From: Dermatophagoides farinae
Taxonomy: Eukaryota; Arthropoda; Arachnida; Sarcoptiformes; Pyroglyphidae
Direction: 5' to 3'
Length of the DNA: 64,000 bases
Assembly (NCBI RefSeq): GCF_024713945.1
Contig: NW_027461517.1
Location: 124,001 to 188,000, forward strand
Shown in pieces: positions 1-64,000 of the stretch (its first letter is position 1; the number at the start of each line of letters is the position of its first letter). The position numbers were made by a program, and so were the translations under genes. Under the pieces are notes generated by a model. The model searched no databases, had not been told where the DNA came from, and worked only from the letters and a program-made list of their open reading frames with translations.

Positions 1-33
1 AGTAATACCGACTTTCTTGGTTCTTCGCGACAT
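1..33 (-). CDS. RPL43: 60S ribosomal protein eL43 (RPL37A), 5' end only
   Basis: Only the first 11 codons lie in the window; the gene runs off the left edge on the minus strand. The peptide MSRRTKKVGIT matches the highly conserved N-terminus of the zinc-ribbon ribosomal protein eL43/RPL37A, where R-T-K-K-V-G-I follows the start Met. It is divergent to the peroxiredoxin gene, with about 120 bp of AT-rich shared promoter and UTR between the two ATGs. The call rests on a short but very characteristic peptide; the zinc-binding cysteines would lie outside the window. Confidence 0.7.
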   Translation of the reverse strand, partial: MSRRTKKVGIT

Positions 34-153
34 TTCTGATTTTTGAAATAATTTTAAATAGCATAATCACGTTTTGTTTTTTTTTGTAATTATTTATAAT
101 TTTCTCTAATTATTTTTAAATAAAGAAATCAATTATTTTACGTATCGAAAGAA

Positions 154-744
154 ATGGTCCTTCCAGGTGAACAAGCCCCTCAATTCAAATGTGAAGCCGT
201 AATGGCTGACGGTAGCTTCGGCACTGTTGATCTAGCCGACTATAAAGGAAAATACGTTGTGCTCTTCTTCTGGCCATACGACTTTACCTTTGTCTGTCCC
301 ACCGAAATAATCGAATACAACAAACTACACAAGGAATTAAAAGAAAAGAATGCCGTAATTTTGGGATGCTCATGTGACTCCAAATTCGTTCACGCGGCTT
401 GGAGAAACACTGAAATTAAGAACGGTGGTATCGGAAAGGTCGATTTCCCTCTTCTCGACGACCACAGAGGAGAGATCGTCGACGCTTTCGGTTGTCGTGA
501 CAAAGTTGAAGGTGTACCGCTCCGCGCTACCTACATCATCAACCCTGATCAGACTGTTCGCCACGTCGAGATCAGCGACTTATCTATTGGACGTTTAACC
601 AGCTCTGTTGTTCGTGTAATTGAAGCCGACAAGCACGTCACTAAGCACGGTGAAGTCTGTCCCGCTAACTGGAACAAAGACAAACAATCCATGAAGCCCA
701 CTAGAGAAGGCGTTCAGGAGTACTTAACTAAACACTTAGTTTAA
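154..744 (+). CDS. PRDX: Typical 2-Cys peroxiredoxin
   Basis: A thiol peroxidase of 196 residues that reduces H2O2 and organic peroxides using thioredoxin, probably in the cytosol since no targeting extension is visible. The peroxidatic Cys48 sits in the classical FTFVCPTE motif and the resolving Cys169 in GEVCPANW, so it is a typical 2-Cys (Prx1/AhpC) enzyme of normal length. Position 40-42 reads WPY where most relatives have YPL. Both signatures of overoxidation sensitivity are altered: GGLG is GGIG, and the C-terminal YF pair is YL in EYLTKHLV. Start at the first ATG, preceded by a purine-rich stretch. It is divergent from eL43. Confidence 0.96.
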   Translation: MVLPGEQAPQFKCEAVMADGSFGTVDLADYKGKYVVLFFWPYDFTFVCPTEIIEYNKLHKELKEKNAVILGCSCDSKFVHAAWRNTEIKNGGIGKVDFPLLDDHRGEIVDAFGCRDKVEGVPLRATYIINPDQTVRHVEISDLSIGRLTSSVVRVIEADKHVTKHGEVCPANWNKDKQSMKPTREGVQEYLTKHLV

Positions 745-835
745 GTTATTTTTCTCTTATATTTTTTTTGCATGTAATTTTCTTTTTTAGCAGTTTAGAA
801 TTCACAATTAACTGATTATGGTATAGATCTAATTC

Positions 836-2956
836 ATGAATCCCATGTCATCAAACATTGAAGAAATGGACAAAAAGCATTTAGCCAAGTCCGACTCAGT
901 ATGTTCTTTTTCGCTCGTAACAAGCCGCGAAAACAGCGAAAAACAATCGCCTAACTCCATAAAATTAGAAGTACGCAAATTCTCTGGTTCGCAAGATTTC
1001 GGAGACGTTCATGTCAATATGTTTGGAATTTTGCCACAAATCGAACATACAGAAAGTCGCATCCCGGCACTCGAGCTCATGCTTTCCGATGATAAACTGT
1101 TGGAATCCATGATTGGTGACATAAAACACCCAGTCATCAGCAAACTAGTTGAAATCATATGCAAATCATCGCAAGAAACCATTATAAGCCAAATAAATTT
1201 CTTTAATAAGCGAGTAGTTGTTAACTCCCAAAACTGGATGCCCCGGGAAGTTGCCGAAGCTCTTACAAAAATATTCTGCGTTTACTGCAAGCAACAGTTT
1301 ATAAAGATCATAGACATAGAGCGAGCGTCAATTAATGTCGTGCAGGACGCTTTTAAGACTCAAAACAGCGTTGGGTCCGACGTGAATGACATTACAAAAT
1401 CAACTAAATCAGAAATCCTTCGGACAGCTTCAATATGTTCAGGTCTTGAAGACAACTTTGTTGATAATGTTTACTTTCAGCAATGGCAACTCATTCATGC
1501 TGTTTTGAAATTGATTAGAAATATTTGTGTCAGTAAGAACATCCAAGCCGTCGTAGAAGATTATCAAATAGGAAAATTTGCCTTCGAACAGTTAATCAAC
1601 TGTTTTGGAGTCTCAGCTGAAAACGCAAAACTGACCTTTCCGGAGTATCATAAGATGCGTACAGCCTTGACGCACACTGTTATTACGCTTCTATCAAATA
1701 TAATGGTCGGTAACAAACCTATTACAGATCATTACTTAAATTACTTTTGGTTTGACAATTTAGAACAGCTGTTCTTGATGTGCAAGGGCGACTCTTATTT
1801 GCTGAATGATTTCATTATGCTAATGCATTCGTTATTTTTTTTTTTGTGCCAAGAGCTTGAAGAAAATATTTTGCCGAGTGTACATAATGAAGCTAACACG
1901 AAAATCGGTGAGCTAGTTGAAAATTTGCGTTTTATATATCAACTTAAGCTTGAGGAATACGATTTTGCAAACGAAAAAATCATTGAAAAGAACAAATTTT
2001 TGAACTTTTATGTTTCTATCGCCCGTCATGTTTTCAAGTTTCATCAAGCTAATATATCGCAAAAAATGAAATTGGAACGACAAAAATCACAAGTCAGCAA
2101 ATATTACTTATCGATTATTGTTGAATGGTTCCATATCTTCAATCTAAAATTATTCTCACTTGGAAAATCTAAAGGTTTTATAACTGTTCTTTTGCCTATT
2201 TTGCATTCAATCGTTACAAACGATGATGACTACGATTCGGAAAATTTGCTTAATTATTTCTTTTATATTATCAACGAATACGTTATTAAGTCCACTGATG
2301 AAATTAACATGATACGAGAGTTATCACGAAAACACTTCGATGTTCCGGAAAAAAAATTGAAGTTAAAAGACTTATCTTTGTTGAATTTCGACATATCCGG
2401 TTTTTATACGTTTAGCACGCTAAACCAAATTTTTCAACTTGGTATGACGTCAATGGTCAAATCAAATCTTAATTTGGAATTCACTTTTTTGAGCCAGTAT
2501 GTTTCAAGCGAAAACTACAAAATTGACACCTATTTGAAAAACTTGTCACTTAAAGGCGCAGAAAAATATTTACACGCCGTCACCAAAGCTTTGATCAGTA
2601 TTTCAACTTTTCCAAAATTTAATTCTAAAAGTTGTATGCAACATCTATACTCTTTATTTAAACTATCATTTTTGTTTTTAAAAGATAGTGTTAAGTATTA
2701 TGAGTATTACGTGCAACAAAGCAAATCACCTGAGTTCAATTCTGAAAATTCAGAACTTTATCAAATTCTTCAAGTAGTTAGTTTAAGAGACTTATGCTTG
2801 CTGTGTTGCACAATTCTTGAACTGAACTGTGTAGAAAACATTGAGTACTATCGTGAAGACTCAAACTTTGTCCGAAAATTTGTGAAAATTCAAGAGCTCG
2901 ATATTGGTTGTGAACAAGCTGCTACGTTATTGCTGAGATTCTTATATCTGGAATGA
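836..2956 (+). CDS. Unknown 706-residue helical protein
   Basis: A long open frame with ordinary codon use for the window and no recognisable motif. The first ~60 residues are polar and probably disordered (Ser/Glu/Lys-rich), followed by an almost wholly alpha-helical body with Leu/Ile/Phe-rich amphipathic segments of the armadillo/HEAT type. No signal peptide or clear membrane span is seen. The second Met (residue 4) is an equally plausible start. It lies 91 bp after the peroxiredoxin stop in the same direction and converges on the centrin gene. No function is assigned. Confidence 0.75.
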   Translation: MNPMSSNIEEMDKKHLAKSDSVCSFSLVTSRENSEKQSPNSIKLEVRKFSGSQDFGDVHVNMFGILPQIEHTESRIPALELMLSDDKLLESMIGDIKHPVISKLVEIICKSSQETIISQINFFNKRVVVNSQNWMPREVAEALTKIFCVYCKQQFIKIIDIERASINVVQDAFKTQNSVGSDVNDITKSTKSEILRTASICSGLEDNFVDNVYFQQWQLIHAVLKLIRNICVSKNIQAVVEDYQIGKFAFEQLINCFGVSAENAKLTFPEYHKMRTALTHTVITLLSNIMVGNKPITDHYLNYFWFDNLEQLFLMCKGDSYLLNDFIMLMHSLFFFLCQELEENILPSVHNEANTKIGELVENLRFIYQLKLEEYDFANEKIIEKNKFLNFYVSIARHVFKFHQANISQKMKLERQKSQVSKYYLSIIVEWFHIFNLKLFSLGKSKGFITVLLPILHSIVTNDDDYDSENLLNYFFYIINEYVIKSTDEINMIRELSRKHFDVPEKKLKLKDLSLLNFDISGFYTFSTLNQIFQLGMTSMVKSNLNLEFTFLSQYVSSENYKIDTYLKNLSLKGAEKYLHAVTKALISISTFPKFNSKSCMQHLYSLFKLSFLFLKDSVKYYEYYVQQSKSPEFNSENSELYQILQVVSLRDLCLLCCTILELNCVENIEYYREDSNFVRKFVKIQELDIGCEQAATLLLRFLYLE

Positions 2957-3091
2957 TATTTAAAATGTATTAAATATATAACCGCACTAAATTAATTGTC
3001 TGGATACTATTTCTTTATTGAATATTTAAATTAAATGTAGTTCAAAAAATCGTCGGCCGTTAAAAACTTATAACTGAGCACGATCAACAAG

Positions 3092-3559
3092 TTAAAATTT
3101 TTTTTTCATCATGATTGCATAAAAATCTTCAAAGGTAATATGTCCTTCCCCTGTAGAATCTACTCGCGTTATTATTTCGTGTAATTCATCGTCTGTAATC
3201 ATTTCACCTAAATTTTCGCACACTCGTTTCAAGTTTTTAAGTGTTATATATCCTGTTTTATCATCGTCAAATAAATTATAAATACGTCTAATACCTTCTT
3301 TAGATTCACGATTGCCTAGGCAAGCACAAATTGAGTCGATGAACATTTCAAAGTCGATCGGTTTATCGTATTTACGCTGAATTTCACAAATCAAGTTGTA
3401 AACAATCGGAGATTTGGTTTCAAAACCTATAGTTTTCATGGTCATAGCTATGTCTTTTGGATCAATTAAGCCTTTTCCTTCGGTATCAAAGGCTTTAAAC
3501 GCATCTCGTATTTCGTCCAATTCATCTTGGCTCAGAATATTTTGATATTTAAATTCCAT
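3092..3559 (-). CDS. CETN: Centrin (caltractin), EF-hand protein
   Basis: A 155-residue four-EF-hand protein of the centrin family, calcium-binding components of centrioles, basal bodies and related structures; some also act in nuclear pores and XPC repair. EF1 is DTEGKGLIDPKD, EF3 is DDDKTGYITLKN and EF4 is DSTGEGHITFED, all with plausible calcium ligands; EF2 (around KYDKPIDFE) is degenerate. The C-terminus KKKF is close to the usual centrin ending. The open frame can be extended three codons to a TTG, but the first ATG (MEFKYQ) is preferred. A T-rich tract ending in TTTGCAG lies just before this ATG and could be a splice acceptor of a 5' UTR intron. It is divergent to SEC11. Confidence 0.9.
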   Translation of the reverse strand: MEFKYQNILSQDELDEIRDAFKAFDTEGKGLIDPKDIAMTMKTIGFETKSPIVYNLICEIQRKYDKPIDFEMFIDSICACLGNRESKEGIRRIYNLFDDDKTGYITLKNLKRVCENLGEMITDDELHEIITRVDSTGEGHITFEDFYAIMMKKKF

Positions 3560-3795
3560 GAGCTGCAAACAAAAAAAAACGACAAAAAGATTTTAGCTCT
3601 CCAAAGTTTTGTGTTGTACGCTTTGCCAGTTTTACTTATGCTGATCAAGAAGTTTTGCTGTTGATCAATTTTTTTTGCACAATATTGTTCTTATTAAATC
3701 TAGAAAATATTAATTAATAAATATAACCTTTGATTTGCAAAACTAAAAAAAACTAGTTTAGTCAAGCTATTCGATATAAAGTGAAGTATTAGATC

Positions 3796-4407
3796 ATGTT
3801 TTTTTCAATGTTCAAAGACTTGTTTGATTCTATCGTGTACATTTACAAAAAACCAAAAAGAGTAAGTAGCGCTAAAATATGGGAACTAATTTTTAGTTTT
3901 TAATGAACCTGATTAGCTCAGCATTTTCTTATTCTTTCGTGCTGGCTTTGTTCAGTGTCGCTATTTACTATACAAGATGTGAAACTCCTGTTGTGGTAGT
4001 GCTCAGCGGGTCTATGGAGCCAGGAATTTACCGAGGAGACATATTATTGTTGAAAAAAATTGACGCCTTTAATACTGGACAGATCGTTGTCTACCGAGAA
4101 AATGTAAAATCAATTCCAATAGTCCACCGGGTCGTTCAAGTGCACGAAGATGACGAGTCGACATGGTTATTGACAAAAGGAGACGCTAATAACGTCAATG
4201 ACAGAAGTTTGTATGTAGAATCCCCTGTATGGCTAAATTCAGAACACATCATGGGGAGCGCTTATGCAATAATTCCAAAACTCGGATTACCGACTATTTG
4301 GATTAACGAAGTGCCATTGTAAGTTACACGTTAAAAAAATCATTAGACTTAAACCCATTATAATCGGGGTGACGATTATCGGAATGATGACAGGCCGAGA
4401 TATTTAA
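3796..4407 (+). CDS. SEC11: Signal peptidase complex catalytic subunit SEC11 (3 exons)
   Basis: The ER signal peptidase serine protease, 182 residues after splicing. Exons are 3796-3861, 3897-4318 and 4347-4407; the introns are 35 bp (3862-3896) and 28 bp (4319-4346), both GTAAGT...AG. Exon 1 supplies the short cytosolic N-terminus, exon 2 the membrane anchor and catalytic core, and exon 3 the C-terminal hydrophobic helix ending MTGRDI. The Ser-His-Asp triad is visible: Ser61 in LSGSMEPG, His99 in IVHRVV and Asp124 in NDRSLY, as expected for the eukaryotic enzyme. Without the introns the protein would lack both ends. It lies divergent to centrin and 113 bp before eIF6. Confidence 0.95.
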
Positions 4408-4520
4408 AATTCTCAGTATTGTTTTTTATTATAATTATAATATTATTCTTTGCAATATATTATTGAATATATAACGTTTCGAAAACACTTAGTTTATCTT
4501 AGTAGAAAGTACGAAACAAA

Positions 4521-5241
4521 ATGGCCATCAGTACGTTTGAAAGTTTTTTTACCATTTTTTCTAGAATTAAAGCATCAGTCATCCTCGGAAATTGGAGTTT
4601 TCGCGTGCCTCACCAACACTTACTGTTTAGTAGCTGACAGTAACAACGAAAATTTTTATTTGGCGCTTGACTCCGAGCTTGGATCGCGCATTCCCGTCGT
4701 TAAAACTACTATTGGTGGATCGACCACTGTTGGTTCTTGTTGTGTAGGAAACAGAAAAGGGCTTCTTGTGTCCAACTCAACTACTGAATATGAATTAATG
4801 AATATTCGTAATGCATTGCCAGACGATATCAAAATTCAAAGAGTGGAGGAACGTTTAAACGCCCTCGGAAACGTTATAGCTGTCAATGATTACGTTGCGT
4901 TCTGCCACATGGATATCGACAAAGAAACCGAACAAATAATTGAAGACGTTTTAGATGTCGAAGTTTATCGAACAACCGTTAACAATGAAGTTTTGGTCGG
5001 CCAGTATATGGTTTTCAACAACCTTGGGGGAGTTGTTCACTCAGATTGTCAAACAGCTGAAATCGATTTTCTAAGCGAAATCTGTAAAATACCGTTGGCT
5101 CCTTCAACTATCAACAAAGGTTCAATAAATCTTGCGGCTGGAATACTGTTGAACGATTACGCGTGTTTTGTCGGCCACGATTCTACTCAAGTTGAAATTA
5201 AACTGCTGGAACGAGTATGCAAAATCAAGCCAAACCTGTAA
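4521..5241 (+). CDS. EIF6: Translation initiation factor 6 (eIF6, 2 exons)
   Basis: An anti-association factor that binds uL14 on pre-60S subunits and is released by SBDS/EFL1. Exon 1 is only 10 nt (4521-4530, ATG GCC ATC A), followed by a 34-bp intron (4531-4564, GTACGT...CTAG) and exon 2 to 5241, giving 228 residues. Splicing restores an N-terminus of exactly the family length (17 residues through SSEIGVFA). Conserved blocks follow: LTNTYCLVA, GNRKGLL, RRVEERLNALGN-like and AAGILLND. The C-terminus is about 17 residues shorter than usual; an extra short 3' exon is possible but not supported by a good donor. An open frame from a TTG at 4450 runs through the intron and is not real. Confidence 0.95.
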
Positions 5242-5465
5242 CTCCCCGCGATGCTGCGTTGTGAAAAAAACTAAGCAGGATTTCAATAAAAATGTCTTAT
5301 ACGAACTTTCTATCGATCTGAATCTCGGGTCAAAAAATGCGAAATATCCAACGTCTAAACTTTAAATCTTGTTTAGACAAAAAATTTTTTTTTGATTTTT
5401 AAAATAATCTCAAGCTAGTAAAATATTTTGCATTAATGTTATATCTTTTTATAACTTTTCCTTAA

Positions 5466-6104
5466 ATGAACATTCCCATTTCTTCGGTAAAAACGTCAAG
5501 TGAACCTGTTAATGACCTTTTAATAGCGAAGTCGCACGCGGAACTCGATACTAAAATTTACGATTCCTTAAAAAAAATTAAATTTCAGTCCATGGTCAAT
5601 GAAACCGTTGACGACGGTCAAAGTGACGACGAAGATGGAGAAATATTTGCATATACAGACATAAGAAAATTGATAAATAAGTACTTGCTAGACGAAAATC
5701 GCCAAGCCAAACATGAGTCGCAAAATAACAACGACGAACTCGAACTTCTATACAAAGACAAAAATTCTCTATTACAAACTAAAACCGAGAAGTATTGCGA
5801 AAACATCATCCAACTTGGAACTGTCACTTCCATACTAGATTCCAACTGTGTCGTGGCCGCTTTTGACTCTGCAGAATACGTGTATAATATAAATACTGAA
5901 ATATACAATGAAAACAAAAAATTTATTGGTGTTATAATAGACATTTTTGGAAAAGTAGATGCTCCATTATACCTTGTGAGGATTTTAGACAGTGTAAAAA
6001 AAACTATATGTGCGGACACGGTATTTTACGTTTCGCTTTCTGCTAATAGGTGCTTCATTACTGAATTAGAGGCAGAGGTAAGCGAGGAGTCTTGTTCAGA
6101 ATGA
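5466..6104 (+). CDS. NAF1: H/ACA snoRNP assembly factor NAF1
   Basis: A 212-residue protein with the Gar1/Naf1 RNA-binding core in its C-terminal half (about residues 110-195): LGTVTSI, a central VVAAFDSAEYVYN segment and GVIIDIFGKVDAPLYLVRI, the signature of the family. The acidic stretch before it (DDGQSDDEDGE, about residues 50-60) is typical of Naf1 rather than Gar1, and there are no GAR repeats. Naf1 binds Cbf5/dyskerin co-transcriptionally and is later replaced by Gar1 in pseudouridylating H/ACA particles. The protein is short for Naf1. Its TGA (6102-6104) is three bases from the TGA of the convergent UBE2K gene. Confidence 0.85.
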   Translation: MNIPISSVKTSSEPVNDLLIAKSHAELDTKIYDSLKKIKFQSMVNETVDDGQSDDEDGEIFAYTDIRKLINKYLLDENRQAKHESQNNNDELELLYKDKNSLLQTKTEKYCENIIQLGTVTSILDSNCVVAAFDSAEYVYNINTEIYNENKKFIGVIIDIFGKVDAPLYLVRILDSVKKTICADTVFYVSLSANRCFITELEAEVSEESCSE

Positions 6105-6107
6105 AAC

Positions 6108-6827
6108 TCACTCGCCGAAATACTCGTTCACTGCGGCCATGAAATTGCAGTAGTTCTTTTGCAAAAGCGCTATGGCCACGGAACGCTCGATTCCTAGATC
6201 TACGAGCGAGTTTATCTATAGTTGGTTTAGAGCTTATTAACTTACGTCTTTTTTAGGATCGTATATTTCTTCTTGAGCATATTTTTTAACCCATTCTTGC
6301 GCAGTTTCTTTGAACTGGTCGTAGTTGGTGATGTACTGCTGAGCTACTTCCGCGTCTTGAGGATTGTCAGGCTCAATAGATTCCAGCAAAGCCATTATGG
6401 ACAGTAGCATTGTCCGTATCGACAGTGCTGGAGACCATTCTGACTTTAAAACATCTAAGCAAATAGCTCCAGTCTTAGATGATATGTTAGGGTGCCAAAT
6501 TTTTGTTATGAACTTAACCTAATGAAGTTTGCGATTAAACTGCACTTACTAAAGGAGGGCTGAATGGATACAGTTCGTCTATTATTATGGCTAAATGAAA
6601 AATTCCACCTTCATATTCCGTGCCTGTCGGACCTCTGATAGTGCCGATCCAGTAGGAAAGATTGTTATCGAAGAGTTTGGCGTCTAGTTTTACATTGTCT
6701 TCGTGTAGCTGGTTGTTATTGAAATTAGCTAGTTCCTGTGAAACAAATAACACCTTGTATTTATACTTACTTTTGTTAAACGCTGGAAAGCTCGACTGTT
6801 CGAATTTATTTTGGACAAATCAGGCAT
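6108..6827 (-). CDS. UBE2K: Ubiquitin-conjugating enzyme E2 of UBE2K/UBC1 type with UBA domain (4 exons)
   Basis: Exons on the minus strand are 6827-6771, 6735-6550, 6518-6246 and 6215-6108; introns are 35 bp (6736-6770), 31 bp (6519-6549) and 30 bp (6216-6245). The product is 207 residues, close to human UBE2K. The UBC fold spans about residues 15-165, with HPN at 90-92 and the catalytic Cys101 in GAICLD. Exon 4 encodes a UBA domain ([16 protein letters not shown]...), which marks the K48-chain-forming UBE2K/UBC1 class. If intron 3 were retained the protein would stop just before the UBA domain, so its splicing decides the domain content. It is divergent from the aspartic protease and end-to-end with NAF1. 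Confidence 0.95.
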
Positions 6828-7040
6828 AATATTATTATATTTGTTTTTCGACCACTTAGCAAAAAATAAATGAATTGATTTTTGCCAAAATATTTTCCAA
6901 ATCCATTAATCTTTTCTTGTGATTTGATTAGTGCACAAATTGAAACACCGCGATTTTTATCGTTAATTTTACACATAAAGTTATTATTAATATTATATAT
7001 CCATGGTTGCTTAAGAATCAAAATAAACAATACTCAGAGC

Positions 7041-9209
7041 ATGAAACTAATTAAATTGTTACTGAGCACTGCATTATGTATTACAAACGTAGATAAAACC
7101 GTTCGATTTTATGAATTTCAGTCCAATATTCTGCAAAACGACGTGCCTCCGTTGCCAATTGTGATGTATGTTTACGGGTCTATTTTCGAAACAGCGTATT
7201 ATTTTGTTGATCTCTATGTAGGGGCTCCTAAAGTACAAACTAAATCGATGATCGTCGACACAGGTTCTAGCACACAAGGATTTACCTGTGACACGTGTAA
7301 AAAATGTAGCAACAGCCATTGGGAAAAACCGTTCAACACGGAAACGTCTCACTTCTTATTTCCAGAGCCCTGTAAAGATTGCTCCATGTGTCATTTGAAC
7401 CTTGACCCCATCGCGTTAACAAACGCTGTCGAAATTGCTAAAGACTACAAAATTGGTTCGAATGAATTTTATTCGAAAATCGGCGACATTGTGAAAAACA
7501 ATCCAGACCTCATGCAATGTTTTTACGATGTACAGTATGCTGAAGGTAGCAGAATTTCTGGAGTTTACTATAATGATGTTGTTTGGTTAAACACAAATGA
7601 AGGAGACTGGATGGATAAGTTAGATGCACACGAGAAAAAACTATGCCCACACTACCCACTGCGCCAAGGGCCTCCACTTGGGCTGTTGACCAAAATTGGA
7701 TGCCACACCAAAGAAACGCATTTGTTCCGCGAACAAAAAGCATCAGGAATCCTAGGAATGGAGTTTTGGACTTCCAACGGGACAAAGTCATTCCCAACGC
7801 TTGTGTTGTCATCGATGAAAGAACTCTATGAATCATACAGCAACTACATAGTCAGTGATTATTGTTCGGAAAAAGTTAACAGCACGGAATTTTCTTTCAT
7901 GTTCAGCTTGTGTTTGTCGCCTAAAGGAGGGTTGCTCAGTATCGGTGGAAATCAACCGCATTTGCAGCCTCCAGAGTCTTATACTGTGAAGCTACCTTTG
8001 TTGGACTACCCAAAAGGATATCATTCTTACACTGTTGGATTAGAAAGTATAGAAATAACTAATTTAGGTAAATTAGCTCCTACCCTGTACTCTACAGTAT
8101 ATTTCAATACCCTAAGATCCAAACGCAACTGGTCTCCCATCCAGCTTCGTCCCAACGCCCATGTTATCGACTCAAACAAAAATGGAGCAAGACGAAAACC
8201 CATCGTACCTGTTCTTTTTGACAGTGGAACTACTTTATCTTACTTCTTTCCAAGGCTATTTAGAGACATACTTCAATCGATAGAATTGAGAGTCGGCTAC
8301 AACGCACGAAATCGCATGCGTTCACTGTCGTCTTCAAATAAAGGAAACACCGCAACACACAAACCGGAGAAAGTATTTTCTACTGATGAGGGGCCAGCGA
8401 TAATTCGAGAAAAGTTTTTGAGCCGCAAAGAGAAAAAGGATAATAGAATACAATATATTCCAATTCAAAACGAATTGCTTACAGAAACGCCTAAAAGATT
8501 GGTGAAGCTGTCGTCAATTCCACTCGAGATCAAATCTCGACAATTAAAACAAACCATTTATTCACACCTCAGCAGAATAGCAAGTGAAAACGGACGAGAG
8601 TTACATGAAGGTGACTCTAGTTGGTACGCCGTAATTGAGCCTAGATATACTGAAGATTCAAACGGTGAAAAAATTCTTGAAGCCGTTGAAAACAAAAATT
8701 CAGAAAATGAGAAGCAAGAAACTGAAAATAACTCCAACGAAATTTTGATAGGTTTTGTCGACATTCCGAAAAGCATGGAAGGCGCGCCTCCTCGTGTGCT
8801 CGTCACCAAAGTAGAATCGTATAGCAATGGTGAATGTTGGTGGTTGCAAAATAAAGCTAAAGACCTGGAGTTGTTTCCAATGCTGCGATTTAAATTTTTC
8901 GGAAGCAATTCGTACGTAGGCTGGCACCCGATGTCATATTTGTACAAAAGCAATGACGACCACTTTTGGTGTTTCGGAGTCATGACAGATTTGTTCAGCG
9001 AAGATATTGAAAACTCGTACGACAACGAAACTATATTCGGATCCAACGCTTTTATTTATAAAGAAATTGGTTTTCACATTGAATCGGACGACTTTACAAC
9101 TCTTTCAGGCGACTATGAAGGCGCAGACGATCTGAATTACTACGTAAACGAAAATGCGTGGTTGAGCATTACGGATTCCATGTGTAAAGAAATAGATTTT
9201 GATAAATAA
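7041..9209 (+). CDS. Large pepsin-family aspartic protease, plasmepsin V/ASP5-like
   Basis: A 722-residue A1-family protease. The chosen ATG opens on a hydrophobic leader (MKLIKLLLSTALCITN) that looks like a signal peptide; a longer frame from TTG at 6882 is not used. The first catalytic motif is DTGSST at Asp73, the second DSGTT at Asp394, and a TIFGS...IGF segment near residue 670 matches the end of the pepsin fold. Directly after the first Asp comes a cysteine-rich insert (CDTCKKC...CKDCSMC), as in plasmepsin V, Toxoplasma ASP5 and related protist enzymes. A charged insert of about 150 residues follows the second motif. No C-terminal membrane span is seen. The enzyme should act in the secretory pathway. 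Confidence 0.85.
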   Translation: MKLIKLLLSTALCITNVDKTVRFYEFQSNILQNDVPPLPIVMYVYGSIFETAYYFVDLYVGAPKVQTKSMIVDTGSSTQGFTCDTCKKCSNSHWEKPFNTETSHFLFPEPCKDCSMCHLNLDPIALTNAVEIAKDYKIGSNEFYSKIGDIVKNNPDLMQCFYDVQYAEGSRISGVYYNDVVWLNTNEGDWMDKLDAHEKKLCPHYPLRQGPPLGLLTKIGCHTKETHLFREQKASGILGMEFWTSNGTKSFPTLVLSSMKELYESYSNYIVSDYCSEKVNSTEFSFMFSLCLSPKGGLLSIGGNQPHLQPPESYTVKLPLLDYPKGYHSYTVGLESIEITNLGKLAPTLYSTVYFNTLRSKRNWSPIQLRPNAHVIDSNKNGARRKPIVPVLFDSGTTLSYFFPRLFRDILQSIELRVGYNARNRMRSLSSSNKGNTATHKPEKVFSTDEGPAIIREKFLSRKEKKDNRIQYIPIQNELLTETPKRLVKLSSIPLEIKSRQLKQTIYSHLSRIASENGRELHEGDSSWYAVIEPRYTEDSNGEKILEAVENKNSENEKQETENNSNEILIGFVDIPKSMEGAPPRVLVTKVESYSNGECWWLQNKAKDLELFPMLRFKFFGSNSYVGWHPMSYLYKSNDDHFWCFGVMTDLFSEDIENSYDNETIFGSNAFIYKEIGFHIESDDFTTLSGDYEGADDLNYYVNENAWLSITDSMCKEIDFDK

Positions 9210-9348
9210 AGAAAACCAATGATGGAGCCAAAATTTTGGCTTTGAGTTTTAACAGTTACCCGCTGTAATTATTGTAGTATTTTTTGTTTTTTATTTTATA
9301 ATAAATTCTCCGTTCAGTTATCTTCTTTCTAAATATGCATCAGCAACA

Positions 9349-9723
9349 ATGAGTAAAGACTTAAATTTAAGACGAATGGTAATGGCTCTTTTTAAAAATG
9401 ATTTATTGATTTTTTATAACCAGGACTGTTTGGACGCTATTCAAGAAGCGGTAGCAGAAAATAAAAAAGAAACCAATATTGTGGTCTATACGACAAAAAT
9501 AAAAACTTCGAAACTTTCTAGCCAAGAATTACTCTCGTGTTTTGAAACATTCGAAAAATTTCTCAACAAAATTCCTACAAACACTATGTTCACGAGATGC
9601 ACCGCTCACGTAACCAAAACAGGCGTGATTGTGTCTGATGTCGTTATTGAATCGAGGTATTTACTGTATCTGTATCGTGATGGGGATTTCGCATTGTTGG
9701 ATTTTGATGAATCCAATTGGTGA
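9349..9723 (+). CDS. Unknown 124-residue protein
   Basis: A compact open frame starting at ATG 9349, rich in Leu/Val/Thr, with alternating helix and strand character and a Trp at the C-terminus (LDFDESNW). No signal peptide, membrane segment or metal-binding motif is visible. It sits 139 bp after the aspartic protease and converges on the minus-strand gene ending at 9749. I do not recognise the family; a small alpha/beta adaptor-like fold is possible but unproven. Confidence 0.65.
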   Translation: MSKDLNLRRMVMALFKNDLLIFYNQDCLDAIQEAVAENKKETNIVVYTTKIKTSKLSSQELLSCFETFEKFLNKIPTNTMFTRCTAHVTKTGVIVSDVVIESRYLLYLYRDGDFALLDFDESNW

Positions 9724-9748
9724 AACAATAATTATTGGGGATGTTCGT

Positions 9749-10197
9749 TTATCCCATCATCTTTGACTCGTTATCTGGCACATGATGCCTGTATTTTGCA
9801 ACGCCACGGTCGTATACGGCTTTTAATTCTTCTTTATTGAAATACCGCAACTCCCCTTCTAATTTCTTTCTTGAATCGATAAACTCTGTAAATATCGTCG
9901 ATTTACTTTGATAGTTTGCGTCTTCAGCGAGCTTTTCCAAGTTAATTGACTGAAAGTTTTCGTTGTAGTGCTTCTGTACAAGATTTGCTGTCAATTTTAA
10001 AGCTTCAGAAGTGATTTTCGAAAATAATTTAGGTTCACTCGCGTTATCTTTACTATACGATGCAAAAATTTTTTTGGCTAAAAATAATATTAAAGTCGGT
10101 ATTTTGGTAAATAAGACTTACTGGTTTCATTCAGTTCAGTCAAATCTGTTGCATCAAAAAAATAAGACCCTAAATATGAGTAATCGTCATTTTTCAT
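9749..10197 (-). CDS. Unknown 134-residue protein (2 exons)
   Basis: Exon 1 is 10197-10122 and exon 2 10077-9749, joined over a 44-bp intron (10078-10121, GTAAGT...TTTTTAG), the longest found here. The joined frame stays open from MKNDDYSYLG to the TAA after SKMMG, and both exon sizes add to a multiple of three. The protein is polar and mostly helical, with a charged C-terminal half (Lys, Glu, Arg). It has no recognisable domain. Its 3' end lies 25 bp from the convergent 124-residue gene. Confidence 0.7.
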
Positions 10198-10314
10198 ATC
10201 AAAACTATACGCTCTGACACAACGACAATAAAACTAAAATTGTAATTGTCAGAAAACTATAATAATTAATTAATAATTAAAAAATATTTTGCCTAAATAT
10301 TTATTAGCGTCAAA

Positions 10315-10797
10315 ATGAACTATTTAGGCTATGTAGTCTTACTTATTTTGAATAATAATGTGATCTGTGCGAATGAAATTGCATTGGACACTTTGACAAA
10401 AAAAAAAAGTTTGTTAAATGATTCTGACAATTTGATCAAAGTTAGATCATCAGCGAATTTAAAAGCTACTGCTTACAGTCGCGCTACAGCAGCAATAGAG
10501 CGGCCCGTTGCGACCGAAAAAACGCTAAATTATGACTTGATCGAAAATCTAGACGATATAAATATTAAAAAGAAAACTACCAAATCAATATTTATCGATG
10601 CATACATAAAAGCAACCGACTTTATTCTTTATGACGAGTATAACAATAAAAAAAACATTATGGAACTCAGTTTATCAGTAGTAACGGCTTCGCTGTGTTG
10701 TTTTTTTTTATTAACACTAGTAGTCACCTTGATATGTTGTATGTTTCAAATTGTTTCAATTCCGTTTTGCCTTTGTTTTCCGTGCTGTTGTAATTAA
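10315..10797 (+). CDS. Small type I membrane protein with Cys-rich tail
   Basis: A 160-residue protein with an N-terminal hydrophobic leader (MNYLGYVVLLILNNNVICA, likely a signal peptide), a polar luminal or extracellular region of about 95 residues, and one strong transmembrane segment near residues 118-145. It ends in a cysteine cluster (CLCFPCCCN) immediately after the membrane span. Such juxtamembrane cysteines are typical palmitoylation sites or disulphide/metal clusters, which is an inference only. No homologue is recognised. Confidence 0.65.
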   Translation: MNYLGYVVLLILNNNVICANEIALDTLTKKKSLLNDSDNLIKVRSSANLKATAYSRATAAIERPVATEKTLNYDLIENLDDINIKKKTTKSIFIDAYIKATDFILYDEYNNKKNIMELSLSVVTASLCCFFLLTLVVTLICCMFQIVSIPFCLCFPCCCN

Positions 10798-10893
10798 TAC
10801 TCCAATTGCGTTTCGCCTAATAAAACGATAATTAATAATTTTATCAGTCTCCTTAATATTATTAAATATTAAGAATAATCAATCTTTAAGGGA

Positions 10894-11811
10894 ATGAACG
10901 AAGTGCATTTCTTCTATACGCACAATGTAAAACCAGAAATTAGAATTATTTGGTCTTCTGACAACAGCAATTCCAGAGAGCAAAAAACATTGACTTATGC
11001 ACGAAATGGACATTCCAGCATGCTCAGAAAAGCCATGTATTTACAACTATACACAAATTTTACTGGAGAGTTGAGCAAGCACTGGCACTGTCGAGCTAAC
11101 TCGTGCGAATACATCTGCAATCCTTCGAAATTCGCAGAAATATTCCCTAAATTAATGGGGTTAAAGCTACAGATCTCTTATAAGAAGGAGGATTTTGGGT
11201 TTATTTTCAATGAACAAGCCGAAACTACCGTGAATGCCATCGAGCAATCAGACGTAAAAAACTCTGAAGCAGAGTTACAACCGGAAAAGTTTCTCCCGTC
11301 TCTAATCACACCTTTTGTGTCTTTTGGGTGGTCTTTTTCCCTAGCACAACCTGTTATAATCGTGGAAGGCTTAAGTCTTACATTTGGTTCGGGGGAATTC
11401 ACAGAAACTTTTACCGTAAGTAAGGATGGAGAAATATCCATCTGCAAACGACCGTTAAACTTTTCAGATCCACCCCTGGACGCCAAGTCTTATTTGACAG
11501 TCTTTGGCGCGAAATGCGATCAATCTGATTTTTTAACCGCTCCAAAGCCGCTCAACAACTCCAAAAATATTTATCAAAAGTCTTTTTTCAATTCTATCGA
11601 CATATGTAAAAATAAATTGATGAAAAACGCCGATATCAAAATTAATTTCAAGGACTCTATCATCAAAGTAGAAAAAAAAAAAAATCGAGGTCGTCCTAAC
11701 TTGAAAAAACAAAATGGCGAAAAAGTTCACGCTACAATATCGCCCAGCAATCAATATAATCCACACGTGTTTAAACCGGCGATCCAAGGCCCTCTGCCAT
11801 TTCTGCTATAA
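10894..11811 (+). CDS. Unknown 305-residue protein with AT-hook-like motif
   Basis: The open frame has mixed composition with several Cys/His residues near residues 63-75 (HWHCRANSCEYIC), which might bind metal, and a C-terminal basic segment KKKNRGRPNLKK around residue 260 that resembles an AT-hook (core RGRP). This would suit a DNA-associated nuclear protein, but the family is not recognised. A GTAAGT at 11416 could start a 52-bp intron, but splicing it leads to an early stop, so the continuous frame is kept. The gene converges on the next one with only 4 bp between the stops. Confidence 0.6.
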   Translation: MNEVHFFYTHNVKPEIRIIWSSDNSNSREQKTLTYARNGHSSMLRKAMYLQLYTNFTGELSKHWHCRANSCEYICNPSKFAEIFPKLMGLKLQISYKKEDFGFIFNEQAETTVNAIEQSDVKNSEAELQPEKFLPSLITPFVSFGWSFSLAQPVIIVEGLSLTFGSGEFTETFTVSKDGEISICKRPLNFSDPPLDAKSYLTVFGAKCDQSDFLTAPKPLNNSKNIYQKSFFNSIDICKNKLMKNADIKINFKDSIIKVEKKKNRGRPNLKKQNGEKVHATISPSNQYNPHVFKPAIQGPLPFLL

Positions 11812-11815
11812 CCTG

Positions 11816-12376
11816 TTACAAGTTTAAGTTTTCGATTAAGAAGTCTGCCAGTTTCTTTTCGTCGTTCAAAATGTCTTCCTTCAAATAAGTAGTCATGAAA
11901 TAGAGCTTTCTAATTACGACATGGTCTAGAGGTAAATTACCCAATTTGGAAGTATACAGTAGAACTAGTTCGTTGGCCCTCACTTTTCTGTATTTATCAT
12001 ACACTTTTTTATCAACGAGACGAACGTCTGGATTTTCTCTCAACTCGTTTTTCGGAGAAAAATCTAAATTAGCATACGTCGCCACGTTGTAAGCGATCTC
12101 TGAGGTATTTTGGTCTTTTTCAAAATTTTTATTATTCACGGTTAACAAAGAGGCAAGCCGCGTTAAGTAGTTTTCAGCGAAACTTCGAAAAAATTTATAA
12201 AATGAAACGTACCTACTGCAATGCTGAAATAGTTTGCGACGAGTTTTCGAAAAATCAACGAAATTTTTTTTATGATTCGTATATTTACGCTTGACGAATT
12301 TGACCACTAAATCAAATACTGTTTTCAAGTTTTTCACTCTAAATCGAAACAAAGTAAGGTTTCCTATGTTAAACAT
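11816..12376 (-). CDS. Unknown 186-residue basic protein, possible in-frame intron
   Basis: A Lys/Arg/Phe-rich N-terminal half and a mixed, probably helical C-terminal half (LLYTSKLGNLPLDHVVIRK). Between 12183 and 12212 lies a 30-bp segment, GTACGT...GAAG, that fits the intron consensus of this window and is a multiple of three without a stop, so it may be spliced (176 residues) or retained (186 residues). No domain is recognised. It starts 81 bp downstream of the MYND-finger gene on the same strand. Confidence 0.6.
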   Translation of the reverse strand: MFNIGNLTLFRFRVKNLKTVFDLVVKFVKRKYTNHKKNFVDFSKTRRKLFQHCSRYVSFYKFFRSFAENYLTRLASLLTVNNKNFEKDQNTSEIAYNVATYANLDFSPKNELRENPDVRLVDKKVYDKYRKVRANELVLLYTSKLGNLPLDHVVIRKLYFMTTYLKEDILNDEKKLADFLIENLNL

Positions 12377-12457
12377 ATATCAAGATCTATCCAATATTTT
12401 TTGGTGCAGCTTAAATTCGTTTTTAGCCGATTGAAGTATACATCAGTCGCCGTTCGT

Positions 12458-13207
12458 TTATGAACAGAATTTTCGATGAATGGGCCAGTCTGTTTTTTGG
12501 CAATCAACGCCACAATAAGCCACTTTTCTACACTTCGCACAAATATACAGTTTAACTTTTGAAGCTGGTTCGTAACAGTTGTTGCAACGGCTAAGCAGGT
12601 CAATAACTTTTGGCTCTTGAGGTTCGGAGTTTTGTTTCAGCATGTTTTTGTACATTTTCTCCATGCTCCAACGATTTTCAGCGCTAGGAGGCTTTTGTAA
12701 CATCAGTTCATAAGAGTTCTTATCGAAATCGACACGTTTAAATTCGTTGTCATCGTCGAAACTGCTGGAAATGATGACCGGACCTTTGACATTGGTCGAA
12801 GCAATTCTGGAAGCTCGAACATTTTCGGAATAACTTTTGTATTGGCCGGTGTTATCGACGTACATGTTCACGCAAATGTGATTGTTGTTTTTCGAAGGCA
12901 TCACTAACGGCACTATCTGATACATATTATCAATGCTGCTAGTGTTAATTACGTTATCCAAAAGTTCTTCAGAGTTGAGTTTAACGCCACTTTCTGCGCT
13001 ATTTTTTTCCATATCTTTCAGTAAGTTTGTCTTTAAAGAGTCTTTCGAAGATTTTTTCAGTGATTCGGTTATAGTAGACCTTTTTATCACCTCTTGGAAG
13101 TCTTTTTCCAACCCTTCAAATGTGCGTTCCTCGACGTCCTTAGCAGTATCGTCAGATATCCAGATGTATTTAAATTTGGGGTGTTTGCAATTGAGTATTG
13201 AATCCAT
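12458..13207 (-). CDS. MYND-type zinc finger protein
   Basis: A 249-residue protein whose last 42 residues form a MYND finger: C-x2-C at 208-211, then CAKC, the YCGVDCQ block, and W-x2-H-x3-C at the very end. MYND fingers bind proline-rich peptides in transcription regulators, SET-domain enzymes and adaptor proteins. The remainder (1-200) is polar, rich in Ser/Asn/Lys, without a recognisable catalytic domain, so the partner and pathway are open. It is divergent from the 773-residue coiled-coil gene, with a 138-bp AT-rich promoter between them. Confidence 0.8.
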   Translation of the reverse strand: MDSILNCKHPKFKYIWISDDTAKDVEERTFEGLEKDFQEVIKRSTITESLKKSSKDSLKTNLLKDMEKNSAESGVKLNSEELLDNVINTSSIDNMYQIVPLVMPSKNNNHICVNMYVDNTGQYKSYSENVRASRIASTNVKGPVIISSSFDDDNEFKRVDFDKNSYELMLQKPPSAENRWSMEKMYKNMLKQNSEPQEPKVIDLLSRCNNCYEPASKVKLYICAKCRKVAYCGVDCQKTDWPIHRKFCS

Positions 13208-13345
13208 TTTTATTTTTTTCAGTTACACCGGTAGTTAAAGTTTGTTGCTTTTTTAATAAATCAAGCAACTTATTATTGCAAGATATTTCTTGCTAATAAA
13301 ATTTTATTTAAACCAAAAAAATAATACTAAGTACTAATTTATATT

Positions 13346-15667
13346 ATGAATGGTTCTGACGATCAAAACAAAAGATCAAATTACTCAAAATCAAATGATA
13401 CTGAACAAAGCCCCAATTCTTTCATTACAGGCGCTCTACAAAGAATAGAACAAGAACGATACGATGAAACATGTGTCAGCGACGTACTTAATCAAAACGC
13501 CAATACAGTATCGAATTTTAATGATCTTAAATTTTTTCGGTCTTTCATAGCCACATTACTGTTAAATACGTTGTATAATAACAAATGTGAAAATTTTGAA
13601 GATAATTTACTAGTCTATTTTAGGAGATTGCTCAAGCAGATTTTATGTGTAGATGAAAGTAACCTAGATAATATGAAGTTTATGTTCCAGCAAGAAATGT
13701 TGACTAATTTAATGCATGTTTTTTCAGACCAGCAAATCGCTCAAAAAATGACTTCGTTAGTATTATGCAACGCTAACGGTTTCATTGAAAAAAATGACGT
13801 GACAAAAAGTTCAAGAGAATTTGTGAATTACCTAGATCAGGAAGAACATACAAACGACACTATAATGTCAGATAACAGTTTTACAGATGAGAAGATAAAC
13901 TGTTTGAGTAGGCTGGAATTTTTAATTGAACAAGAATACAAAAAAATAAATAGTTTTGATGGTTCAGCAATCTCGAATAAAAATACAGATCTTACAGAAA
14001 TCACACACATAAGCGAGTGTAACGACGACAAAAAAAAATTCGAAATAGTTTACACAGTATTGGAAAGTTTGTTTAATCGTTATCATTCAGCACTAACCAC
14101 CTGTAACCATGTAGAATATACTATAGAAGAAGCGGAATCTGCGCTTTTGGATTTGTATAACCAAATTCAGCAACTAGAAGTAACGCAACCTGATCAAACT
14201 GAAAATGATACTACTGAAGATTTCATTCAAACTATGCAAAAAAAAATCCAGTTTTTTCTACAAATTTTATTTAGTGGAAACGTTCTAGCCTTTATCCTTT
14301 ATGAAAATCTGCGCCTACACTCTGCAAAAAAAGAGACGTATAAAATGTTCGACATAGAAAACATATTTAAGTGTTTAACGACATTTTCAACCCAACTAAT
14401 CAATGATAACTTCAAAATTTTAACAGAACAAATTCAAAAACTCGATAAACAAAAAAGTCAAAAGAAGGAAAGGAGCACAAAGTCTGATCAGTACCGGCTG
14501 ATACACTCGTATGAGTCTGAACTAAACAATTTAAAAGAACAGTTAAATCAAGTCAACGAAATAAACAAAAACTTGTTGAAGCAATTCGACCATGTCAACT
14601 TTAAATCAATCTCAGAAGCTCAAAGTTCAGGAAGTAGTCTTTTCCTCGAAAAACCAAAACTACCAATCAACGGTTCCACAGACATTTTAAACATTGATTT
14701 CACTAAAAAGCATAATTCAGTAGATAGTTTAGACGCTAGTTCGAACGAAAACAACGTTTCTATAAAAAATAGTTTGGAAAACCCGACCCTAAAACAAAGC
14801 TCAGTAAGATCACATGGCATTAAAACGACAGAACAGACTAATTATCAAATCTCGCAAACGCTTGCAGAGTGTGAAATACATCAAGAACCTGACGATTCAG
14901 TCACCAATACTCAAAATGATTTGCTTAGAGTACAAGAAGCGTTGAGTTTTACAGAAAAAGAATTGTCATATTATAAGTCTCTATATTTAGATTTAGGTAG
15001 TAAAATAGAAGATCAAGCGAACCAAATCGGATCATTGACCGAACTTTTGAATGAAGCAAACGAATTTAATATTTCATTGACTGCAGATAACGAAAGCTTG
15101 CATAAAAGAATAATCGAGTCAGAAAACAAAATCGATCAGTTAGAAAATTGTAAGACGCAATCAGCTATAGAGATTCAAAACCTAAAATCTGTAAAAGAAA
15201 ATCTGGAATCCGATTTAGAACAATTAGTTAGTACGGTTAAAATGTCTGAAAACAGACGTGTGGAACTGGAATTGAAGCTTAAATCAACTGAAGACACAAC
15301 TGTTGAAATCGTAAACAGTTTTGATGTTGAAATAAAAAAAATAAAGAATTCTTGTCAAGCTGAACAAACTCAAATGCAGAAAGAATACGAAAACGAAATA
15401 GCACGTTTGACACAAACTATTGGCATATTTAAACAAACAATTGAAAATCAAAAAAACGTTAAACAAGATTCGTCAGCTGCACGTGACGTTTTAGAATATC
15501 CAAAGCTTTCAGAATTGACCAACGATTACTCGAAACTTACTGAAGAAGTGGAGTCACTGAGACTGGAAAACTTGATTTTGAATCAAAAGTTATGGATAGC
15601 TGAACAACATATTAGTGAATTTTGCAAACTTAATGCGGTCAACTCGAAACCATTTTTTTGGCAGTGA
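13346..15667 (+). CDS. Long coiled-coil protein (773 aa)
   Basis: Residues about 355-420 and 520-755 are continuous heptad-rich coiled coil dominated by Glu, Lys, Gln, Asn and Leu; the N-terminal third is a mixed helical region with a hydrophobic segment near 310-325 (IQFFLQILFSGNVLAFILY) that may be buried rather than membrane-spanning. Architecture is like golgins, tethering factors or cytoskeletal linkers, but no family-specific motif (GRIP, J-domain, kinesin head) is seen. The C-terminus NSKPFFWQ is strikingly aromatic. Its stop lies 4 bp from the convergent SAC3 gene. Confidence 0.75.
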   Translation: MNGSDDQNKRSNYSKSNDTEQSPNSFITGALQRIEQERYDETCVSDVLNQNANTVSNFNDLKFFRSFIATLLLNTLYNNKCENFEDNLLVYFRRLLKQILCVDESNLDNMKFMFQQEMLTNLMHVFSDQQIAQKMTSLVLCNANGFIEKNDVTKSSREFVNYLDQEEHTNDTIMSDNSFTDEKINCLSRLEFLIEQEYKKINSFDGSAISNKNTDLTEITHISECNDDKKKFEIVYTVLESLFNRYHSALTTCNHVEYTIEEAESALLDLYNQIQQLEVTQPDQTENDTTEDFIQTMQKKIQFFLQILFSGNVLAFILYENLRLHSAKKETYKMFDIENIFKCLTTFSTQLINDNFKILTEQIQKLDKQKSQKKERSTKSDQYRLIHSYESELNNLKEQLNQVNEINKNLLKQFDHVNFKSISEAQSSGSSLFLEKPKLPINGSTDILNIDFTKKHNSVDSLDASSNENNVSIKNSLENPTLKQSSVRSHGIKTTEQTNYQISQTLAECEIHQEPDDSVTNTQNDLLRVQEALSFTEKELSYYKSLYLDLGSKIEDQANQIGSLTELLNEANEFNISLTADNESLHKRIIESENKIDQLENCKTQSAIEIQNLKSVKENLESDLEQLVSTVKMSENRRVELELKLKSTEDTTVEIVNSFDVEIKKIKNSCQAEQTQMQKEYENEIARLTQTIGIFKQTIENQKNVKQDSSAARDVLEYPKLSELTNDYSKLTEEVESLRLENLILNQKLWIAEQHISEFCKLNAVNSKPFFWQ

Positions 15668-15671
15668 AAAC

Positions 15672-18600
15672 CTAAGAATTCGACTCATTAATTAAACTAT
15701 AGCCAGTTACATAAACCCACACCGGGAAAGGAAGGTAAAATCGTGCATTGAACAAGTCCAAGTCAGAGTGTTCGGGAGAACCTAAAATATTCATCACATA
15801 AGTCATAACATTGGCTTCAATTTCATTCTCCATGTCATTTAAAGTTACGCTTTTTTCTAGCTTGGCTTCCATCTCGTCACAAGTCATAATTTTAGGTTTA
15901 TCACAGACAAAAGGCGTTTCATACTCAAAAACGTCAATTTCTTCCGATTTAACTTTTTGTTTCAATATTAAAAATATTCTTTTAATAAGCTTTCGGAACT
16001 CATCACTGGTAGGGTTAGGATATAAATCCGCAGGCAGCGGAATACAAGTTTCACTTTTATTTAATTCCATTCTCCAGAACGGACTCTTTATATATTTCGA
16101 CATTGTTTCAAGTAAGTCTAGAAAATGATTACCTTCCTCTCTCGTGTTAGTATACAGGTTGTACTTGAACAAATTATAAATAGTGGTACATATGGTTCCA
16201 GACTTGTAAACTCGCCACTTTATCGATTGTGACATGTTTATCAAAATATCGGAGTTTGATTGAATGTATTCTGGTTTATCGTCAGTCTGAAGTAATCCTC
16301 GCACATCAGTCAAGTCAGCTATGACATTAAGGAAATTCGTCACTAAAATTGAGTCATTATTCCAAACACAGAAACATGATGCAATACCGTTTGTATATTG
16401 AGTTATAACGCTCAATAAAAAACCTAATAACTCATAATTACCATAATCAAGTAAGTCTTCAAGAGAAAGTTTTTTCTCTACGTTGGTTTGATCTGCTTGG
16501 ACCACAGCTTCATATAAAAAGATCACTTTAGAAATTTGGCGACCTTTTATTTTATTAAAAAAGCTCAACAATTCTTTAGATAATTTTTCTAAACAATCCT
16601 TAGAGATTACGCGATCAAACTCGTCTTTAGATGTAATCGCAGCTTCTGAAAACACTAGTTTCGTTTCTAAGCAAAATATAATCGGGTGGCTAAGTTCTAT
16701 ATCAAAAGACGTTAAATAAGAAGACTTAGTGCTAACATATTGTGTAATAGTGGAAACGCGGTTGTTCGGTAATGTGTTTAAAAAAGTAGCATTCAATTGG
16801 TTTTCATCAAGTGACATAGAAACAATTGAAGTTGTTTTATTAATCAACAGTCCCTGGGGAACTTGATTGTTTTGATTGTAGTTCAGCAACATTACATTAA
16901 AAAAAAACTGGATAAAATTTGGCTGGTTTGAAACGCAAAAAATTTTATGAGTCTCAATTAAGGAAAGAGAGTTTAGGTCAGGATTCTTAACTTCCCCAAG
17001 GAACAAATTAAAATATTCCTCTGCTAGTTTAGGCTTTTTCATGAAGTCAGACGAAGTCAGAGAAACAATCAGACATAGACTCTTCAGGACTTTATCTACA
17101 GAAGTACTAGTAAACTTATCTTTTTTAGAAATTAAAACGTTTAAATAATTTTCCAACCACTGCATGATCTTTGAAAAGTGATTGGGATCTGATTTTTCGC
17201 GTTGTTGTTGAGTTACATCTGGTTTATTTGGAGCGTTGGATTTGTTGGTATACCGGTTTTGGCAGGAATCAAATTTTTGCAATATTTGTTCAGCAGGTAT
17301 TTTTGTGTCAAAAATACCAAAGCTTTGAGTTTTGTAATTTCCCTGTGGTTCAAACAGTAAGTTTTGTTTGGTGTCTATAACTTGGTTGTTAGTAGGTTTT
17401 CGAGAAGTTTCAGGCGGGGGAATTGGCGTAGGAGCTGGAGGTTGTGCCGGAGTAGGCGCTGAAGATTGAACTAGTGTAGGAGGATGTTCTATTCTTAATG
17501 ACTCGAGATAATCAAGGATGGAGTTGTCAAGTTCAAACAACGTTCCTTTCACGATTTTAATGCGGTCCTCTTGACTTAAAAATTCATCTATTTCTTCGCA
17601 GCTCACAAGTTCTCTTACAATAAATTTCTTTTCGAAGCAGTCAACTTTAATCGTGGCATCTTGGAACTCGACAGTCTCGGTTTCCTCGTTCAAGTAGATT
17701 CCAACAGCTTTACAAAAACTCGTACAGTAAACACTCTTCATATCTTTGAAATTAAAAACCTGTTTGAACATTTCAAAAGGCATTGTTCTTAGATATGTTC
17801 GCACACGAGGGCTGATGTATTTAGCCAAGGCGTTTAAACGCATCTCGCCAGCGTTGCTCAGAGCCAACATTTTCATCAGTTGAGACAGTTCACCAGTTTT
17901 AACAAAGTAACTACGAGCCAGTCCTTGTTGATAACTTTGCACGAGGTCAAAAACAATATTGAATTGCGCTCCTTTTCTGATCCGTCTTGGCAACTTTGAA
18001 ATAAATTCAAACAAGTTATAAGGGTCTGTTTCAGCTATGTTATATAACAGTTTGTAGCAATAAAATTCTTCTTGATTAGGGCTGTCGTAAATCAGAAGCG
18101 TGAGTAGAAGGTTGGCTTCAGACTGTTCAAGTTGATATTTCGCACATAGTTCTTTTGTAAGACGGGCCTGATCCTCTTCTGTTATTTTTTTCAGCAACAG
18201 CTGACTGGCAGAGTAACTGCACAGTAGTTTATCCAAACAGGTAAGAAACAAGTCTTTATGTTGCACTGCGTCGAATTGCGGATTACTCAACAGCATAATT
18301 TCGCTGTATAGTAAAAATCTCAAAGACATTTCGTACGCCTCTATCGTCCCACAGTGTGTTAACGCATTTTGAACAGTGATATCTTGCCAGATCGCACGAA
18401 ACCTGTCTCTCAAGAAGTTGTATACGTCTAGATAAGAATAAGACTTGTTAATTTTAGTGCGATAAAGCCAAGGAAGAGTAGTCTTGTCGGCGTTGAGAAA
18501 TAAGAACAAACATATTTCAGTAGTTCTTCGGCACCAAGGTATCGAACGCAAGTCGTCGCAGTCGAACTTTTTGCTCGCGTCGCTCCTCTGAAAAGATTTT

Positions 18601-18938
18601 ATGCATAGGAACTGGTTTACAAACCTCGTGTTGCATTCCTCGTCATCCACAAAAAGTCTTTCGAAATCGTTTGTGGTCGATGTAATTTGCTTTTCAATCA
18701 TCTCTTGAATTTTGCACATTCCGTACAAATTCCCAACGATAGGTTTTCCAGTTGTTTCTTGAATTGAGATCTGGTTGTGTTGGTAATAGATTGATTGTAC
18801 TTTATTTAGTGCATTTTCGAAATTTTCCGAATAGTTAGGTCGCATTAAAGGATGCGGGGAGTTTTTAAACCACCTTATAATGCTCGGGTCGGAATCTTTT
18901 GAAACTTTAAGTAATTTATCTGCGTGAAAGTGTTTCAT
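15672..18938 (-). CDS. SAC3: SAC3/GANP-family mRNA export scaffold
   Basis: A 1088-residue protein. Residues about 70-420 follow the SAC3/GANP/THP3 pattern: YGMC near 74, a RSDASK segment like the RSSADQ block, YNFLRDRFRAIWQDITVQN, which matches the hallmark F-x-RDRxRxIRqDx-TxQ, and SPNQEEFYCYKLLYN, which matches the PNEAEFRxYxLL motif. This helical/winged-helix core scaffolds TREX-2, which couples transcription to nuclear pore export, or related PCI complexes. A proline-rich linker (about 485-515) separates it from a long helical C-terminal half that I do not recognise. The family is clear; its position in TREX-2 rather than another SAC3 complex is inferred. Confidence 0.8.
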   Translation of the reverse strand: MKHFHADKLLKVSKDSDPSIIRWFKNSPHPLMRPNYSENFENALNKVQSIYYQHNQISIQETTGKPIVGNLYGMCKIQEMIEKQITSTTNDFERLFVDDEECNTRFVNQFLCIKSFQRSDASKKFDCDDLRSIPWCRRTTEICLFLFLNADKTTLPWLYRTKINKSYSYLDVYNFLRDRFRAIWQDITVQNALTHCGTIEAYEMSLRFLLYSEIMLLSNPQFDAVQHKDLFLTCLDKLLCSYSASQLLLKKITEEDQARLTKELCAKYQLEQSEANLLLTLLIYDSPNQEEFYCYKLLYNIAETDPYNLFEFISKLPRRIRKGAQFNIVFDLVQSYQQGLARSYFVKTGELSQLMKMLALSNAGEMRLNALAKYISPRVRTYLRTMPFEMFKQVFNFKDMKSVYCTSFCKAVGIYLNEETETVEFQDATIKVDCFEKKFIVRELVSCEEIDEFLSQEDRIKIVKGTLFELDNSILDYLESLRIEHPPTLVQSSAPTPAQPPAPTPIPPPETSRKPTNNQVIDTKQNLLFEPQGNYKTQSFGIFDTKIPAEQILQKFDSCQNRYTNKSNAPNKPDVTQQQREKSDPNHFSKIMQWLENYLNVLISKKDKFTSTSVDKVLKSLCLIVSLTSSDFMKKPKLAEEYFNLFLGEVKNPDLNSLSLIETHKIFCVSNQPNFIQFFFNVMLLNYNQNNQVPQGLLINKTTSIVSMSLDENQLNATFLNTLPNNRVSTITQYVSTKSSYLTSFDIELSHPIIFCLETKLVFSEAAITSKDEFDRVISKDCLEKLSKELLSFFNKIKGRQISKVIFLYEAVVQADQTNVEKKLSLEDLLDYGNYELLGFLLSVITQYTNGIASCFCVWNNDSILVTNFLNVIADLTDVRGLLQTDDKPEYIQSNSDILINMSQSIKWRVYKSGTICTTIYNLFKYNLYTNTREEGNHFLDLLETMSKYIKSPFWRMELNKSETCIPLPADLYPNPTSDEFRKLIKRIFLILKQKVKSEEIDVFEYETPFVCDKPKIMTCDEMEAKLEKSVTLNDMENEIEANVMTYVMNILGSPEHSDLDLFNARFYLPFPVWVYVTGYSLINESNS

Positions 18939-19219
18939 ACTAGTTATAAGTGCAGTATCTAGCCATTAAAAATATGAAATATTCAACACATTAATTTTTT
19001 CTAAAGCGTAAACCAAGTCAAATTTAATTTAACCAAATTAAGTTTGGATTGTAGTTGACAAACGGAATATTCAAGACAAGATGTTTTAGTCAATGAATTA
19101 TCAAGCCATTTGGCGTGGAATACTAAGAAAGACAAAAATATTAGTGCAAGTAGAGTATCTTAGAATATTTTATTTATTAAACTTATAAAAAATAAAAGTT
19201 AAAAAAAAAACCAAGCGGC

Positions 19220-20941
19220 TTAACCCTTCAAAACGCCTACGGGAGCGAATTTAACGCACTTCAAACTGATTTTCGATCTTTCACAGACGTTGACCACGTC
19301 ATCAATGTCTTTGTAGCACTCTGGAGCTTCTTCAACCGCGGCAGCTTCGTTGCCTATTTTCAATATAATGTTCTTTTTTCGCAGATCAGAGAGCAAGTCA
19401 TCTTTCTTAATGATCGACTTTGCTTTGGAGCGAGACATGGCGCGTCCGGCTCCGTGGCACGTGCTACAAAAGCTAGTGTTGAGGCCTTCACGAGTTCCTA
19501 AAAGCAGATAACTAGCCGTCCCCATGCTTCCGCCGACTAAAGCAGGCTGTCCAATTTTCTTGTATTCATCGCACAGCTCAGCGGCCCCCGGAGGCAAACA
19601 GCGTGTCGCGCCTTTTCTATGAATCAAAAGTGTTTTCTTTCCGTCTGAAGTGTCTAACTGATCAACCGACACCAAATTATGTGAAACATCGTAAACAAGA
19701 CTCATATCCAGCTCTTGAGGCGTTTTTTCAAAAACCTGTTCAAAGGTCTTTCGGATTTCGTGCGTTATAAGTGCTCGGTTGACCCAAGCAAAATTGGCAC
19801 AAGCAGACATTGAATCAATGTAGAGCTTCCCAAGAGGGCTGTTGGCTGGGCAACAAGCTAGTTGGGGGTCGGTGCAGTAGTAACCAAGCCTCTGCAAATC
19901 TTTTTTCAGCAGTTTGTTGTGGGACTTCTCCTCCGACTTTCTAAGTCTGACGAAACTATTTGCAGATTGCTTTTGCCGGATGGTCTTGCAGTTGAAACGC
20001 CTGATTTTTTTTTTCTTGCTGCGATCCTTAACAAACCTGCCATACTTGTTTTTGTTCTTCGCCTTTAATTCTTCCTTTACTTTTTCAATTTGCTTAATCG
20101 TTTTGTCCACAAAATCTGAACAGATTTTATGTCCGAGGCCTCTAGAGCCGGTGTGTAACATGATCACTAGCTGGCCTGGAGCTGTTATTCCAAACTTCTT
20201 GGCGCTCGCCACATCAAAAATTTTCTCGACTTGCTGCATTTCTAAATAATGATTGCCGGACCCTAAAGTCCCGAGCTGCTTAGTACCTCGCTTCAATATT
20301 TCCTCACTGAAAGCTTCTAAAGAACTAACATTTATTTTTCCTTTACGCTCACAAAAAGCAACGTCTTCTTTCCACGCGTAATTGTTGTCAACTGCCCAGT
20401 CCAAACCAAGTCGTAATATGTCTCTAATGTTATCTACCTTGAATTTATTTTTTTTATTTTTTTCCAAACCCGTTGGAATACACTTGAACAACGTATCAAA
20501 AAGGCTTGGAAGCTTATCTTTCACAGCATTGTAAAATAAATTTGTGCGAATCAATCTCACACCACAATTGATGTCGAACCCAATACCACCAGGAGAAATA
20601 ATCGCATTTGGTTTAGACATATCAAACGCAGCAACACTTCCTATACAAAAACCGTAGCCGCAGTGCACATCTGGCAGTAGTACCGGGTATTTGTATAATC
20701 CAGGAAGCTGTGAAACATTGGCTGCTTGTAGTAAAGCAGGACAAAAATTTTTTTTATGCACAGACTGTGCAATCTCATTTATTAAATCATGCAGTTGCTG
20801 TTCGTTGACAACAGCGTAAAACGAACAAGTTGGAATACCATTCCTAACTACGGAAATTTTAAAAAAACAATCTTTTTCCTGCACCCATTTCAGGATGATT
20901 GTCTTTTTTTTAATCCAGAGCTTTTTAAAGTCTGATGTCAT
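19220..20941 (-). CDS. RTCB: RtcB/HSPC117 RNA-splicing ligase with basic insert
   Basis: The ligase joins 2',3'-cyclic phosphate and 5'-OH ends, as in tRNA exon joining and XBP1/HAC1-type mRNA splicing. The ATG at 20941 gives 573 residues; the frame also extends 7 codons to a GTG that is not needed. All core motifs are present: SPGGIGFDINCG (metal Cys), GSGNHY, HTGSRGLGH, YDVSHN, HRKGATR, GGSMGT, the guanylylated His at about 496 in TCHGAGR, and the terminal VGVLKG. Human RTCB has 505 residues; the excess is a Lys/Arg-rich insert at about residues 282-352 between the HTGSRGLGH helix and the YYCTDPQLAC segment. It could be a nuclear localisation or RNA-binding element. Confidence 0.95.
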   Translation of the reverse strand: MTSDFKKLWIKKKTIILKWVQEKDCFFKISVVRNGIPTCSFYAVVNEQQLHDLINEIAQSVHKKNFCPALLQAANVSQLPGLYKYPVLLPDVHCGYGFCIGSVAAFDMSKPNAIISPGGIGFDINCGVRLIRTNLFYNAVKDKLPSLFDTLFKCIPTGLEKNKKNKFKVDNIRDILRLGLDWAVDNNYAWKEDVAFCERKGKINVSSLEAFSEEILKRGTKQLGTLGSGNHYLEMQQVEKIFDVASAKKFGITAPGQLVIMLHTGSRGLGHKICSDFVDKTIKQIEKVKEELKAKNKNKYGRFVKDRSKKKKIRRFNCKTIRQKQSANSFVRLRKSEEKSHNKLLKKDLQRLGYYCTDPQLACCPANSPLGKLYIDSMSACANFAWVNRALITHEIRKTFEQVFEKTPQELDMSLVYDVSHNLVSVDQLDTSDGKKTLLIHRKGATRCLPPGAAELCDEYKKIGQPALVGGSMGTASYLLLGTREGLNTSFCSTCHGAGRAMSRSKAKSIIKKDDLLSDLRKKNIILKIGNEAAAVEEAPECYKDIDDVVNVCERSKISLKCVKFAPVGVLKG

Positions 20942-21114
20942 GATTGTCTCGCGAACAATCACGCCAAAAAATCATTCCTTATTTTTTTTGAAATAGTTGA
21001 TTATTTTTTAAAAAATATTCGCAAGTCTGAAAAATAAATCAGTGAAAAAAAGCGGGACTGGCTAAATTTGGTTGGAAATTTTCATGAATAAAGGGAGGCT
21101 AAAAACTACTTTTT

Positions 21115-21621
21115 ATGAATATTCACAACATTTCTAAGAAAGCTTCGTCTTTCATAAACCACAAGCCATTCCACCCCGGCAGCTGGAAAAACTTGGAAAA
21201 AATAATAGCTGCCGAACAAAAAGAAAATGAACGACTCGAACAAATTGCTCGAAACGAAATCAAACGACAAAAAGCCGTTGAACTTCAACAGCTCGAAAGC
21301 TTGTACAACAAAAACGGGCTCAATCTCGTCAAAAACTCTCGAAAAGTGGTTCTTTTCAATGAAGACGAAATGCACAACGAACTCGATAAACCGCCACCAG
21401 TAGTTCCTATTGAGTTTGTCGAAAGAACTGCCAAGGGTTACATCAATGAAACGGACATAAAGATGAAGATCATTCAAGATCCGCTTTTAAATATCAGAAA
21501 AATTAAACACAACGCGTCCAAGTCTGCGCCAGCCGAAAAAAAAAATGTTCTTACTGTAAAAAAAACGGTCAAAACAAAAGACAGTAAAAAGTCAATACTT
21601 AATAAACTTAAACTAATGTAG
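21115..21621 (+). CDS. CIR N-terminal domain protein (CIR1/CWC25-like)
   Basis: A 168-residue protein whose first ~60 residues match the Cir_N domain: KPFHPGSWKNLEKIIAAEQK followed by a Glu/Lys/Gln helix and NKNGLNL. This domain occurs in spliceosome-associated proteins such as CIR1 and CWC25, and the NGLN element after the helix is most like CIR1. The rest is a Lys-rich, probably disordered tail ending in KKSILNKLKLM. It is divergent from RtcB (173 bp between the ATGs) and converges on the four-exon gene at 21664. A role in pre-mRNA splicing is likely but inferred. Confidence 0.7.
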   Translation: MNIHNISKKASSFINHKPFHPGSWKNLEKIIAAEQKENERLEQIARNEIKRQKAVELQQLESLYNKNGLNLVKNSRKVVLFNEDEMHNELDKPPPVVPIEFVERTAKGYINETDIKMKIIQDPLLNIRKIKHNASKSAPAEKKNVLTVKKTVKTKDSKKSILNKLKLM

Positions 21622-21663
21622 ATACAAGTCATACACGTAAACTTGTATTATGTTAATTTCACT

Positions 21664-22367
21664 CTAATATGAGTCGTCTAATTCACACTGGGAAATTAGT
21701 TCGAGTAGCCGATTAGTCATGGCGTGGCAGTACAGCCAATGCGGAGACCCGGGAGAATAGTTCCTAAATCCAGCGAGCGAAAACTGGTACAAAAGACGAA
21801 TAGGCTCTGTGCTGGAGTTATAAGTTCCCATTTCTAAATTACTGTAAAAATGTATTAGTTTTAAACACTTACACAAGCACTCGTTTAGGGCTGACAATAT
21901 TGCAATAGGGCTGTGCTGTGGAAAGTAATTCGCGCTGTTTCTTTGCTGCATTACTGTTCCGCGTTATAGGATGGTAAAAAACACTTGCATTAGACTCCCC
22001 GTACTCAATGGGCTAAAATTGAAATTTTATCTGAACTTACATCGTTTATGTGTTTTAGTTCCTCGAACAATCCTTTGCCAACGGGACTCGAAAACAAACT
22101 ACGAAGTACATTTTGCAGTCTCACGTTCCAGTTCGGATGTTTAATACTCCCTTTGCTGTCGCTTTTACTACCGAAATCTAAATTTAAGATATAATGGTTC
22201 AATAAAGGCACCACTTGCCAGGCGTTACGTGAAATACACTAAAAAATATAAATACAGGCCACACATACGTTATTTATAGCTTCCGCTTCTGCCGGAAGCA
22301 ATTTTAAAACCCCTGAAATACTGTTTTCCGTTACTCCTGTTGCAACCAGGTCGTTTAACTCAGGCAT
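21664..22367 (-). CDS. Unknown 204-residue protein (4 exons)
   Basis: Exons are 22367-22269, 22238-22041, 22012-21873 and 21841-21664, with introns of 30 bp (22239-22268, GTATGT), 28 bp (22013-22040, GTAAGT) and 31 bp (21842-21872, GTAAGT, with ACTAAT before the acceptor). Each intron contains stop codons or shifts the frame, yet the spliced frame is open over 205 codons, which is strong evidence for the model. The protein (MPELNDLVATGV... to CELDDSY) is helical with a His/Trp/Tyr-containing C-terminal part; no domain is recognised. It shares a 187-bp divergent promoter with BOP1. Confidence 0.7.
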
Positions 22368-22554
22368 TACAATGCTAAGTTTTTATTATTTATACATTTC
22401 AGCCAAAGAAAATAATTATTAATAAATTCGCAACAAAAAAAAGTTTTCAACAGCAAAACATTGTCAATACAAGCTAATTTATCAGAAAAAAACTTTTGTT
22501 ATATACCTAATATTGGGTGTTTGACTTTACTAGTTTGTCAGTGCTAAAATAGAA

Positions 22555-24696
22555 ATGAGTTTAAACACTCAAGTTGTTGTTGACAATTTCAAAGGCGAAG
22601 ACTGCTACGACAGCGACAATGATTGCTATATAAACAGAGTTGGAAACGTTGACTTGTCTTTGTATGATGGAGAACAACACGCCGGATACAATCTCTTGCA
22701 AGAGAAAATAGCTAACGTTTTTAACAACTCTGCGATTGATAGCTTGCTTCGAAACGCAGATAAAAATGCCTGGCGTAAAATAACAGATCCAGTTGATCAA
22801 AAAGAATATACCATCAGTGACGTCGACCTGGAAATAATTCGTAGAATCAGAGAAAAACGTATCGGCGTGAAACCTCTCAACGAAGAGGACTTCCATGTTG
22901 AATTTTCATCTCTTGACGACCAACAACCGCCTGTTGCGACTCAAGTACATAAAACCGCGTTTGGGGCCAATGTTAACGATGAGCGCGCCATTCGCCGGGT
23001 TATACGCTTAATTAAAACTGGGAAATTTTTCAAATGCCAGCCTAAGAAAAAGTCTTCTGAAGTTCCAGATTTGTGGGGAACGAAGATTTTCGACACAAGC
23101 ACGGACAATAATAACAAAGTTAAAAAACTGCCTCCACAGCACAACGAGAGTTACAACCCTCCAAGAGAGTTTTTACTTTCTGCTGCTGAAGAGAAGGAAC
23201 TGCAAGAAAAAGACGAAGCAAATGCATTCGTTCCTAAGGTTTTTTCAAACCTGCGAGCGGTGCCTGCCTATTCTAACGGAGTGACAGAATGTTTCATCCG
23301 TTGTCTAGACCTCTACATGTGCCCCCGCATCATCAATGCTTACTCGCAAATTAAATCTGTAGATTTGTTGCCTGAACTTCCTTCTTTGGACTTATTCAAG
23401 CCGTTCCCGCAAAAACCTGTTTTGACGCAGCGTTTCCAAGGTCCACCTGTGCGCTGCCTTGACGTGCAAAGCACGGATGCTAACACGGCTGCTGGCTACG
23501 GAGATGGTTCCATGACGATCTTCAATAATTGTATTACACCTTACATTATGGCTGACGTTCATATATCCGCGGTTACACACAAATTTGGAGTTGAACACAT
23601 CATTCTGCATAAAAGGTATCCTATTTTAGTCTTGTCTAGAAGTAACTATGTTTACATATTGCTTCTGAAATCTCAGCAGATCTCGGTTTCCGCGCTTCAA
23701 AATATCATAGGTGGAGGTCTCTTTAAAGATCAACCACTGGAGCATGAGCAGGGTTCTGTTAAGTCGTTGTACAAGCAGCTGTTATCAAACTTTTTACTAG
23801 CGTCTGACAAAATTCCAAACTATCTTGCAGAAGAGGCGGACGAAGCTTATTATAACAAGACTTACAACTGGGTTTCATTTAAAAATAAGTTATTTTTCCA
23901 GGACCTAAAAGACACGTTTGAACCCGTGGTTGCGGATTCTGAAAACGAAAAGAACTTATCTTTTGCAGATACGAGAGATTTTATTCACAGTCTTTTGTCC
24001 AATCAATCGACAGTGATACTTGGGTATTGTATCGCGCTCCCGTACAAGCCAACGTCAATATCGCTCCACAGTTCATCATTATACTTGGCCCTCGCGTTTA
24101 ACCACGCCAAGTCCAACATACATCGTTGCAACATTATTCACCTAAAGCAAAAGCGAATGATTTACCCATTGAAAAACGCCAAAAAGAGTTTGGACATAAT
24201 TGCTGCGATTTTCATTGATTCCAAGCCGCAGCTAATTCTTTGTTTCAACCACTCTGTAATTTTGTTTGATTTAGTCAAACAAACGAAAATCTTCACATTC
24301 AAGAGTGGTTACGAACACCGCGCTTGCGCAATCTACAACGACAACGTCATTTGCACTACAATGACGGGAGAACTTTTATTCTTCGATCCTGAATACGCCC
24401 AAACACCCTGCAAAATCATCAAAATAACAAACACCAGTTTGCCTTCGGTATCTATTCACAAAACACGATCTTTGTTGGTCGTAGGTTCGTGGGGAAACAA
24501 GTTCAATGATAAAACTCAGCAAACCAGAGACTATGCTCAGCTTTTTCACGTACAAACGAACGAATTCACAGCAGCTAATGTCATTCCCTTAAACAGACTT
24601 AAACATAAACACCCAATAACTTGTTGTGGCTGGTTCACGCAAACTTATTGGCTTTCCATCGGATATCAGAACGGATCTATTTTAACTTGGATTTAA
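22555..24696 (+). CDS. ERB1: Ribosome biogenesis protein BOP1/ERB1
   Basis: A 713-residue component of the PeBoW complex (NOP7-ERB1-YTM1 in yeast) needed for ITS2 processing and 60S assembly in the nucleolus. The BOP1NT region (about 70-310) carries the diagnostic blocks NESYNPPREFLLS near residue 198, LRAVPAYSNGVTE, ERCLDLY-like RCLDLYMCPR and LPSLDLFKPFPQ. The C-terminal ~400 residues are a divergent WD40 propeller with a recognisable PPVRCLDV...GYGDGSMTIFN first blade; most WD dipeptides are lost. Length is close to the usual 730-800. Start at the only upstream ATG, in the divergent promoter shared with the 21664 gene. Confidence 0.93.
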   Translation: MSLNTQVVVDNFKGEDCYDSDNDCYINRVGNVDLSLYDGEQHAGYNLLQEKIANVFNNSAIDSLLRNADKNAWRKITDPVDQKEYTISDVDLEIIRRIREKRIGVKPLNEEDFHVEFSSLDDQQPPVATQVHKTAFGANVNDERAIRRVIRLIKTGKFFKCQPKKKSSEVPDLWGTKIFDTSTDNNNKVKKLPPQHNESYNPPREFLLSAAEEKELQEKDEANAFVPKVFSNLRAVPAYSNGVTECFIRCLDLYMCPRIINAYSQIKSVDLLPELPSLDLFKPFPQKPVLTQRFQGPPVRCLDVQSTDANTAAGYGDGSMTIFNNCITPYIMADVHISAVTHKFGVEHIILHKRYPILVLSRSNYVYILLLKSQQISVSALQNIIGGGLFKDQPLEHEQGSVKSLYKQLLSNFLLASDKIPNYLAEEADEAYYNKTYNWVSFKNKLFFQDLKDTFEPVVADSENEKNLSFADTRDFIHSLLSNQSTVILGYCIALPYKPTSISLHSSSLYLALAFNHAKSNIHRCNIIHLKQKRMIYPLKNAKKSLDIIAAIFIDSKPQLILCFNHSVILFDLVKQTKIFTFKSGYEHRACAIYNDNVICTTMTGELLFFDPEYAQTPCKIIKITNTSLPSVSIHKTRSLLVVGSWGNKFNDKTQQTRDYAQLFHVQTNEFTAANVIPLNRLKHKHPITCCGWFTQTYWLSIGYQNGSILTWI

Positions 24697-24773
24697 TTAT
24701 TTCTTGTAATATGTTATATTTTTTGCTTATATTAATTAAAATTTAATTGACTAAAATAATTTCCAAAACCCCT

Positions 24774-25232
24774 ATGAAGGTAAAAGAATATTATAAATCG
24801 AAATATAAAGGAAAAAAAGGAAAAGGTACGTGTGATAAAATATAAAAATTACTTGCAGAAAAACTACTTAAGTATCAAAAGTCGAAAAAAGAGCAAGAAA
24901 GAAAGTCGAAACATGTAAGCAAATTAGAAAGCTTTGGCGAAATAAACTTGGATTCTGATCAACTGTTACTGCAGTACGACAAAAAACTAAATGAGTCTTT
25001 GAAATCAAAAAACGAAACTGTTCCTGTAGTCGAAAAAATCTCCAGAACGCCCAAAATAATAACTAAAACTAAAACTAAACCCGAATCTGGCCTTGAAACG
25101 AGTTCTAAAACTAATGAAGTAAAAACAGAAAAATCAAAAAAAAAATTCAATATTTACAAGCATAAAACAAGTCGTGGCCAACTCAAAATAAGCTGTATGA
25201 GCAAACAGTTGCTTCGCGAACTTAAAAACTAA
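24774..25232 (+). CDS. Small basic protein (2 exons), possibly nucleolar
   Basis: Exon 1 is 24774-24825, the intron 33 bp (24826-24858, GTACGT...TGCAG), exon 2 24859-25232; the product is 141 residues. It opens MKVKEYYKSKYKGKKGK and is dominated by Lys with scattered Ser/Thr/Glu, ending SCMSKQLLRELKN. Such composition is common in nucleolar and ribosome-assembly accessory proteins, but no family motif is certain; a distant similarity to SLX9-like proteins was considered and not supported. It follows BOP1 by 77 bp in the same direction. Without the exon 1 model there is no ATG for the frame. Confidence 0.65.
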
Positions 25233-25449
25233 TTTAAAGAACAATTTTATTTTAACTTCTGACAAGAACAGGAAATTTGATTTAGGCTATTGGTTTTATT
25301 TGCAAGAAAGAATAAAAAGATAAATTATGATAATTTAAACAATTACAAAGAGATATAAATAGTACTAACTCAGTAAATTCACGACCTGTTGACAGATAAT
25401 ATGACAACGTAGAACACATGTCAAAGTAGCAAAATAGCACAAGAAACAC

Positions 25450-26647
25450 TTATTTTAAATATTCATTGATAAAACTCAGTGATTTTTTCGTTTTTTGTGC
25501 CGGTTTGGAAGCAGGTTCGCTTTCTTTATTATTGGGCTCTACAGATTCTGCAGAATTAGCGTTTTCGCTAACACGGTTTTGATTTTGGTTGCTTTGGTTA
25601 TTACTGTCTGTTTTGGTGACAGTAGGGCTCTGAGTTTCGCCAGACGGTTTAATGTGTTGGCTTTCAGCGTGATTTTTAGCATTGTTGTAGTTTTGGTGGG
25701 CGTGTTCGTATCTGCCAAGCTGGTCTTTAACACTCGAATAATGTTTAAACTGCCACTGCTCCATCGTTTCTTTGTCGAAAATTTTGGACAAGGTAATTTT
25801 GAACTCTTCCATAGACAAGCAGTAGTACGCAATGTTGCTGCGTTTTGCAAAAAGTTCGCTACGGCGCCAGAACTCAATTTTACAGGTGTTGCAGGCAGCG
25901 TAGTTTGAAAATTCGAGCGAGACAGCAGTGTAATTTCTCGGGTCATCAAGCAAACCTGACATAAACGCAAGCAACACTTTTCGATAAACATCCATGCAGT
26001 TGTCTGCCGATACATTAAACATGTAAAATCTGTCACCGCTGGTGAACAGAAATGCATTTCGCAACGGAAGTTTGTCTTTGCGATAGCAAAACAACGACAC
26101 CAATGATTTGTCGTTTTTGTGGTCAATCGACTGCAGATTTTTCACAAGGTCAGAACAGGACGAGATCGTTGCTATCAACGTAGGCCCTGGTTTGTACAAA
26201 ATATTGGGAGTTTTAAGAGCCACCAACGGAATTTTATCGAATTTATGCAACACGAACTGGTTTTCGAAAAATATATCATTCCTTGTCTTAATTATCGAAA
26301 GATTCGAAGTCTTTTTGCTCGGATCGGGGTTTCCACTATACGTGGCACTATGATATTGGTGATTTCCATAATTTTTACTGATGTATTTGCCAGAGTTTCG
26401 CGATTTATTTAATTTATAATTTGATTGGTTTTTTGAACTTTTGTAATTTTCATTTGACTTGCTAATATTTGGTACAGGTACAATTTTGTCTTTTCTTTTC
26501 TGTTGTCTATCTAACAGTCTTTTCTTTATTTCGTCTAAGTCTTCAAAATCATCTTCAGAATCACTCTAGAAATAATAAAATTGGGCAACTTACAATATCA
26601 TTCCATGAACACTTCTTGTTATCAGTAATGTTACTTGCTACTGACAT
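25450..26647 (-). CDS. Possible divergent eIF4E-like protein (2 exons)
   Basis: Exon 1 26647-26594 and exon 2 26565-25450 flank a 28-bp intron (26566-26593, GTAAGT...CTAG), giving 389 residues. The N-terminal ~120 residues are disordered and Lys/Ser/Asn-rich and the C-terminal ~90 are N/Q/S/E-rich. The central domain (about 125-295) has a spacing reminiscent of eIF4E: SGDRFYMFNV, then a long helix DVYRKVLLAFMSGLLDD, then the strand KIEFWRRSE, which resembles the GGRW / WLETLL-IGE / KI-xx-WT series. The two cap-stacking tryptophans are not evident, so cap binding is doubtful. The gene model is secure; the family call is tentative. Confidence 0.6.
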
Positions 26648-26915
26648 AACTTCAACGAAATAGCAGCTTTAAACAGATATTTATTTGGTAAATTTAACAG
26701 ATGTTATATTAGAGCAAATATTTATTTTTTTGTTAATAAATTTTTAACGCTTAAAAAAGTAAAAATATCTGCTAAATTAGCGCTTATCAGACGCGATTAT
26801 TTCACTGCATCGAAATAAATTTTGTTGTTTTATTATTTTTAAAAACCATAAACTTATGAACATTTGTTCCTAACAAGCTTTAGCCGCTACTAGTGAAGAC
26901 AATTTAAAACACAAC

Positions 26916-28520
26916 ATGACTGACGCGCTTACGTGCACCGAAGTACGACAACTGAGCACTTCAGAAACATACGAAAAGCTTATTCACCCCAGTCTGCTTC
27001 ACTGTCTGAAAAAATCGAAGTTCAAGGAACTTCGAGACGTCCAACGGTTCATCCTGAGCGTAGCTAGCTTGAAAAACGACATTATCATCAAAGCTCCCAC
27101 TGGTACTGGAAAGACTTTATGTTTCTTATTGCTAGCGCTGTCAAAAGTTCTTTACGACATTGATAACCACTCTGTTCAAGTTGAAAATGTATACAGCAAC
27201 ACTGCGTGGAGACATATTTTGCGTCTCATCATCTTGTGTCCCACAAAGGAACTCTGCTCACAAATTCTGGCTGTGACACATATGCTCTGCGAAGAACTGA
27301 AACATAAGTTGAACGCGTTTGTCGTGACTGAAAAAATAAACACCATTAGCCAAATCATTCCAAACATCAAAGGCAACATCTTGATTTGTACCCCAGCCAC
27401 AATTCAGGCGATGGTCAAGAGTCTGACTGTGAACTTAGCTCCGAAAGAACTTGCGTCCTGCAGTGTGCTTTTGCCAAACGTTTCAGCAATTGTCATAGAT
27501 GAAGCGGATCTCGTCTTATCCACGTATGGGTTTCAAGACGACGTTAACTTCTTATTCAGTCCTTACACGAAAAACAACGTTTCCGTGTTTCCCTCCAACC
27601 AGGTGATTTCAAACAAATTCATGGTTATTCTGACTTGCGCCACTTTCAACGACAGCTTGAACAATCTGTGTCTGATTGCACTTTACAAACCCATTTTGGC
27701 TCTGTTTTTGTTTAAAAATGAAACAATGGAACAAGTCACAAAACTGTGGCCTAAAAAGCTAATCAGTACCACTGAGTGTTTTTACTATACTGCAAACACC
27801 AACCTACTCGACTACATCCGCTGCAGATTTGTTGTTTCGGACAAATGCGAAATTTTTACTACGTCTATCATTTACTACTTATTATCGCAAAAAATTCGTT
27901 CGTATTTTTCCAAGAAAATTTTAGTTTTCGTTTCAAACGACAAAACCCTTGCGAAACTGCACATTTCTTTAAAAGCTCTTGGTGTTTCCTCAAACATGAT
28001 TTCACCTTCTTTTAAAAATACTGCTCAATTCGAAGCCATTAGCAATTTTAATAATAATAAAACCAACGTTCTATTAATGTGCTATAACGAAGAATTCACT
28101 AGCTCTTTGTTTGATGACTCGGAAAAAGTTGTTCCTCAGGATAATAAAAAAAAACTTGTTTCAAAAAAAGGCAGCGTAAAATTCGCTCCCAGACTCAACA
28201 GAGGTATTGATTTCACCAAACTCAACTACCTCATTGTCCACGATGTTTCTTTAAAAACACAAGAATTTGATCACCAAGTTGGAAGACTCGTTAGAAATTA
28301 TTCCATCAAAACTCAGCCCACGTGTCTCGTCGTTCTTAACTCACTAAATCTCCTTCCAGATGCCTGGCCTGAAATTCATAACAAATATCAGTTCAAAGAA
28401 GGCGATGAAATTATCCAAGATGCGCATGTTCAGTACTACTATCGCGTCACTGATGCGCAAAAGAAAGCCAGTCGAGCTCAAATTAAGAATCTATTGAAAA
28501 CATACATTCAAAATAATTGA
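26916..28520 (+). CDS. DBP9: DEAD-box RNA helicase, DBP9/DDX56-like
   Basis: A 534-residue helicase. Domain 1 has the Q-region FKELRDVQ, motif I APTGTGKT (60-67), motif Ia PTKEL, DEAD at 195-198 in VIDEADLVLSTYGFQDDV, and TCAT as motif III. The STYGFQDDV segment after DEAD resembles the SFGYEEDL seen in DBP9/DDX56, nucleolar helicases of 60S biogenesis. Domain 2 keeps ILVFVSN and a late NRGIDF, with HQVGRLVRN replacing the usual HRIGRTGR, so the arginine-finger motif is degenerate. A charged insert precedes RGIDF, also as in DBP9. It is divergent from the 25450 gene with 268 bp between ATGs. Confidence 0.85.
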   Translation: MTDALTCTEVRQLSTSETYEKLIHPSLLHCLKKSKFKELRDVQRFILSVASLKNDIIIKAPTGTGKTLCFLLLALSKVLYDIDNHSVQVENVYSNTAWRHILRLIILCPTKELCSQILAVTHMLCEELKHKLNAFVVTEKINTISQIIPNIKGNILICTPATIQAMVKSLTVNLAPKELASCSVLLPNVSAIVIDEADLVLSTYGFQDDVNFLFSPYTKNNVSVFPSNQVISNKFMVILTCATFNDSLNNLCLIALYKPILALFLFKNETMEQVTKLWPKKLISTTECFYYTANTNLLDYIRCRFVVSDKCEIFTTSIIYYLLSQKIRSYFSKKILVFVSNDKTLAKLHISLKALGVSSNMISPSFKNTAQFEAISNFNNNKTNVLLMCYNEEFTSSLFDDSEKVVPQDNKKKLVSKKGSVKFAPRLNRGIDFTKLNYLIVHDVSLKTQEFDHQVGRLVRNYSIKTQPTCLVVLNSLNLLPDAWPEIHNKYQFKEGDEIIQDAHVQYYYRVTDAQKKASRAQIKNLLKTYIQNN

Positions 28521-28673
28521 ACAAAATAAATTTGAAAAACCCGAAGTCCACTTGAAAAACGTTAAAATAACTTTTTCAATTTTATCTAGTTATATTAGAT
28601 TTGATATTAAAATAAATTAATTTTTTTACTTGTAAATTGACATCATTATAAATACTTTAACGCTATTTTTATT

Positions 28674-29228
28674 ATGGCAGTTAAATGTGCATTAATACTG
28701 AACAACAAACAAATTTGTTTTGTCAGAAAATATTGTCAAATTTCAAACGAACGCATCAATGACTTGATAGATCTTTCTCATGAGCACGATGAGTCAAATA
28801 AATTAATAAAAGCAGATGGCGTCATTTTCGCTTACATGCCCTTAAATGAGACAGTCAATAACAAAAACTTTAGGAAAAACTCGAGCTTTTCTGATCTGGT
28901 CATACTGATTATTTGTGATTTGAGTATAAATTATTTTCAACTCATGGAACTTACTAAAATAATCAGCAACTCATTGATCGATGTCATCGACACGAATTCT
29001 AATTATGAATCGTGTCTTTTTGACATCATTTTTATTTTAGAGGAACTAATCAATTTTAAAGGCGACCTTCAAGTTTCGTCCAACTTTGAACTACAAAAAG
29101 ACGTTATCAACATGGAAAGTTATGCTGAAAAATTGTTTGAAAAAGAACAGAAAAAAAAATATAAAACAGCTATTTTTGAATCAAATAAAAAAGCTTTTGA
29201 ATTGAAGAAAAAACGCCAAAAAAGTTAA
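28674..29228 (+). CDS. ARCN1: Coatomer delta subunit, longin part only
   Basis: A 184-residue protein matching the N-terminal longin domain of delta-COP and the helix after it: FAYMPLNE, ESCLFDIIFILEELINFKGDLQ and NMESYAEKLFEKEQKKKYK correspond to the YQP, CFDLIFAFDEIVALGYRE and EMDSHEEKVF blocks. It assembles with beta-COP in the COPI F-subcomplex. Normal delta-COP has about 500 residues with a C-terminal mu-homology domain; here a TAA follows KKKRQKS directly, no splice donor rescues the frame, and the next gene begins 98 bp on. The subunit therefore seems to lack the MHD. Confidence 0.75.
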   Translation: MAVKCALILNNKQICFVRKYCQISNERINDLIDLSHEHDESNKLIKADGVIFAYMPLNETVNNKNFRKNSSFSDLVILIICDLSINYFQLMELTKIISNSLIDVIDTNSNYESCLFDIIFILEELINFKGDLQVSSNFELQKDVINMESYAEKLFEKEQKKKYKTAIFESNKKAFELKKKRQKS

Positions 29229-29326
29229 AGTAGTTCATTAACTTATTTAACTGTTTTATATTTTGAAAAAACTCATCTAACCATTTAAAATTATATTATC
29301 CTATTTAAGGAAAATTACTTTAAAGA

Positions 29327-32188
29327 ATGTTTTCCAACATTTTACAAAAGTTAGTGCCAAATAGAAATATCAATGACTTACTACCTTTAGAAAAATTATC
29401 TTATTCGTTTAGTGAATTTACTACTCAGCATTTGCAGGACTGCTTGAAAAAATACACTTCGCTATTAGATGTAGTTACTTCTGTTTTTCAAGATATAACA
29501 AATGTCAAACAAGAAATAATCTATTATCTGTCTGACGCTTCGAATCGAATACTTATAAATAAATCGGAAGATGAGATACTTGTTTTTGGAGTTCCTTTGC
29601 TGCTTTCATATGTTCTTTTGTACTTTATTTACGAAAACGCTGAATGCGTTTCAACATTAGATATTAGTTCCATTTTTATCAATTACCTTGAATATAACAT
29701 TAAATTCCACGGTGAAAAACGTCGAAATATTAGCAATAATACTGCGTACACACCAACTGCAATAGATGGCATCGTTTCGATATTGGGAGCTTGTTTAATA
29801 AAACATAATAAATTTAGTTCTTTTGACAAACTTTGTACTTTTGTGACAAAAAAAGGCACTTCCATAACAAATGAAGTCTTACTTCGTATTATTGAACACT
29901 TGTCTAAACAAGAAAGTTACTCAAACACGCTTTGCGTATGTACCACTAAATTTTTTCAATCTGCTCCGAAAAAACTCATTCAAAACATCAAGACTTCGCC
30001 TCTTTACAGCTCAAAAGAAATTAATGTGCAATATTTGCTTTTTAGCGCTTTAAAAGGGAATAAAGTTTCCATTACTAACTTGTTTTTACAAAATATGCAA
30101 GACATTTGTTTATCCAATTCTGAATTACGCACGTCCAAAAATTTAAATCAATATAAGCAAATGTATACTAAGATCAGGAGTAATTTTAAAAAAGCAAAAC
30201 TTGAAAATTATTTTTCTGAAAATATGGACAGCCTGCTTGTTGAAAGCCTAAACAGATCTGTCACAGTTCAAACTGACGACTTTGAAGTTTTAGATCTAGT
30301 CGAAATTGCAGAAATTATCTGTTTTTCTCTAGTGTTCGGAACTCAATCGATATCTCAAAGCATTCAAAACGTTTTATTAATTTTGTTTAGAACTTTTTTT
30401 GAAGCTACCGTTACAGAACAAACAAAGTTTACTGACGAATTTGATGCCAACTATTTAATTAACTTAATATTTGTTTCTCTATTCCCACTAAACAATGAAT
30501 TTTTTCATTTACTTGTTCATATTGATGATAAAACAAACTTAAATCTACTTTCGTTTTATTTTCAACTCTTATATACGTCAAAATCGTGCGTTTTGACACA
30601 GCCAAACTTGATGTCAACATATAAAGAATTATTAGCAAACCAAAAAGACCGTTTACTTAACGTTATAACTAGATGTGAAAGTATAATAACTTCTCGTCCG
30701 TCAAAAAAAGCTTCTTTGTTAGAAAATGCTTCTGAAGAGTGCACTCAAGCTTTGACTGTTGTTGGCCACATATTTGGTTTTTTTGGCCTTGTTACCGCTT
30801 GTCAATTATTCAATTTTTCTCTTTCGCTAGCCGAACCGCAATTCTTTCACAACAACTACTTGAAACATTCAAAGTTTTGGATTGTTCAATCTTTGCAGAC
30901 AGTTCGAGCTTTCTTAGACATAAACGATACTCGAGCTTTATTGATACCTGAAAACCAAAAAATCAAAGTTTTGATAGACAATCCTGAAAATTCACAGCAG
31001 ACTAAATTTTTTCTCACTACTGTTTATGAATCAATATTCAAAACAATTTGTCAATATTTGATCTTGCCAGAAGATGCGGATCAGTTGGACAACCTTGTTG
31101 GCGAAATATTCACTCTGACTATCAACTACGATACTGTCAACTTGTCATGTAACTATTTTCTCGATATGTTTGTATTGCACAGGCTTTTTAGACAGAATAA
31201 CGATTTACTGGTCACCAAATCGACTTGGCTTAACATCTTGAACTGGGCTTTACACATCTATCAACAAATAGTCGTCAGTGACGCATTAGACATCAAGAAC
31301 AAACTGCAAAATCTGATCTTCTACATTAGTTCAATCATTCCAAATGTGAATTTACTAGATATAATATCGAAATTTCTCGTGTTTGCGCTCCAATTCAACG
31401 ATTCGTACTACTTGAACATTGCTACTGAAATATTAGAAAACGACAACATTCCAGACGAAATCATTCACAAGACTGCTTGCATCATTCCAACAGCGCTTAG
31501 CAAATTTAAACAGTTGTTTCCAGCAGATCCAAATGCAAAAGGCTGGTTAGGTGTAGCTGGAGCAGGAGTTCATCTTCAGTCACGTATTGCAACTTGCTCA
31601 TTTGACTTAGTTGTTCCGTTGGTCGACATACTTATCGAAACTCAGACTGAGGCGAACACAACGATTTACAAAACCAAACTCGTTGTGGTTGACAAGGTTA
31701 TTGACATCATCCATAAATTTCTGAGTCAAAACAAACCTTTGTCAAACGAATTAAAAGCAAAACTGCTTTTATTTATTGTGCGACACGCTCTCGTAGACGC
31801 AAGTGTTAAGTTATGTGACTTGGCCAGCGTGTCGAGACGCCGAGCACGACGAGTATTGCTGAAAATAATGTCAATTATCGACCTTTTGCAAGAATCGGAT
31901 CCGTACTTATTAGAAGACTTTATGAAAGTTCTCTACGCAGGTATCTCTTCAGATATTCTCATGCTCGCGCGAAAAGGCTTTTTGAAAGCTGCAGAAATTG
32001 CAATCACCGAACCATTCAAAAGTTTGAAACCTCATCACAGACAAGACTTAGAAAACATCATTTGCATTGCTAAACCCAGTTTGTACAACGTCGACAAGCA
32101 AAGTTCGTACAGCGTTAGCAAGCTCACGTCAAGCACCAGCAAGAAAAGTTCCTATATTGCGACTCGTTACAAGAGCACTAAATACTGA
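29327..32188 (+). CDS. Large alpha-solenoid protein of unknown function (953 aa)
   Basis: Almost entirely alpha-helical with Leu/Ile/Phe-rich amphipathic repeats, no signal peptide and no clear membrane span. A conspicuous glycine-containing segment near residue 740 (AKGWLGVAGAGVHLQSR) and a basic patch SRRRARRVLLK near 840 stand out; the C-terminus is a Ser/Lys/Tyr-rich tail (about 915-953). The overall look is of nucleoporin scaffold, karyopherin or coat solenoids, but no family is recognised. It lies just downstream of delta-COP and its TGA is 20 bp from the stop of the convergent LSm8 gene. Confidence 0.75.
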   Translation: MFSNILQKLVPNRNINDLLPLEKLSYSFSEFTTQHLQDCLKKYTSLLDVVTSVFQDITNVKQEIIYYLSDASNRILINKSEDEILVFGVPLLLSYVLLYFIYENAECVSTLDISSIFINYLEYNIKFHGEKRRNISNNTAYTPTAIDGIVSILGACLIKHNKFSSFDKLCTFVTKKGTSITNEVLLRIIEHLSKQESYSNTLCVCTTKFFQSAPKKLIQNIKTSPLYSSKEINVQYLLFSALKGNKVSITNLFLQNMQDICLSNSELRTSKNLNQYKQMYTKIRSNFKKAKLENYFSENMDSLLVESLNRSVTVQTDDFEVLDLVEIAEIICFSLVFGTQSISQSIQNVLLILFRTFFEATVTEQTKFTDEFDANYLINLIFVSLFPLNNEFFHLLVHIDDKTNLNLLSFYFQLLYTSKSCVLTQPNLMSTYKELLANQKDRLLNVITRCESIITSRPSKKASLLENASEECTQALTVVGHIFGFFGLVTACQLFNFSLSLAEPQFFHNNYLKHSKFWIVQSLQTVRAFLDINDTRALLIPENQKIKVLIDNPENSQQTKFFLTTVYESIFKTICQYLILPEDADQLDNLVGEIFTLTINYDTVNLSCNYFLDMFVLHRLFRQNNDLLVTKSTWLNILNWALHIYQQIVVSDALDIKNKLQNLIFYISSIIPNVNLLDIISKFLVFALQFNDSYYLNIATEILENDNIPDEIIHKTACIIPTALSKFKQLFPADPNAKGWLGVAGAGVHLQSRIATCSFDLVVPLVDILIETQTEANTTIYKTKLVVVDKVIDIIHKFLSQNKPLSNELKAKLLLFIVRHALVDASVKLCDLASVSRRRARRVLLKIMSIIDLLQESDPYLLEDFMKVLYAGISSDILMLARKGFLKAAEIAITEPFKSLKPHHRQDLENIICIAKPSLYNVDKQSSYSVSKLTSSTSKKSSYIATRYKSTKY

Positions 32189-32207
32189 GCGCTCAACCTT
32201 ACAGTGT

Positions 32208-32550
32208 TTACATATTGTTCAGTTTGCGTGTCTTGTTGCTAACTGCGATTACTTCGCTTTTGTCTGCTTCAGCTTCAAATAGTTCGAGCAACGCAGCGAC
32301 CTTCGATTCTTCAAAAGTTATTAGCGCTCTTAAATAAACTGAGTGTTCAAACTTACATTTCGTCTGCTCTAAGCAAAATCATTTCGAGTTTTCGCACTGA
32401 CGAATCTTTTTTATACTCAGTCGTGTCTGTCAAAACTATGTTGGGCAACTGATCGTAACACTTAGGAAATCCAGAAAAAATCTCAAATTTGTTCGTCACT
32501 ATTACAACTTTTTCTGTCTCATTTAGGCAGGACAAAAATCGCTCATTCAT
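32208..32550 (-). CDS. LSM8: U6 snRNA-associated LSm8-type protein (2 exons)
   Basis: Exon 1 32550-32357 and exon 2 32328-32208 joined over a 28-bp intron (32329-32356, GTAAGT...TTAAG) give 104 residues, the usual LSm8 length. Sm motif 1 is seen as VVIVTNKFEIFSGFPKCYDQLPNIVL and Sm motif 2 as ILLRADEIALI, the latter split by the intron inside the Ile codon. LSm8 distinguishes the nuclear LSm2-8 ring on the U6 3' end; the GYDQ-NIVL pattern supports LSm8, though LSm1 is close. It shares a 132-bp divergent promoter with the 32683 gene. Retaining the intron would end the protein at ADEM. Confidence 0.85.
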
Positions 32551-32682
32551 AAGAAATTTGTATTATTGTTCAATTTGTTTTTTATAAATTATTAATATTA
32601 AATGGCTAAATATTTCAGAGCAATTTTGCCTAGAAGATTTTTTATCACTTAAATGCTTTATATTTAATTTCTTGATCGTGTA

Positions 32683-33774
32683 ATGAGCAGTAAGAACGAA
32701 GACATTTCAAGTGACAATGAATACGAAAACAACGAGGTTAGCAGCAACATTTTTTCAGCAACCCAGGAAATCACCAATCCACAGTTTATAGATGGCTGCT
32801 GCGCTACGTTTTACTACCAAGTGCCGCTGAACCCGTATAATTCTTCAGTTCTAAATGTGGTGCAAAACGTTCACTTAGGCAAGTATGTAAGACTGAACGA
32901 CGAGTTTAGCATTCAGCAAATTGTGAAAGGGTCTGAGCTATCTTATGATTCTCGGGGTGGTTACGATTTGCAAACCACTTTGCGGTTCAACTCTCTCTAC
33001 CGAGACTACAGTATTCAGTACTGCCACTCGCCTCGCAGTTTGGAACTCAAATGCATTCCTTACAAAACCAACAGTTCTTACTTGCAACTCCAGTTCGACA
33101 CTGACAACGCAGTTTCCTATTTTTCGGACAAATCCCTGACAGATCAAGAGAAACTAATATTGGAAAACCTTTCATCGAGCAAATTCAAAACGCTTTCCAA
33201 ATATCTGAATTTGTTTTATTTGAACCAAGATAGCATTCAAGTCTTTTACCAGAAAGTCTTCAAAGATAAATTGATGTATTTCAATTATAAATTTGTTTAT
33301 CAACCCCATCTCACGTTAGGAATCATTCACAAGCAAACCAAAGCTTTGAGTCTGGCTTCGCAACTGTCTTTTTCATTCGATCGCGAATGGTATCTCGCCA
33401 AAACAGACGCCAATTACAAATTAAAACGTGGTAATATTGGAGTTTCTCTCAAATATTTAAAAAAAACAATCTACGGAGATGAGCCGAGCCAACACAAAGA
33501 CGCGTCCGCTTTATTTTTGTTTAGTAAAAAATTGTCATCTAATCTCGATGTTGCAACAGAAATCGAAACTTCGTTGTCTTCGCTAGTTTTGCCCGTGTTG
33601 AAATTTGGCTTAAGATACATACGACCATTAAGCGATATTTCGCTTTCCATAGCTTCAAATTTAGCTGTCCAGTTAAATCTCGCAAAAAACAACGGGGCTA
33701 CCTACTATTTTTTGACAGATATCCTCAACAAGAGTTGTAAATTCGGGTTTTCCAAAGACATCTGTATTGACTAG
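32683..33774 (+). CDS. Candidate mitochondrial beta-barrel (Tom40/VDAC-like)
   Basis: A 363-residue protein with an acidic, disordered N-terminus (1-35) and then a long series of segments with alternating polar and hydrophobic residues, e.g. QLQFDTDNAVSYF, YFNYKFVYQPHLTLGII, LSLASQLSFSFDREWYL, GNIGVSLKYL, LKFGLRYI and SLSIASNLAVQLNL, ending in CKFGFSKD. This matches a 19-stranded porin-like barrel of the Tom40/VDAC fold; VHLGKYV near 65 resembles the Tom40 HTVHLS strand. The call is by pattern rather than a diagnostic motif. If correct, it shows that an organelle of mitochondrial origin is kept. Its stop is 12 bp from the convergent adaptin gene. Confidence 0.55.
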   Translation: MSSKNEDISSDNEYENNEVSSNIFSATQEITNPQFIDGCCATFYYQVPLNPYNSSVLNVVQNVHLGKYVRLNDEFSIQQIVKGSELSYDSRGGYDLQTTLRFNSLYRDYSIQYCHSPRSLELKCIPYKTNSSYLQLQFDTDNAVSYFSDKSLTDQEKLILENLSSSKFKTLSKYLNLFYLNQDSIQVFYQKVFKDKLMYFNYKFVYQPHLTLGIIHKQTKALSLASQLSFSFDREWYLAKTDANYKLKRGNIGVSLKYLKKTIYGDEPSQHKDASALFLFSKKLSSNLDVATEIETSLSSLVLPVLKFGLRYIRPLSDISLSIASNLAVQLNLAKNNGATYYFLTDILNKSCKFGFSKDICID

Positions 33775-33786
33775 AAACCTTGGACG

Positions 33787-35544
33787 CTATAAAGCATTGT
33801 CCAGCTTTTTGATGCTTAGTTTCGAATAAAAAAGTTCTTCAAACTCAATCGCCAACTTTTTTTCATAACGGTTTTGTTTGTTTGAATACAGAACGTTCAA
33901 ATCCGTCGTGTTTACGCTACAGTGACGGAGCAGCAATAAATATTGCTCGACAAAACTAACGTCAAACTCTTCAATAACTTCGTTTATTGTCTCTATAAAC
34001 TTCATAGCGAAGCTCTTGTTCAGCCGCAACAACAACGAACAACACTTAAGTATCGTTGTGCTAGTTTCTTTTGGTCTTATTTTTATTCTTTGTTTATCGT
34101 TAAAAATTGGAGATAATACGTTTTCAAGATTTGTCAATAGGTCCTCTGGTTTTAGATAATCAAAATTTATCGAAATAAAATCTTCGTCAATTACGTTTAG
34201 CTCTAGTAAAAAAAGTAAAATATCACTTGCATTAATTATCGCTGATGTTGTCTCGTTCTCTTTTTTTTCGTATAACAACTTATTGACACCGCTCATTAAA
34301 CATAATACAGTTTTACAGTATGGGCTTACTACTGTGCAAACGTAATTTTGAATTAAATCTAAATTCGAAAAACTTAATTCGGCACACTTCTCAACAAACA
34401 AAAAAAAACTGTCAAAATTGCAATTTGCTTGGTAAGCCGGCAACCAATAGGTCAGAACAGTTTCCAGTACTTCATAGCAGTTTTCTGTGGACAATAGACG
34501 AGTTATTATTTGAAACTTCAAATTCGTGACTCGTACAATATCTAAATATTGTGGAAAAAAATTCGATATCTTATCTCGTAATAACGGAACCAAGTCAGAA
34601 GGGTATAAATCGATCATTTTAAGTACAAATTCAAGCAAAATATTTTGCTGATCGCTATTTATAAACGAAAGAAAAGTCACTACAGTTTCCGTCAACGACC
34701 CAAAGAGAGCTTTTTTTATATCTATGCTTAACTGATAATCATCCGATGAAACAAAAAAATTCTTCTGCAAGCTCAACATACAATAAAAACAAGAAATAAA
34801 AATTGTAATATCGTTGCAGGTTAGGTACTGGTCCAGTAAGTCATAAAATTGCAAAAGCTCTTTTTTAGACTCCGGCGTATATCTTGAAAGAACCGTAAAA
34901 CATAGTAGTTTGTCGAAAACTTTGCAATTAGAAAGTGAACTTAGAATTTTAATAATAATTTCTTTGCAGACTTCAAAAGAATCGTTTAACGTTATTATAT
35001 TGTACAGCGAAAATATGTACAATTCGTTTTGAATTCTTTTATCTTGGATTAATTTCAAAAGCAGAGATAAATATTCTTCATCTGTCTGAAACTGCTTTAG
35101 TGAAATCAAAGCAATTTTTTGCACGTAGTAGTCCGAATCGTTTAAAGCTCGAACCAAATGATCTTGTATGTACTCCTCATCGTTAGAACAAATTTTAACA
35201 AGTGACTTTAATGCAACTCCACGAATGATCGCGTCTTTATTAGTCAAGTCTCGCATATAGTTATTTATTAATAAGGTACACAGCTCTTTGTCTTTCGCTG
35301 CGTACGAATTCAAAAATATAGCGATCAGCTTTTTTTGAACAACATCGTCAGTGACGGAAACCAGCATAACCTCTTTAAACAAAGAGCTCATGTCCAGCCC
35401 AATGAACATGTAAGCGATCAAACGCTGAAATATTTCACGTCGTTTTTGTCTATTGAGGGCAGAATTGTCTTGAGGTAAGTGTAGCAGCTCATTTTTAATG
35501 TCAAGAAGCTCTGTATTGGATTGATTATCATTACTCGATCTCAT
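33787..35544 (-). CDS. AP4B1: Adaptor complex beta subunit, AP-4 beta-like, without ear
   Basis: A 585-residue HEAT-repeat protein. The N-terminal block REIFQRLIAYMFIGLDMSSL, then DVVQKKLIAIFLNSYA and IIRGVALKSLVKI follow the beta-adaptin trunk; GLDMS-x2-F-x-E and D-x-VQKKL are closer to AP-4 beta than to AP-1/2 beta (VGKDVSALFP, LELKKL). TPESKKELLQFYDLLDQYL also matches the AP-4 beta RSEEELFDILNLLDSFL region. The protein stops after the trunk, so hinge, clathrin-box and ear appendage are missing. AP-4 acts in TGN-to-endosome transport. Subtype is inferred from these blocks. Confidence 0.8.
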   Translation of the reverse strand: MRSSNDNQSNTELLDIKNELLHLPQDNSALNRQKRREIFQRLIAYMFIGLDMSSLFKEVMLVSVTDDVVQKKLIAIFLNSYAAKDKELCTLLINNYMRDLTNKDAIIRGVALKSLVKICSNDEEYIQDHLVRALNDSDYYVQKIALISLKQFQTDEEYLSLLLKLIQDKRIQNELYIFSLYNIITLNDSFEVCKEIIIKILSSLSNCKVFDKLLCFTVLSRYTPESKKELLQFYDLLDQYLTCNDITIFISCFYCMLSLQKNFFVSSDDYQLSIDIKKALFGSLTETVVTFLSFINSDQQNILLEFVLKMIDLYPSDLVPLLRDKISNFFPQYLDIVRVTNLKFQIITRLLSTENCYEVLETVLTYWLPAYQANCNFDSFFLFVEKCAELSFSNLDLIQNYVCTVVSPYCKTVLCLMSGVNKLLYEKKENETTSAIINASDILLFLLELNVIDEDFISINFDYLKPEDLLTNLENVLSPIFNDKQRIKIRPKETSTTILKCCSLLLRLNKSFAMKFIETINEVIEEFDVSFVEQYLLLLRHCSVNTTDLNVLYSNKQNRYEKKLAIEFEELFYSKLSIKKLDNAL

Positions 35545-35655
35545 ACATTTAGTGGAAATACGCTAAAACAATGAAAATGCAGTTGAATTATTTAATATTT
35601 TATTTATATAAAAAAAGTTCGAAATAGTAATCAATGAATTGTTCAGTGAAATAAA

Positions 35656-37809
35656 TTATCTTGAGGCTTTTTGTAAAGCTCGTTTTACTAATTTTGACGC
35701 TCCACTATTATAATTTAGCACTCTCAATTCATTTAGATTGACTCGTACTTGACTTCCCAATGCTGGAATTAACACAGATGCCATTTTTCCATCGATGTTT
35801 CGAATCTGACCTAACATTCCTTTGTGGAAACCTTTAGTTAATATTACTGATTCTCCCATAATTGAATGGTGCTTTATTATACCCATAGGCCGGAAATCGC
35901 TTTGATTGAAAGCTGCTGAATCCGCAGCACTTTCTACTAACTTTATCATCGAGGACTCTGCAATTAAATGGCCATTTGTTTCAAAAGCTTCAGAGTGTTT
36001 TAGAAACAAAAAATCTCGCCATATATATTCTACTACGCAATTCAAACCCGCATTGGGACCATTAATTATTTCAACGATTGACTTTGTATGCACTTTCTCG
36101 CCTTCGCTATCCAAAATGAAATTCTGTTTGTAAATAGTTGTTTTAGTTAAGCGGAAAAGTTCCAAACAAATCAAACCTTTTGTAGACAGCACATCGCACA
36201 TTTGAGTTCTATAGATTCTAATTATGACTCCAGCATTTCGCTCACCATCTAAAAGTACAAAATCCCCTACTGTAAATCCATTCAAAGAAAGTACAGAGTC
36301 GGAGGCTGCCGACTTTTCCAAAAGCATTACTGACTTAACAGGGCATTCAATAACACTTGAAGAATCGGAAGTCAAAATACACACACGATCTTCATTTACA
36401 GAAACTACAAGTCCGGACTTGTTCTTGTTTTCTCCGTCGACAATTGTTACTGATTCTCCAATATTAACTATTTTCTTAATTTCGTTCAAACCAACGAGTA
36501 AAACTTGGTTGTTAGCTGAAATTTTTACTGTGCCGTCATTATTTATAGACTGCACGAAACCTCGCATTCCTTTAAACTCGCCGCTTATAACTTCGACACA
36601 TTGGTTTAGCGCCAAATTGATTGCGATTGAACATTTCATTTCGACATCCGCACCAACTAATTCAGACAGTTTTGGACAGTATTTCTGAAATAACTCTAGT
36701 TCTTCAGCAGTTGGTAAATCGTTTTTTAAAATAGACGTTTTCAACGTCTTAATCAAGAATCCTGTGTTCTCTTCAATAGTATGTCCCACGAACTTAATGC
36801 AACTAGTAAAGTTGAGCACGAACTCGTAGCTAATTTCGTATTCATCCAACATTTCTTTCGTGATAGGATGTAAACAAAACGACTCCGTAGTGTTATCATC
36901 AACATTGGTTGAACTAGAATCTGCTTTAGCATTTTCAGTTTTTTTCAATAAAGTTAGTTTCGCCAGGTTTATTTTGGGAATCATTCTAAGTACAGTTGTT
37001 TTTTTTGAATTATCGACCGCACTAACCAAAGCAATTTCGCCTTCATAGCGACCTCGCGTCACTCTGACCCAATCTCCAAGATAAAAATAATTGTCTTTAG
37101 ATTTATTCACTTCAATGACGACTGGTATTTCCTCAATTGGAACTAATCGAAGGGTTTTTGGACTGACAAGCGGCACGTCGGATAAGAATGAAGAAATATC
37201 AGGAAACGAAGCTCCTTCAATGTACAAATAACCCTTGGCCACGTTGCTGGCAAAAACTGAGTAAATGGGGCAGTTGTCCCCAAACTTGTTTTTTTCGTTA
37301 CAATACTTTTTGTAAACGTTGTAGCAAGCCTCTTTCTCTGCACCAGTAGAAACTACTTTAACATACCAAAGTTGAAAATCAGGATTTTCAAAGTAGGTTC
37401 CAGAGTATGACTCTTCCGAATCTTTGGGTATCTGGCTTATAGTAGGAAGAATATTAGGAGCTGAAGTCTCGACTTGATGTTCTAATTCCACTTCTTCTTT
37501 GTCCTCGTCAGCATATCTTTTTTCCAACTCGCAGAGTTTTTTTCGAAATTCGTCCAGATAGTTGCCTCGCTCTTCTACCCTCAAGTCAGCTTCCCGTTTG
37601 ACTTGATAGAAATCTTTGTCAGCCGGCAAATTTTGATCGTCCAAAAATTCATCGTCGTAATTATCAGCTTCTTCAGCGTCAGAATGCTCACGAAGGTTTT
37701 CCTGCGCTTCAAAGTCAAAAAATTGAGAAACTTCTATTTTACGCTTTTTTGGAACATTTTCTTCGTTGTATTCTTCGTTAAGCTCAAAAAGATTCTCATT
37801 ATCTGACAT
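35656..37809 (-). CDS. SPT5: Transcription elongation factor SPT5
   Basis: A 717-residue DSIF subunit that binds RNA polymerase II with SPT4. An acidic N-terminus (1-120) precedes the NGN domain (about 147-235, LWYVKVVSTGAEKEA...YIEGASFPDISSFL) and a series of KOW modules, recognisable as WVRVTRGRYEGEIALV, EVISGEFKGMRGFVQ, VTIVDGENKNKSGLVV, EIINGPNAGLNCVVE and ESVILTKGFHKGMLGQI. The C-terminal heptad-like CTR of many SPT5 proteins is absent; the protein ends shortly after the last KOW. Same strand as and 111 bp downstream of the adaptin promoter side. Confidence 0.95.
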   Translation of the reverse strand: MSDNENLFELNEEYNEENVPKKRKIEVSQFFDFEAQENLREHSDAEEADNYDDEFLDDQNLPADKDFYQVKREADLRVEERGNYLDEFRKKLCELEKRYADEDKEEVELEHQVETSAPNILPTISQIPKDSEESYSGTYFENPDFQLWYVKVVSTGAEKEACYNVYKKYCNEKNKFGDNCPIYSVFASNVAKGYLYIEGASFPDISSFLSDVPLVSPKTLRLVPIEEIPVVIEVNKSKDNYFYLGDWVRVTRGRYEGEIALVSAVDNSKKTTVLRMIPKINLAKLTLLKKTENAKADSSSTNVDDNTTESFCLHPITKEMLDEYEISYEFVLNFTSCIKFVGHTIEENTGFLIKTLKTSILKNDLPTAEELELFQKYCPKLSELVGADVEMKCSIAINLALNQCVEVISGEFKGMRGFVQSINNDGTVKISANNQVLLVGLNEIKKIVNIGESVTIVDGENKNKSGLVVSVNEDRVCILTSDSSSVIECPVKSVMLLEKSAASDSVLSLNGFTVGDFVLLDGERNAGVIIRIYRTQMCDVLSTKGLICLELFRLTKTTIYKQNFILDSEGEKVHTKSIVEIINGPNAGLNCVVEYIWRDFLFLKHSEAFETNGHLIAESSMIKLVESAADSAAFNQSDFRPMGIIKHHSIMGESVILTKGFHKGMLGQIRNIDGKMASVLIPALGSQVRVNLNELRVLNYNSGASKLVKRALQKASR

Positions 37810-37956
37810 GGTTCTAGTTTTTCACGAGTACATTAATTTTGACAGCAAATCTTTATCGAAAGAATTGTCAAAGCAATGCCATTATTATAACGAAAATAAA
37901 TTATTTAAATATAAAACTCAATAAATTCCAAATGATCATCCAGGTGAAAGATTTAC

Positions 37957-38898
37957 TCACTTGTTATGACTCAATAATATTTCTTTGATAAGAGTGTGCT
38001 TCTTGCTACGTTTTTTCTTGTTGTTATTAATCAGCACTGCATCGTCGGACGAATTATTATTAGACTTAACAACTCCGATTTCAAAAAATCCTTTATTATT
38101 CTTGAGCAATTGCGATTCTTTTCCTGACCCACGATAAAAGCTGTTTTTAAACAGATATTTACGTAGATTTAACACTTCAAGCTCCTTTCTAATCTGTGGC
38201 GTTATTTCTCGTTGTTTCATATTGTAAAACTTAGACAAAACCTTAGAGTTATGCAGTTTGCGTTTCATTTTTAGCAGTTTAGTTTCATTATTTATTACCT
38301 TCTCAAAAGTATCATCACAATAACTAGATAACTTGAATTTATCTTTCTCTGAATCTCTCACATCAAGCCCAATTTCAGAATGGAGCACGTTGTAGTCGCG
38401 AATCTCGTCGTTTAAAGTCTGTTCAGCTACAACATCTTCGACGATTTCAAACGAGTTGTCCACCTCGTTTAAATCTTGTTCAACGGCGACTTTTTCAGTT
38501 TTTTTTTGGAGTTTCTCAATTAAACGCTTAGATTCTTCGACTTGTTCTTGGCAAATACCAAGTTCTGTATTGACTATTTCTGCCAGATTTCCAAGACTTG
38601 CTGGATTGGCAGCCACAGGGAGGAGATTATCTCCTCTGGTGCCAAATTCCAAATTTAAAAATTTAAAATGTTCCGGTTTGGCCTGTTCAATATCTCGTTG
38701 GCCTACTAAGTAGCAAATGTAACTTGCACAATTGAATTCGAGATCACCATGCATTGATTCGACTATCTCGTTCAAATACGATTTTAACTTAGCATTGTCG
38801 GTAGAAAGTTCATTTACTAACTCAGTTAACTTGCTATTAGAATTTTCGTCAAGAGAACTTAAAAACTCATTTATATCGACATTAAAATCAATATCCAT
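37957..38898 (-). CDS. FCF2: Pre-rRNA processing protein FCF2 (TDIF2-like)
   Basis: A 313-residue protein. The C-terminal ~100 residues match the Fcf2 domain: KFYNMKQREITPQIRKELEVLNLRKYL aligns with the FYAMKTPEMTPELKRDLQLLKMRN pattern, then GFFEIGVV with YFQVGTI, and a Lys-rich stretch ending KKHTLIKEILL like KQTIVEELL. FCF2 acts in the SSU processome for 18S maturation. The N-terminal 200 residues are acidic and helical (about residues 110-150 coiled-coil-like). The end stops soon after EILL, slightly shorter than relatives; a GTGAGT at the stop hints at an unproven extra exon. It is divergent to GluRS. Confidence 0.8.
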   Translation of the reverse strand: MDIDFNVDINEFLSSLDENSNSKLTELVNELSTDNAKLKSYLNEIVESMHGDLEFNCASYICYLVGQRDIEQAKPEHFKFLNLEFGTRGDNLLPVAANPASLGNLAEIVNTELGICQEQVEESKRLIEKLQKKTEKVAVEQDLNEVDNSFEIVEDVVAEQTLNDEIRDYNVLHSEIGLDVRDSEKDKFKLSSYCDDTFEKVINNETKLLKMKRKLHNSKVLSKFYNMKQREITPQIRKELEVLNLRKYLFKNSFYRGSGKESQLLKNNKGFFEIGVVKSNNNSSDDAVLINNNKKKRSKKHTLIKEILLSHNK

Positions 38899-39029
38899 AT
38901 TAGCTTAGTGCAGGTAATTTGCAGCTCAAATTATACCCATTAGAAGCGTAATATTTTTATATATTTTTATATAAAATTTTTTTGGAAATTATCTCTAGTA
39001 TACCAGAAAAAAGTTATAGCACATAAAAG

Positions 39030-40769
39030 ATGGACGGAATAAATACTAATTTGAGTCAGTATGAAATGCCTGAAGACGTACTGCATTCGTTTGCATCTAG
39101 ATTACCTAATCCTTGCCCAGGGAACTTGGTATTAAGATTCGCCCCTGAACCAAGTGGGTATTTACATTTAGGGCACATCAAAGCGATAATGTTAAACGAG
39201 TTTTTCATAAATTATTATGGTGGAAAACTTTTGTTAAGATTTGACGACACTAACCCAACATTAGAATCTTTTGAGTTTCAGTCGACCATCGAAGAAGACT
39301 TAGCGCTTTTGAAAGTAAATTTTTGCGGTCCAACTTTTAGTTCTGATTATCTACCGGAGCTTCAAGTCACTATAAAGGAGTTAATTTTAAAAAACTTGGC
39401 ATATGTTGACGACACAGACGCTGAAACAATTAAAAAGGAAAGATTAGCAAAGATAGAAAGTAAATGCAGAAACAATCCAGTGGAGAAGAATCTAAAACTT
39501 CTCGAGGAGATTTTTCAGGGAACTGAAATAGGCCAAACTTGTTGTGTGCGTGGAAAAATTGATATGCAGTCAGCAAATGGTTGCATGCGTGACCCAGTGT
39601 TTTGGAGATGCAACCTATACCCGCATCACAGACATGGCACAAAATACAAAAGCTGGCCAACTTATGATTTTTGCTGCCCTTTAATCGATTCCTGGAGCGG
39701 TGTTACTCACGCGTTGAGAGCAAACGAATATGCCGATCGAATTCCAATGTATCAATGGGTTCAGGATGTGCTAAATGTTCGTAAAGTTGAAATATTTGAG
39801 TTTAGTCGCTTAAACCTCACAAACACGGTATTAAGTAAGAGAAAATTAGCGAAACTAGTCCAGAACGAATTTGTTTCCGGGTGGGACGATCCTCGATTCC
39901 CTACTGTGCGTGGTTTAATTCGAAGAGGAATTCATCCAGACTCTTTAAGGAAATTCATGATTGAAATAGGACCTAGCAAGAACACCAATTTGATGGAATG
40001 GGATAAACTTTTGAGTATCAACTCAAAAACAATTGACAACTTAGCTAAGCGTTACAGCATTGTACAAAGTCCGTACGTAGTCATGAATATTTCCAACATT
40101 CCAGAAGAAAAACGTTCGCTTGTTCGTTCTCTCCATCCAAAAAATCCAGACTTTGGCCAGATTCACTATACTTTGTCAGATACTGTATTAGTTGATATGA
40201 ACGACGCACTAAATTTCGTCGAAGGTTTAGAAATAACTTTGCTCAACGCAGGTAACGCGATTGTTAAAGAAATTTTCAAGGACGATAACGGAACCATTAC
40301 TTTTGTCAACGCAGAAGCTAATTTATACGGAAATTTCAAAACTACAAAATTGAAACTCCATTGGGTATCCAAAACAGACAAGTTAATGCAAGGGGTTTTG
40401 CATGAATATGACCACTTAATAAACAAAACACAACCAAAGAAAAATGACGAGATTGAAGAAATCATCAACAAAAACAACCACATTCAAACCGATATTCTGA
40501 TCGAAGAATCATTTAGCAATGTTGCTCAGGGAGATTACATTCAGTTGCTTCGTGTTGGTTTCGCTAGAATAGATAAGATAGATGATTACTATCATTTAGT
40601 TTTAATTCCTAGTGGAAAAACTAGTTTGCAAAATGTCAAAACTAAAATTGATATGAATGTTTATACCAAAGGGTCTTCTGCTGACAAAGATACAACCAAA
40701 CTTTCTAAAAAAGCTCAAAAACGTGCCGAATGGAAAGCCAAGAAAGCTTTGGAAAACGGTATAAATTGA
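39030..40769 (+). CDS. Cytosolic glutamyl-tRNA synthetase (class Ic)
   Basis: A 579-residue class I synthetase that charges tRNA-Glu in the cytosol. The HIGH-type motif is HLGH at 46-49 in PSGYLHLGH and the KMSKS-type motif VLSKRKL at about 267-273. Blocks DDTNP, NPVEKNLKLLEEI, CVRGKIDMQSANGCMRDPVFWR, YPTYDF-like WPTYDFCCPL and DDPRFPTVRGL match eukaryotic/archaeal GluRS rather than GlnRS (R-x-KIDM-x-x-NG-x-MRDP). The GST-like N-terminal domain of many cytosolic GluRS enzymes is missing; a Lys-rich tail (KLSKKAQKRAEWKAKK) ends the protein. Downstream it is followed by SPO11 in the same direction. Confidence 0.95.
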   Translation: MDGINTNLSQYEMPEDVLHSFASRLPNPCPGNLVLRFAPEPSGYLHLGHIKAIMLNEFFINYYGGKLLLRFDDTNPTLESFEFQSTIEEDLALLKVNFCGPTFSSDYLPELQVTIKELILKNLAYVDDTDAETIKKERLAKIESKCRNNPVEKNLKLLEEIFQGTEIGQTCCVRGKIDMQSANGCMRDPVFWRCNLYPHHRHGTKYKSWPTYDFCCPLIDSWSGVTHALRANEYADRIPMYQWVQDVLNVRKVEIFEFSRLNLTNTVLSKRKLAKLVQNEFVSGWDDPRFPTVRGLIRRGIHPDSLRKFMIEIGPSKNTNLMEWDKLLSINSKTIDNLAKRYSIVQSPYVVMNISNIPEEKRSLVRSLHPKNPDFGQIHYTLSDTVLVDMNDALNFVEGLEITLLNAGNAIVKEIFKDDNGTITFVNAEANLYGNFKTTKLKLHWVSKTDKLMQGVLHEYDHLINKTQPKKNDEIEEIINKNNHIQTDILIEESFSNVAQGDYIQLLRVGFARIDKIDDYYHLVLIPSGKTSLQNVKTKIDMNVYTKGSSADKDTTKLSKKAQKRAEWKAKKALENGIN

Positions 40770-40891
40770 TTTAGTTTTCCAAATTTTTAAATATGTTTTC
40801 CTCAACTATAATTTTTAGTAGTAGCCACATAATTATTCGTAGAAAACGTTTTTAAAAACAGATTTAAAACAATGAAAGCTTCATTTGAAAC

Positions 40892-41927
40892 ATGTCTACT
40901 TCGCTTAAAATCCTTACGAAATTATGTAGTGACTATTTTGAAGATATCCTTAATGGTACTGTATTGTTAGAACAAGACAGTGAAACAATTCAAAGAAGTA
41001 TGTTTTACTTTGTGCATTAAATTGTAGAAATTGCTTTATATTCTGAGGTACATTCTATTTTAACAAACGATGAAACAGTTTCCTATCGTGGTGTTTATTA
41101 TAGACTAGTCAAATATTACATTTCGCAACGTCATTGTATAGCTGAGCTAAATAGTAAGTAAATATTCAAAACAATTTCGCAGAATTACTGGCTATACTAA
41201 ATTATAGCAACAATCTGCAGTATGGAATCATACCTGCTTCTAAGGGCATTATTTATAATTCACTGCTCAAAGAAAAAAATTTAACAATCGACTCGTTCAA
41301 TGATTTTAAACAACATGTTCATAGCAAATGTTTTGAAAATTTAATAATATTGGAAAAACACTGTAAGTTACTCAGCTTTCAAATTTTTTAGCCATAATGA
41401 ACTACATTATTTGCAATAATATTGTAAATTTCAGCAATGTAACATTTCTAACAGCAAGAGGTTTTCCAGATAGAACCACTCTGCAGATATTAAATGAAAT
41501 TTACGTTTTGAAACAAGATATAAATATTATATATGCAGGGGACCATGATCCATATGGATACTTAATCTACTTCCAATATTTAAAACATATAAACAAATAT
41601 CATATCCATCATTTACACGTGCTAACTATGCTGACAGAAGATAATTTAAAAGCAGCATTTGCTCATAGCGTACCAATGACAGAAAGAGACGTAAAAATCA
41701 TGTCCACTGTACGAAAACAATTCAGCGAATGTCAGTAAGTTTATGTTTGACCATCTTTTGTAGATCCAGTGCTGACAAATACTGTGAGAAGTTGTTAGAC
41801 ATATTAGAATTGACAAAACGGAAGTTCGAAGCAGAAGTAAGTTGCTTTTTCAAAAGAATACTTTTTTTAGGCATTGATAAATATTGCTTTCTTTTCTAAA
41901 AACTTAAATGCGTTACTTATTCAGTAA
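40892..41927 (+). CDS. SPO11: Meiotic recombination protein SPO11 / Top6A-like (6 exons)
   Basis: Six exons: 40892-40997, 41028-41153, 41183-41362, 41392-41734, 41764-41836 and 41871-41927; five introns of 30, 29, 29, 29 and 34 bp, all GTANGT...AG. The spliced frame of 294 residues is open and colinear with SPO11: catalytic Tyr60 in YRGVYYRLV, the KG pair in IIPASKGIIY, the Toprim Glu in LIILEKHS, GFPDRTT, and the Toprim DxD in AGDHDPYGY. SPO11 makes the programmed double-strand breaks of meiosis; a Top6A subunit of a protist Topo VI is the alternative, but the short N-terminus and single copy here cannot decide. Only exon 4 appears as a sizeable open frame. Confidence 0.9.
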
Positions 41928-41948
41928 GCAATGTAATCTATTATTTAT

Positions 41949-42647
41949 TTACTGAGCGGAATTTTTAAATTTCATTTCTCTTTCCCAGAACTCCCTAGCT
42001 TCAATAAAGCTGTTTAAACGGTTTTGGGGCGAAAATACATTATAATTCTTTGGTAACTCTTTACTGTTAGCTTGCTCGGGCTTGCTGAAGAACGATTTCA
42101 GTCTGTTAAAGAAACTTTGTTGAGACTCTATTCCACAAGAAGACTTGTCGGAATAAGGGCTAAATTTACTTAACCAAGATCGGGCGACTACCGAATCAAC
42201 AAAATAGCCGTAGATAAATTTAGAATTTTTTATCGCTTCTAAAGCTTTTTTGTCTTCATTCGAGTAGTAATCGGTTTTCATTGGTATCGGCCAGAAACAG
42301 TTCCCAGCATGACGCATATACTCGCAGACATTATTATATTTGTTGTTGTTGACATCTTTAGGAACTGCTAGTCTAAAGCTGTCGATTTTGTAATTGCGCA
42401 GTTTGTCTTCATCTAGATACTGCACAGTGTATTTAGGACGATGGCTACCAAGATTCTTCAATGGCCTTAACTCAAAAACGTTGGAGAAAGAACTGTTTAT
42501 GTAATCTTCTTCTTTTATTAATTCATTTTTATATTCCTCTTCAGTTGCGACTTTGTAATTTCCGCCGTGGTTAATTATTTTATAAGAAGACGTTTTGTCA
42601 TCAAAATTATCTAGTATAACTATTGATTTAGACTCTGTCAGCTTCAT
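41949..42647 (-). CDS. Unknown 232-residue protein
   Basis: A polar protein rich in Asn, Lys, Ser and Tyr, with a central, probably folded part (about 75-160) containing CEYMRHAGNCFWPIPM and YGYFVDSVVARSWLSKF, and a Phe/Lys/Glu-rich C-terminus (FIEAREFWEREMKF). No signal peptide or membrane segment is seen. I do not recognise it. The gene ends 22 bp from the convergent SPO11 stop and begins 156 bp before the tRNA-Leu gene on the other strand. Confidence 0.65.
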   Translation of the reverse strand: MKLTESKSIVILDNFDDKTSSYKIINHGGNYKVATEEEYKNELIKEEDYINSSFSNVFELRPLKNLGSHRPKYTVQYLDEDKLRNYKIDSFRLAVPKDVNNNKYNNVCEYMRHAGNCFWPIPMKTDYYSNEDKKALEAIKNSKFIYGYFVDSVVARSWLSKFSPYSDKSSCGIESQQSFFNRLKSFFSKPEQANSKELPKNYNVFSPQNRLNSFIEAREFWEREMKFKNSAQ

Positions 42648-42803
42648 GTTTAAGAATTATAAAAATCTTCAAAGGCATGTGTTAAGCCCATGTCAGTAAC
42701 ACATTTTATTTAAACAAGTAGATACACATATAGATTTTTCGAACATTTAAACTAGTCAACGATCGGCTTACAATATTTATAATGTTGTGCTTGTGTCACA
42801 ATC

Positions 42804-42883
42804 GTCAACGTGGCCGAGTGGTCTAAGGCGCTGTGTTCAGGTCACAGTCTGAAAGGGCACGAGTTCGAATCTCGTCGTTGACA
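42804..42883 (+). tRNA. tRNA-Leu (anticodon CAG)
   Basis: Acceptor GTCAACG pairs with CGTTGAC before discriminator A at 42883. The anticodon arm is CTGTG-TTCAGGT-CACAG, giving anticodon CAG (Leu, codon CUG). The extra arm (TCTGAAAGGGCA region) is long, as expected of a class II tRNA, and the T arm GAGTTCGAATCTC is canonical. No intron and no encoded CCA. Confidence 0.95.
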
Positions 42884-43084
42884 TTTTGAAACGTTGACCC
42901 GAGCATACGCCTGAGCTACAAGTTAATTAGACCGAAAACCACTTAATAGCAATTATTTATATTGTTTTACATCAATAATTGCGTAGTTTTATCAATTTTT
43001 TATTTTTAATATACTGTCGGTGGAATAGTCGTTGTACCACTTGCTACACTACAAATCTAAATTCGACACAACTTTCAGTTTTTA

Positions 43085-43158
43085 GCTCTGTTAGCTCAGT
43101 CGGTCAGAGCGTCGGCCTTATGTGCCGAAAGTCGTGGGTTCGAGCCCCACATGGAGCT
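43085..43158 (+). tRNA. tRNA-Ile (anticodon TAT)
   Basis: The acceptor GCTCTGT pairs with ATGGAGC using two G-U pairs. The D arm is GCTC...GAGC, the anticodon stem TCGGC/GCCGA with loop CTTATGT, giving anticodon TAT (Ile, codon AUA), and the T arm has the standard GTTCGAG core. No intron is present although tRNA-Ile(UAU) genes in many eukaryotes have one. The discriminator base is T in this reading, which is unusual. Confidence 0.85.
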
Positions 43159-43225
43159 CCTTTTTTATTGAATATTAAGTTAAATACACTAAAACACCAA
43201 TACAATAAATTAACATAAACTAGAA

Positions 43226-44995
43226 TTACTCAATTGCATCAATTAGATCCATAGGACAGATTCCCTCAGCTGATAGTAAATAATAACTAAATTTAGATAA
43301 TCTTTTATATTTGTTTATATTTTGAAATATCACAATAGAGGACTTTCTTTCAATTATATTCAAAACACAATGCATATAATCTTCAATCTGCTGATCGATT
43401 TCTGTAAAAGGCTCGTCGATCATAACAACCGAGAAACTAGAAAATAAGAGACGCAAAAATATTAACAATTTTGTTTGACCTCGACTCAAACAAGAATAGT
43501 CGAGCTGGATAAAATAATTAAGTCCTCCCATAGCCTCGATATAAGACAAACAACCGATTTCATTCAGTTTTTCACATATTTCGTTATCACTGTAACGTCT
43601 ACTTGACAAAAGTAGAATATTATATTTTATTGTTCCGGTTAGCAAACCACCATCAAACGTCAACAAACAAATATGGTTCCTCAAATTTTTCTCGTTGATA
43701 TAATTTAACAACGCGTTTGCCACAAAAACTTTGCCTGAATACATCAGATGAAACTTGACTAAAAGGTTCGCCAGAGTCGATTTGCCAACACCTGAAGCAG
43801 CAACAATACTAATCATTGCCCGCGGGGGAATACTGAAATTTAAATTTTTTATAATGTAAAAAGTGCCGTACCCGATATTTACATCATTAAACTCTATTGA
43901 AACATCTTTTCCGCCAACCTTGACGACTCCGTCTTCCAGTGGCAAGGCAAAAATCTCAATAACGTTTTCAAACTGAAAAATTGTTTTTACCAAATTAAAT
44001 AGCGATTTGGAAAGTTTTTCCGAGAAATTAAACGTTTTCATGCAAATTTCAATGATTGAATAGATATTCGCGGCGATAACTGTCGCACTGCTTTTTTTGT
44101 TCAAGTAAATGTAGTATTTAATTAATAAAAACACTAAACCCCAGTATTGTAGATAGATCAATATCATGATTATACTGGATAAGTATTCGTAGTTTTTCTT
44201 TTCTTCACCATAGGTCATCTGAAAGTATTGACATTTTTGGATTTCAGTATCAACAACACAATGTTGTTTAAAGATTTTTAATTGACTGATAGACCTGGCT
44301 ACAAAATTCTTTAAATTGGTCTTCAATGTGTGGATTGAGTTGTGAAAGTTGCTTCTGTAGCAAAACAAAAATAAAAAAATTGTGTTTATAATCCAAATAA
44401 ATGCAATACCTATGGCTGCATTATTATTCAAAACCTTCTTTATAACATTTCCCGAGAGTACAAAGTTTAAAATAGAAGGGAGTAATATCATTGTAACCGT
44501 GTAAAACGGAATCGACGATGAAGACACGTCCGAACACAAGACTTCTGAAAATTTAAAAGCGTTCGTATACTTGATAAAAGGCATTTTAGTGTTAAAAATA
44601 TGGTTGGTTAATCTGATCATTAATGCATTTTCCAATGCTTGAATTATATAAGTAATCAAGATATTGGCGACTTGATCCAGTATTTTCGATAATACTATAA
44701 AGAAAATTATTTGCATGACTTTCATTATATTAATTTTGGTGCTAGAATCTGTATTTTGTTTGATTTCCATATTCAAAATGAACGAATTTTTCAATGAGAC
44801 GTTGTAAATCCTAAGGTACTCGTTGTAAATTATAATCCCAATAATGAAAAATAGCGTTACAAATGCCGATGTAGACATACAGTTTACTACTGTAAGATAC
44901 CATTGCTTAAACAAAGAAATAAAATATAGAAAACTAGCAAGTTTTTTCTGCTTACCTTCACATTGCAGCAGTGCGAATGAATGCTTGTTTTTCAT
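43226..44995 (-). CDS. Half-size ABCB-type ABC transporter with degenerate NBD
   Basis: A 589-residue half transporter: membrane domain with about six hydrophobic segments (residues 25-345), then a nucleotide-binding domain. Walker A is AASGVGKST (about 400), the signature CLSRGQTK (about 501) and Walker B VVMIDEPFTEID (about 522). Several catalytic positions differ: the first Gly of Walker A is Ala, LSGGQ is LSRGQ, the Q-loop Gln region reads LLTFDGG, and the H-loop His appears as Gln in IVIFQN. The order TMD-NBD and the FDGGLLTGTIKYNI segment resemble ABCB/Atm1-like exporters, but the subgroup is not assigned. ATP hydrolysis may be weak or shared with a partner half. Confidence 0.8.
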   Translation of the reverse strand: MKNKHSFALLQCEGKQKKLASFLYFISLFKQWYLTVVNCMSTSAFVTLFFIIGIIIYNEYLRIYNVSLKNSFILNMEIKQNTDSSTKINIMKVMQIIFFIVLSKILDQVANILITYIIQALENALMIRLTNHIFNTKMPFIKYTNAFKFSEVLCSDVSSSSIPFYTVTMILLPSILNFVLSGNVIKKVLNNNAAIGIAFIWIINTIFLFLFCYRSNFHNSIHTLKTNLKNFVARSISQLKIFKQHCVVDTEIQKCQYFQMTYGEEKKNYEYLSSIIMILIYLQYWGLVFLLIKYYIYLNKKSSATVIAANIYSIIEICMKTFNFSEKLSKSLFNLVKTIFQFENVIEIFALPLEDGVVKVGGKDVSIEFNDVNIGYGTFYIIKNLNFSIPPRAMISIVAASGVGKSTLANLLVKFHLMYSGKVFVANALLNYINEKNLRNHICLLTFDGGLLTGTIKYNILLLSSRRYSDNEICEKLNEIGCLSYIEAMGGLNYFIQLDYSCLSRGQTKLLIFLRLLFSSFSVVMIDEPFTEIDQQIEDYMHCVLNIIERKSSIVIFQNINKYKRLSKFSYYLLSAEGICPMDLIDAIE

Positions 44996-45160
44996 TGAGA
45001 GACATTCAAGTCCTAATTGCCTATCATAAAACTATTCAAGTGCACCAAAAATCACAAAATTTGGGTTCAATTATTTTTTAATAAATTGACTCAAGCCTAA
45101 CAAATTCCAAATAGTGCTTTGATTTTATTATAACCATATTTTTAGAAAAATTAAAAACAC

Positions 45161-45233
45161 CGGTTCCAAGAGGGATCGAACCTCTGACTTTGTGGTTAAC
45201 AGCCACACGCTCTACCTACTGAGCTATGGAACC
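45161..45233 (-). tRNA. tRNA-Asn (anticodon GTT), copy 1
   Basis: Reading the minus strand from 45233, acceptor GGTTCCA pairs with TGGAACC, the D arm is GCTC...GAGC, and the anticodon stem GTGGC/GCCAC-type arm carries loop CTGTTAA, anticodon GTT (Asn). The T arm GAGGTTCGATCCCTC is canonical, discriminator G. The 73-nt gene is identical to the copy at 45462-45534. Confidence 0.95.
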
Positions 45234-45461
45234 TAATTTAGATATGTTGTTTTGGTTCATATTTATAACTTGTCTCTGAAATATATTTTTATCGTTAGCT
45301 CGAAAAAACACACTAAATATACGGAATACAGGCAACTCGCCAATACACGTAGTCACATCAATCATTTAGTTCAAATGAACTCAAAAATATTAAGTTATAA
45401 TAATCATAAATCAAGTTTTTAAATAACTATAAAAATTACTCAAATAAAAAACAATTAAATC

Positions 45462-45534
45462 CGGTTCCAAGAGGGATCGAACCTCTGACTTTGTGGTTAA
45501 CAGCCACACGCTCTACCTACTGAGCTATGGAACC
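45462..45534 (-). tRNA. tRNA-Asn (anticodon GTT), copy 2
   Basis: Sequence-identical to the tRNA-Asn at 45161-45233, in the same orientation, 228 bp away; the identity stops within a few bases of the tRNA ends, so this is an old or concerted tandem duplication rather than a fresh one. Anticodon loop CTGTTAA, anticodon GTT. Confidence 0.95.
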
Positions 45535-45593
45535 TTAAAAATATCATTTGTACGCTTTCTGGCAGTAGCAACTAAGTTTTTGTGTTATAAAAA

Positions 45594-45666
45594 TGCCGTG
45601 ACCGTGGATCGAACACGGGACTTTAAGATCTTCAGTCTTACGCTCTCCCAACTGAGCTATCACGGC
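45594..45666 (-). tRNA. tRNA-Phe (anticodon GAA)
   Basis: On the minus strand the acceptor GCCGTGA pairs with TCACGGC, discriminator A. The anticodon arm AAGA-CTGAAGA-TCTT gives anticodon GAA (Phe), and the T arm GTGTTCGATCCAC is canonical. It is intronless and lies 60 bp from the second tRNA-Asn in the same orientation. Confidence 0.95.
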
Positions 45667-45723
45667 TTAGACAAATAGTTTTTTAGTGACGAATCAACTA
45701 ACTATGAAGTGAACACCATGTTT

Positions 45724-48416
45724 TTATCTTTTATGCAACAATTTACCGGGCAACGCTTTTTTTTTCAGAAAAACGTGCGATTTTTTATAAGACGAAATCT
45801 CATGCTGTTCTTCTTCTTCAAGAGAATCTAGTTCTCGTTTTAGCATCTGATAATAAGAAACTATCTGACTGTTTGCTTTCCAGTGCGTATTAATTTTTAC
45901 TTCTATTTGTGAACAGTAACTGGAACTTGCTAATTCTCTAAGGTTGCGGCTATCGTTACAAAGCTGCTCAAGCAGCTTTATGGCGCTAGTTACAAGTTCT
46001 TCAGATGGCGATTTGCATATATAATAAATTAAATTGGGTCGGATGTGCTTGGCGATTCGAACCAAAAGTCGTTTGTCGATATTCACAAAACGGTAAAACA
46101 CTTCAATCAAGATAATCAAAAATCTCGTATCACCCGTGACCTCGATAATATCGAAAGTAGCGAGTATATGATCTAGCGGCGGAACTCTATTTGTGAAATA
46201 GCTCCAACATTCGGGAATGTCAACGAACTGAGAGAGCAAGTCAGACGTGATTACTAAGAGTTCTATTGATTTTTCCTGCAGCCTGAGCAAAATAATTTGA
46301 AGTATATCTAATAGAATGGGGATCAAATTAAATTTAAAAAACTTCAACTTCCATATAGGTTTTTTAACGAGTATTGAAACAAACTCCAACATTAATTTTT
46401 TTGACTCAAGAGTTAGCGCCTCCCACTTGGCTAACAAGCGTACGAGCAAACTGCACAGTTTAGAATCAAACATAGTTTTTTCAGTCAGTAGTTTTGTAAT
46501 CGTCAAAAACCTTTCGATCATTTCTCGATTAATGGAGAAATTTTGCAAAATAGATTCAGTATGCTCCGAAACCAAATTCAAAATGATTCTAATCGTGGTT
46601 GGGTCCACATGATTGAGATGTATTTCTTTTATTATTTTATCGTATATATTAATGACTTCTGTTTTAGATGACGAAACACTTTTCAAATAAGCATGAAATA
46701 TGTGCAAGCAGTCGCAGATTTCTAAGTCCTGAATGGGCTGTTCCGTTTTGTTTTCCAAGGCGCACGCTTTTTCTAATTTGTTTATAATTTTCAAAACACG
46801 AACTGAATCCAAAACGGTCAAAATTCTAGCATCATACGTATAATTTTGGTTTACAAGTCGATTGGACAACAATAAATCGTACAGCGAGATGTTTAGTTCT
46901 ATCGGTTTTCGTAGATCTACTGGCCGCCAATGTAAAACAAAGCAGATTAATTTCAAAACGTGCGCTTTCATGAGTAAGTTATCATCGTTATCTGCAAAAA
47001 TTAGCAATTCTTCAAATATTTTCAACCCACTGGGCAAGCAAAGCGCCTCCATAGCCGTTATAAACATGCTTGCAATCAAAGCCACGCGTTTATGCAACAT
47101 TTCATCGACTTGTCGCAGTAAGCTAAGTTTACTTATGTCGGTAATTTCGTTCAAAATGGATTTTGGATGTGTAATGTAGAAATCAAATAGGTTAGTGATT
47201 TTTACTACTATGTCGACGCTTTCAAGATTCATTTTTATCATCTCCATGACCTGTGTTTCTGGTAGAGTCCTATTCGACAGAACTGATATGACGTAGTTGT
47301 CTATTATTTGCGTTTTTGTCTGGTTGAAGTAGTCATAAATCAACAGCCTATAATAGTAAAGTATAATTTTCTGAATTTCCGACGTGCGATTATGCCAGAT
47401 AGATAGATTTACAACCGTGTTTGGATCGTAGTAAAAGTTGTTCAAATAAGCTTCTGATACTACGTTATAATCCGCGAGTATGTTTTGCGGGCAGCCAGTG
47501 GTATTGTAAATGAAAGTCAAATCGCTGATGTATATTCCAAGTTTTTCATCATCATTTCGATACGACGATAGTGGAACACTCATAACGTAAATTAAAAACG
47601 ACCTCTCGTTGTACAAAGGCTCGAAGTATTCTCTGACTGCGTCAATGATAAAAATATAAAAATCAGTACATACGCAGACCACATATTTGGCTCGCCAAGC
47701 GCCTGAATCCATAAAATGATTGTACAGCTTCGCGTAACAACTCGTCTCTATGATTTGCAGATTGTCATAGTTAGTTTGCAGTTTATTCATGACCGTTTTT
47801 CGGTGTTCGTCTTCAGTGATGACGTCTGAGCTGTTAAAATACAACCATAGCAAAGCTCCATCAGTTCCGTTATACTGTGTACAAGAAGCAGGCTGCAAAA
47901 TATAGTTTATTTTGAGATAATTAGTGGGAATTTGGAAAAAATAGCCTTCAAAAAAGTCGGTTCGTGTGTTTTTACGAATGTTCAGGTCAAAACATAATTT
48001 GTATTTTTTATAGTTTGTTTCAAATTCCAACGGCAACTGAGTACTGATAAAGTTCTCGCACAAATAGTAAGCAGCGTAAACGTTCCTCAGCTCATTTAAA
48101 AATTTATAACCCCTACAAAGTTTGTATTCCCATTCTTCCGTTGCGTTTATACGAATCAAAGAGTATCCATAATTGACGGCTACGATACTTATTATAAATT
48201 TGAAGTCTACTGAACGCTTATTAATTAGGCTAAAACATTTTACACACACACACACACTTACAATGATGCGTCTCGATTGAGAAATTCGATTGAGCACGCT
48301 GTTATAAGAATCCAATACGTATTTTCAGGACTGCTAGGCTCAAAACACAAATCGAAAAAAAAAACTTTTTTATAAATAATCTGAGATAGAACTGCCAATA
48401 TAGCTTCACTCTTCAT
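45724..48416 (-). CDS. Large helical (ARM/HEAT-like) protein, 2 exons
   Basis: Exon 1 48416-48262 and exon 2 48229-45724 flank a 32-bp intron (48230-48261) whose interior is a GT microsatellite. Spliced product: 886 residues starting MKSEAILAVLSQIIYKK. An alternative frame that reads the intron as VSVCVCVK from an ATG at 48315 loses about 34 residues and is rejected. The N-terminal ~300 residues are mixed alpha/beta with several Tyr/Trp; the rest is helical repeat. VPPLDHILATF near the C-terminus faintly resembles DNAJC13/RME-8, but no J domain exists. Exon 1 overlaps the last 11 bp of the upstream dihydrouridine synthase gene. Confidence 0.75.
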
Positions 48417-49488
48417 TAGGGTCTGATGAAATTAAGTTCTTGTTAAACAGCTCCGCACACTGTGCATCTACTTGATCAATTATCAGGCGTAGTATTTCGC
48501 TAGTTCTTATTTTTGTCTTGCTGTATTTTAAAATATGATTTTCTACAATTTGATTATATTTTGATTTAAAAAAAGTGTTATAAAAAAGTGGCATTATCGG
48601 TATTAACAAAAGTCTAGTTGATGGTTGTGAGGAAGGCTCGACTTGCTCTAATTTTTTGATGTATGCAAGGTAGCCTTCCAGCACAGTTTTACGCGACTTT
48701 ACCGTCGAAGGAGGGTTTTTGCCGTAAAACAACTTGTCCACGTGAGCCAGCATACAGGGGTTTCGAGACGCTGCACGTCCTAGCATGACTCCTACGAACA
48801 AAGGCTGGTCGCTGTTGTCGCGAGTCAGCTCTTTAAAGTGCAGAGCTTCTTCAAGCGTTGTTATATTACCATTGATGACGAAATCTAGGTCTGTTCTCGT
48901 GTTGGCAATTTCGATAGCTTTGTCATATTCAATGGGCGGGATGGATCGGTTTTCTTTTGGACCTATTCCACTCGACATGGCTGTTCGAGCGTGAATGACA
49001 ACTAAAGTTTTTTTATTTTGATTTTTTGGAAATGCAATTTCGAATTTATTTTTCAGCCATTTTCCACCCGAATTTTCATTTATGCCGATGCGAGTTTTTA
49101 CGCTAGTGCAATATTTCGTTGCAGAATTTACTTCTGCTACAATATCAGCTATAAGTTCCGGTTTTCCCAGTAAGTCAATACCCATGTTATTAGTAGCTAT
49201 TTTTGTGCTGGGACATCCAGCATTAATGTTAATGCCGTCATAATTGTGTTTTTCGACTAGTTTCGCTGCTTGGGCAAAATTTTTTGCGTTATTGCCCCCC
49301 AGCTGGCATATAATTTTGTGCTCAATCTTGTCGAAAGCAAGAAGTTTGTCCGCAGATTGACACTTCAACAGGTCTTCCGAGCTTATCATTTCAGTCCAAA
49401 GAGTCGCGCAGTGTGTAAACTGTCTGAGAAAAACGCGAAAATGCCTGTTTGTGATTTTAAACAGGGGAGCTACATGAAATTCAAACAT
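48406..49488 (-). CDS. tRNA-dihydrouridine synthase, DusA type
   Basis: A 360-residue FMN enzyme that reduces uridines in tRNA D-loops using NADPH. Residues 5-22 read VAPLFKITNRHFRVFLRQ like DusA VAPMLDWTDRHCRYFLR; the catalytic Cys92 is in NAGCPST, followed by KTRIGI, the IHARTAMSSGIGPKENRSIPP block that is highly specific for DusA, and INGNI. Eukaryotic Dus1-4 lack the GPKENR block, so this is the bacterial-type A subfamily also found in plants and some protists. No organelle presequence is apparent. The TGA overlaps the start of the next gene on the same strand. Confidence 0.92.
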   Translation of the reverse strand: MFEFHVAPLFKITNRHFRVFLRQFTHCATLWTEMISSEDLLKCQSADKLLAFDKIEHKIICQLGGNNAKNFAQAAKLVEKHNYDGININAGCPSTKIATNNMGIDLLGKPELIADIVAEVNSATKYCTSVKTRIGINENSGGKWLKNKFEIAFPKNQNKKTLVVIHARTAMSSGIGPKENRSIPPIEYDKAIEIANTRTDLDFVINGNITTLEEALHFKELTRDNSDQPLFVGVMLGRAASRNPCMLAHVDKLFYGKNPPSTVKSRKTVLEGYLAYIKKLEQVEPSSQPSTRLLLIPIMPLFYNTFFKSKYNQIVENHILKYSKTKIRTSEILRLIIDQVDAQCAELFNKNLISSDPNEE

Positions 49489-49568
49489 TCAAAAATCTCT
49501 ATAGCTGAAAGATAATTTTTTAATCAGAAATTTCAAAACATAAAAAATAATAATGAATAAAAAATTTG

Positions 49569-50570
49569 TCATTCATTATAATGGTTTATATCCATTCCAT
49601 ACAGTCTAAAATACTCTTCTACGTCTTTCTGGTTGTTTTGGTTTTTATTGTTTTTTAATATCCAACGGCGTAGCTTGGAGTAACAGGCGTTGCAGTGAAT
49701 ATTGTTGTTAATTTTTCGCCATTGGCTGGTTGAGTTGATGCCACAGGATGAACACACGTTTGATAAGGTTTGCCCAGAACGACCGCTGGAAGAAGTTTGC
49801 TTGACCTTTTTCTTGGGAGTGCTGTAACTTTCTTGTATATTGCGCAAATCACTAACAGGCATCAATCGAACGTTGTCCTTCATTCGAGTCTGCACGACAA
49901 CCATCGACGGTGACTCCAGTTTGGTAGGAACCATGCCTACTACTTGGGTTTGTTTCGTTTTGGACGGCGGCTTCCACTTTTTGGCGGCTTCCCAAATACG
50001 ATCGAAATTCTCTGCTATTTCTTTGTATAACATCGAATCGCTGTTTGAAGTAATGACAGGTTTGAAACTGTTCAAATTTATTTTTGGCAGGCTAAAAGGA
50101 GATTCATTATAGTTTTCGTCAACCGAGTAGTTGTAATTCGGTTCAAAGCGTAAACCTGAAGTTATTGGCTGCGGATGAAACTCATTATCGCTCAATTCTA
50201 TATTATTTTTTTTTTTATCCTTTTTTAATTTTTTTTTTGCATGGGGTGAGTATTTTTGTTCGAAAAGTATTGATTCGTAGACGTCTTGGTCGTTCATTTC
50301 TTGCATTGTTTTAGAAAATAACAAATCAATAGTGTCTACGGACTCTGGCTGCTTGATGGTGTCATTCTTTACAGGACTCGGCGGCGTTAACTTGATTGAG
50401 TTGCAATCGTCCTCGTGTCCTTCTGACGAATGCGAAGTTACATCGTTCGTCAGTTCGTCTGATCTGAAATCTAAATCCTTGACCGTAGACGCATCGTTTT
50501 CTTTCATCGCCTTGTCCTCGCATACTGAATTTTCATGCTTTGATGAAACAGTATCTTCCCTCTTTTCCAT
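49569..50570 (-). CDS. GATA-type zinc finger protein
   Basis: A 333-residue protein with one GATA finger near the C-terminus: C273-x2-C...Q-W-R...C-x2-C (CSSCGINSTSQWRK then CNACYSKLRRW). The spacing between cysteine pairs is 16, one shorter than usual, and the following basic tail RRWILKNNKN suits DNA binding. The N-terminal 260 residues are disordered, acidic then Lys-rich, with no second finger. It is probably a sequence-specific transcription factor; target sites cannot be inferred. The coding strand has long A/T runs around residues 115-122. Confidence 0.85.
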   Translation of the reverse strand: MEKREDTVSSKHENSVCEDKAMKENDASTVKDLDFRSDELTNDVTSHSSEGHEDDCNSIKLTPPSPVKNDTIKQPESVDTIDLLFSKTMQEMNDQDVYESILFEQKYSPHAKKKLKKDKKKNNIELSDNEFHPQPITSGLRFEPNYNYSVDENYNESPFSLPKINLNSFKPVITSNSDSMLYKEIAENFDRIWEAAKKWKPPSKTKQTQVVGMVPTKLESPSMVVVQTRMKDNVRLMPVSDLRNIQESYSTPKKKVKQTSSSGRSGQTLSNVCSSCGINSTSQWRKINNNIHCNACYSKLRRWILKNNKNQNNQKDVEEYFRLYGMDINHYNE

Positions 50571-50877
50571 TTTGCAACAGTCTTATAATTATATCTAAAA
50601 TTACGAAGTCCTGCGAATAACTTAATTAAACATTAGTGAGTATAATCCTTAACTAAATAACTATAATATACTCTTTGATTTTTTTTGCATGTAGTACCGA
50701 ATCGTTCCGCTAAGCAGCCAACGTGTCAGAAGTTTTTATCCAAAAAATTAAATCACAATTAATTAGACAAATTATCGAATTTTGTTTAATTTAGTATGTA
50801 ATAATTCAGCTGATTATTGTTAAAAAATTTTGAAATAATTATATTATGATCAGCAATGCGGAGTGCTACGATCACAA
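50571..50877. other. Intergenic AT-rich stretch
   Basis: About 300 bp between the GATA gene start and a doubtful small frame. It is AT-rich with several short T and A runs and direct TTAATTA-like words; it should hold the GATA gene promoter. I see no tRNA, no conserved coding exon and no repeat structure in it. Confidence 0.5.
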
Positions 50878-51069
50878 ATGGAAACAAACTCAATAAACTT
50901 TTATTTTAACTATGCGGAGCCTATTTTTAAAATCAGTTTTAATAATAATTTGTCAAAAAATTTTACTTCTGCTCGAACTGATATCGTTGTGTTCGATTCA
51001 ACTGACTTAATTAAGAAAACCTTTTTTAAGATTTATTTTTCGTTTTTAGATTTTTTACAACAGGCTTGA
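50878..51069 (+). CDS. Doubtful 63-residue open frame
   Basis: ATG at 50878, product rich in Phe, Asn and Lys (METNSINFYF... to FLDFLQQA). It overlaps the 3' end of the convergent SLC35B1-like gene by 44 bp. Overlapping convergent coding ends do occur elsewhere in this window, so it cannot be dismissed, but there is no recognisable motif and a second ATG just upstream in another frame runs only 17 codons. Confidence 0.25.
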   Translation: METNSINFYFNYAEPIFKISFNNNLSKNFTSARTDIVVFDSTDLIKKTFFKIYFSFLDFLQQA

Positions 51070-52123
51070 CAAGCGCCGTAGATAATAAGATACAGATCGA
51101 TATCCATTGAATGAATAGCAACTTGTGTTTATAAACCATCAAGCTCATTAGTATCGTGATGAACTTTCTGCAAGTCGTGATCAAAGTTAGTTTCAAAGAA
51201 CCTAATGAGCGTAACGTACGAACAATGAACATTTGGCCAATTGAGCCGGTTAACAAAAAAATAGTTAACATTAAAGCGAAGCGAGGCCCCGCTTCGATCA
51301 TCGCCCAAATAGGTTGCAGACCGTTCAAAAGCAAAAGCAAAATGCCTGATAGTAGGCAGCTCGGCAGATTAACCATCAACATTAAATCAATGAAGTTCAA
51401 ATTGTAGCGAGACGTGTATACATCTTGGCGCGGCCCGGTAAATGCATCACAGCACAGAGCTATGGCGAGCAACAAGTATCCCACAGGCGAGCCTGTGTCA
51501 ATGTTATTCTTAAAAATTTTGGGCGACTGATACAAAAGCAAGCTGAATGTTATTATACCGGCGTAAAAGTAGTCTTCAATTTTATGCTTTTGCCCAAAAA
51601 ACAAACGCCCTCCAATAATAATAGGCAGGCTTTTAACAGTTTTGACCGTCAACTGAACTGGGTAAGGAACCATGGTGAGAGCTTTATTGGAGAAAATACT
51701 GGAAGCCAAGTAGGTCGAACACAACATTAAAGAATCCAGCATCAGCGACCGAGCAAACTTGATGTTCTCGGAAAAACTCAATGATTTAGAGACAGGTGAT
51801 ACGCTTGCGTCGCTTAAACTGGTTTGTTTTTGCGTCGACTTCGCATGCTTAGGTAAAGGTTTGCTTAGAGCTCGGTAAATTAGTTGCTTCAGAGCAGATA
51901 AGTAAATGCAATCTAGGCTGAACGTTTTTATTATTACTAAAGCAAAAATAGCATTTGATACACAGGACAAAAAGACTATGAATAACGAATAATTAAAATT
52001 ATGACCTAGAGATGGAATGTATGTCTTGTAAATGCCTTCATGAGACAAACCCTGTATTATGAAAAAAACATAAATTCCGAGCGTATTAATTAGCCAGTGG
52101 TCAGTATTAAACCGGAACTTCAT
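51026..52123 (-). CDS. SLC35B1: Nucleotide-sugar transporter family protein, SLC35B1-like
   Basis: A 365-residue membrane protein with about ten hydrophobic segments. Diagnostic SLC35B blocks are SNKALTMVPYPVQLTVKTVKSLP, GYLLLAIALCCDAFTGPRQD (like the SLC35B1 FLDGLTGVSQD), GSIGQMFIV and LITTCRKFITILMSLM (the TTTRKFFTIL motif). SLC35B1 works in the ER membrane, described as an ATP/ADP or UDP-sugar carrier. A polar loop (about 88-125) interrupts the early helices. The C-terminus is Lys-rich (KNLKTKNKS), near but not matching a KKXX retrieval signal. ER location is by family. Confidence 0.88.
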   Translation of the reverse strand: MKFRFNTDHWLINTLGIYVFFIIQGLSHEGIYKTYIPSLGHNFNYSLFIVFLSCVSNAIFALVIIKTFSLDCIYLSALKQLIYRALSKPLPKHAKSTQKQTSLSDASVSPVSKSLSFSENIKFARSLMLDSLMLCSTYLASSIFSNKALTMVPYPVQLTVKTVKSLPIIIGGRLFFGQKHKIEDYFYAGIITFSLLLYQSPKIFKNNIDTGSPVGYLLLAIALCCDAFTGPRQDVYTSRYNLNFIDLMLMVNLPSCLLSGILLLLLNGLQPIWAMIEAGPRFALMLTIFLLTGSIGQMFIVRTLRSLGSLKLTLITTCRKFITILMSLMVYKHKLLFIQWISICILLSTALVKPVVKNLKTKNKS

Positions 52124-52251
52124 TTTTAATCTGATTCGTCTAAGTGATTCCTAACCTGGTTTGAGTTTAATGACCGGAAAATTAATTTGTCGAACAGATT
52201 AATAATTAAATCGGCTAATTTGAAAAAAATAGTTAATAGATAAAATAACAA

Positions 52252-53022
52252 TTAGGCTTTATTATTGTTATTATTGTTGTCCTGCTTGTTGTTATTTTTA
52301 ACAAGAGTTTTTTCGCTTTCAGCTAATTCTTCTAAAATATAGGTGTAATCAGATAAAATCTTAGCTCGAGAATTGATAATGTGCTCGTGAATTTCCCGAT
52401 CATACTTGACCAAAGTTTCTATGTTGGGCTTACACAAGTCGATTATGGCTTGTGTATTGGCGTCTTGCAAAAACTCGCAAGGAATCTCGATCAACGGCTG
52501 AATTGTGGCGAATTTCTCGTTAAACTCAGACAAAGAAATTACGTCTTTGTCAAGATTTTGTTCAAGCGTTATGTAGTCTTGAGAGAGCTGGTAGCAAGTA
52601 AATGGAAATTCTCCAGATTCTTCTACTTCTGAGTTGTAAAATACTATAACGCAGTCTTGCTCTATGGCTGACCAGTGGTTGTAGAGCAAAGACAACATGT
52701 CTGGGTTGGACGGGACCTCGTCTAGACATAAACATCTGCGACTTAAGTTGGAATAAAAACCGAGACATTGAGGCTCAGTGTCCAAAGCTTGGTTGAAAGC
52801 TTCGACCTTGTGTCTCATGCGGTCAATTTCTTTCTTCAACTTGTCTATGCCGTATCCAGGTTTCAAATGCGTGGAAACAGGCCACGCTGAGCCGATGTAT
52901 AAGTCATCGCCGATTTTTTCACCAAACAACAAACCGTTGATGCAAACTTCTGGCGTAGAAGAAACTTTTTCGTTAATACGTAAAATTGAGCGTAGATTCA
53001 AAAATACTTTTTTTACTGTCAT
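52252..53022 (-). CDS. EIF3H: eIF3 subunit h-like MPN protein
   Basis: A 256-residue protein. Residues 1-150 fit an MPN domain: VFLNLRSILRINEKV, CINGLLFGEKIGDDLYIGSAWPVSTH, the LKKEIDRMRH helix, LGFYSNL and the DCVIVFYNSE strand. The JAMM metalloprotease residues (E, HxH) are absent, as in the non-catalytic eIF3h and eIF3f. The spacing to the helix EIDRMRHKVEAFN is most like eIF3h (YQMEMMRSLRHVN). The C-terminal helices (about 190-240) fit the eIF3 octamer bundle. The end is a poly-Asn tract from an AAT/AAC-type repeat. Confidence 0.65.
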   Translation of the reverse strand: MTVKKVFLNLRSILRINEKVSSTPEVCINGLLFGEKIGDDLYIGSAWPVSTHLKPGYGIDKLKKEIDRMRHKVEAFNQALDTEPQCLGFYSNLSRRCLCLDEVPSNPDMLSLLYNHWSAIEQDCVIVFYNSEVEESGEFPFTCYQLSQDYITLEQNLDKDVISLSEFNEKFATIQPLIEIPCEFLQDANTQAIIDLCKPNIETLVKYDREIHEHIINSRAKILSDYTYILEELAESEKTLVKNNNKQDNNNNNNKA

Positions 53023-53150
53023 CGTAAAGATTTAGATAGTAGAGATAGCGGCGCCCGTATAAAGTTGGGGAATAAAACTTTTTTTCAAGATATTATAAAA
53101 AAAATAATAAAATCTTTATTACTCAGAAGCAAACAGATCGAAGCAAAACC

Positions 53151-54148
53151 GCTACAAGGAAGTAGTTTTGCTCAGTTCGAATATACAAATACCTGCAGCC
53201 ACGCTTACTGATAACGAATCTCCGTTTCGTTGCGGAATTTTAATTTTTTGTGAAGCGGAATTCAGTATCTCCGCGCTCGACCCCTCTTTTTTCGTTACCA
53301 AGGATGAGTGCCCACTTGTCGTGATTGAGACATTTTAACTCTTGATCACTGGAAGGCGTTGTGGCCAGTACTTCAATATTATTGGCTTTTAACGTTTCAA
53401 TGGTATCTATCAAAGAGTCGGTGACGTGCACCCGCAAAAAAATTAACGCGCCACATGAGCTCTTTAACGACCGGGTCGAAATAGATGCAAAAGTTCTTCG
53501 AGTCACTATCCAGTCGAGAACTCCAAAGCAAAAACTAGTTCTAGCTATCAAACCCACGTTATCAGCACTAATAATATCGTCCAAGATGATAAATGGCGGT
53601 GAAATTCGGTTAAGTTCAACGTGAGAGTCTATGTAACAATCAAGATTATTTTCCCAGATAGATTTTCTTTCTCGTAACAAATTGCTCGAATTGAAAATCG
53701 GGAAGCTAGGCCTTTGTAGACCAAAATAAATGCGCTCTGCAACTTTAAAGTTGACGAGAATCGCCACTTCGTTACGAGTGTTTTCTTTCAACCCGACAAC
53801 TTTACGAAACGTGTCGGAAGAACAAACAAAGATTCCCTCAAGAAAAGTTCGTCGGCTTAGCAAATCTTCGAATTCGTCGAGCAATTTCTCTGTAACCAAA
53901 ACACTCACGAGTTGGTGCGACCCCGATAGTACACGTCGGCAGATGCAATTACCAACCGCAATACACAGTTTGATGTTTTTTTTAATTATGAGTGAGTGCA
54001 GGTAGCTGTGCACATCGTGGTTTCGAACGAGTTTGAATTGAAAGAAAGTTAAACGAATGTCATTTTCGTCTTTAACGACGTACAGTGGGTTTCCGTTGAC
54101 CGTTCGTTCGGGTTTCGGCGGTTTGAATTCGTCCAACCATTTGGGCAT
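53151..54148 (-). pseudogene. SPOUT (SpoU/TrmH) RNA methyltransferase with a frameshift
   Basis: The first frame runs 54148 to 53240 (302 residues): N-terminal L30e-like region, then the SPOUT domain with FIILDDIISADNVGLIARTSFCFGV (motif 1) and ALILGNEKRGV (motif 2). It then goes out of frame. Motif 3, IKIPQRNGDSLSVSVAAGI, is intact one frame over, from about 53276 down to TAG at 53151, preceded by in-frame AEILNSASQK. A single-base change near 53277-53284, next to a run of four G on the coding strand, would join both halves. No GTANGT intron can do so. The substrate is probably rRNA or tRNA 2'-O-ribose. It may be a sequencing error, a recent pseudogene or programmed frameshift. Confidence 0.85.
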
Positions 54149-54156
54149 TGGTTGTT

Positions 54157-55215
54157 TTACTGGTGATTGCTAACTAACCGCGTAATTTGTTTGGATTTGG
54201 ATTTTATGTAATTTATGCAAATAATAAAAATTAAATACATTTCTACCGCTGTAAGAAAGACGATCTTCTTTAAATTTCCAAAAAACGACTGCTTTGTGCA
54301 CAGAAGTTCGTTTTTAAAGCTTTCCCTGTACGTATTCTTTGGTGTCAAGGGTGGATGTTCTAGTCTCGCGTTTGTATTTCCGTTATTCATTATGCTTATT
54401 CTAACAGAGTTAGTATCCAGTTCTTTTTTAAACGGGTTGTCTTCGAGAGACGTGTTGTTTATGGCTTTAAGTTTGTAGCTGACGTCTTCAATGTATTTTT
54501 GACACGACAAAGTCTCAGGTCTATCTTCAATGAGCGGAACTACGAGACTTGACTCTGAATTTTTTTCTTCCTCGTAGGTAAAACTTGAGCTGAACGGGTC
54601 GGCTACCGTACTCAGCTGAGATGCATTTTTATGGACTGACGGAGCAGCGCTTAGGCTTCTGTTCACTTCTGTATAGTCATTTTTGTTAAAAAGTGTAGTA
54701 TAGTTCTGTAAACCGTTCGAACTAGAGATAGAGTCCATGTACGACGGAGTAATTTTGCTTTGGATATTATCAGTCGCAGTATAAATGGAGGTAATGCTTT
54801 TTGGCGTTTTATAAGACGTAGTAGTGTTTGTATTTAGAAGTTCAGCATTTACAGACTGGTTTAGTTCCAATTCGATTTCTTTAAAAGATTGTAAAACGAA
54901 CAGATTGTCATAGTTTTTTTTTTGCGTTTTTTGTTTATTAGTACATTCTGTGTTTTCAGTGTTTGCAGCAAAAACTCCCGATCTGTGGTATTTGGACTGT
55001 ATCAAGTTGTTCGGGTAGTCTAAGTAAACCTCATTTTCGACTCCTCGGTTTGGCTGCCTATAGTTATCGCGAAGCGCAGAAACATCAACCATTTTATTTA
55101 GCTGGGGTCTGAGGGGACTGGTTACTGAATTCTCTAACGAGGAACTGCGTACGAGCTCGCTCTGGCAATCGGGTACGTTGCTGGTATTGATTAGCCCAGC
55201 CAGCAGAGAAGACAT
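54157..55215 (-). CDS. Tail-anchored protein with NPF and DPF motifs
   Basis: A 352-residue, largely disordered protein (Ser/Asn/Thr-rich) with a single hydrophobic span at about residues 316-337 (IVFLTAVEMYLIFIICINYI) followed by 15 basic residues, the layout of a tail anchor. ADPFSS and DNPFKK are short linear motifs of the kind bound by endocytic adaptors (AP-2 ear, EH domains). A role at a trafficking membrane is an inference. It begins 8 bp upstream (same strand) of the SPOUT gene's end region boundary, i.e. its stop lies 8 bp before that gene's ATG. Confidence 0.7.
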   Translation of the reverse strand: MSSLLAGLINTSNVPDCQSELVRSSSLENSVTSPLRPQLNKMVDVSALRDNYRQPNRGVENEVYLDYPNNLIQSKYHRSGVFAANTENTECTNKQKTQKKNYDNLFVLQSFKEIELELNQSVNAELLNTNTTTSYKTPKSITSIYTATDNIQSKITPSYMDSISSSNGLQNYTTLFNKNDYTEVNRSLSAAPSVHKNASQLSTVADPFSSSFTYEEEKNSESSLVVPLIEDRPETLSCQKYIEDVSYKLKAINNTSLEDNPFKKELDTNSVRISIMNNGNTNARLEHPPLTPKNTYRESFKNELLCTKQSFFGNLKKIVFLTAVEMYLIFIICINYIKSKSKQITRLVSNHQ

Positions 55216-55289
55216 ACGAAGATTATTTGTAAAATTCCTTGGCCGCTTATATTAGTGATCTAGATATCAGTTTATGACATAAACAGTTG

Positions 55290-55505
55290 ATGGTGCGTTT
55301 AGATTTTTCACAAAATTATGTACAATTGAAAATTATAACAAAAGTAAACGGGGGATTACAGCCAGTTCCTCTGGTTTTTATTTATTTATATTTTACCGTT
55401 TTTTTATATGAGCAAATTTTCAATTATTTGTGGTTCAGGATCGTCTTAAAAAACATTTCAACCAGCCAAAAAGTTATCTCTAGTAAATTGCGCAACTATG
55501 TATAA
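55290..55505 (+). CDS. Possible small membrane protein (71 aa)
   Basis: ATG at 55290, 71 residues, with one strong hydrophobic segment (VPLVFIYLYFTVFLYEQIFNYLWF, about 28-50) flanked by a polar N-terminus and a basic C-terminus (SQKVISSKLRNYV). It is divergent from the tail-anchored protein gene and precedes the phosphatase by 70 bp. Small single-span proteins of this size occur in ER complexes, but no family is recognised, so the coding status is uncertain. Confidence 0.4.
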   Translation: MVRLDFSQNYVQLKIITKVNGGLQPVPLVFIYLYFTVFLYEQIFNYLWFRIVLKNISTSQKVISSKLRNYV

Positions 55506-55575
55506 ACAACTCATGTTATAATTCGTAAAACAAGGACCGGAACGAAAAACATTATTTGGAGTTGACGTAATTAAT

Positions 55576-56813
55576 ATGGTATTAAATTTAGCTACTTCTC
55601 TTATAATTTCGAACATCTTGGTGTCAACATTGTTCACTGCTAAAAAAGACACTGAACTACTCGACCAATTTGAACTATTACACCTTAAATGTCAGAAATT
55701 TGATGATTCATACATTTTAGAGGAACTTTTTTACAGTCTTTGCGGGGCTTACACGCGCATCAAAGAGTATATCGGGGCCAACGGAAACGCCGCGGTGAAG
55801 TTTGTGTTTTGCATAGTTCAATGGCTGTTGAACCTCGTTTTAACATGCTGCTTCAAGATGGTGATGATATCCATGTGTTTGCTGACGCTTATGTTTTTTT
55901 CGGAAATGCGGAAATTCCAACAACGCCAAGAGCGCTTCAAGCAAAAAGTCTATTCTGCGCAAGCTGCTGCGAAGCAGGATGACTCAGTAAACCAAACGCA
56001 ATATGAAATCATTTTTGTTCGCCACGGCTCTAGTGTTTGGAACAGATTGTTCCCGAGTCACGCACCCAAGTTTTCTTTGATTGGAAGCTTAATTAAGACC
56101 ATTGTGATCGAACTCATGTTGATCACGTCGTTGCAAAGCACAATATTCGACACCCCTTTGTCCGACGAAGGCGTAATACAGGCGTATGGCATAAAACCAA
56201 TTTTAAACCAAATAATAAAATCTAAGGTCGAAAACAATTCTGAAGCCCATCCAGTTCATGTATTGAGCAGCAATTTGAACAGAGCTATCGACACTGCGCT
56301 AATTGCGTTTCACAACAACGAATATGTCTCTGAAATACGCGTGTTCACAGCACTGCAGGAAATCACTCGCAACCCAGATGCTGTCAGCTACGCATTCATG
56401 CGGCGAAGCCAATCGCTATTTTTGTCGCCCAAGTTTACTAACATCGAAAAGCTAAGTCATGATAGCCTCAAGTGGGATTATAGCTCTGGAAACAGAAAGT
56501 TTCATCGATCTGTGGTCAACAGATTTGAAGAAATAATTAACTATTGTAACAAACAACACAAAGACAACGGCGTTAACACTTTTATACTAGTTTGTCACTC
56601 GCGATTTATCAAGTTATTTTTGCGTTATTACATCACTGTAAGTTTATAAACAAAAAACAAGCTTAGGATTCACATATTTTGAAATGTACAAAGTCAATAT
56701 TATCTAATTGCGGAATTTTGGCTGCCAAAATTTCCAATATCACAGTTAAAAACTCAACAGTGAGTTTTATTAAGTCTGAATCGATTCAGTTGCTTAATGG
56801 CGAATTTGAGTGA
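55576..56813 (+). CDS. Membrane-anchored histidine phosphatase (2 exons)
   Basis: Exon 1 55576-56637, 29-bp intron (56638-56666, GTAAGT...TTAG), exon 2 56667-56813; 402 residues. A hydrophobic stretch near residues 77-112 (FVFCIVQWLLNLVLTC... to LMFF) anchors the protein. The phosphoglycerate-mutase fold follows: RHG at 149-151 with the phosphorylated His150 in FVRHGSS, a conserved Arg in SSNLNRAIDTA, a Glu in ALQEITRNPD and the second His near 341 in LVCHSRF. The substrate is unknown; PGAM5-like and lipid phosphatases are possibilities. Exon 2 overlaps the convergent TPR gene by 28 bp of coding sequence. Confidence 0.85.
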
Positions 56814-57688
56814 GTCTCTTGCTCGATTAATTGGCAAATGCTTTTTAGCCATAGACATAGTTTTTTGTTAGATGATGGCTGCGCCACAGTTTGCTGCACG
56901 TTGTTCTTGATAACGTGCAAGATATCTTGGTTAGACTTAGCTTCGTCGTAAAATTCTTCATCGACTTCGGAGTCTTCCGTTTCTTCAACCTCAACTTCTA
57001 CGTCGACTTTAGATTTTATATTTGCCATGCATTTCGAGTACAATAAGCAAGCATGTAGGTTTGTCGGATCGATTTCAAGTGCGAATAGAACGTATCTCAA
57101 TGCGTTATCGAAATCGTTCATAGTGAAGTACAAATCAGCCAACTTTAAGAGCAAAAAAACGTTTTGGCCACTGGTCAGACATACGTTGTTTTCTAAATAT
57201 GCCAATGCGTTCAGATAATCACTTCGCAAAAGGTAATACACATACAACTCGTTATTTAAGAATAAATTGTCTGGGTATTCTTCATGCAATGCTTTCAACG
57301 CGTCTAAATACACGTCTGGTGTGTCTGCTTTAATTTGATTAAGTTTCGACAGCGCTAAAAAAAAATGTTTATCGCTCTCTCTGAAAAATACGTTCACGTC
57401 TTTTTTCGCCACTGTCGCAAACTTAACATCATTGCCAAATGAACGCATCGTAAGCCCTTTAAGGATATCTTTGGGGAAAGATAAGTCGTACAATTTTGTC
57501 ATACATTTCTGAAACTCTTTTTTTTGAGAAAACACAGCGTTGCTATAAAGAAGTTTGGTCAAAAAATTTTTGTTCTTTATTTTATTGATTGACTTGTTAT
57601 AGTTCTGTGTGTCAGAATAATTAAAACTAAAAAAGTTAACGTTACAGATAACGTACTAAGACCACTGACCTATATAGTTTGTCGCCAT
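56786..57688 (-). CDS. EMC2: TPR protein resembling ER membrane complex subunit EMC2 (2 exons)
   Basis: Exon 1 57688-57657 and exon 2 57626-56786 flank a 30-bp intron (57627-57656, GTACGT...TTTAG); 290 residues, the size of EMC2. TPR-like pairs lie at about 125-225: ALKALHEEYPDNLFLNNELYVYYLL, DYLNALAYLENNV, LADLYFTMNDFDNALRYVLFALEIDPTN. This follows the EMC2 pattern (WHELAELYI...YAKAAFCLEELM, KYFAQALKL). An acidic loop of Glu/Asp/Val (about 238-258) and a basic C-terminus follow. EMC2 is the cytosolic TPR subunit of the membrane insertase EMC; other TPR adaptors remain possible. The frame from TTG at 57562 lacks its true 5' exon. Confidence 0.65.
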
Positions 57689-57877
57689 GATTGCAATAAC
57701 GGTCTCTCGACTGAACAAAAGAGCAATATTATTTAAATAATCAATTACATTATATTAATTAAATAGTTAGACGAATTTCTATAAATAAAGGTAGTCAATT
57801 AGTCTTTTTTTTGGCAAAAAAATTTCGAAAAAAATAGTTTTTCCACAAAAGCCACTAAATTTTGGTTTTGTTGAAAA

Positions 57878-60070
57878 ATGCCGTATGGACGCCGAATTAA
57901 AAGTAATTTGCGTTCTGGAGGGTTTGGAAAACTGTTAGAGAAAAAAGGCACTAAAAATAAAGATTTTTCCACTCCAGATCACCAGAAAACTCTTACTATA
58001 AAGGAAAAAAATAAATTTATATCGCTGGACGACTTCATTTCAACTAGGAAACAAGAGAGTCGAGTCGATGAAAGCACGTTGGACGAATACTTAACGAATT
58101 TCAAGTTTGCTATACCCGGTCCTGATGAGATTTTAATTCGTAAAAACCAGACTTTGACTACGTTTGAAGGCGAGTCTAAGATTTTTGATACTCTTACCGT
58201 TTTAGATTCGCAAAATGTTAGCAAAAAGTACGATTTGATATTTCCTAAACGTCGTTTTAAGTTTCATCCTCCCGTGGATCGAATAACTGCATTTTTGAGT
58301 TACGTTGGAGAAGCAATAAACTACTTTGAGGACTGTTCTAGCAAAAACATTTTAGACGAGCTGGAATTCAACTATGAGCTAGACTTATTAAAACAACGTT
58401 TCTGTGATTCAGAATGTGAAAGCGACGAACTACCATTTGATGATTGTACGTCGGGCTGTGAACGCTTCAGCAATGATGAAAATGACTGCAAAGTTTTTGA
58501 CAAGCATGCTGAAGAGTCTCAAACTGGTAGCGACGATTCTGAGATTGAATACGAATATGAGGGCAATAATGAAGAAAAAACATGTTTAGGCTTCTCATTG
58601 AGTAGAAAATATTATACGTTCAAAAACTTTTCTGGAAAATTTAGTCTTGTGAATGGCTGTAAGGCTTTAGCATCGTGTACTAATAGATCATTTTTTTTAA
58701 GCTCTGTGTTCAATTATTTTTGTTTGAATTTCGAAAATGCAGCGCCGTACTTGAGCAAATCACAGATTGTGTTCACCAACAATCGAGCTTTTTCTTTTTG
58801 GAGAAAAACCTTGGAAAGTAGTTTAGACCAAATTCGTAAGTCCAGCAGTGAAAATATATGTATCACTCCGTTTGAAAGGAATTTGAACTTCTGGGAACAA
58901 CTGTGGCGAACTGTTGAGTTTTCTGATGTCTTATTGATCATCATAGATGCTAGATCACCTCTGTTGTTCTTTAACATTCTTTTCTATAACTATGTTCAAG
59001 AATTAGGCAAGCAACCAATCGTATTACTTAACAAGTGTGATTACTTGTCTGAATACCAAAAATTCGCATGGAAAGATTTCTTTGAAAAACGAAATTTGCA
59101 GGTGATTTTTTACAGTTCTTTGCAAGCTTTGCGAAACGAAAACACCATAGAAGTAGTTTCGGATGAGGAAAATTATCATTCTTTAGTGAACTCGACTGTT
59201 ACATACTCTAGTGATGAACTTTTAAAACAGCTTGAATTAATTGTTGAGCCGATTCGCGTAAAAAAACAGCAACAACGCGAAAACGCTAAAAAAGCGAGGA
59301 TTTTATTGGAAAGTTTTGTGAAGAAACATTTTTCAAACAATGATGAACTCGACCAGTTGAGCCAAGACATACATAAAACGTTAAACCAATTTTTAGCTGA
59401 CAAAGAAATGTGTTCAGAAGGTTCTTATAATAACCAAAGCGACTACGTGTCTAACTGGGTAGGAAACGCGAACTTGCTTGAATCAAGTACCGTCGCCGTT
59501 GGTTTAGTAGGGTTCCCTAACGTTGGTAAAAGCACTGTGATAAATTCGATAATCCGCCCGCGCCTTAATAAAAATGTCAAAGTAAGCTCGACACCAGGTA
59601 AAACCAAGTTTTTACAGACTTTTATGTTACTGGAAAACGGAATCACTTTGATAGATTCTCCAGGACTTATCTTTCCTATAGCTGCTAAGTCGAAGGCTGA
59701 CTTGGTAATCAATGGTATTCTCAACATAAACACGTGGCAAGGGTCTTGCCTGTCTGTCGTTCGCTGTATCTTGAGTCGTATACCATCTTTAGTTTTCCAA
59801 GTTTACCGAATAAAAGACAATGATTTGCTTCAGAAATCTATTCAAAACTGTACTGATGAAGTAGCTACAGAGGTTTTAAATATTATTTCTAAAGAATTAA
59901 AATTTTACAAATCGGGGAAAGGAGGTTTATTTGACATAGAAAGGACTGGAAGACGTTTGATTCAACAATACATAAAAGGACGCATTTTTAGTTTTTGTGA
60001 AATTTGTCCTGACTCTCCACAAGATCAGTGGCTGCAAGAAGAAAGAAAAAAATTCAAAATAGATATTTAA
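57878..60070 (+). CDS. LSG1: 60S export/recycling GTPase LSG1
   Basis: A 730-residue circularly permuted GTPase. G4 NKCD at 385-388 precedes G1 GFPNVGKST at 545-553 and G3 DSPG near 591, the order typical of YlqF/LSG1 GTPases. The N-terminus begins MPYGRR and carries an acidic insert (about 170-235), and the block WRTVEFSDVLLIIIDARSPLLF matches LSG1 LWRVLERSDIVVQIVDARNPLLF. LSG1 releases the adaptor NMD3 from cytoplasmic pre-60S subunits; with eIF6 and BOP1 it is the third 60S maturation factor in the window. Start at the only upstream ATG. Confidence 0.95.
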   Translation: MPYGRRIKSNLRSGGFGKLLEKKGTKNKDFSTPDHQKTLTIKEKNKFISLDDFISTRKQESRVDESTLDEYLTNFKFAIPGPDEILIRKNQTLTTFEGESKIFDTLTVLDSQNVSKKYDLIFPKRRFKFHPPVDRITAFLSYVGEAINYFEDCSSKNILDELEFNYELDLLKQRFCDSECESDELPFDDCTSGCERFSNDENDCKVFDKHAEESQTGSDDSEIEYEYEGNNEEKTCLGFSLSRKYYTFKNFSGKFSLVNGCKALASCTNRSFFLSSVFNYFCLNFENAAPYLSKSQIVFTNNRAFSFWRKTLESSLDQIRKSSSENICITPFERNLNFWEQLWRTVEFSDVLLIIIDARSPLLFFNILFYNYVQELGKQPIVLLNKCDYLSEYQKFAWKDFFEKRNLQVIFYSSLQALRNENTIEVVSDEENYHSLVNSTVTYSSDELLKQLELIVEPIRVKKQQQRENAKKARILLESFVKKHFSNNDELDQLSQDIHKTLNQFLADKEMCSEGSYNNQSDYVSNWVGNANLLESSTVAVGLVGFPNVGKSTVINSIIRPRLNKNVKVSSTPGKTKFLQTFMLLENGITLIDSPGLIFPIAAKSKADLVINGILNINTWQGSCLSVVRCILSRIPSLVFQVYRIKDNDLLQKSIQNCTDEVATEVLNIISKELKFYKSGKGGLFDIERTGRRLIQQYIKGRIFSFCEICPDSPQDQWLQEERKKFKIDI

Positions 60071-60273
60071 TAACATTCAGTGCAGTGCCGAAATAACGTA
60101 AGTTGCTGTGCCCTTGCTAAATATATTTTTATCAAAGCTAGTGTTTTTATCAATAATCTAATAATATAATTTCATTATCAATTACAAAAAAATTAGTCTA
60201 CGTGTAGCACGCGGTTTCTTTGTCTTAACATTATTTCGGCATTTCCGTTGATCGGCTTTAAACTAGCTTAAAC

Positions 60274-60933
60274 ATGAATATTTTTCGTTTCACCGGAGAC
60301 ATGCTGCATTTAACGAGCTCCAGCTTGTTAATTTACAAGCTGTTAAAAACAAAAAACTGCGCGGGTATTTCAGCGAAAATGCAAGAGATATACTTGATTG
60401 TATTTTTAACGCGGTACCTAAACTTGTTCTACGTTTACTTTTCTTTATACAATACGATAATGAAGTTCTTTTTCATTTTTAGTACAATTTATATTTTGTA
60501 CTTAATTCGTTTTCAAAAACCAATCAGCAAGTCTTACGATAAACAAGCTGATAATTTCAACTACTTGATTTTGTTGATCTTACCTATTCTATTTATTTCC
60601 TATATTTTCGGACAACCTAAAAGTATTGTGAAGGTGTTATGGAGATTCTCAATCTGGCTGGAAAGCTTTGCCCTGGTCCCGCAGATCGTGTTACTGCAGA
60701 AGTACGGAGTAGTGGAAAACCTAACTTCGCATTACGTAACCACAATGGGTCTTTATCGAACATTTTATTTGATAAATTGGATTTACAGACTGCTAAAAGA
60801 GAACTATTGCAACTACACTGGATGGATTGGCGGAATGATACAGGTGGCGCTCTACTTAGATTTTTTCTACTATTACTTCCAAGCCAGATTGAACGGGTGG
60901 AAAATGATTCTACCTTACGCAAACAGGATTTAA
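60274..60933 (+). CDS. ERD2: KDEL/ER lumen protein retaining receptor ERD2
   Basis: A 219-residue seven-helix receptor that returns HDEL/KDEL proteins from Golgi to ER. The N-terminus MNIFRFTGDMLHLTSS matches MNIFRFLGDLSHLLAI; CAGISAKMQEIYLIVFLTRYLN, WRFSIWLESFALVPQIVLLQK, HYVTTMGLYRTFYLINWIYR and the DFFYYYF helix before the C-terminus are family hallmarks, including the receptor's ligand-binding Arg and Tyr positions. The length equals the usual 212-220. A 203-bp gap separates it from LSG1 upstream. Confidence 0.97.
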   Translation: MNIFRFTGDMLHLTSSSLLIYKLLKTKNCAGISAKMQEIYLIVFLTRYLNLFYVYFSLYNTIMKFFFIFSTIYILYLIRFQKPISKSYDKQADNFNYLILLILPILFISYIFGQPKSIVKVLWRFSIWLESFALVPQIVLLQKYGVVENLTSHYVTTMGLYRTFYLINWIYRLLKENYCNYTGWIGGMIQVALYLDFFYYYFQARLNGWKMILPYANRI

Positions 60934-61138
60934 TTGTAAATAAGGTATTCTGCAGATGTTACAAACATAAGTTGTTGAGTTTGGAAAAATATAGTGATTA
61001 TCGAAAATATTTAATATGAACATCACGCTTGAATTAAAGCTAGTAAAACTAAACACCTTAAAATTTATCAATGAATAGTATTATAAAAGGCACAAAGTAA
61101 TTTAAACTATCCTATCCGCCGTTAACGTCAAAAAAAAG

Positions 61139-61645
61139 TTAAATTTCTGGTACAATAACTTCTTCGTTTTTAATCAGTTTTTGAAGAGCGCTCGGTTTCA
61201 TTCCATCAACGGTACAACCAACTGAGTTGGCAGTTCCGAGAATTTCAAGAATGGATCCTTTGAAAGTGCGTGATGGAATACCATGTCCACAAGTTCTCAT
61301 TTTTCTTGCAATATCAATGATAACATCCAAGGATAAGTTGCCTGAGTGAGTTATGTTCTTTACCTTCTTTCTGTCACGAATTGGTTCGTTGAGAGCTTTG
61401 AGGATCATAGAGGTTGAAGTTGGAATGACTTCGGCTGTGACCTGTCGGTTTTGAATAGCCAAACGGACAGTGACACGTACTCCTTTCCATGCTTGGGTTA
61501 CCTTAACCATTTCGTCTCCCGCTTTTTTTGGGGGAACTCCGAGAGGACCGAGCTTGGGCGCGAGAACAGCGCTCGACGCAGGTTCGCCTCCGTAACTACG
61601 AACAATTACGTATTTAATATCTCCAGTATTGGGTGTTGGCGCCAT
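61139..61645 (-). CDS. RPL12: 60S ribosomal protein uL11 (RPL12)
   Basis: A 168-residue r-protein at the base of the P-stalk in the GTPase-associated centre. The ATG at 61645 gives MAPTPNTGDIKYVIVRSYGGE, followed by SAVLAPKLGPLGVPPKK, AIQNRQVTAEVIP, EPIRDRKKVKNITHSGN and EILGTANSVGCTVDG, all matching RPL12. The open frame extends to a TTG at 61720, but the ATG fits the family start precisely. The long gap upstream to the Ssl1 gene (117 bp) holds its promoter. Confidence 0.97.
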   Translation of the reverse strand: MAPTPNTGDIKYVIVRSYGGEPASSAVLAPKLGPLGVPPKKAGDEMVKVTQAWKGVRVTVRLAIQNRQVTAEVIPTSTSMILKALNEPIRDRKKVKNITHSGNLSLDVIIDIARKMRTCGHGIPSRTFKGSILEILGTANSVGCTVDGMKPSALQKLIKNEEVIVPEI

Positions 61646-61762
61646 AATTTGTACCGCTTGAGAGATTAAAAAAATATTAGGAATCAAAATTGGTGTTTTG
61701 TCCTTTGTAAAATGCTTCAAATAATTCTGTAAATTTAACGCGGCTGAAAATCTTTCACTAGC

Positions 61763-63004
61763 TTACTGTTGACAGGTTTCAATTATATTATTGTTTATTC
61801 TATAACATTGTGTACAATTCAAATTATTTTTTAGTATTAAATAACTACAGTTTATACAATAACGTATTTTGCAATTTATACAATTAAAAACACCTGAAAA
61901 ACATTTGCGATCGCACAAAAAACAGACACAGCTTTCTTGTTCTTCAATTGAGCAAGAAGTCAAAGTGTAGTTTTTAATATTTTGCTGTTTGGAACGTGCA
62001 ATCATCGTGGCGACAGTTTGAGGAAGAGTACACATACACTTGGTAGGCACATGACAAAACAAAAGCAAACATCGCGGACAGCGATAGCCCTTGTACTTTA
62101 GCTGCGCGTGACACGAACAAAGCTGTGCTATACTAAACGTTTCGTAATTTGGAAAAGCTACTTCGAGCATAGACACGTTTAGTTCTTGTTTTTTAGAAGT
62201 AGAAGCAATTAAGAATAAAACTTTTACGAAGCGTTTGCGAGTGTTAGCCACAAAATGTATTCCTTGAGTTTTTTTTGTGATTTCTTCAAATATAAAACAT
62301 ATTGGGGCGATCGACACGAATGAAATTGGAATTTTAGCCTCTATAAACGGCGAGAGAGATTCGAAGATTGCAGTGCTGTCGACAGTTTTAACCGAAGCAG
62401 AAATAAACACCATGTCTTTACTGTAAACTAAGTTGGTTGTGCTTTTGAACAAAGTATCAGCCTTGAAAAGAGAATCGGCGATACTTACCGACCCTTCTGG
62501 CTGGTTTGTTTCAAAAAATTTTTTAAGTTCTGTTAACGCAGCGTCTGCATTATGCACAAAAGACGCCACGAGTTTTGTCGAACCGGCATTTTGGACAAGA
62601 ATCGCTAGTTCATTCAAGGAGCCAAATAAAAAAAAATTGACGATAAAGCGCTCGATGTCGGATTTATATTGTTCCAAATTCATTAAACTAAACAAAATTT
62701 TGTTATTAAGCGATTCGCTATAATCAATCACAATGACACAAGACCGAAAAGCGGCTGAGTTATCTTTTTTTACTTGTTGATTATAAACTAACGAGCTGAA
62801 TGCATATGTACCATCTTTGTACACAGAAAACGTTTCGTTGGGGTCGTAGCTGTAAACATGAGACACATTTTTAGGTAGTATAGTTATGTTACTTGAAGTT
62901 TCAGTGAATTTTGAATTAGAGAGCCAGTTCAAGTCGTTATTTTTGTCATTCAAGAGTAGCTTTTCAGTGGTTGTGCAATTCGTAACGTTCTGGTTAACGG
63001 ACAT
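61763..63004 (-). CDS. SSL1: TFIIH subunit SSL1/p44 (GTF2H2)
   Basis: A 413-residue TFIIH core subunit that stimulates XPD helicase in transcription initiation and nucleotide excision repair. The vWA domain (about 85-270) starts FRSCVIVIDYSESL and contains GSVSIADSLFKA, aligning with the p44 GEPSLYNSLSIA helix, FISASVKTVD and VSFVSIAP. The C-terminal zinc region has CPRC...C-x-C and a RING-like C4C4 array: CVCFLCDRKC, FNCINCKIRYCINC and CTQC, as in p44. A 27-nt GTAAGT...CAAG segment at 62462-62488 lies inside the conserved vWA helix and is therefore coding. Confidence 0.9.
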   Translation of the reverse strand: MSVNQNVTNCTTTEKLLLNDKNNDLNWLSNSKFTETSSNITILPKNVSHVYSYDPNETFSVYKDGTYAFSSLVYNQQVKKDNSAAFRSCVIVIDYSESLNNKILFSLMNLEQYKSDIERFIVNFFLFGSLNELAILVQNAGSTKLVASFVHNADAALTELKKFFETNQPEGSVSIADSLFKADTLFKSTTNLVYSKDMVFISASVKTVDSTAIFESLSPFIEAKIPISFVSIAPICFIFEEITKKTQGIHFVANTRKRFVKVLFLIASTSKKQELNVSMLEVAFPNYETFSIAQLCSCHAQLKYKGYRCPRCLLLFCHVPTKCMCTLPQTVATMIARSKQQNIKNYTLTSCSIEEQESCVCFLCDRKCFSGVFNCINCKIRYCINCSYLILKNNLNCTQCYRINNNIIETCQQ

Positions 63005-63212
63005 ACAGGTAAAACAACAACTACTAAGAGTTTGGAATGAGGGAAGACATTAAAAACAGCTTTAACTTGATTAAACCAAAACTACAATTAAGGATAATTA
63101 AAAAAGCAATACAATAGTGTAATAAAAATATAAATTTAAAATGCATTTAAATGCGTCGAGGTTCAAATATCTTGGAAAACGATAAAAATGTGAAAAATGA
63201 AGAAATGTTGAC

Positions 63213-63665
63213 TTAGAGTCTTCTACCACGTCGACCAGCTTTTCTACGAGTGGAATCTGAAGGAATGGGAGTGACATCTTCAACACGGCCTATTTTAATA
63301 CCGTTTCTAGCTAGAGAACGAAGAGCAGCTTGGGCGCCTGGACCAGTTGTCTTTTGCTTAAGACCTCCAGTGGCTCTAATTTTAACGTGGACAGCAGTAA
63401 TGCCGCGTTCTTTGCAGCGGTTTGCAACGTCTTGGACGGCAAGCATAGCAGCGTATGGGGAGGATTCGTCTCTGTCAGCCTTAACTTTCATACCACCAGT
63501 AACTCGCACAAAAGTTTCTTTACCGGAAATATCTGTAACGTGAATGAAAGTGTCATTGAAACTGGCGTAAATATGTGCTACGCCTATTACGTTTTTGCCA
63601 TCAGCTGGAGTTGGTTGTACGTATTTCGATGGTTGTACTACAGCAGTCTTTGTTTTAGCAGCCAT
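63213..63665 (-). CDS. RPS14: 40S ribosomal protein uS11 (RPS14)
   Basis: A 150-residue r-protein of the 40S platform near the mRNA exit. Family blocks are [65 protein letters not shown] and the C-terminal [25 protein letters not shown], whose tail contacts 18S rRNA. The normal eukaryotic length is 150-152. It ends 208 bp from the start of the Ssl1 gene on the same strand and is divergent to the gene at the right edge. Confidence 0.98.
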
Positions 63666-63927
63666 GTGTTAAATCTAGTTATTACAACAGTTTGTTTTAA
63701 ATGTTGTACACTGAAATAAGAAATAAGACAAAACACAATATATTTGCAAGACGAAAAAAATAATTAGAGATAAATTAACTCGCGATACTCTTTGCGGCTT
63801 TAATAATAATAAATAAATATAATTTTGCAGGTTTGTTGTCGAATTATAATTATTTCTGTCTTGTGTACCAAATTCTCAAAATTTATTAATTTTTTATTTT
63901 CTTTGACCCATTTGTTATTTCATAAGT

Positions 63928-63991
63928 ATGTTAACGAACTCTGGTGCTTTCAATAACCTGACGATTTCTAATTTATTAATTAGCAATAAAG
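63928..63991 (+). CDS. First exon of a gene leaving the window
   Basis: ATG at 63928 begins a frame of 21 codons (MLTNSGAFNNLTISNLLISN, then K and one base) ending at a GTAAGT donor at 63992, identical to the dominant intron donor of this window. The rest of the gene is beyond the right edge, so the product is unknown. It is divergent from uS11 with 262 bp of AT-rich promoter between the two ATGs. Confidence 0.5.
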
Positions 63992-64000
63992 GTAAGTTAT

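Follow-up and report, generated by a model that had tools for sequence, protein, structure and literature searches.

The window analysed here, a stretch of 64,000 nucleotides on contig C14, comes from a second organism and not from the animal that forms most of the assembly (C1–C10). Judged by its proteins, it very probably belongs to the nuclear genome of an apicomplexan that was assembled along with a small animal, its likely host, and the 21 short segments interrupting its genes would be U2-type introns. That these segments are spliceosomal introns of uniform ultrashort length is supported by reading frames, by an excess of frame-restoring joins and by shared splice signals, all read from the DNA. 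Apicomplexan introns of such size have already been published, and the present ones add to a known kind.

Intron positions, reading frames and chance joins

The first-pass annotation placed 21 introns of 28–44 bp in 12 genes, and a scan from GTANGT to AG reproduced every position and length: with both strands scanned the window contains 97 GTANGT sites, 21 of which, traced to an AG, give the 21 lengths. The introns are as follows.

3862..3896, + strand, SEC11-like signal peptidase gene, intron 1, 35 bp, GTAAGT..TAG
4319..4346, + strand, SEC11-like gene, intron 2, 28 bp
4531..4564, + strand, eIF6 intron, 34 bp, with just 10 coding bases upstream
6216..6245, - strand, UBE2K-like gene, intron 3, 30 bp
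6519..6549, - strand, UBE2K-like gene, intron 2, 31 bp
6736..6770, - strand, UBE2K-like gene, intron 1, 35 bp
10078..10121, - strand, 134-aa gene, one intron, 44 bp
21842..21872, - strand, 204-aa gene, intron 3, 31 bp
22013..22040, - strand, 204-aa gene, intron 2, 28 bp
22239..22268, - strand, 204-aa gene, intron 1, 30 bp
24826..24858, + strand, 141-aa gene, one intron, 33 bp
26566..26593, - strand, 389-aa gene, one intron, 28 bp
32329..32356, - strand, LSm gene intron, 28 bp
40998..41027, + strand, SPO11 intron 1, 30 bp
41154..41182, + strand, SPO11 intron 2, 29 bp
41363..41391, + strand, SPO11 intron 3, 29 bp
41735..41763, + strand, SPO11 intron 4, 29 bp
41837..41870, + strand, SPO11 intron 5, 34 bp, retention of which leaves the protein unshortened
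48230..48261, - strand, 886-aa gene, one intron, 32 bp
56638..56666, + strand, histidine-phosphatase gene, one intron, 29 bp
57627..57656, - strand, TPR-like gene, one intron, 30 bp

Many of these introns had been said to shift the frame or to hold stops, and the frames bear this out. After splicing, all 12 start at ATG and contain one stop only, at their end, under the standard genetic code, and keeping a single intron truncates the protein for 20 of the 21; the lone exception is the last SPO11 intron, whose retention alters the C-terminal end at about equal length. An in-frame stop lies within the intron itself in 15/21, including all five introns with a length divisible by three (eight others leave a remainder of one, and eight of two). 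Splicing was also said to restore conserved proteins, and does so for eIF6 (218 bits), UBE2K (UQ_con domain, 144 bits), SPO11 (Toprim domain, 47.7 bits) and an LSm protein (LSM domain, 43.8 bits), with eight junctions falling inside the matched domain or alignment (one, three, three and one respectively). The SEC11 junctions lie outside the matched signal peptidase domain (26.3 and 25.2 bits), and assignment of the LSm gene to LSm8, over another LSm, was not borne out.

There is a small but appreciable chance that part of the 21 are fortuitous GT..AG joins, frameshifts or errors of assembly instead of introns. A fixed join rule (splicing to the first AG at a distance of 25 nt or more, 10 or more open codons to either side, and a frame that is broken when unspliced) is satisfied by 21/96 GTANGT sites and by 428/7,045 of the remaining GT sites (p = 3.5e-7, Fisher's test); the enrichment holds at p < 3e-4 under each of nine settings tried, and no other donor class has a comparable excess. 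An earlier count made without the first-AG rule gave 17/97 GTANGT sites against 413/7,054 other GT sites. The 21 passing sites comprise 15 of the annotated introns and six others, the latter drawn from the remaining 75 GTANGT sites at a rate close to the background of 6.1%. Six annotated introns fail the rule: five in multi-intron genes, and that of eIF6, because its first exon is tiny. Given this background, one or a few of the nine introns that are not in the five recognised proteins may have arisen as chance joins; both SEC11 junctions, lying outside the matched domain, are compatible with that reading, as is a CCT gene on C20, which was considered as intron-bearing and rejected, since it shows a frame offset and not an intron. 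Against it, 12 introns sit in the five recognised proteins, eight of them within the matched stretches, and length, T-tract and donor are uniform over all genes. Two motif-free searches recovered few introns exactly, a Viterbi gene finder 1/21 and a coding-gain scan 2/21 among numerous false joins; both fused neighbouring genes and were too noisy for intron calling.

Splice signals and spliceosome components

Where 23 introns are counted, the 21 of the window are joined by two similar ones recognised by eye outside it, one of 31 bp on C21 and one of 32 bp on C14, which link 137+43 and 50+258 open codons respectively; in 4.3 kb adjoining the window no additional intron was judged callable. Lengths range from 28 to 44 (median 30), with 15/23 at 28–31. 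The boundaries are GT..AG in all 23, and 17 have GTAAGT, the remaining six having one mismatch at +4. The strict GTANGT donor described previously is found in 21/21 window introns (GTAAGT in 16, GTACGT in three, GTATGT in two), although the donor was used in choosing introns and its uniformity is therefore partly by construction; GTAGGT occurs in none. Acceptors among the 21 are TAG (16), CAG (4) and AAG (1). The run of Ts reported before the AG was confirmed, T occupying 79/115 places from -4 to -8 against a shuffle mean of 50.0, and in 23/23 the acceptor is the earliest AG at 25 nt or later. ACTAAT, noted earlier in a few introns shortly before the acceptor, fared worse: it is present in only 2/23, ACTAA and CTAAY show no excess compared with shuffles, and for want of enrichment it was rejected as a branch motif. 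An A stands at -11, nine bases before the AG, in 16/23, a peak matched by 0.4% of shuffles when every position between -4 and -19 is allowed.

These features are consistent with ordinary U2-type spliceosomal introns reduced to about 30 nt. The donor, as GUAAGU, would base-pair with the 5' end of U1 (ACUUAC); both sequences are seen. The A in 16/23 suggests a branch adenosine about nine nt 5' of the AG, which in 15 of the 16 would be intron position 18–24 and would bring the lariat loop near its floor. The acceptor would be the first AG at or after about 25 nt, with the T-tract seen just before it.

The parasite's own spliceosome presumably removes these introns, as its Prp8, Sm/LSm and U1 genes suggest. 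Two Prp8 PROCN matches occur in the assembly, on C7 and at C14:94631-95839 (within a 2,341-aa open frame), so that the window's own contig carries the second Prp8, and Sm/LSm genes of the second organism were also found. C18 carries a U1 that scores 72.8 bits (cut-off 69.5) and has the 5' end AAACUUACCUG; its fold is unexceptional, 12/200 shuffles folding equally well, and the stretch is borderline by composition. Low-power searches found neither U2 nor U6 on C11–C21: the U2 family search (46 of 3,769 candidates scored) gave C6 only, the U6 family search (48 of 7,910 candidates scored) gave C3 and C10 only, and core-pattern searches for both returned nothing on C11–C21, the U2 pattern also missing three known U2 genes and therefore having little power.

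Origin of the window

Contigs C11–C21 total 3.59 Mb and hold eight further CCT-family genes, together with the second Prp8, the U1 and four AP2 matches. The eight genes (9/26 rows) are on C14, C16, C17, C20 and C21, the others being on C2–C10; seven match as a single unbroken frame, and all eight are candidate CCT subunits, two of them matching weakly (267 and 170 bits). C14 and C16 each begin with short CCCTAAA repeats. The first-pass annotation missed that a second organism was present inside an animal assembly.

It is very improbable that the introns are the animal's, a reading that would give it two classes of intron. For an animal origin, all contigs belong to one assembly, U2 and U6 genes were found solely on C3, C6 and C10, and some animal CCT genes (on C4, C6 and two on C2) are likewise one unbroken frame. 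Against an animal origin, the second CCT-family set, the second Prp8 and AP2 occur only on C11–C21, C14 having its own Prp8, and gaps of 7–179 bp split four animal CCT genes. GC content is 35.6% in the window against 26.5–32.0% in loci L011–L030 of the assembly. A tetranucleotide classifier was correct for 87/88 window pieces and 272/280 pieces of C1–C4, and grouped C11 (two samples), C12, C13 and C15 (700-bp samples) with the window, while misplacing 2/11 three-kb loci from C1–C10 (L009, L031).

An apicomplexan source for the window is indicated by best matches of proteins in the PDB, as distinct from phylogeny, including those of two further genes.

124..744, + strand, peroxiredoxin, best PDB matches 4l0w and 2h01
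39030..40769, + strand, GluRS-like gene, best PDB match Plasmodium falciparum GluRS

GluRS matches P. falciparum 7wai at 489.8 bits (next match 448.8), UBE2K matches 2pwq at 187.4 bits (human-named UBE2K, 168.8), and the peroxiredoxin matches 4l0w and 2h01 at 187.0 and 186.6 bits (next 181.6); we take 2pwq, 4l0w and 2h01 to be Plasmodium proteins. Apicomplexa gain no support from the best matches of eIF6 and uS11, and those of centrin and RtcB are uninformative on lineage. All four AP2 matches obtained from the assembly lie on C11, C14, C16 and C19; three exceed the cut-off, and the C19 domain matches AP2IX-6. Four is few for Apicomplexa, which lends some weight to an alveolate or other protist outside the phylum (a ciliate, perkinsid or relative of the dinoflagellates) whose introns have this style, and neither AP2 domains nor plasmepsin-V-like proteases are regarded as strictly apicomplexan. 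We consider such a source unlikely: GluRS, UBE2K, peroxiredoxin and AP2 have best matches to Plasmodium or Toxoplasma, 12/12 gene models are intact under the standard genetic code, and the contigs are small, gene-dense and within an animal assembly.

Other sources were set aside. A dicyemid origin, suggested by intron length and genome size, found no support in the literature searched, and the AP2 and CCT results made the idea needless. A microsporidian origin was rejected on uS11, which scores 188.6 bits with 6zu5, presumably a microsporidian structure, against 234.7 for its best match. A microsporidian model (5 of 1,737 candidates scored) found no SSU rRNA of the second organism; the five copies it returned are all on C1, C4, C5 and C8.

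Comparison with known short introns and genome size

The introns had been ranked with the smallest known, those of nucleomorphs and some ciliates excepted; they are indeed ultrashort, and the wider statement is too strong given mikrocytids, Stentor, Porospora and Babesia microti. The gregarine Porospora cf. gigantea has a 25–30 bp intron class with mode 28 (PMC9250747), close to the median of 30 here, and like the present organism, on the apicomplexan reading, is a gene-dense apicomplexan whose introns have their own donor and acceptor consensus. It differs in having a strongly conserved A 6 bp before the acceptor (PMC9250747), whereas here A is found at -6 in 0/23, at -8 in 9/23 and most often at the -11 peak. 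In Porospora 28–29% of introns fall beyond the small class (the search here was directed at short introns), and its genomes of 8.8–9.0 Mb have a GC of 54% (PMC9250747), unlike the window. Babesia microti also combines ultrashort apicomplexan introns with a small genome, but its introns are shorter (20 bp, cited in PMC9250747) and its genome, at 6.1–6.5 Mb (PMC6381282), exceeds C11–C21 combined. The highly conserved mikrocytid introns of 16–17 nt (PMC10245619) and Stentor introns of 15–16 nt (PMC9505925) share a narrow length range and few introns per gene, yet are about half the present length and belong to unrelated lineages. Paramecium and Nyctotherus (PMC5014332) resemble the window in intron length, about 25 bp, which speaks for a non-apicomplexan protist, and in the in-frame stops of introns of length 3n (here 5/5); they are ciliates, whereas here the standard code works and protein matches are apicomplexan.

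We propose tentatively, as a possibility somewhat short of probable, that C11–C21 constitute nearly the whole of an apicomplexan nuclear genome, with about 2,700 genes and 1,000–1,200 introns (both extrapolated), mostly of 28–35 nt, in which genes and introns have shrunk jointly towards the spliceosome floor. The introns add one more apicomplexan lineage with a near-minimal intron, and because the putative branch A is placed differently from that of Porospora, the two can be compared on what sets the lower length limit. Contamination of animal assemblies by apicomplexan contigs has been described before, for 51/920 assemblies in one survey (PMC5244568), and animal gene annotation from this assembly would take in large parasite contigs. 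The actual surprise, if it is complete, is an apicomplexan genome of 3.6 Mb: at 3.59 Mb it would be little over half the smallest that we found in print (6.1–6.5 Mb; PMC6381282), would set the minimum for the phylum far under Babesia microti, and would offer a natural minimal-parasite gene set.

Introns of the window

The first-pass annotation placed 21 introns in 12 genes of the window, and both counts were recovered on rebuilding: from the 97 GTANGT sites on both strands, 21, each paired with a downstream AG, gave identical lengths, and each of the 12 rebuilt models runs from an ATG to a single stop. The annotation had many of the introns shifting the frame or holding stops: retaining one intron at a time brings an early end of frame in 20 of 21 cases, and each of the five introns with a length divisible by three has an in-frame stop inside it. 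Splicing likewise restores recognisable proteins in five of the 12 models (SEC11-like, eIF6, UBE2K, LSm and SPO11); these contain 12 of the 21 introns and, when the gene models are mapped onto protein and domain matches, 8 of the 12 junctions fall within a matched stretch. The eIF6 model stands out: although its first exon has only ten coding bases, the product of splicing can be aligned with the eIF6 of PDB 6lqm, presumably human, starting at residue 1.

Under a fixed rule (first AG at 25 nt or more, at least 10 open codons on either side, frame broken without splicing), 21 of 96 GTANGT sites passed, against 428 of 7,045 other GT sites (p = 3.5e-7), and p was below 3e-4 under all nine rule settings. 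The passing sites comprise 15 of the annotated introns and six others, while six annotated introns fail; a looser, earlier version of the rule was passed by 17 of 97 GTANGT sites and 413 of 7,054 others. No other donor class stands out in the same frame-join count across the GT sites of the window, and a few introns with non-GTANGT donors may be present; motif-free scans of the window for introns were uninformative.

Anatomy was described from 23 introns, comprising those of the window and two spotted by eye outside it, with frames checked:

C21: intron of 31 bp
C14, outside the window: intron of 32 bp

Lengths are 28–44 bp (median 30), with 15 of 23 at 28–31. Every donor is GTANGT, as first annotated (GTAAGT 17, GTACGT 4, GTATGT 2), and every acceptor AG (TAG 18, CAG 4, AAG 1), being the first AG at or past 25 nt in 23 of 23. 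The Ts said to precede most acceptors occupy 79 of 115 places from -4 to -8, counted back from the 3' end, against a shuffle mean of 50.0. ACTAAT, noted before the acceptor in a few introns, is present in two of 23 but is not enriched. An A stands at -11, nine bases before the AG, in 16 of 23 introns, a count that 0.4% of shuffles reach somewhere between -4 and -19. Judged from sequence, this A may be the branch point, in which case 15 of the 16 introns having it would carry the branch point at position 18–24, and the 44-nt intron at position 34.

The window also contains:

19220–20941 (-): RtcB RNA ligase with a basic-residue-rich insertion (by eye); phmmer gives two stretches
45161–45666 (-): cluster of two tRNA-Asn genes (both 73.6 bits, Rfam) and a tRNA-Phe

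Two genomes in one assembly

The window is C14:124001–188000 in an assembly of 62.4 Mb and 22 contigs. The animal contigs, C1–C10, total 58.8 Mb, and C11–C21, ascribed to a second organism, 3,593,788 bp. Twenty 10-kb stretches of C1–C4 have a GC content of 26.5–32.0% and 0–7 frames of at least 150 aa each. Five SSU rRNA copies, presumably arthropod and perhaps mite, lie on C1, C4, C5 and C8. One of two Prp8 PROCN matches is on C14 itself, within a 2,341-aa open frame; LSM-domain matches are likewise divided between the two sets of contigs, with C11, C12, C14, C16 and C21 accounting for 11 of 28 rows. The AP2 matches, four in number, come exclusively from C11, C14, C16 and C19. Five U1 genes score above the cut-off, one on C18 and four, which we take to be animal-like, on C7. 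For the CCT family, 9 of 26 rows fall on C11–C21, representing eight genes.

CCT-family genes on C11–C21
C14: 1
C16: 3
C17: 2
C20: 1 (two rows)
C21: 1

A classifier based on composition, correct for 87 of 88 window pieces and for 272 of 280 pieces of C1–C4, groups sampled 700-bp pieces of C11, C12, C13 and C15 with the window and leaves C18 on the border; it misplaced 2 of 11 loci of C1–C10 (L009, L031) and gave mixed signs on 150-bp contig ends. Individual loci were as follows:

C7:2790867–2880559 (L031–L034): four U1 genes as two inverted pairs about 84–90 kb apart
C11:1–150 (L047): noisy CCTAA repeats, against CCCTAAA on C14 and C16; sampled C11 pieces look parasite-like, and a misjoin with a host telomere is possible
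C18:1–150 (L054): masked (N)
C20:130351–130480 (L079): CCT-family gene whose frame changes between its two halves at a T run, with no intron there

Identity and size of the second genome

The second organism is best read, on its matches, as a probable apicomplexan. The best-match entries of UBE2K and peroxiredoxin are presumably Plasmodium, those of peroxiredoxin leading by a small margin; a C19 AP2 domain matches AP2IX-6, which we take to be a Toxoplasma name, and a few CCCTAAA repeats stand at the starts of C14 and C16. The window GluRS has as its best match, at 489.8 bits, Plasmodium falciparum GluRS (7wai, so named in a passage of PMC12677556). Against an apicomplexan, the eIF6 and uS11 matches do not favour the phylum, and AP2 matches number only four. 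Other genes of these contigs include:

Window 7041–9209 (+): aspartyl protease with a Cys-rich insert and a TAXi_N match, presumably resembling plasmepsin V
C21, L007:3–593 (-): Cys-rich repeat protein without Pfam match, presumably resembling apicomplexan oocyst wall proteins

A hand count from open frames and intron-bearing models gives about 49 protein genes in the 64-kb window; therefore, very roughly, C11–C21 would hold about 2,700 genes in 3.59 Mb, if all are one genome. The smallest apicomplexan genome found in print is that of Babesia microti, at 6.1–6.5 Mb (PMC6381282); excerpts of other reports give Babesia bovis 7.61 Mb and 3,726 genes (PMC4066756) and the neogregarine Ophryocystis, called the one with fewest genes, just under 9 Mb (PMC10210345). 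With eight CCT-family genes and Prp8 present, the gene set appears fairly complete. It appears not to be wholly so, as U2, U6 and SSU were not found on C11–C21 in weak searches and, of 21 readable contig ends, three have telomere-like repeats, in one case of another type. One gene overlap may be a sign of compaction:

Window 48406–48416: 11-bp overlap of adjacent same-strand gene models (start codon provisional)

Comparison with known small introns

In Porospora cf. gigantea, a class of 25–30 bp introns (mode 28) makes up 71–72% of the total and has an A placed 6 bp before the acceptor; the authors set the 20 bp introns of Babesia microti beside them (PMC9250747). The window introns are near this class in length but lack its A at 6 bp; by analogy they would work like the small Porospora introns, the likeness being put forward as one of working. 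Mikrocytids and Stentor are reported to have introns about half as long (PMC10245619, PMC9505925), so those of about 30 nt would probably call for no new spliceosome design. With contigs of a second eukaryote mixed into the animal assembly, a gene set built from it would be contaminated.
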